A program made the position numbers and the translations under genes. From Cyathus striatus (Eukaryota > Basidiomycota > Agaricomycetes > Agaricales > Nidulariaceae), in NCBI GenBank assembly GCA_025738555.1, contig JAOVFP010000009.1:4216001-4280000 (forward strand): 64,000 nucleotides of DNA, given 5' to 3'. The notes under the pieces were generated by a model. That model did not search any database and was not told the origin of the DNA. It saw nothing but the letters and a program-made list of their open reading frames with translations. The stretch's first letter is position 1. The number at the start of each line of letters is the position of its first letter. This document shows positions 1 to 64,000 of the stretch, piece by piece.

Positions 1-2
1 AT

Positions 3-1145
3 GTATGTGCATCTTGTGGATCAATTCATCACAATTATAACGGTGTTACAATTAATACTAGTGAAATCAATCTCACACCTCTTTCATTACCTACTTTCTC
101 ACATCCAATTCCATTACCTTTTACTTCTGGTCTTCTTCAACCTTTCTTACTTCATCCCAATGGGGTATTTAACTATGTAACACCTTATAAATCGATAACA
201 TTGCATTTATGTTCTGACTGTAATTTCAAATTGAAATGGAGTGAGCTCCTACCACTGTTGTTGTCAAATAATAACTATCTCGGTCCAGTTCCTGATGCAT
301 TGGAGGACCTTACACTTGTTGAACAGAATATGATAGCTCGGTGTCATTCCAAATCTCTTATCATACAACTATGGCAGCATGATCAATCACAGACTGTTTC
401 TACTACACAAAGAGGTATAAAGGGACATGTTATTATATATCCTCAATGTCCAACACAATTACTTAATGTTCTCCCTCCAACTATAAATGATGTTATTACC
501 AATATTTATGTAATTTTTGTTGGATCATCTATTCCTTCTACAGAATGGTTAAAAAATAAAGCATATCCTCTTGTTGTCAGAAGAGAAAAAATATGGTTGG
601 CATTGGAATGGCTAAAAACTCATAACCCACTTTACTCCCATGTTTCAATCAGTACTGCAAATTTAAATCAATTATGTTTGCATCTCATACTACCATTCAA
701 CATACAATTGGTAAATGAAAGTGAAAGTACTGAATACCTACAATCACAATATGATCAGAATGGTGACCTGAATATTCCTCCTCCTGATACTTTTCAAAGT
801 ATAGTTGTGACAGACATTAATGTAAACACTCCTGCACATGAACTTCGTGCAGCTGCATTAAAACATCTTAAAGAGAAAGGTTCTTATCTTCAGTATCCAC
901 ATGATCCTATCCCTATGAACAAGTTTAATAATCCAACATTATTACCAATGACATATCCTACATTATTTCCTTATGGAATTGGTGGTTCTAAAGACTGCGA
1001 TCAACCTGTTCAGCTATCTTTTCAACATCATATTAAGTACTTGTTATCTTTTGCAGATCATCATTTTCAAATTCATTCTACATTTATGTTTACTGTTTTT
1101 AATATCATGCAATGTCGAAAGGCTCCTCTCAACATTAGTTTATGA
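3..1145 (+). pseudogene. Helitron Rep/helicase, N-terminal part (5' end outside window)
   Basis: The frame is open from base 3 to the stop at 1143-1145, so the first methionine (201) is probably not the true start. The translation begins with a CxxC pair (CASC) and a second CxxC (CSDC) about 65 residues later, a zinc-ribbon arrangement typical of the region upstream of fungal Helitron Rep domains. A stretch resembling LPP...VRREKIWLALEWLK follows, then PTLFPYGIGG and a YLLSFADHHFQIHSTFMF-like segment, which mark the start of the Helitron_like_N domain. The frame ends where the domain should continue and the next segment picks up in another frame, so a frameshift has occurred near 1140. Helitron Rep/helicase proteins drive rolling-circle transposition. 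Assignment is from conserved motifs. Confidence 0.82.
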
Positions 1146-2099
1146 ATAAAAAATCACACTTTTGTGATATTGCATCTAGATTTGCTACTATTTCTGTAGA
1201 CTCTATAGAACAGATCATAAAAAAGCTATCAAATGGTGAATCACTACAGAATTCTACTATTGAGGAAAAAAATATTATGTGCCTAATGAATGAAGTTAAA
1301 GCTGTTACTGCACCAGTTCCTGGTTCCAATGCTAGTAAAACTATTATGTGCAGTGAAATATGTGCACTTGTGATAGAAAAAGGATTACCATCTTTTTACA
1401 TCACTATTAATCCTACAGATGTTTATAATCCTATTGTAAGCTTTCTGGCAGGTAATGAAATAGATATTGATAGTCTATTAAATGATAGTCACTCACTATA
1501 TTACTCACTTGCATCTCTAATTGCCAAAAATCCTGTTGTTGGTGCACAATTCTTCAACATCATTATGAAAAATTTTCTTAAGTACCTTTTAGAATATCAA
1601 CCTACAAATGGTGTCAACATAACAATAGGAACATTGGGAGTGGTTTCTGCTTATTATGGATGTGTAGAAGCTCAAGGTCATGGATCTCTTCATTGTCATA
1701 TGATAACATGGATTGAAGGTTCATTGAATCCTCAACAAATAAAAGATCATATTCAAAAAGAATATAATCATGAAAATCATGATTGACTGCTTGCTTTCCT
1801 TGATTCAACTATTTCCAATAATATTCCACCTGATATCATTTCTGATGTATCACATCCTTTACTACACTGTCACCCTTGTTCTATTTTTGGATTTGATGTT
1901 GAATCAAATGATACAGATAATTTTTCTTCCCTTTCAATTAAAGACTTCCATTCATTAATAAATCATTGTCAGAAACATATTCATTCTGAAACTTGCTTTA
2001 AATATTGTCAACCTGGAGAAGATAAAATTTGTTGATTTGGATTAGGATCAGGTAATATAATACCATCTACCATTTATGACAATGAAACAGGAGAATTAA
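1142..2099 (+). pseudogene. Helitron Rep nuclease domain (HUH), frameshifted and with stops
   Basis: This segment continues the Helitron_like_N domain in a new frame. It has GLPSFYITINP (about 1383-1415) and the HUH-type metal-binding motif GSLHCHM near 1681-1703, the hallmark of rolling-circle Rep nucleases. Past the stop at 1784-1786 the same frame continues with a FLDSTISNNIPPD segment and a Cys/His-rich HCQKHIHSETCFKYC stretch normal for this family, then another stop at about 2033. The frame reaches NETGELTP before a MITE at 2100 interrupts it. Two in-frame stops plus the frameshift at 1142 make this a dead copy. Confidence 0.82.
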
Positions 2100-2496
2100 C
2101 ACCTCAGACAGGGTAAAATCAGGGAAGGGTAAATATGGTACAAACATATTTAGTTAAAATTTAGAATATGTCACCAAATATATTTGCCATACATATTTAT
2201 AAACAATTTCAGAAAGGGAATGTGGATTGGTTTATTGTACAGATAATAAAACAGAGTCAAAGTATGTAATGTGAAAATATCCTTACCAAAAAATTTCTGA
2301 TTGGCTAACAATGGATATAGGACTGTGGCATATTCATAATTGATTTGAACAATTGGGACATGGAGAAAATGTTCATTCCAACTTACAATATTGACATAAA
2401 TCTGACATAATAACAAATTTTGATCATTATTCTAATTGTTAACAACATCTGTTTGTACTATATTTACCTTACTCCGATTTGACCTTGTCTGAGGTG
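2100..2496. mobile_element. PIF/Harbinger-type MITE, 397 bp, TSD TAA
   Basis: The element is flanked by TAA on both sides (2097-2099 and 2497-2499), the TWA-type target duplication typical of PIF/Harbinger elements. The first about 45 bases, beginning CACCTCAGACAGGGT, match the reverse complement of the last about 45, beginning CACCTCAGACAAGGT, with a few mismatches: long imperfect terminal inverted repeats. No coding capacity is visible. Removing the element plus one TAA brings the two halves of the Helitron reading frame back next to each other, which supports these boundaries. Confidence 0.85.
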
Positions 2497-2499
2497 TAA

Positions 2500-3452
2500 T
2501 TTTGTGATGTCAAGATTTAGATGTGAATAATTACAATGAAACATGTATAAAAGGTATACAATCTAACATGGACATAAAATTTATTCTTTCTGGACCTGCA
2601 GCTAAAGCTATATTCTATTATATTGCTGATTACATATTGAAATCATCTTTAAAATCTCATACAGCATTTTTGGCACTTCAACTAGCCTTAAAAAAACTTA
2701 CTGAACAAGATAATATTAATGATGTTGAAGATGATAATATTGCACATGCTAAAAAACTTCTTCAAAAATGTGCATATACTATGATATCTCATCAAGAGCT
2801 CTCTGCGCAACAAGTTGCATCTTACTTACTAGATTATAAAGATCATTTCACTAGCCATAGTTTTCGAAATCTCTTTTGGACATCATTTGAAAAATATATT
2901 GAAAATGAACTTCCTTCCCCAGAGTGCTTTCTTCAGCCACATACTGCAATCATTATTAATAATCATACTAATGAAAGTGATGACAATAATATAAATCACA
3001 CTTCCTCTATGCATTTCAATGAGGATGACACTAGCAGTGACAGTAGTGACAGCAATCACAGTGGTAGTGATGATGATGACGTATCTTATTTTGACAATAA
3101 CAATGCACTAAATGAAACAGAAGACATTTCTATAAATACTAATCCTTGTGGAAATCTTGTACTGAAAGGCTCACAACTTGCAGATTACATATACAGGGGA
3201 ACAGACTTAAACACTATGTGTCTATGGGAATTTGTCTCACATGTTGACAAAGTTACTTGTTCTAAAACAAACTCACAAAACATTGATTATCCAATTAGTA
3301 CTAGTCATTCAAACACTGTTCACTCCACTCTCTCTAACCATCAGTCATCATTTACATCTGCTCACCCTGAACATGAAACTCATGAGTGTCTACTTTGTAA
3401 ACCTGGTACATCCTACATTACTATTCCATGTGGAGCCACTTTACCATGTTAA
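2500..3452 (+). pseudogene. Helitron Rep-helicase connecting region
   Basis: The frame resumes right after the MITE. It carries SNMDIKFILSGPAAKAIFYYIADYILKS, and farther on LLQKCAYTMISHQELSAQQVASYLL and SFRNLFWTSFE, blocks conserved between the Rep and Pif1-like domains of fungal Helitron proteins. A long acidic, serine/aspartate/asparagine-rich linker (about 2960-3130) follows, then HECLLCKPG. The frame stops at 3450-3452. It belongs to the same decayed gene as the segments on both sides. Confidence 0.78.
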
Positions 3453-4199
3453 GACTATCCAACAACCAGTGAACAACATGCACAATTAATGCTTATATTT
3501 TTTCGGCCTTGGAAAACTGTATATGATCTTGATTACATTTCCTCTTATGGTCTGATGCATTTAATAATTTTTACAACTCAGCTTCTGTATATCATAAAAA
3601 CTTAATTGATAATATGCAAGTCCTCCATGAATGCAAAGACAGCCATAATGATCATTTTGAAAAAATGTATAAAGACAGAACAAGATTTTGAAAACAACAT
3701 AAACATGACAATACGAACACTTTGGATGACTTTTACAATGGTGTTAACATAGAAGAACAAATATTAGACCATTTGCTATCAATTCAAGATTGTTCATCCA
3801 ACACATTAATTTTACAGAATACAAATACTACAGATTGTATACTACAAGCTGATGCAAGCAGAATTTTTTCATACTACTCATGTCAAAATACTGTTCATTC
3901 TAATAATTTCAACAGCATTCAACTGATACATGACTCTCATGATACACTTATGGAAGATTCATGGAAATCCTCTTATGATAATAGAAAAAATAGTTGGAAA
4001 CATTCTACAGAGCAACCTATAGCAAGTAATAGTAATGAATTATCAAATGTATCCCTAATACCATCAATTCAACAAAATATAAACTTGCCTCAAATTCAAA
4101 ATAGTCAACCAATACATGTTCAAAGTGATACAAATGTAACTGACTTACACTGAAGTATACCTAACTTAATTAATGACTACACTTTAAACTATAAACAGT
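3453..4199 (+). pseudogene. Helitron linker before the helicase, heavily decayed
   Basis: After the stop at 3450 traces of the normal linker persist: LMLIFFRPWKTVYDL near 3488-3530 and NMQVLHECKDSHNDHFEKM near 3612-3668, both characteristic of the stretch that leads into the Pif1-like helicase of fungal Helitrons. Several stops interrupt them. A further open segment (3722-4153) is Asn/Ser-rich and matches no motif I know. The helicase starts just after 4200. Confidence 0.6.
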
Positions 4200-5103
4200 C
4201 TGAGGCATTTATAATTGTTGCACAACACAGTGAAAAACCCTGCAGTAACCAATTGCACATGTATCTTGGAGGAGATGGGGGAACTGGCAAATCCAGAGTT
4301 ATTCATTGTTGGAAAGAGTTTTTTTCATGTAGAAATCAATCTAGATGCCTCAGATTACTTTGTTATACAGGTGCTGCTGCTCAAAATATTGCCAGCATGA
4401 CTTTACATGCTGCTTTATATGTCTTAATCAACTTAAATTATCCCATGGCGCAATGACTAAAACAAGAGAAGACCTTACAGCAATGTGGTGATATTAACGA
4501 TGCATTAATAACTGCAAAAGGAAATAGTGCACCATTTGGAGGAATAAACATAATTTTTGCTGGTAATTTTGCTCAATTACCTCCTGTGGGTCAAACAAAA
4601 CTGTTTAAAAACATAAATACATCAGTATGTATCTCTGCCTCCAAACAAGCCCAAAAAGACATTAATGGCCAACTTTTATGGCTATCTGTAAACACCATAG
4701 TTATATTAACTGATGTTATGCATCAATCAGGTACAGATAACAACAATTTTGTTCAACTACTGCAATGACTATGAATAGGTAATTGCTCACAAGATGACTA
4801 TGACATTCTATCACAATGAACCATTAGCAATATAATGCCAGATTGGAATCAATGGAAAACAACTCCTATCATCATTTCTGACAACCTTACAAAAGATGCT
4901 TTGAATGAGAGAGCAGCAATAGCACTTGCATTTAACACGGCTCAATCCTTAAATTGGTACTATGTGATAAATGTGCTGGAGATATTATACATGATGATCA
5001 ACTTATAAATTACCTTTATTCCTTGCCTTCAAACCAAACAAATTATAGACTTGAATGTCTACCTCTTATTCCTAACATGCTAGTAATAATAATGCATAAT
5101 TTT
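4200..5103 (+). pseudogene. Helitron Pif1-like helicase, N-terminal half, Walker B region deleted
   Basis: The Walker A motif GGDGGTGKS is encoded at 4268-4294, followed by CYTGAAAQNIASMTLHAAL. The motif FAGNFAQLPPVG (around 4550-4590) matches the conserved GDFxQLPPV helicase motif with Asp changed to Asn. Between them, KTREDLTAMW (readable in another frame near 4455-4485) leads almost directly into AKGNSAPFGG. The roughly 20-residue block that should hold the DEAH-like IIDEVSM Walker B motif is missing. With several stops (for example about 4454, 4766 and 4817) the helicase cannot work. The frame breaks off at PNMLVIIMHNF, where a repeat element is inserted. Confidence 0.83.
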
Positions 5104-6710
5104 GGGGCTTACAAGAATTCCAGTTCATGACAATTTTGTTCGAGTGAGTTCGAGTTGCAATCAAGTAGCATTTGAGTTGCACTCAAGTGACAATTCGAGT
5201 AACAATTCAAACCACATTCGAGTCATTAAAAAAATAAGTCCATAGGGTTAAGTGTTTAATAAATACTTATGCTCTTCATTACTATCACAGTTTCCCCACT
5301 GTCCCACCCCCTGCCTGCTTTTTCCTTCAACATTCTGCCTTGTTCAAATTTTCACATGCTTCTTTTCACCTTTGTCCATGTTTGCAACTGCTGTTATTGA
5401 CATCCATCAATGCCATCAAACTCGCTTCCTCAATGCCGCTGCACATAATTGATGGGTGATCTGTTGATGGGCACCCTTCCTCATTATCATGCTCAACAGC
5501 AAGCAAGTAATTTCGCATTTTCTAGCTCAATATTTCCTATTTTCTCTTGAATATTTTTGTAATATCTGTTATATACTCTTCTTTATACATTAGACCATAC
5601 CTTAGATGTTTTGAAAAGGTAATCTTATTAAAATGCGGAATAATTCAAATTTTTACTGTGGAATAATTAATACTTTTGTACAATGAATGCTACAATTATA
5701 ATTCATGAAGCATAGGTACTTTTGAATGATTATAAATTTAAGAGAAAGTGCAATAAATTAGCAATATGTGCGTGGGAAAATGAAAGCGGAGGGCGGGACA
5801 TGACAAATTGATGAAATGATGAAGCGTGGGAAATCATAACCGACAGCGGGCAACGCAAAAATGCATGGAAAATGTTAAGGGCAAGTATTTGGTGAAGGAA
5901 ATACCTTGGGAATTTTGAGAGAGGAGGGGCAGGAAGCAGTGAGTAGGAATTGAATACAATAAGCGGAGGTGTGGGAAACGATGAGCGGGAGGGTTGGCAT
6001 TCATCATAAATGATAAGCAGAGGCATGGGAAACAATGAGCAGAGAGATTGACATCAATCAAGCAACACAATAACTAAATGGAGCATGGGAAACAATGAGC
6101 GGGAAGGTTATCATGCAGCACATTGATAAGCGGAGGCATGGGAAACAATGAGCAGGAGGGCAGATGAGAGTGAAGTACACAAGAAGTACAATTAAATTTA
6201 TTGACATAAAATTGAGTGAGTTAAGCTAGTATATTCGAGTGACAATCAAGTTACATTCAAGTGAAAATTCAAGTGAAGGTTGAGTTGCATTCAAGTAACA
6301 TTTAAATTGCATTCAAGTAACATTCAAGTTACATTTGAGTAAGATTCGAGTGATATTTTTTTCGAGTGACAACAATTTCACTTGAGTAAAAATTCAAGTT
6401 GCATTCAAGATACAATCGAGTGACATTTGAGTGACATATGCAACAGTGAGAAAAATATTATACCATTACTAGCTTATTTCTTGTGCATTTTACTTAGTTT
6501 TTTCAGTTTAATATATTGTTCATTAGGTACATAATAGTAAGATAGCTATTTATCAACTGGAGTAGCAAAAAAGTACATAAATCATGTAATTAGGTCACTG
6601 AAATTAAGCAAGATACTTAAGCAGGCAAAAATCGAGTGAAAATCGAGTAACACTTCGAGTGACAATTCAAGTAACATTTGAGTAACATTCGAGTGACACT
6701 CAACTGGATT
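5104..6710. mobile_element. 1.6-kb element of iterated 11-12 bp motifs, inserted in the helicase gene (copy 1)
   Basis: Removing this segment joins the helicase phrase ...MHNF directly to DVSAGIINGAVG at 6711, so it is a clean insertion. Both ends consist of degenerate 11-12 bp repeats of the form TTCGAGTGACA / ATTCAAGTAACA (about 5138-5225 and 6230-6435, 6625-6700). CCAGTT near the left end is mirrored by AACTGG at the right end. The core (about 5760-6165) repeats GTGGGAAACAATGAGCGGGA-like units. No open frame looks coding. A shortened copy lies at 25812-26429 and its mirror at 50470-51085. The class of the element is unknown to me; repeated subterminal motifs suggest a non-autonomous DNA transposon. 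Confidence 0.65.
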
Positions 6711-7393
6711 GATGTTTCAGCAGGTATTATAAATGGTGCTGTAGGAATTTTAAAATCTTTGCGCTACATTATAAATGAATGTAACCAACGACATGCTATT
6801 TCTTGTGTTGTACATTTGAATAGCATGACAGAATCTGCTTTACCATATCTAGAACCAAACGAAGCAGTTGTACTTAGCAATACTACTGAAATTACATTTC
6901 ATCATCCATATACTGGGAAAAAATGTCGTATCAAAAGATGACAACTACCACTAATACCAGCATTTGCAATGGCTGCTCAAAAAGCATGGGGGAAAGCCCT
7001 ACCTAAAGCTATTGTTGATCTTCAAAATTGTCATGGAAGTGAAGCTCCATATGTCATGGTATCAAGAGTTAAATCTTTAGGAGGCCTACTAATTCTGCGA
7101 CAGTTTGATTTTACATGAATTCACTCAAGACCCTCTCAAGATTTACGAAATGAAATGAAACGTCTAACTTATTTAGATACTGTAACTCATCAATTGTTTC
7201 ACAATTACTCACAACAATTCGAATTACTACCCACCCAACAGCCTATTATTTACCAACCTCAACTCATGACATCTCGCATCTTCCTTCACCACCCCTGTTA
7301 AAACTACATCCAAACAAACGACCAGTTCCTGATACCAATGAGTATAATGATGATGATTCACTGAGACAAACCAAACATCCTCGTTGGAATTAA
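6711..7393 (+). pseudogene. Helitron Pif1-like helicase, C-terminal half
   Basis: The frame resumes with DVSAGIINGAVGIL, then RHAISCVVHL, GKKCRIKR, LIPAFAMAAQKAWGK, and VDLQNCHGSEAPYVMVSRVKSLGGLLILRQFD. These are the C-terminal Pif1/Helitron helicase blocks, including the VSRV..L motif VI region. Stops occur after GKKCRIKR (6939-6941) and after RQFDFT (about 7116). A basic tail, KRPVPDTNEYNDDD...HPRWN, ends at a TAA at 7391-7393, probably the original C-terminus in a shifted frame. I could not find the Helitron 3' terminus (hairpin plus CTRR) downstream. Confidence 0.8.
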
Positions 7394-7639
7394 ATTTCAA
7401 ATGCCAAGTAACAATACATTACCTATCAATGTTTTAATGATATGCATTTAGCTGAGTTGATCGGCGGGAGCCAGCTCTATTGACCATTAATGCTGTCAAC
7501 CATTCCGAAATCTACGAGCTTATGATATTCATCCATCTGAATATCAAGATTGCTCGGTCGGAAAGTACGACAGAGCCTACTCCATCCACATTGCTTGCGG
7601 CCTCATCATCATGAACTAGTACCCTTCAAAGGCTAGGCA
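7394..7639. other. Intergenic, no recognised gene
   Basis: Downstream of the helicase C-terminus. Base composition becomes less AT-rich here. A short open stretch reads HPSEYQDCSVGKYDRAY, which looks protein-like but matches nothing I can name. Confidence 0.4.
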
Positions 7640-8095
7640 CTGAAGGATCACCCGCTTGCTCAACTCAAATATACTTCCAATATGGTGAATGAGTCGACTG
7701 GTTCGGGACTGTACTTGATACCGGAATAGGTTGACATCATCGAAGATCAAACATCCCCACACCAGCTGCAGTAGTCATTCAGAGGAAGCGCCTCTGATAA
7801 GGTATATTTATGTTAAATTGCCCTTTTTCATGTCTTAACTTCTTCCTAGCCATTTGTCACAGAGTTTCACCTGCAGACTACAAAACTACCCGCTCCTTTG
7901 ATGGATTATGTACAGAATGCAAAGCCCAATTCTCCTAATGAAACTGGAGAACCAGAATATGACATGAGCACTGGCTGGAACTAACATTACCCTGTCGACT
8001 TTTTTGGACATTCTCGTTTCAATGCTGATAGAGCATATAAATGCTCTCCAGAGTGAGGAAATATAAACACCAGCTCATGGCCCTAACCAGTATTC
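7640..8095 (+). repeat. Diverged duplicated segment, unit A (captured gene fragment?)
   Basis: This segment shares blocks with unit B (8230-9505). The stretch around 7650-7740 (CTTGCTCAACTCAAATATAC ... GTACTTGATACCGGAATAGG) matches 8246-8335. The stretch 7919-7950 (GCCCAATTCTCCTAATGAAA) matches 9140-9170. The stretch 8020-8080 (CGTTTCAATGCTGATAGAGC, ATATAAATGCTCTC) matches 9437-9490. Encoded phrases such as PNSPNETGE and RFNADRAYKCS recur as PSSPNETGE and RFNTDRAYKCS. An intron-like GTATAT...CCTAG stretch lies about 7801-7850. The parent gene is unknown. Its position next to the Helitron and its less AT-rich sequence fit captured host DNA. Confidence 0.5.
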
Positions 8096-8401
8096 GCAAG
8101 CAGGTATCACCGACACTCCTACGCCAAGCTCAAATCCAACTCCATCTATCGTGAACTCGCCAATGTGGAATGTTACAGAGCTGAGAAGATAGAGAGATAA
8201 TGTAACTGTAATGCGAATGCATGTTTGCAAACAGATGAACACTCACTTGCTCAACTCAACTGTACTTGCATTATGATGAATCAGTTGACTGTTTCAGGAA
8301 TGTACTTGATACCGAGATAGGTTGGCATCATGGAATATCAACAAGCACTTCTCCATTGAAGGTCAACTTGAAATCAATACTATCTTATTCATTCCCAAGT
8401 G

Positions 8402-8456
8402 GTGAGTATTTATTAGTTATGTGTAAGGGCGAACTGTTATTAAGATAGCTCATTAG
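8402..8456 (+). other. Intron in the hsp90 fragment
   Basis: GTGAGT donor and CATTAG acceptor. Removal joins FIPK to the APFDLF segment in frame, through a Cys codon where Hsp90 normally has Arg. Confidence 0.8.
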
Positions 8457-8780
8457 TGCGCCATTCGATCTCTTTGACTCAAAGAAGAAGCACAACAATA
8501 TCAAGCTCTATGTCCGTCGAGTGTTCATTATGGACGATTATGAAGACCTTATCCCCGAGTACTTCAACTTCATCAATGGTATCGTTGATGAAGAAGATCT
8601 TCCTCTCAACATTTCTCGTGAAACCCTTTAGCAAAAAAAGATTTTGAAGGTCATTCACAGGAATATTGTCAAGAAAACTCTCGATCTCATTACCGAAATT
8701 GCTGAGGACAAGGATAACTTAACCAAGTTCTACGTTCACTTCTACTCTACCAAGGCTCTTGAGGAACAGACCTCTCAAGG

Positions 8781-8836
8781 GTGCGTCATCGTTTTGAATA
8801 TCTTTTCTGTGAGTCGAACTAATATTTGGTCTTTAG
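8781..8836 (+). other. Intron in the hsp90 fragment
   Basis: GTGCGT donor, CTAAT branch-like sequence and TTTAG acceptor. Removal gives (K)DYITHMPE as in Hsp90. The Leu codon just before appears to have lost two bases. Confidence 0.75.
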
Positions 8837-9505
8837 ACTACATTACTCATATGCCTGAATTTCAGAAGACTATCTACTGCTTCACTGGAGAGTCGCTTGC
8901 TGCTCTTCGGGATAATCTCTTCCTTGAGGTCCTGAAGATGAAGGGTTTCGAAGTTCTTTTACTCCTCGACCCCATTTATGAGTATGCCATTACCCAACTC
9001 AAAGAGTTCCATGGCAAGAAACTCATTTGTGTATCCAAGGAAGGTCTTGAGCTTTAAAAAAACGAGGAGAAGAAAGCTGCCGAGGCCAATATCACTCACT
9101 TCCAAGAGCTTTGCACCATCGTCAAGGATGCCCAATGCGATGCCCAGTTCTCCAAATGAAACTGGAGAACTGGAGGCTGGCCAAACGAAGTCTTCGCATG
9201 AATGCTCATGCAGCAATTAGCCCAGGAACTTCGAACTCAAGGAGGCTCCCATTCTAAGGTGTAGAGAAGATGATGTCCTCTTGAAAGGTACTGTTATTTA
9301 CACTATGCTTATAGCTACTTTTTTCTCATTATTCTCTAGTGACTCTGCAATATTTGTGGTACAGACGGATATATGTGCTCCATTGGAGTTGTTGAGTTCG
9401 GATAGAACGTGAACGAATTCGCTTTCGGTGATGGACATGTTCGTTTCAACACTGATAGGGCATATAAATGCTCTCGAGGGTGAAGAAATAAAAACAGCAG
9501 TTTAT

Positions 9506-10162
9506 GGCCGGAACCATAGTCTCCACCTCAGATGGGCTGTTGAATAGACAGATTATCACAACTAGCGACTCAAACCTCGTGATTGACAATGTATGTTTTC
9601 TTTTTAAACTGTATATCATGCTGTTTGTATTAAGCCGCTTCATAGAACATGGTCCATATCACTGAATGTATTGTCGGATACCGCAAAGCAGATATCGCCT
9701 ACACCATCAGTTAAACTTCGAACATGTCCAGCATTCTAGCTGAGTTGCAGGCGTCAACGGAACTGATTTCACATACCTGCCGGCGACCAGACCTGCTTAG
9801 GGTATCTTCCTGGAATTGAAACGGTGGTAACCGAGCTCGATCCAACACACACGTTAACTGCAGATCCAATTATTCTGCAAGTATGAACTTTACTTGCCCT
9901 TGTCAAGGAAAATAAAACTCGTATCGCAATTAATTCATTATACATGAATAAAATATGCTCTTTTGCTGACTTGCACCTACATCTGTAGTGTTACCCCATT
10001 GTTCTCAAAAATACCATAATCTTCACGTATTCGAAATGTCACAATTACTCTGATACTGATCGACTCCACTCCCAATCTCCACTCCCAATCCCTTCATGGA
10101 TCAGCTACAAAAACACATCGATTTCATCTTCTCAGCCTCCCATCTCCATCACAGCTATCACC
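9506..10162. other. No recognised gene; probable gene debris
   Basis: Less AT-rich than the surroundings, with many stops in all frames. No motif, repeat or RNA gene recognised. Confidence 0.4.
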
Positions 10163-10258
10163 ATGTCCTGCTTCGCCGAACGTGTTCAATATCATTACTA
10201 TGATGCTTTCTACGAAGAACTTCACCAATGCAAAGCACGTCTGTTCGTTAGTACATAA
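10163..10258 (+). CDS. Possible first exon or 31-residue ORF
   Basis: An ATG follows a pyrimidine-rich leader (about 10065-10160) of the kind found before fungal start codons. The encoded peptide MSCFAERVQYHYYDAFYEEL... looks protein-like. It ends at a TAA at 10256-10258, or could splice at the GTTAGT at 10248. No downstream exon is convincing. It may be the promoter and first exon of another captured host gene. Confidence 0.25.
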   Translation: MSCFAERVQYHYYDAFYEELHQCKARLFVST

Positions 10259-10532
10259 GTCGATGGCCTATTTGATATACTCTTAGACACATGCCGTAGT
10301 ACACCAAGCAATTAATATAAGTAAAGATTTGATTTATAAAAGCCCTTTTTAACTTTATTGACACTCACATGTTGAATATCTGTGCTCAACATTTCCGGCT
10401 CACTGCTAAACTTGTTTTAATTGAGAGTATACATAAATATGCATGAGCGAGAACAGACCTATCGCACCCATGCTCAAACTCAAGTAAATAAGTGTGACAC
10501 TAAGCATTGAGTGTGACTAAGCGTGACACTAA
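10259..10532. other. AT-rich spacer ending in relics of the 19-bp satellite
   Basis: Nothing coding. Positions about 10493-10530 carry two or three degenerate copies of the GTGACACTAAGCATTGAGT unit that forms the large satellites elsewhere. Confidence 0.5.
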
Positions 10533-10763
10533 GTGTGTCACATGCGTCACATTTTTCACTTGTCACACTTTTAGCGCTCGTCACACATATCACCTGCTTT
10601 CATTTGTCACACTTTGCACAACTATCATGCATTTGATGGTGTTACTCTTTGATTCACAATACATGTTTTATATGTCACTCATCATGCTTTTTGCATATGT
10701 TACATTTTTCACAATTTTCACAGCTCAGTAATGTAATTTGGCTTTTGATATTGACAACATATC
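10533..10763 (+). repeat. Left terminal inverted repeat of the long-TIR element
   Basis: Matches the reverse complement of 11741-11972 almost base for base. Open frames across it are by-products of the repeat. Confidence 0.8.
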
Positions 10764-11740
10764 TAGATGTGGAACCTATATTAAGTGGGGGATACTCAGT
10801 ATATCACCTGTCATAGTCCACCAGCCCATCATGGTTTTCATGTATATCATGTTTTTGATATATATCACATATCAAGTTTTTCATATTCTCAATTTCAATT
10901 TCAATTGCTTCTGACATTTACTCACACTTGTGGAGCCTGAAGGCACAGTAGGAAGGAGAATCATGATGTACTGAACACTTAACACCCAGGGAGAGAAGCT
11001 GATTATGTGTATCTGATTACCTGTATATCTATACCATTGTTCAAATTGTTACAGAACAGAAGTATCCAACAGTGCAGAGTAAATTATTAAAGCAAAGGAA
11101 ACAATCATGTTCTTGCTAAACTGAAGGTTATAACAAGAAATGTGACAATTAGTAAATTATAGAAGTGTAACAATAATAAGGAGCCGGATTGAAATATGTA
11201 GAGTGTGCATGTAAGTCCACTGACATTTTACAATCAAGACTAGAGATGTGATATGATGCCATTGAACATTTTCATATTGAACAATTTGGTGATAGACCCA
11301 CACATGGACAAAAAATGTGAAAGAATGGTAAAATATGTGATTCTACATCACATCAAACTTACACATCTCAGTCATTAGATGATCATTATTCTTGTATCAC
11401 TATTGGTTATAATGATATCTTCAATACACATTATTGATTCATATCTGCTTACTCTATATGACTACATAATCTTTTGATATATTGATACAGAGAGAAAATG
11501 AAAACTATCTCAACTCTTCTGATATTGTGTCACGATCGGTTTCACGTCTACACTGCTACATGTACTCATATCTCTGACATATGTTGTTTATACTTATACT
11601 TAAACCTTATGGCTTCATCTTTTAAACAAGCATATGGCTACTGGCAGGATCAACCAGGTAACTACTCAGACAGCATCAGGGAGTGGTCCATGCACATGCT
11701 ATTGCTGAGTATTCCCTGCTTACCATAGCTTTCAAATTTT
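10764..11740. other. Interior of the long-TIR element, non-coding
   Basis: AT-rich; short frames only (longest about 76 codons at 11498-11728 without motifs). No transposase domain seen, so the element is probably non-autonomous. Confidence 0.5.
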
Positions 11741-11972
11741 GATATATTGTCTATATCAAAAGCCAAATTACATTACTGAGCTGTGAAAATTGTGAAAAAT
11801 GTAACATATGCAAAAAGCATGATAAGTGACACACATAAAACATGTAATGTGAATCAAAGAGTAACACCATCAAATGCATGATAGTTGTGCAAAGTGTGAC
11901 AAATGAAAGCAGGTGATATGTGTGACGAGCGCTAAAAGTGTGACAAATGAAAAATGTGACGCACGTGACGCA
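11741..11972 (-). repeat. Right terminal inverted repeat of the long-TIR element
   Basis: Reverse complement of 10533-10763. Confidence 0.8.
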
Positions 11973-11974
11973 CA

Positions 11975-12360
11975 TGAAAAGCGTGACGCACGTGAATAGC
12001 GTGACGCGTGCGAATAGCGTGACACATGCGAATAGCGTGACATGTGCGAATAGCGTGACACGTGCGAATAGCGTGACACATGCGAATAGCGTGACACGTG
12101 CGAATAGCGTGACACATGCGAATAGCGTGACACGTGCGAATAGCGTGACACGTGCGAATAGCGTGACACATGCGAATAGCGTGACACGTGCGAATAGCGT
12201 GACATGTGCGAATAGCGTGACACGTGCGAATAGCGTGACACGTGCGAATAGCGTGACATGTGCGAATAGCGTGACATGTGCGAATAGCGTGACATGTGCG
12301 AATAGCGTGACATGTGCGAATAGCGTGACATGTGCGAATAGCGTGACACGTGCGAATATG
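11975..12360. repeat. 18-bp minisatellite, about 20 copies
   Basis: The unit is GCGTGACACGTGCGAATA with variation mainly at two positions (CACGTG / CACATG / CATGTG). Because 18 is a multiple of three, all frames stay open on both strands and produce six-residue repeat peptides. These long frames are artefacts of the repeat, not genes. Confidence 0.92.
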
Positions 12361-12616
12361 TGTGATGGATGTGACACACAGAAAGAATGTGACAATGTGA
12401 TGCGCAGGAATATGTGATGCGTGGGAATGTGCATAAAGCGTGAGAATGTGCGTGATGCGCCGGAATATGCGTGACAGACGTGACACGTGAGAAGAATGTC
12501 ACAAATGTGAAGCGCGGGAACAATGTGAGGCGCGGGAATATGCGTGACAAGTTCGAGATATGTCACATGTGTGACATATATAATATTATTCAAAATAATA
12601 TGCTATTGTAATATAT

Positions 12617-12815
12617 AATGATCACTTATGATCACATATACATTCTTTAGTACCAGTAATAAGTGAATATGCACTTGAAACACCTAATGATCACCTATAA
12701 TCACCATTACATTCATTAGTACCAGTAGTAAGTAAATATCCACCTGAAACACTACTAAAACACTGAAAGATCACTTATGATCACTTATACATTCACTAGT
12801 AATCATACATTCACT
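12617..12815. repeat. Degenerate tandem repeat of about 69 bp
   Basis: Unit 1 at 12617-12685 (AATGATCACTTATGATCAC...) is followed by a diverged second unit from 12686 and a partial third from about 12766. All contain paired GATCAC motifs and TTAGTACCAGTA-like sequence. Non-coding. Confidence 0.6.
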
Positions 12816-12850
12816 ACTACATATATAATAGTGGGTAATCATAAAAAAGA

Positions 12851-12891
12851 TGCCTAGCTTATATGATCACCATGATCATAAAACCTAGGCA
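12851..12891. repeat. Short near-perfect hairpin
   Basis: A 19-bp arm (TGCCTAGCTTATATGATCA) and its reverse complement, with two mismatches, are separated by the three-base loop CCA. It lies just outside the visible start of the palindrome. Function unknown. Confidence 0.7.
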
Positions 12892-12922
12892 TTTAATGAA
12901 AATAATTGGCTGACACTTATGC

Positions 12923-13106
12923 ACACTCAACACTTAGTGTCACACTCAATGCTTAGTGTCACGCTTAATGCATAGTGTCACATTTAATGTATAGTGTCAC
13001 ACTCAACACCTAGTATCACACTCAGCACCTAGTGTCACGCTTATAGTGTCACATTTAACATATAGTGTCACACTCAACACCTAGTGTCATGCTTAATGCA
13101 GAGTGT
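12923..13106. repeat. 19-bp GTGTCAC satellite, outer array, left arm
   Basis: About nine or ten degenerate copies of a 19-bp unit (TAGTGTCACACTCAATGCT and variants such as CACTCAACACCTAGTGTCA). Each unit has short dyad symmetry, CACT ... AGTG. Mirrored at 63797-64000, where one extra 19-bp unit is present. Confidence 0.9.
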
Positions 13107-13354
13107 CACATGCAAGGAAATAAGTATAATAAAATTCTGTACAGATTCTGTACAGAATTTTCAGGTCTGTAATGCAGAATTCCTTGGAATTCTGCATAAT
13201 CCGTACAGAATTTTCGGAATCTGTGAGGAATCTGTACAGACCCAAAAAAACCTCTGCCAAAATGAAAAAAATCTGTGCAGATTCCACATGGATTCCGAAA
13301 ATTCTGTATGGATTCTGCACGGATCTGTACAGAACACATGGCTAAGTGTAAAGA
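13107..13354. repeat. GTAC-rich palindromic module, left arm, outer
   Basis: Dense in TCTGTACAGA, AGAATTCT and GGAATTCC-like short palindromes, running from the satellite edge to a GAGCTC at about 13349-13354. Also present at 26430-26665, with a related inverted block at 28051-28240. Reading frames on both strands are artefacts of the symmetry. Probably one end of a non-autonomous mobile element. Confidence 0.7.
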
Positions 13355-14804
13355 GCTCAAAATGTAACAATTTCTAAAAAATTAAATTAAATCAAGAGTT
13401 CTTCATAATACTTATCACTGCAAGGGAGTGACAATAGATCATGATATATTGTCCCAAAAAAGAGCAAGAAACCTGCATTTTATGCCTATGATTTTGGCCA
13501 GTACACAAAGCTTTTGATTGACATCACAGTGTAGTTCATTCATTAATTAATACCTATTTTGAGTCGATCTAAAATTGAGATGAAATGAACTCAGAAGCAA
13601 GCAGCAAGGCTGATGGCAGGATAAAGGTGGGATGCAGACACACCTTGTTGTATCGCTAATAGGTTGTTATGACTGCCTCATGTATCAGCTTCCCTAGAGA
13701 TGTGAGAATCGGCACCCTTCCTATTTAGTAACCTACAGTAACCTACAGACTACATACATCATGATTTCATTGTAACTACGGCAGATAATATATACATTTT
13801 ACAGTATTGCCTGCTCTTCTTCATGTGGATCTGTGAGAATGAGAGAGTGGGGGTCATCTTGTAGTGCAAGAGAAAGTGGATCCATGGAAAGCAGTGAATT
13901 TAGAGTTCTAAACTGGTTGATGAGTTTGCATGGTCACCTTATGGGTTAGCCAGGAAATAGATAAATCATGTGATCAGTCGGACCTTAAAATTATAGCTGG
14001 CTAAATTCTCTAAATCCTTATGGGAAGTCATCCACTACCTGGTACACACTTATATATATACTTACAGTGGTAGGAAATGATAAATAGCACAACATAGTAA
14101 GGAAATTATTACTTACTGGTTTATGGTGCTTACCTTTATCTTTGATGTGACTTTAACACATTTCTGAAGCTACTTCGTTGGCAACTTCATTATTCTTTAT
14201 ATGTACAGGACACAAGTCTTAGTCAGTGTCCACTGGATCTTGTGCAGTCTGGGCAGATGTTTGTTCTATTCCAGAACCAAGCTCAAGTATTATCCTGACT
14301 ATTCTGGACTTGGTCTACATTTGGTCTATGATTGTTCATGCTACTGCCCACACCCAGCCCTGTCACACCCTAAAAGTAAATTTTCTTTAAGTTTTTCTCT
14401 CTCTGTGGAAGTACCAAGGATGTACTCTACATGATACAACAAAAACTCATGCAAAATGACTGTTCAATGTGAAAAACATATCATGTAGAGTATGGTAAGT
14501 GTAGGACCATCATATCAATGATACCCATCCTGCAATATGTTACCTACAGGAAGAATCCAAAAAGTGAGAGAAGAATGCACAAAATACATGCTCACCGCCG
14601 AGCATGATGATGGAAGAAGTGCGATGCAATTACCATCAATGCATCAGAAGCAAGTGGAGTTATCAGGAATTTGATGGCTGATGTGATGGCACTATTTTTA
14701 CACATCCTTGGTGGCAGGGGTGGGCATGGGAAACAATGAGCTAAGGGATCATGACAACAATGAGCACAATAATAAAGTATGGGTGTTTTGTAATGGAATT
14801 TAAT
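13355..14804. other. No recognised gene (left arm); mirror 62100-63549
   Basis: AT-rich sequence with only short frames and no recognised motif. Around 14580-14740 a block resembles the ATCATGCTCAACAGCAAGCA region of the 5104-6710 element. Confidence 0.4.
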
Positions 14805-16584
14805 GAACTTAAAGTAGGAACTTAACTGGAACTCAACTGGAGCTCAAATGGAACTTGACTCAAATTCAAGTGGAGTTGAGTTGTCATTTACCACTCAAAG
14901 GTAACTCAATGGTAACCCAACTGACACTTGAATTTAGCTTAAGTGAGGAACTCAATGGAACTTAACTTTCACTCAAAAAAATAAGCAAGAAACTCAACTT
15001 TACTCAAGGGAACTTAACTTTTACTTGAAAAATAAGCAAGTTGTATAATGAATACCTTACAATAATTATACAGTAGTTTGTGTTGTTTCCCGCCCCCCCG
15101 CTCGCTGTTTCCCACGCCTATAATTCAATGTTTATTCATTTCCTATTAGTTGCACATTCTCATTGTTGCCCGCACCTCCACTCATAATTTCCCATGCTTC
15201 CGCTATCATTCTGATCTCTACTCATACTATCCTGCACTCTCACTCATGATTTCCCATGCTTCTGTTATTATTCTGCTGTTTACTCCATCCACTTCCTGCT
15301 CAGCATTTCCCATGCTTTCACTTCTTCTCTAATCTGCTTGCAATTTCCTGTGCATTTCATCATTCCCGCCCTCCCGCTCATAGTTTCCCATGACTCCACT
15401 TCTGCTGTTCACTGCTGTCCGCACCCTCACCTAACATTTTCCCACGCTTTCGCTGGTCATTCCGGCCTCTTTTCACTTTTCCATTCTCCCGCCCATATTT
15501 TCCCACACCCCTGCTTTTCACTTCAGATGCTCATTGCTGTCTGCTTCTACTTACCATGCCTTTGCTTCTGTTGTTCACTGCTGTCCGCATCCCCGCTCCA
15601 AATTTCCCACGCTTTCGTTTATCATTTTGACCTTTTTTCATTATCTCCCACCCTCCTACTCATAGTTCCCATGCCTCCGCTCTTACTTTCCCACACAATT
15701 AATACACTTTTCCAGAAAAATAATCTACTGTACAAAGCATGGAACATATTATTATAAAGGACTAAATATATATGTAACTCGCATTTTTTATATGAACTTA
15801 AATTAAGTGATGCAAAAAGATTGAAAGAAAAAGAGCAAGAACTGAGCTAAAAATTTAAGAAAAGACTTGCTCACTATTAAGGATGATGACTAGGAAGCAT
15901 GCTCATCAACAATCCCATGGTGTGTTCATATGTTGATGTTGTGGTGATAAATATTTGAGTTGAGGTAAGTGATGAATAGTACAACACACATGCAAATGTG
16001 TGTAGATAAAGGCAGGCAGTGTGCATGGGAATTGTTGAGCAGAGTTGTAGAAAACATTAGGTGGGTGGAGGTATGGGAACAGAGCAGTAGTTATAGTAGT
16101 GATTAGTGTATACTTACTGTATACTTGAACTTTTGAAATTTGAATATTTGGAACTCAACTTACACCTGATAGAAACTTAATATAACTCGAGGGAACTTGA
16201 CTTTCACAGAAAAAAACTTAGTGAGGAACTTAAGTCCACTCAAAAAACTTAACAGGAGCTCGAAATGTTAGCAGCCTCTCTACTTGACTTAAGGGAACTT
16301 GACTTTCACTCAAAAAACACAAGTGAGTAACTTAACTTGACTCAAAGGAACTCAACTTTCACTCAAAAAAAATAATAAGTGGTGAACTTAAGTTTACTCA
16401 AGGAAACTTGACTTTTCCAAAAAAAAAAAAAGTGAGGAACTTAAGTCCACTCAAAATATAAAAATGGCGACTTGAGGTAACTTAACTTCGACTCGAAAAA
16501 GGTAAGCAAGCTCAAAAGTGGAACTCAACTATAACTTAACTGTAACTCAAAAAACTCAACAGGAACTCGAAATGTTAGCAGCCC
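14805..16584. mobile_element. Repeat-core element, left arm
   Basis: Both flanks (about 14805-15050 and 16130-16584) are arrays of a degenerate GGAACTCAACTTTCACTCAA-type motif. The core (about 15085-15700) repeats TTTCCCACGCNTCCGCT / CCCGCTCATNGTTTCCCA units more than ten times. This layout, iterated short motifs flanking a GTGGGAAA/GCGGGA core, matches the element inserted in the Helitron helicase. Apparent frames in the core (15150-15332, 15338-15757) are repeat by-products. Mirrored at 60321-62099. Confidence 0.6.
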
Positions 16585-19500
16585 ATCATGGGCATTTCTA
16601 AGAGCTGGTAATTTTGCATAATTTAATGTGAACAGTCTGTTGCTCTTGCCATACAAGTTCAGGAACCACAGCTATATTGTGTTCTCATTACCCACAAGTT
16701 TATGTGAAATTGACCACTCTATTATAGCTCATTATGCTCATATTTTTACCTGCTAGCAAAGTAGACAGAAGTCAGGTTGTTAGTTGTTATTGCTATCCCA
16801 CAAGCAACACAAATGCAAATAGTACTTCACTCTCATAGCCACATAGCAGTGGGAAGGGGGCACAATTGAGAGAAAGATTAGGGGTAGAGGATATGTTGCC
16901 AGGTGCTTAGAAGCCATGGAAGACTCATGTGTAGGTAGAGGGCAAGGCTAAGGAAGGTTAGGTGATTCAAAGTATGTATCCTTTGCTTGTGAGTGCACTC
17001 TTCATTATTGTACACTTCTTTTGATTCTTTTCCAGACTTCATAATATTACTTCTTAATACTATATAACCTAACATGTACTATACCTGTAAGTCATGTATC
17101 AACTTTCAGGCCAGTGTATCAATATATATAACAGTTATGTCATTCAAACTGAGTTACAATGATATAACCAAGAGTTAACCAACAGTGTAGTGGGCTTTGC
17201 TGCTTGCTGGCCCTATTCTTTATATAATACCAGGCTTTTGATGGTGTGGTGACCGCATGATGGGTATAGGCTGTGGGGATTACCAATCAGGCATGTCACA
17301 CTCCTGTCATGCAGTCACACACCCTCCAGCATTGACCCAGTAGAATAACTATTGATACATGCTATCTACATCTTTCAAATAAATTGCATATTGGACACTT
17401 ATATATGTTCTTTTATGATATGTAATTGAATTATTTTTTACTCTACTATGATTTCCATAAATTGGCATATAGCACCAACTCCCTGCCAAAATAGGCATCA
17501 AAGCAGTATTTTTGCTTCTTTAATTCAGACTTAAACTATCTGGTACTGCATCATTGGTAACATATGTTCAAAAAAGCAATTATAACAAATGCAGTGACTC
17601 AGAATTTTGAAAAGAAAATCAGAAGTATGTAATCTTGCAGTGAACAGTGCCATATCTCACCTTAAAAGTGCGAAATTAAACATTCAGGCTTAAACATTTT
17701 GTACTCATATGTGAACTGAGTATTATTTGTCATTACAGCTAGGTGAAAAAATGTGATTTAGAGAAACAGATGTAGTTACAAGTTTTGCCCTGCCAAAGAG
17801 CATGGGAAATTACTACAGTGTTCACCTAATAGGTGAGTTAACTTCACCATAGACTACAATTCTCTATTAAATAACAAGTATTATGCATAATATCACAGTA
17901 GATTCAATGAATTGTAACCAGGTCATTTGTAATATGTGTAGATCTTTAGTATAATCATGGTATAATGCAATGATTCTGCGTAAAGAGGCATAAAATCAGT
18001 ATTCCTGCATCTAGTCACCAGCATCTTACTTGTTTGACCAGGTCCCATAATGAAAAACACATAATTAAATACAGAGAATAAAACTATTGACTTATATTGT
18101 CCAGAAAACATTCTTTACATTTGAATCATGCATGTTAGATGGCATTATCTTATGGTATAGGTCACAAAATAAATATTCGGTTTCAACAGTTTCATTCTCC
18201 TGTTTTTACTGAATTATTTTTGTCACTGACACCAGCTGTAATATTGGGATTCTGTGAAGCTACTGAGGATACAATGCCACTCTGCCAAAGAGTGTGTGAA
18301 AATATTATGGAATGGTGTGAGGTGGCACACATAAGATCAATAAGTATCTGTTTAATGTACTTTCATTGACTATACATTCTTAAATCTTATATATACCATT
18401 CTGTAAAGTTTATATGAGAGAAACATGGCAATAAAACAGCCTATTCTCATTATTTTTGTCAACAAGCCATTATTTTAGCAAAATTCTTGTACATCACTGA
18501 GTTTATTGCATATTCCATACTGTATATGATAACTACCTATAATTCATATATTTATATAAGGATAAATGTATCAAATAAGATATATGGAAGGGTTTATAGG
18601 CTTTGAAACAGAGGTGTGATGGATATATGAGCTTTGACTATGATGTGACTCAATAAAGTGTGAAAGAATATACATATATATACCTTAATTAACCTTTTAC
18701 TTCCAACATAAATACTTAAATATAAATAGGACATATATGATAGTATTACAGAACAAAAATAATGAAGAGAAACACCCAAGATTCAACATTACTGTACCAG
18801 TTTTATCTTGGGTCAAGAATTTGGGCGCATGACGTCACACTGTGTGACATCATGCTCAACGCCATATAGGGATTGGTGATCCCCATAGGCTGGGAAGGGG
18901 TGGAGCTATTAGTCTTTTTCCATGGATGGCCCAGTGACATTAACTAAGACTTGTAACAGTGTTTCTCAGCTGTGAGACAACTATCCACAAGGTTCATTTG
19001 CTTGGTCTCTCCATTACTAGAAATATCCAGGAAATTCCCTGTGTATCAACATCTTCAAGTAGAGGCTATTGTTGCCTTTGTTTATAAGTTATAACTTATA
19101 AGTAGTACTCAAGGCCTAAGAAGCATAAGTAACATTACTAAAGTACTTACTACAGACAACAGTTAATCTGATCATGGTGCATATGTAGAATCATACATGA
19201 ATAAAGCCAAAGAAAATTACACATGAATCAAGATTTCTCTTGTTAATGCTGATCAAGTTTCAACACCTGAACTGTTACTATCCCTAACTCTGTCTTTTTC
19301 TTGTTTGTCTGTAGATGAATCATGTTCTGAGAAGCCAGTAAGCAAGGTAATGAAGAGGTAGTATGATAGCAAATGTGAGACCATCACAGTTCAATGTCGA
19401 GATACCAGAGTTTGGATAGGTTAAAAGCATGTTTATTAATATACCTTTGAGATTCAAGTATTCAGAGAGAATTCATAGTTGGTGATAAAGTTATTGCCAT

Positions 19501-21311
19501 ACCCATTAAACTCAAAGCCAGGAATTCCAAGCTCTGAAATTAAGTTGTTGAGACTCATTTCAGTATAATACATACTGGAGTGGAGTTTCAGAATGTTACT
19601 TTACATAGATATTTGATTTGTGGTATGGTAAGTATGGGACTGACACTGCACATGAGTATCTTTTTGCTTTTAATGTGTAAGGAAATGAGGAGTATTGCAT
19701 GTGAAACTAGCAACATGTTCCTGAATGCTATAAGAAAGAACAAACCTCAGGATTACCTTTGAATTCAAGAAGTAGAAAGGAATGAGCTGGAAGTAAATGA
19801 GCTTATTCTTCAGTGTTTTCATTCCCAATATTAGGTATTGCACTTTAGAGTTTTTATTATGAGCATTCAATAAAATACCATCAGCAGGTTGATGTTGAAG
19901 TACTGCATGCAATGATGCTTTTGCTTGGTGCTCAGCCCTAGGCATATAGAATAAGCATGACTAAGCATTAATACTACCAAGTACCAATTGGCTGAGCTTT
20001 TTTTTTTTTTAAAAAAAATCCTGTATTTTATATTTGTGATGGAAGACCATATGTCTTGACAATGTATTGTCTACATAAGGGTAAGGTGAGGTATGGGGTA
20101 AGGGAGTGCAATGTAATAGAGTGTATGGTAGTGCTGGTAGTTATAACATAAACTCAGGATGTCTGCTCAGGGGACAAGACAACAGGAGGGTTGGTCTGGT
20201 GGCAACACTTGTGGGTGAGCGTGCACCATTGGTTGTGGTGTTGTGGCCTGGTGGCCAGTGCAGTATGTTGTTGTTGTGCAGATGTGAGCCAGCTTGTTTT
20301 CAACTGAACATAAAGTAAAGCCTAAAAATTTCCTCCTCCCCATCCTCAACCCAGTGTCACTCCTAATCGTCGCCATCTCATGTTGGACTCCAATGAGGTA
20401 TCACTCCTAATGTTTGTTTGAAGCGGCCAGTAGCATTAACAAAGTCAGCAAGAGCTGTGAGGTTCTCCAGGTCCTTGAGGATCTTGCATAGGGAAATATC
20501 CCTATCTCATTTGGCACATTGTATCAACAGTGGCCTGGATTGATTTGGTTAAGCTTAGGAATGTAGAGCTAAATATTGATGTTTAATACTAGCTTGAAAT
20601 GTTATATTACACATGGATGACAATTGGCTTGGATTGTGTGTAAGCTAACTTTGCTTATGTTCTCTGCACATTTTATTCACTAGCACTGATCCAACGTTTT
20701 CAATTATAGTCAATGTGAGATGTATACATACCTACATATACCTACATTGCTAAGCAATCTAACTACTCATAAGGGTTGTCATTCCACCTCTGAGCTCACA
20801 CCAAATTCATATCCTCACTGATGTCATTCTATTCCTGCCACCCCCATCATCCACCCTCTCCCACCACCCCCATCCCACTGCCGATTGCTATTGCGGTTCT
20901 GGTACAAAATTCATCATCATCATTCCACTGTTCTGCACTCACTCTTTATGTCTGTCAGTGATGTGGGCCTAGTGGTGTTGATGGCATGTGCTCACGGACT
21001 GCAGTGTTGTTGATCAGTTGGCCTCCAAGAAGCTATCCTTCCACACTAGTCACTATGCCCATGCCAACTTCAATATGATGCTCCATTTAATCAAAAAATT
21101 ATACCACTCCAAATGGGTATGAAGTTCCAATAGGGGAAAAACCTGGCGAAGCAAAATTCACTCCCCACTATAACTCCCCCCACTCAGGAAAACCTGTAGT
21201 CACATAGACATTCAGACTTCACAAAGAACTGGTCATAGAGCATTGAGATCTTGCAAGAGCTTACAGCTCACAGAAAGCCAAGGCAGAGGATGCTCAAAAA
21301 CATAGCAGAGT
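16585..21311. other. Long AT-rich stretch without a recognisable gene (left arm); mirror 55591-60320
   Basis: Only short frames. A module with TAGTGGGC ... GCTGGCCCTAT lies at about 17186-17230 and recurs elsewhere in the arm. A possible exon on the minus strand near 19760-19945 reads AEHQAKASLHAVLQHQPADG and ends at a GTAATC donor-like site; its family is unknown to me. A T13/A8 homopolymer at about 19998-20018 differs in length between arms. Confidence 0.4.
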
Positions 21312-23291
21312 CGCTAAAAGAACCTAGGACCAGAGAAAAACCCACTCTCAGCCCCACTCACCTTGGACCCATTAACACTATCACTATCCTCACCACTCCT
21401 CACATCCCTCATAATTGAGCCCTTCCCCTCCCCTCAGCCTCCAACTCATCCCTCTCAGCACTCAAACTCAGGTCCACCTCTTCTTCCTCACTTCCAGCTG
21501 GAAGAGGCTGCAATGAAAGTGTTATCATCAGCCCTGAATTCAATGATGCAGACATCACCAAGTTGCCCCATTGCAACTGTGATGATAACCCTGAGCTTTG
21601 TGGGAGTGGGGAGGTCTGTAAAGGTGTGTGATTAGGTGGGAGATGTTGGAATTGGAAAGATGGCACTCATTAATATTGTTGCTGGCAAAGTTGAGGAGGA
21701 GACCACTGCACTTGTGTTTGTGGTGCATACACACCTGCACAGAGCCCAAACCTTGTTTGTCTTGGGCTGGTGGGTGATAATGGGGTAATCTGCAAAGGCA
21801 CTCAAGCCTGAGGGTGGAATAAATTTGGCTGAATGGGAGATTGCTGGAATAGATCACATTCCTGCTGTTGCTGTTGCCCATGCTGGGATGGAGGAGACGG
21901 CTGAGGGTTCATTGCATGTCAAAAATCATACTCAAACTACATCCAACAATCAACACTATAAACCAAGCTGATAAAGAATGAAAAACATACAATAACAAAA
22001 TCCTCTTCTTACCCACATCCTTATCAATGCAGTAACATATGTACAGCATATCAATCCTATCCACCTTAATCAGCACTCATCCATAATATCACACTAAAAA
22101 AATCAACTCATGTATCCTCCACAAGCCCGACACAAAATTCCCCACAAGCACAGTAATGCCCCCCACAAGCAGCACAGCTCCAAGAGCCTGATTCGGTGCA
22201 TCAAGCATATGCACAACAAAGAGATATGTCAACAATGCAAAAGAAACAGTAATCATCAAAGGTGCAATCATAGGCAGCAATATCAGAGCTATCCAAATTT
22301 ATCATCATCATCAGTACAATGTACTTCATGAAAAAGAACAAAAGAGAAAACAAGATCACAAGTGCCCTCAGCCTCCATGGCAAATCCCAAAACTGATCCC
22401 CAGTAATACCAACATAAACCAGCACATAAGCACTCATGATGTCCATTACACGCTCAATATATGCCAATCCATCTAACACCCATCATAGCAAACAGAATCA
22501 GGTGAAGTAAAAAGGGCATAAAGGGCATATAAGGCAAGAGATGTTTCATCACAATTGGTACACATTGAATGAGGAATGTCAGTAGAGCAAGAAGATGGAG
22601 AAGGGTGAGTATAAGCAAAGAGAGGGCTATACCCCCCAATGATGGACACATGGAACACGTTAATGCATTCATGATGATATGGGTCAAGGATATAATTGGT
22701 GGGGGTGCATTTTGACTTTTATGAATAACTTTATTAGTAAAAGTATAAAAATAAAGAAGAGGAAAGAAGATGCACTCAACAAAGTACCAACTGCCAACAA
22801 TGCCAGCAGCAGTGACTCTCAAGGTGCCCCTTGCAACACCGCAGCACCAAAGCCACATGCCCACCACACCAACAATGGCCCAATCAGCCCACTGGTGAAG
22901 CCTCCACTCTGTTCTGGAGGGACTGCCATACTTGTAACCTACCAATAGTAATTGGTATGCTTAGCAGAAGGGAAATGATAAGGAGGAGAGGGGAGAGGGG
23001 GAGGATGTAGAGTTAGTATATTGTCAAGATGTGCATTGTGAGTGTTAGTGTTCCACTTGTGAGGTGGATGCGTTTAGGAGGATAAGCAGTTGTGCAAGTG
23101 TTTGGATGTTGTTGGATATGGCTAGGATTTGGAAATGCCATGGTTTGGTCATCTGTGTGTGTGGGCATCAATCAAGTAAGTCAAACAACTTGAGGTCATC
23201 TATCATAGTTTGAGTAGGAGTTCAGGCACTTGTTAGCAGAACAATGAGCAGCAAGATGAATAGATAGTTCAGCAGGAAGGAGAGGGTAAGA
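21312..23291 (-). pseudogene. CTL/Pns1-like choline-transporter-family gene, left-arm copy
   Basis: This is the mirror of 53611-55590, where the domain description is given. The same blocks are present on the minus strand: HQWADWAIVGVVG, VARGTLRVTAAGIVGSWYF, SLGGIALSLLILTLL, AYIERVMD...YVLVYVGITGDQFW, DAPNQALGAVLLVGGITVLVG and LYICYCIDKDVGKKR. The serine/glutamate-rich C-terminal frame is broken here: the G-run near 21428 is one base shorter than in the right arm, which shifts EAEGRGKG... to a premature stop. The CTC at about 21466 versus AAA-type sequence in the right arm also changes a residue. Confidence 0.65.
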
Positions 23292-25140
23292 AACTAATAT
23301 ATAATGATAGGATAATAGAACATACTATATTATGGAGGTGAATTGGTTTTGCTCCTGTATGGAGGGTGGTGGGCAGTGTGAGGGTTTGTGTATGAGGATG
23401 ATAGAGTGCCATGCTGATATGCCTAGTAAAATATAAGGGTTATTTTTCGAAATATAATAGACATCTGATGCTAGTAATACAGTTAGCAAATCAAGTCCAA
23501 GAGTCCAAGAGTTGGGGCAAGTCCCGAGCCGCCAGCTAAAGTATTCTACATGAGTACACTATCAAGGGAGGAGTCCAAGGGCTGGGGTTGAGTCCCGCAC
23601 TGCCAGTCAAAGTATCACCTCTGATATGAATCAAGGGATTCGACATAACAATATATTTGGGCAGCTTGATGATTCCTACATCCATTACAATGTACTAGAT
23701 AACTATATAATAAAGAAAAGAACCTAAAGATAATACTCTGGAATGTATTAGTACTTCTCTGTACCCAGAATAACACACCCAGTACTAAGTTAGACACTCA
23801 CATGACTTCAGGGAAATACTTCAGAATATAGAACTCTTAGTACCACTGGTCCCACCAGATACTGACACTCATAGCTATCATGCAGTCTCTTGAATAACCA
23901 GGAGCACCCATATGTCTCTTTGTGTAAAACTGCCACCATGCGGGAAACCATATGCCCCCAGGACTTTGAAACATGTGCAGAATACTACCCATGGCACATT
24001 GGGTGGTGCCATCAGATACACCATTACTGGAAACACTGGTATCTGTTATATCTGAGTACTTGGCCAGAATTAGCACATGTATTAGCATGTGTCTTGATGC
24101 ATGCCTATTAATAGCATGGCATGGCACTTAATGCATCTCTGAAACTGAATGTGCCCTCATGAATTCTTGTATGGAGGGGTAGAAATACCTCTTTGACCAT
24201 TAGGATGCACTAGGACATTATGATGTACTATTTACCTTACCTATACCATCGTGCATGAGACCACTGCCATGTAATTAAATATATAAGTAGTTAGACATAC
24301 CTTTAGAATACCTTAAGCACCACACCGGCTGTACTTCCATTCTTGCAGTAGAGTATGTTCTGAATTGATATTGAAATTCAGTATAAATCTGAAATCTGAA
24401 AGTCTGTTCTGAAAGTATCTGAAAGCAATCGCACTATCTACTATTAAATACATTGTTCATTTTATTATACTTGAAACTCTTATGCCCTCAAACTAAATAT
24501 AAATCTAACTTGGAATATATGTTCTTTGTTGGTGGTGTTAATACTATGTAAATAAACATTCTCTAAAAGTTAGTCTTATCAATGCCCACACAATTTGCAA
24601 TCAGGCGAATGAGCACAGTAATTACAGAGTACCAGGAAGACATGAAAGATATAGAAAACAGGGTGATGTTAATGAAAAGGGGATGAATGAATGAGCGGGA
24701 AAGTTAGCAGTGAAGATGAAAATGAGAAGATGATGACATGGGGTGAAATGACTTGAGACAAGTGAAATTTGTCAGCAGTCACAAGGCTCCAGCCAATCCA
24801 GTTGAGATCCCATTCATGAGCCTGTAAATTACCTTATAGGGAAATCCAGATGTCCCTATAACCCAACTGCCTTAAAAGGTAGTAGGAATAAAGATATAGG
24901 GCTGGCATGTGGCATAGCCCACTACCTCACAATAGTGTCATTGGTTGCTGCTGATACATTGAATTAGAGGGAAGGAACACAAGATATATCATTACAATAC
25001 TTATATGACATAGGGTAGAATTATGAATATGATAGGAGAAAATTTAATAACAATTTTAGAGTGATATAGTTGGAGTAAAAAGAAGAAATCGCAATATTGA
25101 TAAGTAGTGATGTACATGCTGGAAAATTAAAAGTAATAAT
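23292..25140. other. No recognised gene; contains a SINE-like double unit (left arm); mirror 51759-53610
   Basis: AT-rich, with the two-unit SINE-like repeat at 23497-23650 and the GTGGGC/TGCCAC module at about 24893-24930. A protein-like minus-strand frame at 23837-24127 (SPGGIWFPAWWQFYTKRH) is overlapped by an equally long plus-strand frame and cannot be assigned. Confidence 0.4.
23497..23650 (+). repeat. SINE-like double unit, left arm
   Basis: Two tandem copies of a roughly 75-bp unit, each containing GGGGTTGAGTCCCGCACTGCC or a close variant that resembles a tRNA B box (GGTTCGANTCC). A second pair lies at 30040-30200. No full tRNA cloverleaf could be drawn, so this is at most a tRNA-derived repeat. 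Confidence 0.4.
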
Positions 25141-25812
25141 TTAAACCTTCTTTTGTTTATCTTCAGTATTGCAAGCATTGCAGCCCTTTTTGGAGGGAGG
25201 TTCAACATCTGATGTGGTTTGAGAGGTGCTAGCTCCAGGGGTGGTGGTGGTTTGAGCTGGTTTCTGTGGTATGAAAGGCATAAAATGTTGGATTGGTTGA
25301 ACAGGTGCAGATGAGGGAGGATTATTTGTAGTGGAGTTGTTAGGAGTAAGGGTTGGCATGTTAACCAGCAGGTCAGAGGTGCCATAATGCGCAGGTTTTT
25401 TATTTGAAGTTGAAAAACCTGTCATAGATGAGAAAGTACTACTTAAATGTGATTGAAAAAAAACCTTTTTGTTTGGATTGGGCATCCAAATCCAAATGGG
25501 AGAATCAATAGTGACTAGAGTGCCCTCACTTAAATCAGAGTAAATGTTGTTGGGATGGATAATATTGTTCTTTGCATCATGATATGGTAATTCAATTAGT
25601 TTGTTTTTTCGCAGCTGTATGTTGTTGTTGGCATAGTTAGGGAGAAGGCTTGGTTCTCAAAAACCTTTAGGTAGTTGAACTATATTGAGGTGAGGTAGTA
25701 AAGGATTTGTTGGTAGAACAAAAAGGGAAGCTAACCCGTATTTTTAGTGGCAGTGGATGCCATTGCTGCCTCTATGGCATTATCATCCATTTCTAGAAGG
25801 TTCCTTTTCATT
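25141..25812 (-). pseudogene. Basidiomycete transposon-associated ORF, unknown function, left arm
   Basis: On the minus strand an ORF begins MKRNLLEMDDNAIEAAMAS. It shifts frame near 25735, continues GLASLFVLPTNPLLPHLNIV, has a stop after QLPKGF, and then runs on as NNIQLRKNKLIELPYHDA, HPNNIYSDLSEGTLVTIDSP and a Ser/Thr/Pro-rich tail ending in KKGCNACNTEDKQKKV. It resembles hypothetical proteins I associate with repetitive DNA in mushroom genomes, but I cannot name a domain. A repeat element abuts its start codon. Mirrored at 51087-51758. Confidence 0.45.
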
Positions 25813-26429
25813 GGGGCTTACAAGAATTCCAGTTGACAACAATTTTGTTCAAGTGAGTTCGAGTTGCATTTGAGTTGCACTCAAGTGACAATTCAAGTAA
25901 CAATTCAAATCACATTCAAGTTATTAAAAAAAATAAGTCTGTAAAGGTAAGTGTCTAATAAATACTTATACTCTACATTACTATCACAGTCTCCCCACTG
26001 TCCCGCCTCCCGCCTGCTTTTTCCTTCAACATTCTGCCTTGTTCAAATTTTCACATGCTTCTTTTCGCCCCCATCCACGTTTGCAACTGCTGTTATTGAC
26101 ATCCATCAATGCCATCAAACTCACTTCCTCAACACCGCTGCACATAATTGATGGGTGATCTGTTGATGGGCACCCTTCCTCATTATCATGCTCAGACATC
26201 AATTAAGCAACACAATAATTAAGTGGAGCATGGGAAACAATGAGCGGGAAGATTATCATGCAGCACATTGATAAGCGGAGGCGTGGGAAACAATGAGTGG
26301 GAGGGCAGATGAGAGTGAAGTACACAAGAAGTACAATTAAATTTATTGACATAAAATTGAGTGAGTTAAGCTAGTATATTTGAGTGACAATCAAGTTACA
26401 TTCAAGTGAAAATTCAAGTGAAGGTTGAG
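25812..26429. mobile_element. Shortened copy of the Helitron-interrupting element, left arm
   Basis: Positions 25812-26194 match 5102-5494 (starting TTGGGGCTTACAAGAATTCC). Positions about 26190-26429 match about 6045-6285. The roughly 550 bp between are missing, and the right end is cut off by the GTAC-rich module at 26430. It is therefore an internally deleted and truncated family member. Confidence 0.7.
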
Positions 26430-26665
26430 GAGCTCTTTACACTTAGCCATGTGTTCTGTACGGATCCATGTGGAATCTGTACAGAATTTTCGGAATCCAT
26501 GTGGAATCTGCACAGATTTTTTTCATTTTGGCAGAGGTTTTTTTGGGTCTGTACAGATTCCGCACAGATTCCGAAAATTCCGTACGGATTATGCAGAATT
26601 CCTCGGAATTCCACATTACAGACCTGAAAATTCTGTACAGAATTTTATTATACTTATTTCCTTGC
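26430..26665. repeat. GTAC-rich palindromic module, left arm, inner
   Basis: Nearly the same as the reverse complement of 13107-13354, beginning GAGCTCTTTACACTTAGCC and ending where the 19-bp satellite begins. It carries repeated TCTGTACAGATTCC and CAGAATTC palindromes. No gene. Confidence 0.75.
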
Positions 26666-26671
26666 ATGTGA

Positions 26672-27377
26672 CACTCTGCATTAAGCATGACACTAGGTGT
26701 TGAGTGTGATACTAGGTGTTGAGTGTGACACTATACATTAAATGTGACACTATACATTAAATGTGACACTATGCATTAAGCATGACACTAGGTGTTGAGT
26801 GTGACACTAAGCATTGAGTGTGACACTAAATGTTGAGTGTGACACTATACATTAAACATGACACTATGCATTAAGTGTGACACTAAGCATTGAGTGTGAC
26901 ACTAAGCATTGAGTGTGACACTAAGCATTGAGTGTGACACTAAGCATTGAGTGTGACACTAAGCATTGAGTGTGACACTAAGCATTGAGTGTGACACTAA
27001 GCATTGAGTGTGACACTAAGCATTGAGTGTGACACTAAGCATTGAGTGTGACACTAAGCATTGAGTGTGACACTAAGCATTGAGTGTGACGAAGCGTGAC
27101 ACTAAACATTGAGTGTGACACTATACATTAAACATGACACTATGCATTAAGTGTGACACTAAGCATTGAGTGTGATACTATGCATTAAGCGTGACACTAT
27201 GCATTAAGTGTGACACTATACATTAAGCATGACACTAAGTATTGAGTGTGACACTATGCATTAAGCATAACACTAAGTGATGAGTGTGACACTATACATT
27301 AAGCATAACACTAAGCATTAAGTGTGATACTATGCATTGAAAATGATACTATATATTGAGTGTATCATGGATTTTGT
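26672..27377. repeat. 19-bp GTGTCAC satellite, inner array, left arm
   Basis: About 37 units of 19 bp (CACTAAGCATTGAGTGTGA). Eleven nearly identical units lie at 26881-27090, with degenerate units on both sides. The right-arm array (49504-50228) has twelve in the homogeneous block. Confidence 0.93.
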
Positions 27378-27382
27378 ATAGT

Positions 27383-28045
27383 TGTCATATCCCGTATCGC
27401 CTACCTCCGGACTCCTATGCTTTACTCTGCCTTTTCCTTTGCTTACTCCGAACCTTGCTTACGCTCTTAGTATTACATACTGATTACTGTACATAGATTA
27501 CTCTTGTTTCCTTTCTTCCGTTCTACTGAGCTATCCCCTCAGTAATGTAGTATACATCTCATAGTGAGTCACTTATCATTCTTAAGTGCGCCACTATCTG
27601 TTTTACTTTACACCGCCATACGCACTCACTTCTCCGACGCGTTTTATTATGTTTAATTAGTTATAGTCTTCATTCTACGTACGCCTACCCTGACCGTACT
27701 TCTCCGCTAGCCTTGGCCAGCGGCCTTTACTTACTCCGAGTCTCCAGTATTTAAGTAGTACTCGATTTGTACTTTAGTCTTCAGTTTCGTATTGAACTAC
27801 GTCCTCACCCTTTCGTCTGACTTGAGTTACATCTCTCGTCCTCCGTCTCTCGTCTTCTCCGAAGGGCTTGCCCTTACTCCGAAATCCAGGACCGGGAATC
27901 CCAGGGGCGCAGCACATAAGCTGAAGCCGAAGTCCTACCCCCTGAGTTATTGTTCTCCGCTTTCGTCTTACACTCACCCCTCGCTTCTCCGCAGTCACTC
28001 TCTCGTACTCCGCCGCCAAGTCAGGCTAGGGGCACGGTCGTGACA
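27383..28045. mobile_element. Solo LTR, 663 bp, TSD ATAGT, left arm
   Basis: Starts TGTCATATCCC and ends GGTCGTGACA, the TGTCA...TGACA ends typical of Ty3/gypsy-type LTRs. It is flanked by a perfect five-base duplication ATAGT (27378-27382 and 28046-28050). It is clearly richer in GC than its surroundings and contains no retroviral-type ORF. The target was the 19-bp satellite; ATAGTGTGACA continues on the far side. Mirrored at 48838-49498. Confidence 0.88.
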
Positions 28046-28050
28046 ATAGT

Positions 28051-28240
28051 GTGACAAGGCAGCAATGCATAAATCCACACAGAATCCATGCAGAATATGT
28101 ATGGAATCCATATAGAATAATCACCTCTAATAATAATAATAGCTACTATATAAATTCTGTATGGTATCTGTACAGGTCTGTACAGGTCTGTATGGATCCG
28201 CATGGAATCTGCACAGATCCATACAGATCCATACAGACCT
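28051..28240. repeat. GTAC-rich palindromic module, inverted partner, left arm
   Basis: Repeats CTGTACAGGTCTGTATGGATCC-like sequence in shorter form, with ATCTGCACAGATCCATACAG. With 26430-26665 it brackets the satellite and solo LTR, so 26430-28240 may be one composite element. Confidence 0.55.
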
Positions 28241-31072
28241 CTTGGGGGAGTGCAAATTACTGTTCAATATCCACCTCCCCACATCCTGCAGCCTTATCAG
28301 CAATTTGTTCTGCATCATTTTCTTCACCACAATGAGCAATATCTCTCATTTAATCCAGCCATGTTTCATAACTATGCTCTCCAGGCCAATGGGCCCATCA
28401 TTCACAACCTTTGTGGCCCAGAATTGAACCATGTCTATGTGCAGGATGGGTGAAGAGACATAGCAGCAGTTGGGACACTGCAATGCAGTAGTACAGTGGA
28501 GAGCAGTGGGGCAACCAAGATCCAGTGGTTTGGCTGTGGATCTGGCAATGATGGCCATATAACTCCGATGTATACTAACAAAATTTTAAGTCTATATCAA
28601 TATGAAAAGCACTGTAAAATAAGACTTTTGTGAATTGTAATCAAATCCATGCTGACAATCAATGTGTCAAAGTTCAATTGCTTTGTCATATGTGATTGAG
28701 GGGCTTGAGACTGTACAGGTGTGCAAGATGCAAGTTCATTGCTAATTCACATGTTAAAACTTGAGTATTGCAACCGCTATTGCTTTGTAATACAAGTTGT
28801 AGACTTTAGGGAAGAGCACAGGTATACATAACCCATATGGTGTTTATTCTACTAGCATAGTTACTGTGCATCTAACTTCATTCCTGTGGTCCTCCTTTTG
28901 TTTCTGTGCTTACATCATTGTTTATGCACTCCTATCTTCATCTCTTTGAATATTTCTTTGTTTGTGTGCTCATTTTTCTCTGTGGTGCTACATTTATTTC
29001 TGTGTTTTGACCTATGTCTCTGTGCTCATGTCATTGTCTCTAAACTTCTAGCTTTGTATCCATATTTCTCCTTTTGTCTCTGTACTTATACTATTGCTAC
29101 CCCAGAGATAATAAAATTTTCATTCCTGTACAATATTACATACCTTCCCATCCTCCAATCCTCTTTGGATTTTCAGACACATTGAGAACTCACTCATCTA
29201 AATGAATGTGTATTTATTTCGAGGATATTTGAGGAATATCATCTTGAGGATGCCTCCCAGTCACAGGGACTCCTAAATCCTGGGTGTTTATAATTGAGTA
29301 ATGGGCATGTCACAGCTGCTGAATTAAAGGTCTGCCAGTGCCTGCCAAGATCTTTTGTTATGTGTCACTCACAAGTCACTTAGGCAATGCTCAAGTTACT
29401 CAGGTTGCTCAGGGCTTTATTTTGGTGTGTTCAGGTGGAGCTTGAAATAATCATGCTTGTCATGCTTCAAACCAGATAGCTAGCATCATAATTGTTTTTC
29501 AAATGTGTTGTCAAGGTCCATACAATGTACCTACGAGAAAATTGTATCTGTATGTGCATACAATCTGGCCCAATCTGGCTTCCAATCTGGCTCTTTCTCA
29601 GATTTCATGCAATTTTGTCATCATTTTACATGTAGCTACCACATTTCATCGTGTATTCCACTATAAGTTGAGAATAATAATGTTAACATACTGCCTGAAT
29701 TTCGTGCCAAGTTTCATAGTGATCCGCATAGAATTGCATCTGTAATTCCATTTTTATAATCACTCAGGGATTTATAATCTCTGGGGTAGCAATAGTACTT
29801 ATCACTGTTTCTACACTCTTACCTTCATCTTTATGCTTATTTTCTATCTGTGTACTTATTTCTTTATCTCTTTGCATATACTTCTATTTCTGTTCTTTCA
29901 CTTTTGTCTACCATTTTCTGTAATTGTGTATGATGTGTTTAATACCTGATTTATGCATTATTAGTAATATATAGTGATACACCTTAAAATATTTAATGGT
30001 TAAATCTCTTTATTTGTCATATAATATTAGAACTCAGTATTAGTAATGCACATCATGAGTACAAGGGTTGGGGTGAGTCCCGAGCTGCCAATCAAAGTAT
30101 TCTATTTTGAATACATTACTAAGGGATTGGGACATCTGAGAGCTGGAGTTGAGTCCTGCACTGCCAGCAGAAATATCTATTTGATATATACTAAAGGAAT
30201 AATACAAGATGTGTGTTATTTAATTACTCAAGTCCAAAAGACTATGTACATGCACCCAGTACTTGATTGTTAGCTAAGGGAACACATTCCACATGTTCCT
30301 GTCACATGATCAAACACAAGGCATTAGAGCTGTTATCTCCGAACTGGTTACTGTGGTAGTTGCAGCCCAGGGCAAGTCATGTGACTTTGTACTTGTACTC
30401 TGAAATTATCCCACTGTTTGATTGTTGGAAACAACATTATGTCATCATATAAAGTAGTCTAGAGTAGTTCCTTTCCATATATAGGTACTGTACAGTTTTA
30501 TTTGTAACAGATATATAAGAAGGACAGGGAGGAGGAGGAAAAGCAAGCACCCCAGAGAAATCCTAGGTTCCTTCCACTCTAGGAGTGTAATACATTGGAA
30601 TAGAAATGAAACTGAACAGTATTTGAACTGAGTAATTTCATATTAGAGAAGTTTTGAATCTATTGTTTACTTCCTTTATACTAGTTTATACATAATCTGT
30701 GTTATCTCTCCCTTGAACTTACAGCCTGTGGTTTGCGATGATTATTTGAGTATTACAATATATATTAGTTCTATTTAAATACAAATCACAAATTCAGCAC
30801 ATCAATAGCTTTCTTCCTGTTCTGCTTCACAATAACACTACAAGCTTAATAATAATACAATTAGCTTTGACACATTGACACCAGCTTTGTTCCAATAATC
30901 CTAGCATTTAAAATAACTAGTCTACTTGATTCTAATAGTTGAAAACTTGAAATATTCAAATTGGATTTAAATATGAAGAACCTGTGGGTTCATGGGTAAG
31001 GGTTCAGACAGGTATGGGTGTGGGTCATCATCAAAACACCCACAGGTTACCCATGCACTTCCCTATATAATA
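28241..31072. other. Mostly non-coding (left arm); mirror 45811-48642
   Basis: A Gln/His/Pro-rich frame at 28241-28453 (PYQQFVLHHFLHHNEQYL) looks protein-like but is short and unidentified. A SINE-like double unit lies at 30040-30200. Around 30990-31050 GGGTAAGGGTT and GGTATGGGTGTGGGT-type sequence occurs. No other feature recognised. Confidence 0.35.
30040..30200 (+). repeat. SINE-like double unit, second locus, left arm
   Basis: Two units resembling 23497-23650, with GGGGTGAGTCCCGAGCTGCC and GAGTTGAGTCCTGCACTGCC. Confidence 0.4.
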
Positions 31073-32779
31073 TCAGGCTTGGCTTATTTTGCCCCATGAC
31101 AGTTGTTCATCTGGCCAGACCTCTTTCAATGGTTTTGCTGCAGCAATAGACTGGAGGGCTATCTGGCCATTCTCATTTGTGGTGTCTAGGGTTTCTGTTA
31201 TGCCTGTTCCAGCCCCCTCCACTGCACACATGCAACCTCACCTTGTAAAATAGTCCATCTCAATATATGCGCCAGCCTGTATCTTGTTTATGGTATACTG
31301 GGCTGATCTATGTGCTGAGACTGTGGCAATTCCTCTCTCTGCATTGTGGACTATCTGTTTTTTCTTCTTCACCTGTACAATTACTGCCCCTCTATGCTTG
31401 CTTCTTGCTTCACTGTCAACCTACTGCTCATCTTGCTCCTCCTGTTGCTATTGTCTATCCCTCCCTTGCCCTTGTTCTTCTTTGTCTAGCTGCTGCTGTT
31501 CTTCTTCTCCCTGCTGTTCCCTCTCATCTGCACAATCCTGTGCTTCCCAAGCATCTATTCTATTCTGCTGTGCTTCTTGCCACATCTCCCTCTAGTGATG
31601 AGCAGGGGTAACCCCAGGGTATTTTCATTCATACCCTTACCCCTATCCCCCAAATACCCTTACCCTCACTGAGAGTAGGAGTATTTGTAAAGGGTTCAAG
31701 AGGTACAGACCCTTACCTATACCCTTGAGATCTTAAGTGAGGGGTACACACTAAATGATTACTAATATATAATTTATAATTATCAATACAGAATGGTCTT
31801 TCTATTATTTATAGTATATACTTCTAAGACTAATGTTGTAGTATGAATTATATCTCAGTTATTCAGAAGAAGGGAATGGATTTGAATTCATATTTCCAGC
31901 TAAGCAAGAAACAAGGTTCACAGATGGAATTATTTTACAATATTGCATAGGTACTTGATAAGTAATCATTGTAAATAGAGTGTAGGAATTGAAATGAATG
32001 TAATAGATTGATTAGACTGCACCCCAGCTTGAAGGGTTTATATATACTTCTGTAATAGCTACTACTAATAATTTTTATCTATATATTACTCTGAGTCTGT
32101 CATACAGTGCAATAGGATATGATAGAGGCAATGCTCTATTGTGTTCACCTTTGGTGCTGCTGTTGGCATCCTTAGTCAGCATTCTCAGTACAGCACATGG
32201 AGTTCCCTTGTAACTGTATTCTCAATAGTAATACCTGTTGATATATGCATTATGTAGAGCTTACATCTCATACTGTAGTTATATGTATGGAAGAAACTAT
32301 CACATTTAATAGTGCCCTTGTTTTAGTGCTAAAACAGCATCCAGTTATGCATAACAGGAGGCTTATTTCTAAGCAAAAGGCATGAAAGATATATATATTT
32401 TCCACAAAAGTCTCAAGACTTAGAGTCACCAGTCACTAATGTTGCTAATGTTGAGGGTTGTCACATACTAAATGGCCTTTGTTGCTAAGTACAGACCAAT
32501 ATTTTTGTTAAATCAGGGTTTCAAACATGTTGTAGTAGTGGAACATACTCATTTAGTATTTTCGCTATTTACATCTATAATCCCCTGGACCCTTGCCAGG
32601 GGTAGGGTATTCTCAATTTTGAAAAATCTGGGCCCTTACCCTTACCCCTCTTGTACCCTACCCTGGACCCCCATAGTATGCTGTACCCCTTGCTCATCAC
32701 TATCCCCCTCTAGTCATTGAACTATCTGTTCCTCAGTTGCTCCTTGCTAGTCAGGAGCAGCCATTAATGCCTCTTTAAC
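31073..32779 (-). pseudogene. Retroelement-type ORF split by the hAT element, left arm
   Basis: Mirror of 44104-45810, described there. On the minus strand the ORF enters from about 32779, is interrupted at 32710-31585 by the hAT-like element, and resumes with a Glu/Gln-rich stretch, then the conserved-looking phrase AGAYIEMDYFT. In-frame stops are shared with the right-arm copy. Confidence 0.45.
31593..32702. mobile_element. Non-autonomous hAT-like element, 1110 bp, left arm
   Basis: Terminal inverted repeats TAGTGATGAGCAGGGGTA and, at the other end in reverse complement, TAGTGATGAGCAAGGGGTA. Flanking eight-base duplications are TCTCCCTC (31585-31592) and TCCCCCTC (32703-32710), with one mismatch. 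TAGTGATG ends and eight-base duplications are hAT hallmarks. Subterminal zones are rich in TACCCTTACCCC. No transposase frame inside. Confidence 0.85.
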
Positions 32780-33100
32780 TACTCAAAACACATTGTCTCA
32801 GTAGTCAGGAAAAGTGTCTTCTGCTGGGTTTCTTGTAAGCCTAGCCATCACTCCATATAAATACCCTTCATTGTCTCATGCTATAACATGTATATATTTT
32901 ATAAAAAATAGGGCTGACAAGTGGCAGGGCCCACTACCATAAGTTTCCTTTTAAAAAAAACAGGATGAATAGGCAAACAGGGATGAATAAAACTATAACA
33001 AACATCCACAAGGGAGAATGAGGTAAATTGAATGCAATAGTCATCTGGATTGGTAGTAGGTCTGGAAATCACAGATGACATATTTTTAGTCTAATTTAAA
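32780..33100. other. Repeat module, no gene (left arm)
   Basis: Contains the GGGCTGACAAGTGGCAGGGC module at about 32910-32938; its relatives lie at about 17186-17230 and 24893-24930. Nothing else recognised. Confidence 0.4.
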
Positions 33101-33725
33101 TCATGAACATGAGTTATGAATGGAGAAGTGAAAGGAAATTACTGGATAAAGTGTCAAAATTTTGATGTCAAGATCTTCGATTTTCTGTAAGAAAGTGATT
33201 TGATTATTGAAGCAAGAGTGAAGATTACTACTTGGCAATGATGAATGTATAACTATTTCCAAAAAAAAACAGTTTTAAAAGAGAAGGAGAGGTAAATATT
33301 GAAGCACTATATTTACACAAATCTCCATCAGTATTTGTAAAGCAGTGACCCAAAAAGATGTGATGAAAAAATCAGTCAATGAAGAAAAGTTGGAGTCATT
33401 CAGGGCAATGGCATAATTATTCAATGTATAATTCAGATAATTTATAGATGTAAACAAAAGTGACAAATTATTCAGATTTCCCAACAAGGATTTGTACTGA
33501 AACAAGTTATTAGCATGTAGGTAGGATCAAAATAAAGAGTACTTACTTGGTTCAACATATAAGAGGTGGATTGATGAGTTTCAGAATCTGTGTCCAACAG
33601 GTGATTCCGAGTGTGAGAAGCTATAGGTTGGTTTGCATCCCCATTAGGTTCTGTCCTGATAAAGAATAAGACTCCACAATCCAGTATAAGACATAACAAA
33701 CTTACAGTAAAGTTTGGATACTCAT
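33101..33725 (-). CDS. Possible four-exon gene, unknown, left arm
   Basis: Mirror of 43158-43782, where exon positions are given. Confidence 0.3.
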
Positions 33726-36700
33726 GACAAGGAAAGGTGTTTCCAGTCAAGAACATTAAGGAGAAAGAGGGTGAGCACTGAGAACCAGTTTAAATATCAT
33801 GATCAATTCAAAGTTTTAAATAGAAATCAGGGAGAATGACTGATGACATAGAATAGGTTACTCAATACAGAAAGGGATTGAATTCTTAAAGGACAATGCT
33901 GAACAGACATGTAACTTTTAGCTGTAGCAAAAGTAATTGGATATGATACTGGTGTACATAGTTTCAAAGGAAGACACATGGTTGTATCATGAAATATATC
34001 TACCAGCATTGAATCCATGTCATGAGCAATTCTCGAGCAACCAAATCTATTTGAGGGAATAGGCAGATAGCATTGCGAGTTCAAACTTTTCATTCTTGAT
34101 GGAATGTTACTAGGCATATGAAATCAGAATCAGAACCTGGGCTGTCAGCATGATACTTGAGAGTATGTCGGAATTGGAAAGCTGTGCACGATGAGACAGA
34201 CACTGTGGATGAGGAGGATGAGGGAGATGTAGGAATTGAATTAACACATATTCCTACAAGTCTAATTTGGTATCTTACTGACAACAAGCTTGGAGCATGA
34301 TAGACATATGGATTGAGTTGAAAATCATAGATAAAATATATTATAACTATGTACAGAAATAATATACTACTCTATGCTGTAGGCGAGTACAATAAGGTCC
34401 TGAAGATGAAAATAATGAAAAAACCACAATACTAAACTATGCGAAGGGTGATGGTGACAGCAAGTGTTGGATGAGATGGTGGTGGATTGGCAGAGGTTAT
34501 GAAGACATCAATGTGTTGTTGGCAGATGTGGTGCTGACATGGTCACACAAAGGACCAAGACATCACATTGTCCATATTGTGATTTGTAGCGAAACGAAAT
34601 CAGCAGAACAAGGGAGAAGACGAAACAGGAAGAATAGAGAAGGGAGGCGATGGAAACGAACCCAGATGACTGGAAGGCAAGGTAAAAGATACAATGAACA
34701 AGGGAGCTACACACTAGGAACGACAGCATGCTGGATCTTCCCCCCTTTGAGTTCCCTCATCCCCCATTACTCAATTCAACATAAGGTGTTAGACCAGAGG
34801 TATATGGAACCAATGAACACCCAGGTGTGGAAGTTAGTGAGTAGCGAAAGTTGGTCCTGCATTGTGAAATAGAAGACACTTGTACCATCGTCATCACACA
34901 GTGGAGGAGGGAGGAGGAGGAGGGGGTTGTACGACATGGTGTTGTCATTGTCATAATGTAGGTGAGGGGGGACTGGATAACATGGCCTTGTCATCATGAT
35001 GCAGGCGATGCTAGTGGAGCTCGATGCCATAGCATTATTGTCCGGACTCTGATGTAGAGAGGAGGAAAGAGAGGGTACTGGACTACATTGTGTTGTTGAC
35101 GCTGTGGAGAAACCAGTGTTGGACATTGGCGATGGGAACACTGGAAGGTTGAGGGGGCTTGTGAGTTGGCCACGGCCATTGAAAAAGTAAGAGAAGGGGG
35201 TATAGAGAGGGCGAAGGATGAAGGGGCTGAGAAGATAACAGGGGGGGAAAGAGGGGAAGCAGAACAGATAGAAGACAATGAAAAGGGCAGGAAGATGGGA
35301 ACAACACAGGAAGACAATAATGAAAGGGAGGGATGAAAAGAAGACAAATAGTAAGCAACATGATGAAATGAAATCAGGGAAAGCAGAGTAGTGGAGAGAA
35401 TATGATGGGAATGGGTTGCCAGAAGATAACAATGACTGATAGTGCAAAGGAATGTAGTATAAATACAAAAGGTGCACCAAGTGGGAACTATATGGTGCGT
35501 TGGTAAGATAAAACTCACTCGAGTTTGAAGATGTTGTGGGCATTTGTGAGCGAACCATTGTGGGGAATTCCAAGAACATGTCACGAAAGAAAGACGAACA
35601 GAATGGGAGGGTAAGTGGCAGGGGAATGTGACCATGAAGTTGAAGGTAGGGAGTAAGTGGATAGTTGGAGAAGGGAAAGATAAACAAGAAAATATACACG
35701 AAAGAATAAAAGAAAACAATGAAGATAGAATGTATACATGAAACAGAAATAGAATGCATGAATAGTGAAAAGGTGAATAATGGGCATAGCTGATATCGTC
35801 GGATCAAAAGTAGTATATGGTATCGAACCGCAGTAGGTGAGAAACGAATACATATAACGAAAAATATAAGAATGACAATGTACCGATAACACCACTAGGC
35901 TTCCCACCAACGAACAAATCCCTCCTCTCCTCCAATGTCTCACCCAACTGCATAGGCTCGGCCTTCAAGTCCTACTAAAAGATTCAAATCTGAAACCTGC
36001 ATATGAGCATTAGTGCATGATTTCATGGGATAAACTGAATAAAAGAATGTACCATTGACTTTGAATGGATCACCAGTATCTGAACTGAACATTCCGTCTT
36101 CGTACATGCATACACTGGCTACGCCTAGTCCTTCGCTCCTTTGAATGTTAAGCCAGATGCTTGTAAGTTCGGTGTATGATCAGTATGGTCCTGTGCCAGC
36201 GTCGAGGTGGACAGCAAAGGTGAATAGGTCCAGTAGGCATCTCGCTTGTTGCTTGTTCTGTTGTGTGTATGGATGGCCAGGAGTAAAGGAGGGTATGGAC
36301 ACATGGAAGGGAGGTGTCTAGGTGTTGTTGTCTCCCATGTGAGTATCTAGTAGCATGGAGAATGGGTAGTACGAATAGGATAAGTTGTGAAAGAGTGACA
36401 ACATACCTCATCGAAATTATCATACCTTCCCTATACCTAACGCAATATGAGAGAAGTGGAAGGTGGTTAGTACTCAGTAAGTAAACTGAATAAGAGAAAA
36501 TCAATATTGACAATTGCCCTCTGTCACAGAATGTCAAAAGTGATTGATTGACCAACCAATCATGGAGTGTAAACAGGCTTTGACCAATCATATCACCAGA
36601 AAATGAGATCCTGACCGCGATCCACGAATTGACTTTTGGAGTAATCCAAAGGTCCCCAATACCCAACTATCTTAAAAGGTAGTGGGAATTTCATTTTAAT

Positions 36701-37301
36701 ATGATCACTGTTGTATGAAATTTGACAAGGTCTAGTGCGAGTTGACCTTGAGCTTGAGTTGCAGTGGGGATGGTAGCATGAAGGAAAGAGGTCATGTTTC
36801 ACCTTCCCACTGGCATCAAAGACTTTCTTCTCTCTCTCAGTTCCCTTTAAGTAAGACTACCACTCTTTGAAGGGAGCTGTGGCTAGGAGGGCTGTACTCA
36901 TACATGCAGACAAGTAAGTACATGGCTGGCTGTGAAGCATTTTTCAGATAGGTGTCTTTCTGTTGTCATTAGGGGAATTCAAATAAGGCCATATTGTCAT
37001 GCCAAGACTTGTTTCAATATTGTGTGAATCAAGTCTGGACTGTGTGTTGTAGTGGCTGAGATTTGATATCCCCCATTTTTCAACCTCACAATGATACAGC
37101 ATTGTCAGCAAGCCATGTTGGGAATTGAAATATTTAGATGGCTAATATTTGGTTAGATAGGTTTGAATAGATGGATAAGGATAGGATGCTACATGAATCT
37201 TGCTTCATTCTTTCTTCTTTAAATCCATACTCCACTGTAATACCTCATACTACAGACTGTCAGCAAATTGAAAAAGCCTTAATCCCTTTATCATCAATAC
37301 T
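33726..37301. other. Purine-rich zone and unassigned sequence (left arm); mirror 39586-43157
   Basis: From about 34600 to 35880 the plus strand is strongly purine-rich, so the minus strand shows long Ser/Phe/Pro/Leu-rich frames (34776-35807, 34994-35719). They break at different points in the two arms because of G-run length differences, and I do not accept them as genes. A motif shared with 24840-24890 (TTAAAAGGTAGTGGGAAT) lies at about 36671-36690. Exon-like phrases, for example LGETLEERRDLFVGGKPSG, occur on the minus strand near 35880-35960. Confidence 0.35.
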
Positions 37302-37909
37302 GTGGCTGAGGAAGAGGCCAGAATGGCTATAGATGACTCTTCATCATTGGATTCCAGCTTGTCAAACAGCTCATTACCAAACTCTGATTCTGATGAGTCT
37401 ACATCTTCCAGGGACTCAGATAATTCTGCTTTTGATGATGACATTTCTGATCATCTAATAAATGTTTTGGAAGAGCTGTACAGGAAATGATATCTTGATT
37501 GTCATTGTAAAATTCCAAAAACTCTTGAAAATGTACAGATTCTTCAAGACTACAAAGAAAACTCTCCAGATATATTCTGCTCCTATACTGGGATGACTTC
37601 TGCATGCTTTGATAGTGTAGTTGAAATACTACAAAGCCACCCCACATTCCAGAATGATTCCAACTGCCCTCAAATGCCTATTGATCACCAACTGGTCATT
37701 GCACTGTTCCAATTTTGGCACTATGGAAATGCTGCTAGTACCATGAAAGTAACTTTATGGGCCGGTGTTTCATATGGAACAGTCTGTAATGCTATACTGC
37801 ATGTCTTGAAGGCATGTTGTAATTCATGCTTTTGTCATGCTACTATGTCCTGGCCATCTGCAGAAGAGAAGGAACGGGCAAAAGCTTGGGTAGATGAAAC
37901 TTCTTGTCC
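37302..37909 (+). pseudogene. PIF/Harbinger transposase, truncated 5' part (left-arm copy)
   Basis: Identical in organisation to the right-arm gene: acidic N-terminus MAEEEARMAIDDSSSLDSSL, a TGA after LEELYRK (37488-37490), then YLDCHCKIPKTLENVQILQD, MTSACFDSVVEILQSHP, HQLVIALFQFWHYGNAASTM and WPSAEEKERAKAWVDETSC. The gene stops dead at 37909, the inner edge of the palindrome, before the first catalytic Asp (VDGT). The next bases belong to another ORF. This copy is therefore a by-product of the inverted duplication. Confidence 0.88.
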
Positions 37910-38243
37910 CTTGATCATCAAAGCCAAGGCAAAATTAAACCAAGACATGTGGTGTGCAAAAACAATTCTATTACAATACAATTGGTGCATACCTTCAGAA
38001 TATTAGTGATGACTATCTCAGTGAGGTATCAGCTACCCACCAGCAGTCCCACATGGAGCTGCAGGAGTGGCATGATCAGGGCAAGTTTGAACATGAATGT
38101 AGGAAGTTGAAGAACAAGGCTCAAGAGTGAGCACTTGAGTGGGCTGACAAGCAGGAGGCTGAGGAATGTCAGCATGCTCATGAGCTTATGCTTATCGAGA
38201 AGCAAATTCAACTGGAGCAGTTATGCAGGGGTGAAGCTGTTTA
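37910..38243 (+). pseudogene. Coiled-coil ORF fragment, possible second Harbinger protein
   Basis: After a short segment LNQDMWCAKTILLQYNW the plus strand encodes a charged helical stretch: SHMELQEWHDQGKFEHEC, then KQEAEECQHAHELMLIEKQI and QLEQLCRG, interrupted by stops near 38006 and 38130. It converges tail-to-tail with the transposase, the usual arrangement for the Myb/SANT-type second ORF of PIF/Harbinger elements. I infer that role from position and composition only. Its 5' part is missing because the left arm replaces it. Confidence 0.45.
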
Positions 38244-38977
38244 GGTTAGATAAGGGTATGAATTATTGATACCTATACATTCATTCATCTATTCATTTTC
38301 CATAAACTCAAATAACTGTTCCTTCAACCACTCCCACTTATTCCTCCTGTCTAATAGTGCTCCTTGATCACCTTTGTTATAATTTTGTTCCGCTTCATTT
38401 AATTCATCTATTCTCATAGCTTCCCATTGTATTTGTAGTTCATATTTGTTCTCCATTATATGTTGTCCCTCAATATAAAATGTGTCTCCATTGATATCAT
38501 CCCCACTTTCATGCATAATAGCAAAGTTGTGAAGATGAATGCATGTAATAACCCACATTTTTGCAATGTCCTTTGCTCTCTGGTTATCAATATGCAGCTG
38601 AAGTCCTTGCAGTGAAGACCATCTTCCTTTAAGATAACCCTACACAGTGCTCAGACTGAATGTGGATATGTGAAACCTGCAAATTAAAATGCTCCAGAAG
38701 GTGTTCATACTCTTGATAAATTTTTGTCTCTTGCCAAGCAGTTGCATCACACTGACTACCAGGTAGACCAATAGAGTAGTCAACAATGCAAAGGTTTGGG
38801 AGGTTAATAAGCTTAACTTTACATTAATACATTATCATTTATTGAAATAAGTTACTCACCTGCACATTTAAAGAGTAGTTTGACTTCTGGTCATAAAACA
38901 CATTGCCAAAGTGATGTGGTCTTTGAAAAATCAGAACAAGGGTACCATCAACCATGAGCCATCCATCATGCCATGCT
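37910..38977. other. Unique spacer at the palindrome centre (1068 bp)
   Basis: The only non-duplicated sequence between the arms. Its left third (to about 38243) holds the end of a coiled-coil ORF on the plus strand; the remainder holds the C-terminal part of the Harbinger transposase on the minus strand. Flanks differ at the junction: the left arm continues CTTGATCATC, whereas the right arm, read in the same sense, continues AGCATGGCAT. Confidence 0.95.
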
Positions 38978-39585
38978 GGACAAGAAGTTTCATCTACCCA
39001 AGCTTTTGCCCGTTCCTTCTCTTCTGCAGATGGCCAGGACATAGTAGCATGACAAAAGCATGAATTACAACATGCCTTCAAGACATGCAGTATAGCATTA
39101 CAGACTGTTCCATATGAAACACCGGCCCATAAAGTTACTTTCATGGTACTAGCAGCATTTCCATAGTGCCAAAATTGGAACAGTGCAATGACCAGTTGGT
39201 GATCAATAGGCATTTGAGGGCAGTTGGAATCATTCTGGAATGTGGGGTGGCTTTGTAGTATTTCAACTACACTATCAAAGCATGCAGAAGTCATCCCAGT
39301 ATAGGAGCAGAATATATCTGGAGAGTTTTCTTTGTAGTCTTGAAGAATCTGTACATTTTCAAGAGTTTTTGGAATTTTACAATGACAATCAAGATATCAT
39401 TTCCTGTACAGCTCTTCCAAAACATTTATTAGATGATCAGAAATGTCATCATCAAAAGCAGAATTATCTGAGTCCCTGGAAGATGTAGACTCATCAGAAT
39501 CAGAGTTTGGTAATGAGCTGTTTGACAAGCTGGAATCCAATGATGAAGAGTCATCTATAGCCATTCTGGCCTCTTCCTCAGCCAC
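38289..39585 (-). pseudogene. PIF/Harbinger transposase (DDE_Tnp_4 type), nearly full length but inactive
   Basis: Reading leftwards: an acidic N-terminus from 39585; a TGA after LEELYRK; MTSACFDSVVEILQSHP; a helix-turn-helix-like region GNAASTMKVTLWAGVSYGTV; CPAWHDGWLMVDGTLVLIF with the first catalytic Asp; FYDQKSNYSLNVQ; a short GT-AG intron at about 38859-38817; LPNLCIVDYSIGLPGSQCDATAWQ; SEHCVG-LKGRW with the catalytic Glu; and AKMWVITCIHLHNFAIM. The block carrying the second Asp (usually WADSAYPL) is missing between LLEHFNLQ and SHIHIQSEH. A one-base frameshift follows HCVG (about 38640). The element is therefore non-autonomous now. Confidence 0.9.
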
Positions 39586-42500
39586 AGTATTGATGATAAA
39601 GGGATTAAGGCTTTTTCAATTTGCTGACAGTCTGTAGTATGAGGTATTACAGTGGAGTATGGATTTAAAGAAGAAAGAATGAAGCAAGATTCATGTAGCA
39701 TCCTATCCTTATCCATCTATTCAAACCTATCTAACCAAATATTAGCCATCTAAATATTTCAATTCCCAACATGGCTTGCTGACAATGCTGTATCATTGTG
39801 AGGTTGAAAAATGGGGGATATCAAATCTCAGCCACTACAACACACAGTCCAGACTTGATTCACACAATATTGAAACAAGTCTTGGCATGACAATATGGCC
39901 TTATTTGAATTCCCCTAATGACAACAGAAAGACACCTATCTGAAAAATGCTTCACAGCCAGCCATGTACTTACTTGTCTGCATGTATGAGTACAGCCCTC
40001 CTAGCCACAGCTCCCTTCAAAGAGTGGTAGTCTTACTTAAAGGGAACTGAGAGAGAGAAGAAAGTCTTTGATGCCAGTGGGAAGGTGAAACATGACCTCT
40101 TTCCTTCATGCTACCATCCCCACTGCAACTCAAGCTCAAGGTCAACTCGCACTAGACCTTGTCAAATTTCATACAACAGTGATCATATTAAAATGAAATT
40201 CCCACTACCTTTTAAGATAGTTGGGTATTGGGGACCTTTGGATTACTCCAAAAGTCAATTCGTGGATCGCGGTCAGGATCTCATTTTCTGGTGATATGAT
40301 TGGTCAAAGCCTGTTTACACTCCATGATTGGTTGGTCAATCAATCACTTTTGACATTCTGTGACAGAGGGCAATTGTCAATATTGATTTTCTCTTATTCA
40401 GTTTACTTACTGAGTACTAACCACCTTCCACTTCTCTCATATTGCGTTAGGTATAGGGAAGGTATGATAATTTCGATGAGGTATGTTGTCACTCTTTCAC
40501 AACTTATCCTATTCGTACTACCCATTCTCCATGCTACTAGATACTCACATGGGAGACAACAACACCTAGACACCTCCCTTCCATGTGTCCATACCCTCCT
40601 TTACTCCTGGCCATCCATACACACAACAGAACAAGCAACAAGCGAGATGCCTACTGGACCTATTCACCTTTGCTGTCCACCTCGACGCTGGCACAGGACC
40701 ATACTGATCATACACCGAACTTACAAGCATCTGGCTTAACATTCAAAGGAGCGAAGGACTAGGCGTAGCCAGTGTATGCATGTACGAAGACGGAATGTTC
40801 AGTTCAGATACTGGTGATCCATTCAAAGTCAATGGTACATTCTTTTATTCAGTTTATCCCATGAAATCATGCACTAATGCTCATATGCAGGTTTCAGATT
40901 TGAATCTTTTAGTAGGACTTGAAGGCCGAGCCTATGCAGTTGGGTGAGACATTGGAGGAGAGGAGGGATTTGTTCGTTGGTGGGAAGCCTAGTGGTGTTA
41001 TCGGTACATTGTCATTCTTATATTTTTCGTTATATGTATTCGTTTCTCACCTACTGCGGTTCGATACCATATACTACTTTTGATCCGACGATATCAGCTA
41101 TGCCCATTATTCACCTTTTCACTATTCATGCATTCTATTTCTGTTTCATGTATACATTCTATCTTCATTGTTTTCTTTTATTCTTTCGTGTATATTTTCT
41201 TGTTTATCTTTCCCTTCTCCAACTATCCACTTACTCCCTACCTTCAACTTCATGGTCACATTCCCTGCCACTTACCCTCCCATTCTGTTCGTCTTTCTTT
41301 CGTGACATGTTCTTGGAATTCCCCACAATGGTTCGCTCACAAATGCCCACAACATCTTCAAACTCGAGTGAGTTTTATCTTACCAACGCACCATATAGTT
41401 CCCACTTGGTGCACCTTTTGTATTTATACTACATTCCTTTGCACTATCAGTCATTGTTATCTTCTGGCAACCCATTCCCATCATATTCTCTCCACTACTC
41501 TGCTTTCCCTGATTTCATTTCATCATGTTGCTTACTATTTGTCTTCTTTTCATCCCTCCCTTTCATTATTGTCTTCCTGTGTTGTTCCCATCTTCCTGCC
41601 CTTTTCATTGTCTTCTATCTGTTCTGCTTCCCCTCTTTCCCCCCCTGTTATCTTCTCAGCCCCTTCATCCTTCGCCCTCTCTATACCCCCTTCTCTTACT
41701 TTTTCAATGGCCGTGGCCAACTCACAAGCCCCTCAACCTTCCAGTGTTCCCATCGCCAATGTCCAACACTGGTTTCTCCACAGCGTCAACAACACAATGT
41801 AGTCCAGTACCTCTCTTTCCTCCTCTCTACATCAGAGTCCGGACAATAATGCTATGGCATCGAGCTCCACTAGCATCGCCTGCATCATGATGACAAGGCC
41901 ATGTTATCCAGTCCCCCTCACCTACATTATGACAATGACAACACCATGTCGTACAACCCCCTCCTCCTCCTCCCTCCTCCACTGTGTGATGACGATGGTA
42001 CAAGTGTCTTCTATTTCACAATGCAGGACCAACTTTCGCTACTCACTAACTTCCACACCTGGGTGTTCATTGGTTCCATATACCTCTGGTCTAACACCTT
42101 ATGTTGAATTGAGTAATGGGGGATGAGGGAACTCAAAGGGGGGAAGATCCAGCATGCTGTCGTTCCTAGTGTGTAGCTCCCTTGTTCATTGTATCTTTTA
42201 CCTTGCCTTCCAGTCATCTGGGTTCGTTTCCATCGCCTCCCTTCTCTATTCTTCCTGTTTCGTCTTCTCCCTTGTTCTGCTGATTTCGTTTCGCTACAAA
42301 TCACAATATGGACAATGTGATGTCTTGGTCCTTTGTGTGACCATGTCAGCACCACATCTGCCAACAACACATTGATGTCTTCATAACCTCTGCCAATCCA
42401 CCACCATCTCATCCAACACTTGCTGTCACCATCACCCTTCGCATAGTTTAGTATTGTGGTTTTTTCATTATTTTCATCTTCAGGACCTTATTGTACTCGC

Positions 42501-43157
42501 CTACAGCATAGAGTAGTATATTATTTCTGTACATAGTTATAATATATTTTATCTATGATTTTCAACTCAATCCATATGTCTATCATGCTCCAAGCTTGTT
42601 GTCAGTAAGATACCAAATTAGACTTGTAGGAATATGTGTTAATTCAATTCCTACATCTCCCTCATCCTCCTCATCCACAGTGTCTGTCTCATCGTGCACA
42701 GCTTTCCAATTCCGACATACTCTCAAGTATCATGCTGACAGCCCAGGTTCTGATTCTGATTTCATATGCCTAGTAACATTCCATCAAGAATGAAAAGTTT
42801 GAACTCGCAATGCTATCTGCCTATTCCCTCAAATAGATTTGGTTGCTCGAGAATTGCTCATGACATGGATTCAATGCTGGTAGATATATTTCATGATACA
42901 ACCATGTGTCTTCCTTTGAAACTATGTACACCAGTATCATATCCAATTACTTTTGCTACAGCTAAAAGTTACATGTCTGTTCAGCATTGTCCTTTAAGAA
43001 TTCAATCCCTTTCTGTATTGAGTAACCTATTCTATGTCATCAGTCATTCTCCCTGATTTCTATTTAAAACTTTGAATTGATCATGATATTTAAACTGGTT
43101 CTCAGTGCTCACCCTCTTTCTCCTTAATGTTCTTGACTGGAAACACCTTTCCTTGTC
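39586..43157. other. Pyrimidine-rich zone and unassigned sequence (right arm)
   Basis: Mirror of 33726-37301. Plus-strand frames at 40944-41849 and 41525-41890 are Ser/Phe/Pro/Leu-rich because of the C/T-rich strand (about 41120-42290). A peptide beginning MAVANSQAPQPSSVPIANV at 41710 follows a CT-rich leader like those before fungal genes but stops after about 31 codons. An exon-like run (MYEDGMFSSDTGDPFKVN, about 40783-40834) is followed by a GTACATT donor-like and ATGCAG acceptor-like pair. None is identified. Confidence 0.35.
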
Positions 43158-43782
43158 ATGAGTATCCAAACTTTACTGTAAGTTTGTTATGTCTTATACT
43201 GGATTGTGGAGTCTTATTCTTTATCAGGACAGAACCTAATGGGGATGCAAACCAACCTATAGCTTCTCACACTCGGAATCACCTGTTGGACACAGATTCT
43301 GAAACTCATCAATCCACCTCTTATATGTTGAACCAAGTAAGTACTCTTTATTTTGATCCTACCTACATGCTAATAACTTGTTTCAGTACAAATCCTTGTT
43401 GGGAAATCTGAATAATTTGTCACTTTTGTTTACATCTATAAATTATCTGAATTATACATTGAATAATTATGCCATTGCCCTGAATGACTCCAACTTTTCT
43501 TCATTGACTGATTTTTTCATCACATCTTTTTGGGTCACTGCTTTACAAATACTGATGGAGATTTGTGTAAATATAGTGCTTCAATATTTACCTCTCCTTC
43601 TCTTTTAAAACTGTTTTTTTTTGGAAATAGTTATACATTCATCATTGCCAAGTAGTAATCTTCACTCTTGCTTCAATAATCAAATCACTTTCTTACAGAA
43701 AATCGAAGATCTTGACATCAAAATTTTGACACTTTATCCAGTAATTTCCTTTCACTTCTCCATTCATAACTCATGTTCATGA
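43158..43782 (+). CDS. Possible four-exon gene of unknown function, right arm
   Basis: Exons 43158-43177, 43228-43336, 43387-43566 and 43699-43782 join in frame through GT-AG introns of 50, 50 and 132 bp. The second has a textbook CTAAT branch sequence and TTTCAG acceptor. The predicted product is about 130 residues, starting MSIQTLLTEPNGDANQPIAS, with a hydrophobic middle (YKSLLGNLNNLSLLFTSINY) and ending NSCS. No domain recognised. Splice sites rather than similarity support it, and upstream exons may exist. Mirrored at 33101-33725. Confidence 0.35.
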
Positions 43783-44103
43783 TTTAAATTAGACTAAAAA
43801 TATGTCATCTGTGATTTCCAGACCTACTACCAATCCAGATGACTATTGCATTCAATTTACCTCATTCTCCCTTGTGGATGTTTGTTATAGTTTTATTCAT
43901 CCCTGTTTGCCTATTCATCCTGTTTTTTTTAAAAGGAAACTTATGGTAGTGGGCCCTGCCACTTGTCAGCCCTATTTTTTATAAAATATATACATGTTAT
44001 AGCATGAGACAATGAAGGGTATTTATATGGAGTGATGGCTAGGCTTACAAGAAACCCAGCAGAAGACACTTTTCCTGACTACTGAGACAATGTGTTTTGA
44101 GTA
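43783..44103. other. Repeat module, no gene (right arm)
   Basis: Contains TAGTGGGCCCTGCCACTTGT at about 43949-43968; short frames only. Mirror of the left-arm stretch at 32780-33100. Confidence 0.4.
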
Positions 44104-45810
44104 GTTAAAGAGGCATTAATGGCTGCTCCTGACTAGCAAGGAGCAACTGAGGAACAGATAGTTCAATGACTAGAGGGGGATAGTGATGAGCAAGGGGTAC
44201 AGCATACTATGGGGGTCCAGGGTAGGGTACAAGAGGGGTAAGGGTAAGGGCCCAGATTTTTCAAAATTGAGAATACCCTACCCCTGGCAAGGGTCCAGGG
44301 GATTATAGATGTAAATAGCGAAAATACTAAATGAGTATGTTCCACTACTACAACATGTTTGAAACCCTGATTTAACAAAAATATTGGTCTGTACTTAGCA
44401 ACAAAGGCCATTTAGTATGTGACAACCCTCAACATTAGCAACATTAGTGACTGGTGACTCTAAGTCTTGAGACTTTTGTGGAAAATATATATATCTTTCA
44501 TGCCTTTTGCTTAGAAATAAGCCTCCTGTTATGCATAACTGGATGCTGTTTTAGCACTAAAACAAGGGCACTATTAAATGTGATAGTTTCTTCCATACAT
44601 ATAACTACAGTATGAGATGTAAGCTCTACATAATGCATATATCAACAGGTATTACTATTGAGAATACAGTTACAAGGGAACTCCATGTGCTGTACTGAGA
44701 ATGCTGACTAAGGATGCCAACAGCAGCACCAAAGGTGAACACAATAGAGCATTGCCTCTATCATATCCTATTGCACTGTATGACAGACTCAGAGTAATAT
44801 ATAGATAAAAATTATTAGTAGTAGCTATTACAGAAGTATATATAAACCCTTCAAGCTGGGGTGCAGTCTAATCAATCTATTACATTCATTTCAATTCCTA
44901 CACTCTATTTACAATGATTACTTATCAAGTACCTATGCAATATTGTAAAATAATTCCATCTGTGAACCTTGTTTCTTGCTTAGCTGGAAATATGAATTCA
45001 AATCCATTCCCTTCTTCTGAATAACTGAGATATAATTCATACTACAACATTAGTCTTAGAAGTATATACTATAAATAATAGAAAGACCATTCTGTATTGA
45101 TAATTATAAATTATATATTAGTAATCATTTAGTGTGTACCCCTCACTTAAGATCTCAAGGGTATAGGTAAGGGTCTGTACCTCTTGAACCCTTTACAAAT
45201 ACTCCTACTCTCAGTGAGGGTAAGGGTATTTGGGGGATAGGGGTAAGGGTATGAATGAAAATACCCTGGGGTTACCCCTGCTCATCACTAGAGGGAGATG
45301 TGGCAAGAAGCACAGCAGAATAGAATAGATGCTTGGGAAGCACAGGATTGTGCAGATGAGAGGGAACAGCAGGGAGAAGAAGAACAGCAGCAGCTAGACA
45401 AAGAAGAACAAGGGCAAGGGAGGGATAGACAATAGCAACAGGAGGAGCAAGATGAGCAGTAGGTTGACAGTGAAGCAAGAAGCAAGCATAGAGGGGCAGT
45501 AATTGTACAGGTGAAGAAGAAAAAACAGATAGTCCACAATGCAGAGAGAGGAATTGCCACAGTCTCAGCACATAGATCAGCCCAGTATACCATAAACAAG
45601 ATACAGGCTGGCGCATATATTGAGATGGACTATTTTACAAGGTGAGGTTGCATGTGTGCAGTGGAGGGGGCTGGAACAGGCATAACAGAAACCCTAGACA
45701 CCACAAATGAGAATGGCCAGATAGCCCTCCAGTCTATTGCTGCAGCAAAACCATTGAAAGAGGTCTGGCCAGATGAACAACTGTCATGGGGCAAAATAAG
45801 CCAAGCCTGA
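44104..45810 (+). pseudogene. Retroelement-type ORF split by the hAT element, right arm
   Basis: Upstream of the hAT element short open segments such as CKEQLRNR/EEQIVQ are visible. After it comes a strongly charged stretch (WQEAQQNRIDAWEAQD, then a Glu/Gln-rich coil with two stops), followed by SAQYTINKIQAGAYIEMDYFT, ALQSIAAAKPLKEVWPDEQL and SWGKISQA before a TGA at 45808-45810. The phrase xQYxxxKxxxGxYxExxYFT is one I associate with ORFs found near retrotransposons in basidiomycetes; I cannot name a Pfam domain. At least three in-frame stops make it a relic. Confidence 0.45.
44181..45290. mobile_element. Non-autonomous hAT-like element, 1110 bp, right arm
   Basis: Mirror of 31593-32702 with exactly the same length. 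Flanking duplications are GAGGGGGA (44173-44180) and GAGGGAGA (45291-45298), with the same single mismatch as in the left arm. So the insertion and the mismatch predate the inverted duplication. Confidence 0.85.
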
Positions 45811-48642
45811 TATTATATAGGGAAGTGCATGGGTAACCTGTGGGTGTTTTGATGATGACCCACACCCATACCTGTCTGAACCCTTACCCATGAACCCACA
45901 GGTTCTTCATATTTAAATCCAATTTGAATATTTCAAGTTTTCAACTATTAGAATCAAGTAGACTAGTTATTTTAAATGCTAGGATTATTGGAACAAAGCT
46001 GGTGTCAATGTGTCAAAGCTAATTGTATTATTATTAAGCTTGTAGTGTTATTGTGAAGCAGAACAGGAAGAAAGCTATTGATGTGCTGAATTTGTGATTT
46101 GTATTTAAATAGAACTAATATATATTGTAATACTCAAATAATCATCGCAAACCACAGGCTGTAAGTTCAAGGGAGAGATAACACAGATTATGTATAAACT
46201 AGTATAAAGGAAGTAAACAATAGATTCAAAACTTCTCTAATATGAAATTACTCAGTTCAAATACTGTTCAGTTTCATTTCTATTCCAATGTATTACACTC
46301 CTAGAGTGGAAGGAACCTAGGATTTCTCTGGGGTGCTTGCTTTTCCTCCTCCTCCCTGTCCTTCTTATATATCTGTTACAAATAAAACTGTACAGTACCT
46401 ATATATGGAAAGGAACTACTCTAGACTACTTTATATGATGACATAATGTTGTTTCCAACAATCAAACAGTGGGATAATTTCAGAGTACAAGTACAAAGTC
46501 ACATGACTTGCCCTGGGCTGCAACTACCACAGTAACCAGTTCGGAGATAACAGCTCTAATGCCTTGTGTTTGATCATGTGACAGGAACATGTGGAATGTG
46601 TTCCCTTAGCTAACAATCAAGTACTGGGTGCATGTACATAGTCTTTTGGACTTGAGTAATTAAATAACACACATCTTGTATTATTCCTTTAGTATATATC
46701 AAATAGATATTTCTGCTGGCAGTGCAGGACTCAACTCCAGCTCTCAGATGTCCCAATCCCTTAGTAATGTATTCAAAATAGAATACTTTGATTGGCAGCT
46801 CGGGACTCACCCCAACCCTTGTACTCATGATGTGCATTACTAATACTGAGTTCTAATATTATATGACAAATAAAGAGATTTAACCATTAAATATTTTAAG
46901 GTGTATCACTATATATTACTAATAATGCATAAATCAGGTATTAAACACATCATACACAATTACAGAAAATGGTAGACAAAAGTGAAAGAACAGAAATAGA
47001 AGTATATGCAAAGAGATAAAGAAATAAGTACACAGATAGAAAATAAGCATAAAGATGAAGGTAAGAGTGTAGAAACAGTGATAAGTACTATTGCTACCCC
47101 AGAGATTATAAATCCCTGAGTGATTATAAAAATGGAATTACAGATGCAATTCTATGCGGATCACTATGAAACTTGGCACGAAATTCAGGCAGTATGTTAA
47201 CATTATTATTCTCAACTTATAGTGGAATACACGATGAAATGTGGTAGCTACATGTAAAATGATGACAAAATTGCATGAAATCTGAGAAAGAGCCAGATTG
47301 GAAGCCAGATTGGGCCAGATTGTATGCACATACAGATACAATTTTCTCGTAGGTACATTGTATGGACCTTGACAACACATTTGAAAAACAATTATGATGC
47401 TAGCTATCTGGTTTGAAGCATGACAAGCATGATTATTTCAAGCTCCACCTGAACACACCAAAATAAAGCCCTGAGCAACCTGAGTAACTTGAGCATTGCC
47501 TAAGTGACTTGTGAGTGACACATAACAAAAGATCTTGGCAGGCACTGGCAGACCTTTAATTCAGCAGCTGTGACATGCCCATTACTCAATTATAAACACC
47601 CAGGATTTAGGAGTCCCTGTGACTGGGAGGCATCCTCAAGATGATATTCCTCAAATATCCTCGAAATAAATACACATTCATTTAGATGAGTGAGTTCTCA
47701 ATGTGTCTGAAAATCCAAAGAGGATTGGAGGATGGGAAGGTATGTAATATTGTACAGGAATGAAAATTTTATTATCTCTGGGGTAGCAATAGTATAAGTA
47801 CAGAGACAAAAGGAGAAATATGGATACAAAGCTAGAAGTTTAGAGACAATGACATGAGCACAGAGACATAGGTCAAAACACAGAAATAAATGTAGCACCA
47901 CAGAGAAAAATGAGCACACAAACAAAGAAATATTCAAAGAGATGAAGATAGGAGTGCATAAACAATGATGTAAGCACAGAAACAAAAGGAGGACCACAGG
48001 AATGAAGTTAGATGCACAGTAACTATGCTAGTAGAATAAACACCATATGGGTTATGTATACCTGTGCTCTTCCCTAAAGTCTACAACTTGTATTACAAAG
48101 CAATAGCGGTTGCAATACTCAAGTTTTAACATGTGAATTAGCAATGAACTTGCATCTTGCACACCTGTACAGTCTCAAGCCCCTCAATCACATATGACAA
48201 AGCAATTGAACTTTGACACATTGATTGTCAGCATGGATTTGATTACAATTCACAAAAGTCTTATTTTACAGTGCTTTTCATATTGATATAGACTTAAAAT
48301 TTTGTTAGTATACATCGGAGTTATATGGCCATCATTGCCAGATCCACAGCCAAACCACTGGATCTTGGTTGCCCCACTGCTCTCCACTGTACTACTGCAT
48401 TGCAGTGTCCCAACTGCTGCTATGTCTCTTCACCCATCCTGCACATAGACATGGTTCAATTCTGGGCCACAAAGGTTGTGAATGATGGGCCCATTGGCCT
48501 GGAGAGCATAGTTATGAAACATGGCTGGATTAAATGAGAGATATTGCTCATTGTGGTGAAGAAAATGATGCAGAACAAATTGCTGATAAGGCTGCAGGAT
48601 GTGGGGAGGTGGATATTGAACAGTAATTTGCACTCCCCCAAG
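45811..48642. other. Mostly non-coding (right arm)
   Basis: Mirror of 28241-31072; contains the SINE-like pair at about 46683-46843. Confidence 0.35.
46683..46843 (-). repeat. SINE-like double unit, right arm
   Basis: Mirror of 30040-30200. Confidence 0.4.
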
Positions 48643-48832
48643 AGGTCTGTATGGATCTGTATGGATCTGTGCAGATTCCATGCGGATCCATACAGACCTG
48701 TACAGACCTGTACAGATACCATACAGAATTTATATAGTAGCTATTATTATTATTAGAGGTGATTATTCTATATGGATTCCATACATATTCTGCATGGATT
48801 CTGTGTGGATTTATGCATTGCTGCCTTGTCAC
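48643..48832. repeat. GTAC-rich module next to the solo LTR, right arm
   Basis: Mirror of 28051-28240. Confidence 0.55.
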
Positions 48833-48837
48833 ACTAT

Positions 48838-49498
48838 TGTCACGACCGTGCCCCTAGCCTGACTTGGCGGCGGAGTACGAGAGAGTGACTGCGGAGAAGC
48901 GAGGGTGAGTGTAAGACGAAAGCGGAGAACAATAACTCAGGGGTAGGACTTCGGCTTCAGCTTATGTGCTGCGCCCCTGGGATTCCCGGTCCTGGATTTC
49001 GGAGTAAGGGCAAGCCCTTCGGAGAAGACGAGAGACGGAGGACGAGAGATGTAACTCAAGTCAGACGAAAGGGTGAGGACGTAGTTCAATACGAAACTGA
49101 AGACTAAAGTACAAATCGAGTACTACTTAAATACTGGAGACTCGGAGTAAGTAAAGGCCGCTGGCCAAGGCTAGCGGAGAAGTACGGTCAGGGTAGGCGT
49201 ACGTAGAATGAAGACTATAACTAATTAAACATAATAAAACGCGTCGGAGAAGTGAGTGCGTATGGCGGTGTAAAGTAAAACAGATAGTGGCGCACTTAAG
49301 AATGATAAGTGACTCACTATGAGATGTATACTACATTACTGAGGGGATAGCTCAGTAGAACGGAAGAAAGGAAACAAGAGTAATCTATGTACAGTAATCA
49401 GTATGTAATACTAAGAGCGTAAGCAAGGTTCGGAGTAAGCAAAGGAAAAGGCAGAGTAAAGCATAGGAGTCCGGAGGTAGGCGATACGGGATATGACA
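48838..49498. mobile_element. Solo LTR, 661 bp, right arm
   Basis: Mirror of 27383-28045, two bases shorter. Flanked by ACTAT on both sides (48833-48837 and 49499-49503), the reverse complement of the ATAGT duplication in the left arm. Confidence 0.88.
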
Positions 49499-49503
49499 AC
49501 TAT

Positions 49504-50228
49504 ACAAAATCCATGATACACTCAATATATAGTATCATTTTCAATGCATAGTATCACACTTAATGCTTAGTGTTATGCTTAATGTATAGTGTCACACTCA
49601 TCACTTAGTGTTATGCTTAATGCATAGTGTCACACTCAATACTTAGTGTCATGCTTAATGTATAGTGTCACACTTAATGCATAGTGTCACGCTTAATGCA
49701 TAGTATCACACTCAATGCTTAGTGTCACACTTAATGCATAGTGTCATGTTTAATGTATAGTGTCACACTCAATGTTTAGTGTCACGCTTCGTCACACTCA
49801 ATGCTTAGTGTCACACTCAATGCTTAGTGTCACACTCAATGCTTAGTGTCACACTCAATGCTTAGTGTCACACTCAATGCTTAGTGTCACACTCAATGCT
49901 TAGTGTCACACTCAATGCTTAGTGTCACACTCAATGCTTAGTGTCACACTCAATGCTTAGTGTCACACTCAATGCTTAGTGTCACACTCAATGCTTAGTG
50001 TCACACTCAATGCTTAGTGTCACACTTAATGCATAGTGTCATGTTTAATGTATAGTGTCACACTCAACATTTAGTGTCACACTCAATGCTTAGTGTCACA
50101 CTCAACACCTAGTGTCATGCTTAATGCATAGTGTCACATTTAATGTATAGTGTCACATTTAATGTATAGTGTCACACTCAACACCTAGTATCACACTCAA
50201 CACCTAGTGTCATGCTTAATGCAGAGTG
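49504..50228. repeat. 19-bp GTGTCAC satellite, inner array, right arm
   Basis: Mirror of 26672-27377 with one more 19-bp unit: twelve homogeneous units at about 49793-50020 against eleven in the left arm. Confidence 0.93.
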
Positions 50229-50233
50229 TCACA

Positions 50234-50469
50234 TGCAAGGAAATAAGTATAATAAAATTCTGTACAGAATTTTCAGGTCTGTAATGTGGAATTCCGAGGA
50301 ATTCTGCATAATCCGTACGGAATTTTCGGAATCTGTGCGGAATCTGTACAGACCCAAAAAAACCTCTGCCAAAATGAAAAAAATCTGTGCAGATTCCACA
50401 TGGATTCGAAAATTCTGTACAGATTCCACATGGATCCGTACAGAACACATGGCTAAGTGTAAAGAGCTC
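50234..50469. repeat. GTAC-rich palindromic module, right arm, inner
   Basis: Mirror of 26430-26665. One G is missing in GGATTCGAAAAT near 50402 relative to the left arm. Confidence 0.75.
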
Positions 50470-51085
50470 CTCAACCTTCACTTGAATTTTCACTTGAATG
50501 TAACTTGATTGTCACTCAAATATACTAGCTTAACTCACTCAATTTTATGTCAATAAATTTAATTGTACTTCTTGTGTACTTCACTCTCATCTGCCCTCCC
50601 ACTCATTGTTTCCCACGCCTCCGCTTATCAATGTGCTGCATGATAATCTTCCCGCTCATTGTTTCCCATGCTCCACTTAATTATTGTGTTGCTTAATTGA
50701 TGTCTGAGCATGATAATGAGGAAGGGTGCCCATCAACAGATCACCCATCAATTATGTGCAGCGGTGTTGAGGAAGTGAGTTTGATGGCATTGATGGATGT
50801 CAATAACAGCAGTTGCAAACGTGGATGGGGGCGAAAAGAAGCATGTGAAAATTTGAACAAGGCAGAATGTTGAAGGAAAAAGCAGGCGGGAGGCGGGACA
50901 GTGGGGAGACTGTGATAGTAATGTAGAGTATAAGTATTTATTAGACACTTACCTTTACAGACTTATTTTTTTAATAACTTGAATGTGATTTGAATTGTTA
51001 CTTGAATTGTCACTTGAGTGCAACTCAAATGCAACTCGAACTCACTTGAACAAAATTGTTGTCAACTGGAATTCTTGTAAGCCCC
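50470..51085. mobile_element. Shortened copy of the Helitron-interrupting element, right arm
   Basis: Mirror of 25812-26429. Its TTCTTGTAAGCCCC end touches the start codon of the ORF at 51087. Confidence 0.7.
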
Positions 51086-51086
51086 A

Positions 51087-51758
51087 ATGAAAAGGAACCT
51101 TCTAGAAATGGATGATAATGCCATAGAGGCAGCAATGGCATCCACTGCCACTAAAAATACGGGTTAGCTTCCCTTTTTGTTCTACCAACAAATCCTTTAC
51201 TACCTCACCTCAATATAGTTCAACTACCTAAAGGTTTTTGAGAACCAAGCCTTCTCCCTAACTATGCCAACAACAACATACAGCTGCGAAAAAACAAACT
51301 AATTGAATTACCATATCATGATGCAAAGAACAATATTATCCATCCCAACAACATTTACTCTGATTTAAGTGAGGGCACTCTAGTCACTATTGATTCTCCC
51401 ATTTGGATTTGGATGCCCAATCCAAACAAAAAGGTTTTTTTTTCAATCACATTTAAGTAGTACTTTCTCATCTATGACAGGTTTTTCAACTTCAAATAAA
51501 AAACCTGCGCATTATGGCACCTCTGACCTGCTGGTTAACATGCCAACCCTTACTCCTAACAACTCCACTACAAATAATCCTCCCTCATCTGCACCTGTTC
51601 AACCAATCCAACATTTTATGCCTTTCATACCACAGAAACCAGCTCAAACCACCACCACCCCTGGAGCTAGCACCTCTCAAACCACATCAGATGTTGAACC
51701 TCCCTCCAAAAAGGGCTGCAATGCTTGCAATACTGAAGATAAACAAAAGAAGGTTTAA
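51087..51758 (+). pseudogene. Basidiomycete transposon-associated ORF, right arm
   Basis: Mirror of the 25141-25812 ORF: start MKRNLLEMDDNAIEAAMAS, frameshift near 51160, stop after QLPKGF at about 51241, then LRKNKLIELPYHDAKN, SEGTLVTIDSPIWIWMPNP. In this arm the homopolymer near 51435 is nine bases instead of eight, which breaks the frame before the Ser/Thr/Pro-rich C-terminal part that is still open in the left arm. Confidence 0.45.
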
Positions 51759-53610
51759 ATTATTACTTTTAATTTTCCAGCATGTACATCACTACTTATC
51801 AATATTGCGATTTCTTCTTTTTACTCCAACTATATCACTCTAAAATTGTTATTAAATTTTCTCCTATCATATTCATAATTCTACCCTATGTCATATAAGT
51901 ATTGTAATGATATATCTTGTGTTCCTTCCCTCTAATTCAATGTATCAGCAGCAACCAATGACACTATTGTGAGGTAGTGGGCTATGCCACATGCCAGCCC
52001 TATATCTTTATTCCTACTACCTTTTAAGGCAGTTGGGTTATAGGGACATCTGGATTTCCCTATAAGGTAATTTACAGGCTCATGAATGGGATCTCAACTG
52101 GATTGGCTGGAGCCTTGTGACTGCTGACAAATTTCACTTGTCTCAAGTCATTTCACCCCATGTCATCATCTTCTCATTTTCATCTTCACTGCTAACTTTC
52201 CCGCTCATTCATTCATCCCCTTTTCATTAACATCACCCTGTTTTCTATATCTTTCATGTCTTCCTGGTACTCTGTAATTACTGTGCTCATTCGCCTGATT
52301 GCAAATTGTGTGGGCATTGATAAGACTAACTTTTAGAGAATGTTTATTTACATAGTATTAACACCACCAACAAAGAACATATATTCCAAGTTAGATTTAT
52401 ATTTAGTTTGAGGGCATAAGAGTTTCAAGTATAATAAAATGAACAATGTATTTAATAGTAGATAGTGCGATTGCTTTCAGATACTTTCAGAACAGACTTT
52501 CAGATTTCAGATTTATACTCGGAATTTCAATATCAATTCAGAACATACTCTACTGCAAGAATGGAAGTACAGCCGGTGTGGTGCTTAAGGTATTCTAAAG
52601 GTATGTCTAACTACTTATATATTTAATTACATGGCAGTGGTCTCATGCACGATGGTATAGGTAAGGTAAATAGTACATCATAATGTCCTAGTGCATCCTA
52701 ATGGTCAAAGAGGTATTTCTACCCCTCCATACAAGAATTCATGAGGGCACATTCAGTTTCAGAGATGCATTAAGTGCCATGCCATGCTATTAATAGGCAT
52801 GCATCAAGACACATGCTAATACATGTGCTAATTCTGGCCAAGTACTCAGATATAACAGATACCAGTGTTTCCAGTAATGGTGTATCTGATGGCACCACCC
52901 AATGTGCCATGGGTAGTATTCTGCACATGTTTCAAAGTCCTGGGGGCATATGGTTTCCCGCATGGTGGCAGTTTTACACAAAGAGACATATGGGTGCTCC
53001 TGGTTATTCAAGAGACTGCATGATAGCTATGAGTGTCAGTATCTGGTGGGACCAGTGGTACTAAGAGTTCTATATTCTGAAGTATTTCCCTGAAGTCATG
53101 TGAGTGTCTAACTTAGTACTGGGTGTGTTATTCTGGGTACAGAGAAGTACTAATACATTCCAGAGTATTATCTTTAGGTTCTTTTCTTTATTATATAGTT
53201 ATCTAGTACATTGTAATGGATGTAGGAATCATCAAGCTGCCCAAATATATTGTTATGTCGAATCCCTTGATTCATATCAGAGGTGATACTTTGACTGGCA
53301 GTGCGGGACTCAACCCCAGCCCTTGGACTCCTCCCTTGATAGTGTACTCATGTAGAATACTTTAGCTGGCGGCTCGGGACTTGCCCCAACTCTTGGACTC
53401 TTGGACTTGATTTGCTAACTGTATTACTAGCATCAGATGTCTATTATATTTCGAAAAATAACCCTTATATTTTACTAGGCATATCAGCATGGCACTCTAT
53501 CATCCTCATACACAAACCCTCACACTGCCCACCACCCTCCATACAGGAGCAAAACCAATTCACCTCCATAATATAGTATGTTCTATTATCCTATCATTAT
53601 ATATTAGTTT
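51759..53610. other. No recognised gene (right arm)
   Basis: Mirror of 23292-25140. It carries the TAGTGGGCTATGCCACATGC module at about 51978-51997 and the SINE-like pair at about 53251-53404. Confidence 0.4.
53251..53404 (-). repeat. SINE-like double unit, right arm, second locus
   Basis: Mirror of 23497-23650. Confidence 0.4.
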
Positions 53611-55590
53611 CTTACCCTCTCCTTCCTGCTGAACTATCTATTCATCTTGCTGCTCATTGTTCTGCTAACAAGTGCCTGAACTCCTACTCAAACTATGATA
53701 GATGACCTCAAGTTGTTTGACTTACTTGATTGATGCCCACACACACAGATGACCAAACCATGGCATTTCCAAATCCTAGCCATATCCAACAACATCCAAA
53801 CACTTGCACAACTGCTTATCCTCCCTAAACGCATCCACCTCACAAGTGGAACACTAACACTCACAATGCACATCTTGACAATATACTAACTCTACATCCT
53901 CCCCCTCTCCCCTCTCCTCCTTATCATTTCCCTTCTGCTAAGCATACCAATTACTATTGGTAGGTTACAAGTATGGCAGTCCCTCCAGAACAGAGTGGAG
54001 GCTTCACCAGTGGGCTGATTGGGCCATTGTTGGTGTGGTGGGCATGTGGCTTTGGTGCTGCGGTGTTGCAAGGGGCACCTTGAGAGTCACTGCTGCTGGC
54101 ATTGTTGGCAGTTGGTACTTTGTTGAGTGCATCTTCTTTCCTCTTCTTTATTTTTATACTTTTACTAATAAAGTTATTCATAAAAGTCAAAATGCACCCC
54201 CACCAATTATATCCTTGACCCATATCATCATGAATGCATTAACGTGTTCCATGTGTCCATCATTGGGGGGTATAGCCCTCTCTTTGCTTATACTCACCCT
54301 TCTCCATCTTCTTGCTCTACTGACATTCCTCATTCAATGTGTACCAATTGTGATGAAACATCTCTTGCCTTATATGCCCTTTATGCCCTTTTTACTTCAC
54401 CTGATTCTGTTTGCTATGATGGGTGTTAGATGGATTGGCATATATTGAGCGTGTAATGGACATCATGAGTGCTTATGTGCTGGTTTATGTTGGTATTACT
54501 GGGGATCAGTTTTGGGATTTGCCATGGAGGCTGAGGGCACTTGTGATCTTGTTTTCTCTTTTTGTTCTTTTTCATGAAGTACATTGTACTGATGATGATG
54601 ATAAATTTGGATAGCTCTGATATTGCTGCCTATGATTGCACCTTTGATGATTACTGTTTCTTTTGCATTGTTGACATATCTCTTTGTTGTGCATATGCTT
54701 GATGCACCGAATCAGGCTCTTGGAGCTGTGCTGCTTGTGGGGGGCATTACTGTGCTTGTGGGGAATTTTGTGTCGGGCTTGTGGAGGATACATGAGTTGA
54801 TTTTTTTAGTGTGATATTATGGATGAGTGCTGATTAAGGTGGATAGGATTGATATGCTGTACATATGTTACTGCATTGATAAGGATGTGGGTAAGAAGAG
54901 GATTTTGTTATTGTATGTTTTTCATTCTTTATCAGCTTGGTTTATAGTGTTGATTGTTGGATGTAGTTTGAGTATGATTTTTGACATGCAATGAACCCTC
55001 AGCCGTCTCCTCCATCCCAGCATGGGCAACAGCAACAGCAGGAATGTGATCTATTCCAGCAATCTCCCATTCAGCCAAATTTATTCCACCCTCAGGCTTG
55101 AGTGCCTTTGCAGATTACCCCATTATCACCCACCAGCCCAAGACAAACAAGGTTTGGGCTCTGTGCAGGTGTGTATGCACCACAAACACAAGTGCAGTGG
55201 TCTCCTCCTCAACTTTGCCAGCAACAATATTAATGAGTGCCATCTTTCCAATTCCAACATCTCCCACCTAATCACACACCTTTACAGACCTCCCCACTCC
55301 CACAAAGCTCAGGGTTATCATCACAGTTGCAATGGGGCAACTTGGTGATGTCTGCATCATTGAATTCAGGGCTGATGATAACACTTTCATTGCAGCCTCT
55401 TCCAGCTGGAAGTGAGGAAGAAGAGGTGGACCTGTTTTTGAGTGCTGAGAGGGATGAGTTGGAGGCTGAGGGGAGGGGGAAGGGCTCAATTATGAGGGAT
55501 GTGAGGAGTGGTGAGGATAGTGATAGTGTTAATGGGTCCAAGGTGAGTGGGGCTGAGAGTGGGTTTTTCTCTGGTCCTAGGTTCTTTTAG
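53611..55590 (+). CDS. CTL/Pns1-like choline-transporter-family gene (decayed or multi-intron), right arm
   Basis: Blocks in order: a membrane segment SFLLNYLFILLLIVLL (about 53620-53680); LYILPLSPLLLIISLLLSIP; HQWADWAIVGVVGMWLW; VARGTLRVTAAGIVGSWYF; SLGGIALSLLILTLLHLL; LAYIERVMD...YVLVYVGITGDQFW; IAPLMITVSFALLTYLF; DAPNQALGAVLLVGGITVLVG; GLVEDT; and DMLYICYCIDKDVGKKR. The order fits the Pns1/choline-transporter-like (SLC44) family, plasma-membrane proteins of about ten membrane segments. A GTATGT intron precedes a FEY-like junction. A Gln/Ser/Glu-rich tail ends GFFSGPRFF at the TAG at 55588-55590. Blocks lie in different frames, some separated by plausible introns and some by probable indels, so function is doubtful. 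Confidence 0.7.
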
Positions 55591-58500
55591 CGACTCTGCT
55601 ATGTTTTTGAGCATCCTCTGCCTTGGCTTTCTGTGAGCTGTAAGCTCTTGCAAGATCTCAATGCTCTATGACCAGTTCTTTGTGAAGTCTGAATGTCTAT
55701 GTGACTACAGGTTTTCCTGAGTGGGGGGAGTTATAGTGGGGAGTGAATTTTGCTTCGCCAGGTTTTTCCCCTATTGGAACTTCATACCCATTTGGAGTGG
55801 TATAATTTTTTGATTAAATGGAGCATCATATTGAAGTTGGCATGGGCATAGTGACTAGTGTGGAAGGATAGCTTCTTGGAGGCCAACTGATCAACAACAC
55901 TGCAGTCCGTGAGCACATGCCATCAACACCACTAGGCCCACATCACTGACAGACATAAAGAGTGAGTGCAGAACAGTGGAATGATGATGATGAATTTTGT
56001 ACCAGAACCGCAATAGCAATCGGCAGTGGGATGGGGGTGGTGGGAGAGGGTGGATGATGGGGGTGGCAGGAATAGAATGACATCAGTGAGGATATGAATT
56101 TGGTGTGAGCTCAGAGGTGGAATGACAACCCTTATGAGTAGTTAGATTGCTTAGCAATGTAGGTATATGTAGGTATGTATACATCTCACATTGACTATAA
56201 TTGAAAACGTTGGATCAGTGCTAGTGAATAAAATGTGCAGAGAACATAAGCAAAGTTAGCTTACACACAATCCAAGCCAATTGTCATCCATGTGTAATAT
56301 AACATTTCAAGCTAGTATTAAACATCAATATTTAGCTCTACATTCCTAAGCTTAACCAAATCAATCCAGGCCACTGTTGATACAATGTGCCAAATGAGAT
56401 AGGGATATTTCCCTATGCAAGATCCTCAAGGACCTGGAGAACCTCACAGCTCTTGCTGACTTTGTTAATGCTACTGGCCGCTTCAAACAAACATTAGGAG
56501 TGATACCTCATTGGAGTCCAACATGAGATGGCGACGATTAGGAGTGACACTGGGTTGAGGATGGGGAGGAGGAAATTTTTAGGCTTTACTTTATGTTCAG
56601 TTGAAAACAAGCTGGCTCACATCTGCACAACAACAACATACTGCACTGGCCACCAGGCCACAACACCACAACCAATGGTGCACGCTCACCCACAAGTGTT
56701 GCCACCAGACCAACCCTCCTGTTGTCTTGTCCCCTGAGCAGACATCCTGAGTTTATGTTATAACTACCAGCACTACCATACACTCTATTACATTGCACTC
56801 CCTTACCCCATACCTCACCTTACCCTTATGTAGACAATACATTGTCAAGACATATGGTCTTCCATCACAAATATAAAATACAGGATTTTTTTAAAAAAAA
56901 AAAAAAAAGCTCAGCCAATTGGTACTTGGTAGTATTAATGCTTAGTCATGCTTATTCTATATGCCTAGGGCTGAGCACCAAGCAAAAGCATCATTGCATG
57001 CAGTACTTCAACATCAACCTGCTGATGGTATTTTATTGAATGCTCATAATAAAAACTCTAAAGTGCAATACCTAATATTGGGAATGAAAACACTGAAGAA
57101 TAAGCTCATTTACTTCCAGCTCATTCCTTTCTACTTCTTGAATTCAAAGGTAATCCTGAGGTTTGTTCTTTCTTATAGCATTCAGGAACATGTTGCTAGT
57201 TTCACATGCAATACTCCTCATTTCCTTACACATTAAAAGCAAAAAGATACTCATGTGCAGTGTCAGTCCCATACTTACCATACCACAAATCAAATATCTA
57301 TGTAAAGTAACATTCTGAAACTCCACTCCAGTATGTATTATACTGAAATGAGTCTCAACAACTTAATTTCAGAGCTTGGAATTCCTGGCTTTGAGTTTAA
57401 TGGGTATGGCAATAACTTTATCACCAACTATGAATTCTCTCTGAATACTTGAATCTCAAAGGTATATTAATAAACATGCTTTTAACCTATCCAAACTCTG
57501 GTATCTCGACATTGAACTGTGATGGTCTCACATTTGCTATCATACTACCTCTTCATTACCTTGCTTACTGGCTTCTCAGAACATGATTCATCTACAGACA
57601 AACAAGAAAAAGACAGAGTTAGGGATAGTAACAGTTCAGGTGTTGAAACTTGATCAGCATTAACAAGAGAAATCTTGATTCATGTGTAATTTTCTTTGGC
57701 TTTATTCATGTATGATTCTACATATGCACCATGATCAGATTAACTGTTGTCTGTAGTAAGTACTTTAGTAATGTTACTTATGCTTCTTAGGCCTTGAGTA
57801 CTACTTATAAGTTATAACTTATAAACAAAGGCAACAATAGCCTCTACTTGAAGATGTTGATACACAGGGAATTTCCTGGATATTTCTAGTAATGGAGAGA
57901 CCAAGCAAATGAACCTTGTGGATAGTTGTCTCACAGCTGAGAAACACTGTTACAAGTCTTAGTTAATGTCACTGGGCCATCCATGGAAAAAGACTAATAG
58001 CTCCACCCCTTCCCAGCCTATGGGGATCACCAATCCCTATATGGCGTTGAGCATGATGTCACACAGTGTGACGTCATGCGCCCAAATTCTTGACCCAAGA
58101 TAAAACTGGTACAGTAATGTTGAATCTTGGGTGTTTCTCTTCATTATTTTTGTTCTGTAATACTATCATATATGTCCTATTTATATTTAAGTATTTATGT
58201 TGGAAGTAAAAGGTTAATTAAGGTATATATATGTATATTCTTTCACACTTTATTGAGTCACATCATAGTCAAAGCTCATATATCCATCACACCTCTGTTT
58301 CAAAGCCTATAAACCCTTCCATATATCTTATTTGATACATTTATCCTTATATAAATATATGAATTATAGGTAGTTATCATATACAGTATGGAATATGCAA
58401 TAAACTCAGTGATGTACAAGAATTTTGCTAAAATAATGGCTTGTTGACAAAAATAATGAGAATAGGCTGTTTTATTGCCATGTTTCTCTCATATAAACTT

Positions 58501-60320
58501 TACAGAATGGTATATATAAGATTTAAGAATGTATAGTCAATGAAAGTACATTAAACAGATACTTATTGATCTTATGTGTGCCACCTCACACCATTCCATA
58601 ATATTTTCACACACTCTTTGGCAGAGTGGCATTGTATCCTCAGTAGCTTCACAGAATCCCAATATTACAGCTGGTGTCAGTGACAAAAATAATTCAGTAA
58701 AAACAGGAGAATGAAACTGTTGAAACCGAATATTTATTTTGTGACCTATACCATAAGATAATGCCATCTAACATGCATGATTCAAATGTAAAGAATGTTT
58801 TCTGGACAATATAAGTCAATAGTTTTATTCTCTGTATTTAATTATGTGTTTTTCATTATGGGACCTGGTCAAACAAGTAAGATGCTGGTGACTAGATGCA
58901 GGAATACTGATTTTATGCCTCTTTACGCAGAATCATTGCATTATACCATGATTATACTAAAGATCTACACATATTACAAATGACCTGGTTACAATTCATT
59001 GAATCTACTGTGATATTATGCATAATACTTGTTATTTAATAGAGAATTGTAGTCTATGGTGAAGTTAACTCACCTATTAGGTGAACACTGTAGTAATTTC
59101 CCATGCTCTTTGGCAGGGCAAAACTTGTAACTACATCTGTTTCTCTAAATCACATTTTTTCACCTAGCTGTAATGACAAATAATACTCAGTTCACATATG
59201 AGTACAAAATGTTTAAGCCTGAATGTTTAATTTCGCACTTTTAAGGTGAGATATGGCACTGTTCACTGCAAGATTACATACTTCTGATTTTCTTTTCAAA
59301 ATTCTGAGTCACTGCATTTGTTATAATTGCTTTTTTGAACATATGTTACCAATGATGCAGTACCAGATAGTTTAAGTCTGAATTAAAGAAGCAAAAATAC
59401 TGCTTTGATGCCTATTTTGGCAGGGAGTTGGTGCTATATGCCAATTTATGGAAATCATAGTAGAGTAAAAAATAATTCAATTACATATCATAAAAGAACA
59501 TATATAAGTGTCCAATATGCAATTTATTTGAAAGATGTAGATAGGTGTATCAATAGTTATTCTACTGGGTCAATGCTGGAGGGTGTGTGACTGCATGACA
59601 GGAGTGTGACATGCCTGATTGGTAATCCCCACAGCCTATACCCATCATGCGGTCACCACACCATCAAAAGCCTGGTATTATATAAAGAATAGGGCCAGCA
59701 AGCAGCAAAGCCCACTACACTGTTGGTTAACTCTTGGTTATATCATTGTAACTCAGTTTGAATGACATAACTGTTATATATATTGATACACTGGCCTGAA
59801 AGTTGATACATGACTTACAGGTATAGTACATGTTAGGTTATATAGTATTAAGAAGTAATATTATGAAGTCTGGAAAAGAATCAAAAGAAGTGTACAATAA
59901 TGAAGAGTGCACTCACAAGCAAAGGATACATACTTTGAATCACCTAACCTTCCTTAGCCTTGCCCTCTACCTACACATGAGTCTTCCATGGCTTCTAAGC
60001 ACCTGGCAACATATCCTCTACCCCTAATCTTTCTCTCAATTGTGCCCCCTTCCCACTGCTATGTGGCTATGAGAGTGAAGTACTATTTGCATTTGTGTTG
60101 CTTGTGGGATAGCAATAACAACTAACAACCTGACTTCTGTCTACTTTGCTAGCAGGTAAAAATATGAGCATAATGAGCTATAATAGAGTGGTCAATTTCA
60201 CATAAACTTGTGGGTAATGAGAACACAATATAGCTGTGGTTCCTGAACTTGTATGGCAAGAGCAACAGACTGTTCACATTAAATTATGCAAAATTACCAG
60301 CTCTTAGAAATGCCCATGAT
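55591..60320. other. Long AT-rich stretch without recognisable gene (right arm)
   Basis: Mirror of 16585-21311. Fragments such as KDLENLTALADFVNATGRF (about 56428-56484) look protein-like but are isolated. Confidence 0.4.
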
Positions 60321-62099
60321 GGGCTGCTAACATTTCGAGTTCCTGTTGAGTTTTTTGAGTTACAGTTAAGTTATAGTTGAGTTCCACTTTTGAGCTTGCT
60401 TACCTTTTTCGAGTCGAAGTTAAGTTACCTCAAGTCGCCATTTTTATATTTTGAGTGGACTTAAGTTCCTCTTTTTTTTTTTTTTTTTGGAAAAGTCAAG
60501 TTTCCTTGAGTAAACTTAAGTTCACCACTTATTATTTTTTTTGAGTGAAAGTTGAGTTCCTTTGAGTCAAGTTAAGTTACTCACTTGTGTTTTTTGAGTG
60601 AAAGTCAAGTTCCCTTAAGTCAAGTAGAGAGGCTGCTAACATTTCGAGCTCCTGTTAAGTTTTTTGAGTGGACTTAAGTTCCTCACTAAGTTTTTTTCTG
60701 TGAAAGTCAAGTTCCCTCGAGTTATATTAAGTTTCTATCAGGTGTAAGTTGAGTTCCAAATATTCAAATTTCAAAAGTTCAAGTATACAGTAAGTATACA
60801 CTAATCACTACTATAACTACTGCTCTGTTCCCATACCTCCACCCACCTAATGTTTTCTACAACTCTGCTCAACAATTCCCATGCACACTGCCTGCCTTTA
60901 TCTACACACATTTGCATGTGTGTTGTACTATTCATCACTTACCTCAACTCAAATATTTATCACCACAACATCAACATATGAACACACCATGGGATTGTTG
61001 ATGAGCATGCTTCCTAGTCATCATCCTTAATAGTGAGCAAGTCTTTTCTTAAATTTTTAGCTCAGTTCTTGCTCTTTTTCTTTCAATCTTTTTGCATCAC
61101 TTAATTTAAGTTCATATAAAAAATGCGAGTTACATATATATTTAGTCCTTTATAATAATATGTTCCATGCTTTGTACAGTAGATTATTTTTCTGGAAAAG
61201 TGTATTAATTGTGTGGGAAAGTAAGAGCGGAGGCATGGGAACTATGAGTAGGAGGGTGGGAGATAATGAAAAAAGGTCAAAATGATAAACGAAAGCGTGG
61301 GAAATTTGGAGCGGGGATGCGGACAGCAGTGAACAACAGAAGCAAAGGCATGGTAAGTAGAAGCAGACAGCAATGAGCATCTGAAGTGAAAAGCAGGGGT
61401 GTGGGAAAATATGGGCGGGAGAATGGAAAAGTGAAAAGAGGCCGGAATGACCAGCGAAAGCGTGGGAAAATGTTAGGTGAGGGTGCGGACAGCAGTGAAC
61501 AGCAGAAGTGGAGTCATGGGAAACTATGAGCGGGAGGCGGGAATGATGAAATGCACAGGAAATTGCAAGCAGATTAGAGAAGAAGTGAAAGCATGGGAAA
61601 TGCTGAGCAGGAAGTGGATGGAGTAAACAGCAGAATAATAACAGAAGCATGGGAAATCATGAGTGAGAGTGCAGGATAGTATGAGTAGAGATCAGAATGA
61701 TAGCGGAAGCATGGGAAATTATGAGTGGAGGTGCGGGCAACAATGAGAATGTGCAACTAATAGGAAATGAATAAACATTGAATTATAGGCGTGGGAAACA
61801 GCAGAGCGGGGGCGGGAAACAACACAAACTACTGTATAATTATTGTAAGGTATTCATTATACAACTTGCTTATTTTTCAAGTAAAAGTTAAGTTCCCTTG
61901 AGTAAAGTTGAGTTTCTTGCTTATTTTTTGAGTGAAAGTTAAGTTCCATTGAGTTCCTCACTTAAGCTAAATTCAAGTGTCAGTTGGGTTACCATTGAGT
62001 TACCTTTGAGTGGTAAATGACAACTCAACTCCACTTGAATTTGAGTCAAGTTCCATTTGAGCTCCAGTTGAGTTCCAGTTAAGTTCCTACTTTAAGTTC
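60321..62099. mobile_element. Repeat-core element, right arm
   Basis: Mirror of 14805-16584. Homopolymers differ between copies: a 17-base T run near 60472-60488 against a 13-base A run near 16419, and a 5-base G run near 61808 against a 7-base C run near 15093. Confidence 0.6.
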
Positions 62100-63549
62100 A
62101 TTAAATTCCATTACAAAACACCCATACTTTATTATTGTGCTCATTGTTGTCATGATCCCTTAGCTCATTGTTTCCCATGCCCACCCCTGCCACCAAGGAT
62201 GTGTAAAAATAGTGCCATCACATCAGCCATCAAATTCCTGATAACTCCACTTGCTTCTGATGCATTGATGGTAATTGCATCGCACTTCTTCCATCATCAT
62301 GCTCGGCGGTGAGCATGTATTTTGTGCATTCTTCTCTCACTTTTTGGATTCTTCCTGTAGGTAACATATTGCAGGATGGGTATCATTGATATGATGGTCC
62401 TACACTTACCATACTCTACATGATATGTTTTTCACATTGAACAGTCATTTTGCATGAGTTTTTGTTGTATCATGTAGAGTACATCCTTGGTACTTCCACA
62501 GAGAGAGAAAAACTTAAAGAAAATTTACTTTTAGGGTGTGACAGGGCTGGGTGTGGGCAGTAGCATGAACAATCATAGACCAAATGTAGACCAAGTCCAG
62601 AATAGTCAGGATAATACTTGAGCTTGGTTCTGGAATAGAACAAACATCTGCCCAGACTGCACAAGATCCAGTGGACACTGACTAAGACTTGTGTCCTGTA
62701 CATATAAAGAATAATGAAGTTGCCAACGAAGTAGCTTCAGAAATGTGTTAAAGTCACATCAAAGATAAAGGTAAGCACCATAAACCAGTAAGTAATAATT
62801 TCCTTACTATGTTGTGCTATTTATCATTTCCTACCACTGTAAGTATATATATAAGTGTGTACCAGGTAGTGGATGACTTCCCATAAGGATTTAGAGAATT
62901 TAGCCAGCTATAATTTTAAGGTCCGACTGATCACATGATTTATCTATTTCCTGGCTAACCCATAAGGTGACCATGCAAACTCATCAACCAGTTTAGAACT
63001 CTAAATTCACTGCTTTCCATGGATCCACTTTCTCTTGCACTACAAGATGACCCCCACTCTCTCATTCTCACAGATCCACATGAAGAAGAGCAGGCAATAC
63101 TGTAAAATGTATATATTATCTGCCGTAGTTACAATGAAATCATGATGTATGTAGTCTGTAGGTTACTGTAGGTTACTAAATAGGAAGGGTGCCGATTCTC
63201 ACATCTCTAGGGAAGCTGATACATGAGGCAGTCATAACAACCTATTAGCGATACAACAAGGTGTGTCTGCATCCCACCTTTATCCTGCCATCAGCCTTGC
63301 TGCTTGCTTCTGAGTTCATTTCATCTCAATTTTAGATCGACTCAAAATAGGTATTAATTAATGAATGAACTACACTGTGATGTCAATCAAAAGCTTTGTG
63401 TACTGGCCAAAATCATAGGCATAAAATGCAGGTTTCTTGCTCTTTTTTGGGACAATATATCATGATCTATTGTCACTCCCTTGCAGTGATAAGTATTATG
63501 AAGAACTCTTGATTTAATTTAATTTTTTAGAAATTGTTACATTTTGAGC
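62100..63549. other. No recognised gene (right arm)
   Basis: Mirror of 13355-14804. Confidence 0.4.
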
Positions 63550-63796
63550 TCTTTACACTTAGCCATGTGTTCTGTACAGATCCGTGCAGAATCCATACAG
63601 AATTTTCGGAATCCATGTGGAATCTGCACAGATTTTTTTTCATTTTGGCAGAGGTTTTTTTGGGTCTGTACAGATTCCTCACAGATTCGAAAATTCTGTA
63701 CGGATTATGCAGAATTCCAAGGAATTCTGCATTACAGACCTGAAAATTCTGTACAGAATCTGTACAGAATTTTATTATACTTATTTCCTTGCATGT
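63550..63796. repeat. GTAC-rich palindromic module, right arm, outer
   Basis: Mirror of 13107-13354. One G is missing in CAGATTCGAAAATTC near 63688 relative to the left arm. Confidence 0.7.
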
Positions 63797-64000
63797 GACA
63801 CTCTGCATTAAGCATGACACTAGGTGTTGAGTGTGACACTATATGTTAAATGTGACACTATAAGCGTGACACTAGGTGCTGAGTGTGATACTAGGTGTTG
63901 AGTGTGACACTAGGTGTTGAGTGTGACACTATACATTAAATGTGACACTATGCATTAAGCGTGACACTAAGCATTGAGTGTGACACTAAGTGTTGAGTGT
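63797..64000. repeat. 19-bp GTGTCAC satellite, outer array, right arm (continues past window)
   Basis: Mirror of 12923-13106 with one extra 19-bp unit. It is still matching the left arm at the last base of the window. Confidence 0.9.

Follow-up and report, generated by a model that had tools for sequence, protein, structure and literature searches.

How did a stretch of the Cyathus striatus genome come to carry the same 26 kb twice in opposite orientation, and is the arrangement a property of the chromosome or of its assembly? The analyzed stretch of 64,000 bp (the window) was compared with itself, with its surroundings and with repeat copies elsewhere in the genome.

Anatomy of the palindrome

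The locus is internal to its contig, which is 4.88 Mb long and whose nearer end is 598 kb away. BLAST of the window against itself returned a single long inverted match, 12913-37909 against 63993-38978, with 99.73% identity over about 25,030 columns. When the comparison was extended beyond position 64000, using the window together with 30 kb to its left and 60 kb to its right on the same contig (154 kb in total), one long inverted match persisted and its outer end was found. This alignment pairs 12228-37909 with 64695-38978 (99.69% identity, 25,731 columns, 17 mismatches and 23 gap openings), and the homology of the arms reaches 11887 and 64784 once a minisatellite of unequal length is read through. 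The palindrome consists of three parts:

11887-37909, plus strand, 26,023 bp: left arm (A), from self-alignment; outer join ancestral, inner join (J1) apparently new
37910-38977, no strand, 1,068 bp: spacer (S), single-copy, between the arms
38978-64784 (38978-64000 in the window), minus strand, 25,807 bp: right arm, the reverse complement of A; inner join ancestral, outer join (J2) new

The original prediction of a palindrome of at least 51 kb, with arms of about 25 kb and a spacer of 1.07 kb, is thus borne out at a slightly larger size. Its start at 12923 falls about 1 kb inside the true edge; the outer end, expected outside the window, is located 784 bp past it. Within the 154 kb the palindrome is the sole inverted match of at least 700 bp detected by megablast. 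By a rough formula, exact inverted matches arising by chance in 64 kb would be expected to reach about 15 bp at the longest, so the palindrome is not due to chance.

Comparison of the junctions revealed that the flanks outside the two arms are unlike each other. The flank to the right of J2 is designated X. A dimerized chromosome end, in the manner of an isochromosome-like fusion, was one of the three origins proposed at the outset, and it would account for inverted symmetry around a small spacer. The assembly does not support it: the site is interior to the contig, the flanks differ, and the 154 kb nowhere contains two exact TTAGGG or CCCTAA units side by side. We regard this origin as extremely unlikely.

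Ancestral and new joins

Both inner edges of the arms fall within a transposase gene:

37491-37909, plus strand: left-arm copy of the transposase gene, truncated by J1 (37909/37910) immediately ahead of a DGT motif
38014-38223, plus strand: spacer fragment resembling an ORF near another copy of the element
38289-38639, minus strand: ORF included in the 3' part of the transposase gene, which the spacer contains according to sequence comparison
38839-39396, minus strand: N-terminal part of a PIF/Harbinger-like transposase, stop-free across the boundary between right arm and spacer

The DGT motif at J1 is presumably the first catalytic aspartate of the transposase. Pfam detected the DDE_Tnp_4 domain in three of four homologous proteins scanned, and the window's own two transposase ORFs gave no Pfam match at E 0.01; the gene appears to be PIF/Harbinger-like. 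PIF/Harbinger elements are bounded by terminal inverted repeats and a 3-bp target-site duplication.

Alignment rows from outside the locus distinguish the two inner edges. Six of 45 rows, representing transposase-bearing copies that are 71-80% identical, cross the right inner edge, and three of the four homologous proteins fetched extend through this point, the fourth stopping short of it. None of the 45 crosses J1, and one row (on C4) reaches J1 from the arm side and ends there. The spacer is therefore continuous with the right arm and interrupted at the left arm (6/45 versus 0/45 crossing rows). By this comparison the right inner join is the ancestral one and J1 appears to be a new join, the latter assignment resting on few informative rows, with a single row from outside the locus touching J1. 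The N-terminal part of the ORF resembling the plus-strand fragment of the spacer had no match in X, which is a weak test of X as the original neighbor given the low complexity of the query.

The left outer edge lies within a dispersed repeat, R:

11705-11973, plus strand: one inverted end of repeat R (other end at 10533-10799), with the palindrome edge at 11887 inside it

Of 40 non-self rows of R, 37 cross the edge and extend at least 58 bases into the arm, which marks the left outer join as ancestral. At J2 (64784/64785), the interiors of two different repeats, R and D, are fused, and none of 64 rows from outside the locus crosses this point. A position of J2 exactly at the end of the small repeat D was ruled out, since D runs on past the cut point of X in all three other copies fetched, so that J2 cuts D. 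In terms of the repeat copies, J2 is a new join. R and D belong to different families, which means that J2 did not arise by simple homologous recombination between copies of one repeat.

Long near-identical inverted arms recombine, and the ancestral joins lie on a diagonal (left outer, right inner), which would also be the outcome of a single flip of the spacer by arm recombination after an inverted copy of A had been inserted beside the original. The arms could then have a greater age, their similarity being maintained by gene conversion, a process reported between palindrome arms (PMC6790999). This history needs an extra step, however, as a fold-back or strand switch yields the same arrangement without a flip, and we consider it unlikely. 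Rather improbable, too, is a palindrome that is still flipping. Arm recombination would then keep inverting the spacer, the truncated gene head of each arm would in turn be attached to the single transposase tail that the spacer holds, and conversion would maintain the likeness of the arms. If true, the nuclear genome would contain a permanently invertible locus.

Copy number of the arms and differences between them

Dispersed repeats, individually scattered through the genome, make up the arms as a mosaic. Two arm samples of 8.6 kb and 4.4 kb each matched the 107-Mb assembly at full length twice, namely at the two arms, and among the candidates scored (the best 40 of 1087 and the best 40 of 126) no contig carried a third full-length copy of either piece. 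For two other arm queries, the best 38 of 2110 and 38 of 1729 candidates were common repeats, with the arms themselves not among them. The flanks, sampled with 9 kb of X and with 3.8 kb of sequence left of the palindrome, had one full-length match per sample among the best 40 or so candidates. The spacer piece 38000-38400 had one full-length match in the assembly, and no second copy of the spacer (37910-38977) was found among the matches listed, only the 71-80% relatives of its transposase part. Since the 9-kb sample of X has no second copy, a capture of X by copying from another locus is unsupported there.

One idea on which these counts bear is a single transposable element of 53 kb whose arms are giant terminal inverted repeats. 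The inner joins inside a transposase gene and an outer edge inside a repeat with inverted ends would suit it. Beyond the locus, however, neither sampled arm piece has a full-length match, the component repeats are scattered separately, and the outer edges cut into R (left) and D (right) instead of lying at their termini. The absence of another full copy among the scored candidates largely refutes this reading, and we rate it as very unlikely.

Over a core of 25.55 kb (25,550 bases), the two arms are distinguished by 8 mismatched bases together with 23 indels, and homopolymer runs hold 18 of these indels. In the right arm, six G or C runs are each one base shorter within 8 kb (partners of 27938-35621). 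Three minisatellites differ in length as well:

11964-12358, no strand: 18-bp minisatellite at the outer edge, about 21 copies in the left arm
12922-13110, no strand: 19-bp minisatellite, one unit fewer than its right-arm counterpart
26667-27363, no strand: second 19-bp minisatellite, one unit fewer than the right-arm copy at 49541-50233

At the outer edge of the right arm, 556-707 bp past the window end, the same 18-bp minisatellite has only about 7-8 copies, a difference of about 14 units between the arms.

An indel pattern dominated by homopolymers is also what consensus errors produce. An assembly artefact, in which one true A (or one per nucleus of a dikaryon) was laid down twice with false joins at J1 and J2, would explain why there are hardly any substitutions, and the six shortened runs are as expected from uneven consensus quality; furthermore, J1 and J2 both lie within repeats. 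On the other hand, the differing flanks would require two separate false joins, an offset of about 14 units in the outer array and of one unit in the two others is unexpected for one locus read twice, and the sampled arm pieces lack a third full-length copy. We regard the chance of an artefact as small but real. A single chimeric fold-back read was rejected as the source, as it would place the left flank on both sides, and the flanks actually differ.

Probable origin by fold-back or strand switch

Among the origins first proposed, a recent inverted duplication is the best supported. It is favored by the polarity of the four junctions, the two-copy arms, the size of the spacer, a parallel in yeast and the low divergence. 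We therefore consider it probable that 26 kb of repeat-rich chromosome underwent a recent inverted segmental duplication by fold-back or strand switch, and that the product was then joined to a new flank. In this model, DNA synthesis copying A would change over to the opposite strand at a distance of about 1 kb, either because a broken end folds back or through a template switch at a stalled fork. The segment would then be copied backwards and the product joined to a different sequence (X), with J2 made by breakage or a second switch. The spacer would represent the loop of the fold-back or the distance of the jump and hence be left single-copy. Two new joins and a single-copy spacer of 1 kb fit such a course of events, and what is seen at the locus is a single-copy spacer between inverted copies, continuity of the spacer on one side and a new outer join on the inverted copy. 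We infer the fold-back or switch step, the event behind J2 and the recency from this arrangement.

Human fold-back inverted duplications with a disomic spacer are described with the same layout of inverted copies around a short single-copy spacer (PMC3907307). The 21 sequenced junctions there have spacers of 766-70,466 bp (median 3,428), a range that includes the 1,068 bp found here, and in both settings the inverted copy ends in a join to other sequence. Human cases in Table 1 of that report include duplications of several megabases with terminal deletions, whereas the arms here are 26 kb long and contig-interior. Inverted microhomology of 2-8 bp where the spacer meets the inverted copy would be a further mark of this class. 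Inverted duplications in yeast that pass through a dicentric are reported to end at dispersed repeats and to capture other sequence (PMC10622511). Foldback inversions in Saccharomyces cerevisiae thus share with this locus a far end at dispersed repeats that is joined to other sequence, but the second joins described there mostly depend on repeats that are homologous to each other (delta elements, PAU genes), in contrast to the two unlike repeats at J2. The strand switching that produces inverted copies in ODIRA (PMC10766186) also resembles the proposal made here, although the first product proposed for ODIRA is an inverted triplication and two copies are present here.

Arms of this length and similarity were initially described as rare among eukaryotic nuclear genomes, a view that holds only in part, as large palindromes are described as forming substantial portions of mammalian sex chromosomes (PMC6790999). 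Long inverted repeats are common to both, but the mammalian palindromes are reported to be often gene-bearing, with documented gene conversion. Here, no intact gene was recognized in the 16 of 40 ORFs of at least 90 aa (12200-39000) that were scanned with Pfam, the one match being a choline-transporter fragment. The window yielded no tRNA in a scan with the bacterial code and no Rfam family at the gathering score. For basidiomycete or other fungal nuclear palindromes, inverted duplications or long inverted repeats, a limited literature search returned no report.

The palindrome reveals no new function, and its likeliest cause is a recent accident during copying, of a kind already known, not a new genetic system. 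For annotation, the duplicated repeat content calls for caution, as it reflects one event and not separate insertions. If native, the locus would be a young inverted duplication with two junctions, in which repeat copies from the same genome allow the joins to be polarized, and a natural example, in a repeat-rich genome, of a rearrangement described from human patients and yeast.

Extent and copy number of the palindrome

The window covers bases 4,216,001-4,280,000 of a 4,878,748-base contig, in an assembly of 107.45 Mb and 24 contigs. Its self-comparison returned a single inverted match over nearly all of 12.9-64 kb, confirming the palindrome claimed by the original prediction. Extending the contig past 64000, a check proposed with that claim, revealed the outer end, with homology up to 64784. 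In the extended contig, 12228-37909 matched 64695-38978 in inverted orientation with 99.69% identity, and the likeness goes on past an 18-bp minisatellite, unequal between the sides (~21 copies left vs 7-8 right), to the outer edges at 11887 and 64784. The spacer agrees with the claimed 1.07 kb, and the arms are inverted as described but larger than the estimated 25 kb.

Features of the palindrome
11887-37909, left arm (A), 26,023 bp
37910-38977, spacer (S), 1,068 bp
38978-64784, right arm (reverse A), 25,807 bp

Using megablast, no second inverted match of at least 700 bp was detected in 154 kb (window and both extensions). Arm pieces 28300-36900 and 18950-23380 each matched the assembly over their full length twice, once in each arm, with the other rows listed (57 of 59 and 47 of 49) being partial; here, the best 40 of 1087 and the best 40 of 126 candidates were scored. 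One full-length match each was found for a 3.8-kb left-flank piece (6700-10500) and a 9-kb right-flank piece (L007:1-9000), indicating that the doubling is limited to the arms in the pieces sampled. For the longer queries 13400-26400 and 27400-37909, common repeats dominated and the arms were absent among the matches listed. The arms carry pieces of many dispersed repeats, including one of ~650 bp (27400-28048) matched at 89-99% in 38 of the 40 rows listed of one arm search. In addition, 19-bp minisatellites recur at 12922-13110, 26667-27363, 49541-50233 and 63815-64000.

Ancestral and novel joins

The overall order is left flank-A, then S-reverse A, then X (the flank beyond the right arm), and the ancestral joins stand on the diagonal. 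The left outer join (11886/11887) was tested with query 11600-11990, which gave 41 rows including one self row (best 40 of 254 candidates scored, some rows being two ends of one element). Of the 40 non-self rows, 37 continue through the join and extend 58 bases or more into the arm, so the join falls within a dispersed repeat, R, and is an ancestral one; two others stop 2 and 20 bases beyond it and one begins past it. R has two inverted ends ~1 kb apart (10533-10799, 11705-11973), one adjoined by an 18-bp minisatellite, and the same paired arrangement occurs at several other loci, such as C18:1776586-1776870 with 1777675-1778064; it presumably resembles foldback-type elements. At the right outer join (64784/64785), none of 64 other rows crosses (66 listed, two from this locus). 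All three fetched copies of D, a different dispersed repeat on the X side, run past the cut point with mutually shared sequence absent from X, so that this join fuses the interior of R with the interior of D. By eye, the flank of D in its other copies resembles the 19-bp unit of the arms.

The inner-join search listed 48 rows, three of them from this locus. Six of the 45 others (C1 twice, C3, C4, C10 and C17; 71-80% identity) cross the right inner join (38977/38978), a reading frame (38839-39396, minus strand) stays open through it, and in three of four fetched transposase relatives the protein order is conserved at this point, while the remaining one stops earlier. The right inner join is ancestral. 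The left inner join (37909/37910) is crossed by 0 of the 45; one C4 row arrives from the arm side and then ends. The left-arm gene copy terminates here, immediately ahead of a DGT motif that we take to be the site of the first catalytic aspartate.

In the spacer and right arm the transposase is split over two ORFs; a Pfam scan of both gave no match, and DDE_Tnp_4 was found in three of four scanned relatives. At least 120 relatives were listed, 14 of them named (including Sphagnurus, Lactifluus, Tricholoma, Laccaria, Cyathus, Russula and Mycena), with no near-identical match among those named; all 14 organisms are mushroom-forming fungi (Agaricomycetes), which suggests an agaricomycete as the source of the window. 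A plus-strand spacer fragment (38014-38223) corresponds to a portion of an ORF located ~1.8 kb away from another element copy on C4 (L002), and a search of X for the N-terminal remainder of this ORF gave no match. This speaks weakly against X as the original neighbour of the spacer.

Arm divergence and origin

Over the core (12360-37909, 25,550 bp) the arms differ by 8 mismatched bases and 23 indels, with a longest difference-free stretch of 6,989 bp and a raw substitution divergence of ~3 in 10,000. Eighteen indels are 1-2 bases within single-base runs (2 to about 16 bases), two are one 19-bp minisatellite unit each and three are small events of other types. The mismatches lie inside the repeat adjoining the outer array (12366, 12424), at edges of long A or T runs (16432, 16433, 20011) or in two small compound changes (17361, 21467, 21468). 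This low divergence reflects either a young duplication or likeness maintained by conversion. In the right arm, an 8-kb interval (41265-48943) contains six G or C runs, each one base shorter than its left-arm partner, and the consensus may be poorer there. Together with the predominance of homopolymer differences, these runs look like consensus error, and true divergence may thus be below the measured value.

Such differences would also suit a possible assembly artefact, and they leave the reality of the structure undecided. However, a single chimeric fold-back read predicts that the left-flank sequence recurs to the right of the palindrome, yet outside the arms 42 kb to the left and 60 kb to the right have only scattered repeats in common. 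The unequal unit numbers of three arrays in the two arms also speak against an artefact. It would require two independent false joins, or one false join combined with two nuclei that differ in structure. Among the options of the original prediction (recent inverted duplication, dimerised chromosome end, assembly error), a recent inverted duplication fits best.

Three routes give the diagonal of ancestral joins. Fold-back and strand-switch are of one kind and need the fewest steps: a broken chromosome end would fold back, replication would yield a dicentric with spacer S, this would break on the original side, and the product would be joined to X; alternatively, one fork may have switched strands twice. 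Insertion of an inverted copy of A beside the original, followed by a single later spacer flip, is a possible third route that yields the same diagonal but needs more steps. The fold-back and strand-switch kind has described counterparts: junction data within PMC3907307 give spacers of 766-70,466 bp (median 3,428, n=21) for sequenced human fold-back junctions, a range including the 1,068 bp found here, and inverted microhomology at 13 of 18 junctions outside homologous repeats. For yeast, a section of PMC10622511 places the outer ends of comparable duplications at dispersed repeats.

Gene content and neighbourhood

The 16 of 40 arm ORFs of at least 90 aa that were scanned, read without intron models, included no recognisable intact gene, and no sign of a function for the palindrome was seen. 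The single Pfam match was a choline-transporter-like protein fragment (PF04515; ORF 22454-22960, minus strand), located in 21200-23380 and present in both arms; related stretches occur on C5 and C1. The left flank holds Helitron remains (-180 to 3452), with a Helitron_like_N domain in ORF 1139-1786 and long open frames on each side of it. A tandem array of roughly 130-bp units lies in the right flank (74470-75825 in window coordinates, L007), and similar sequence is found far to the left (about -16,400 to -15,900 and about -6,100 to -5,900). The palindrome belongs to an already known kind of rearrangement and is most likely a mutational event in repeat-rich DNA.
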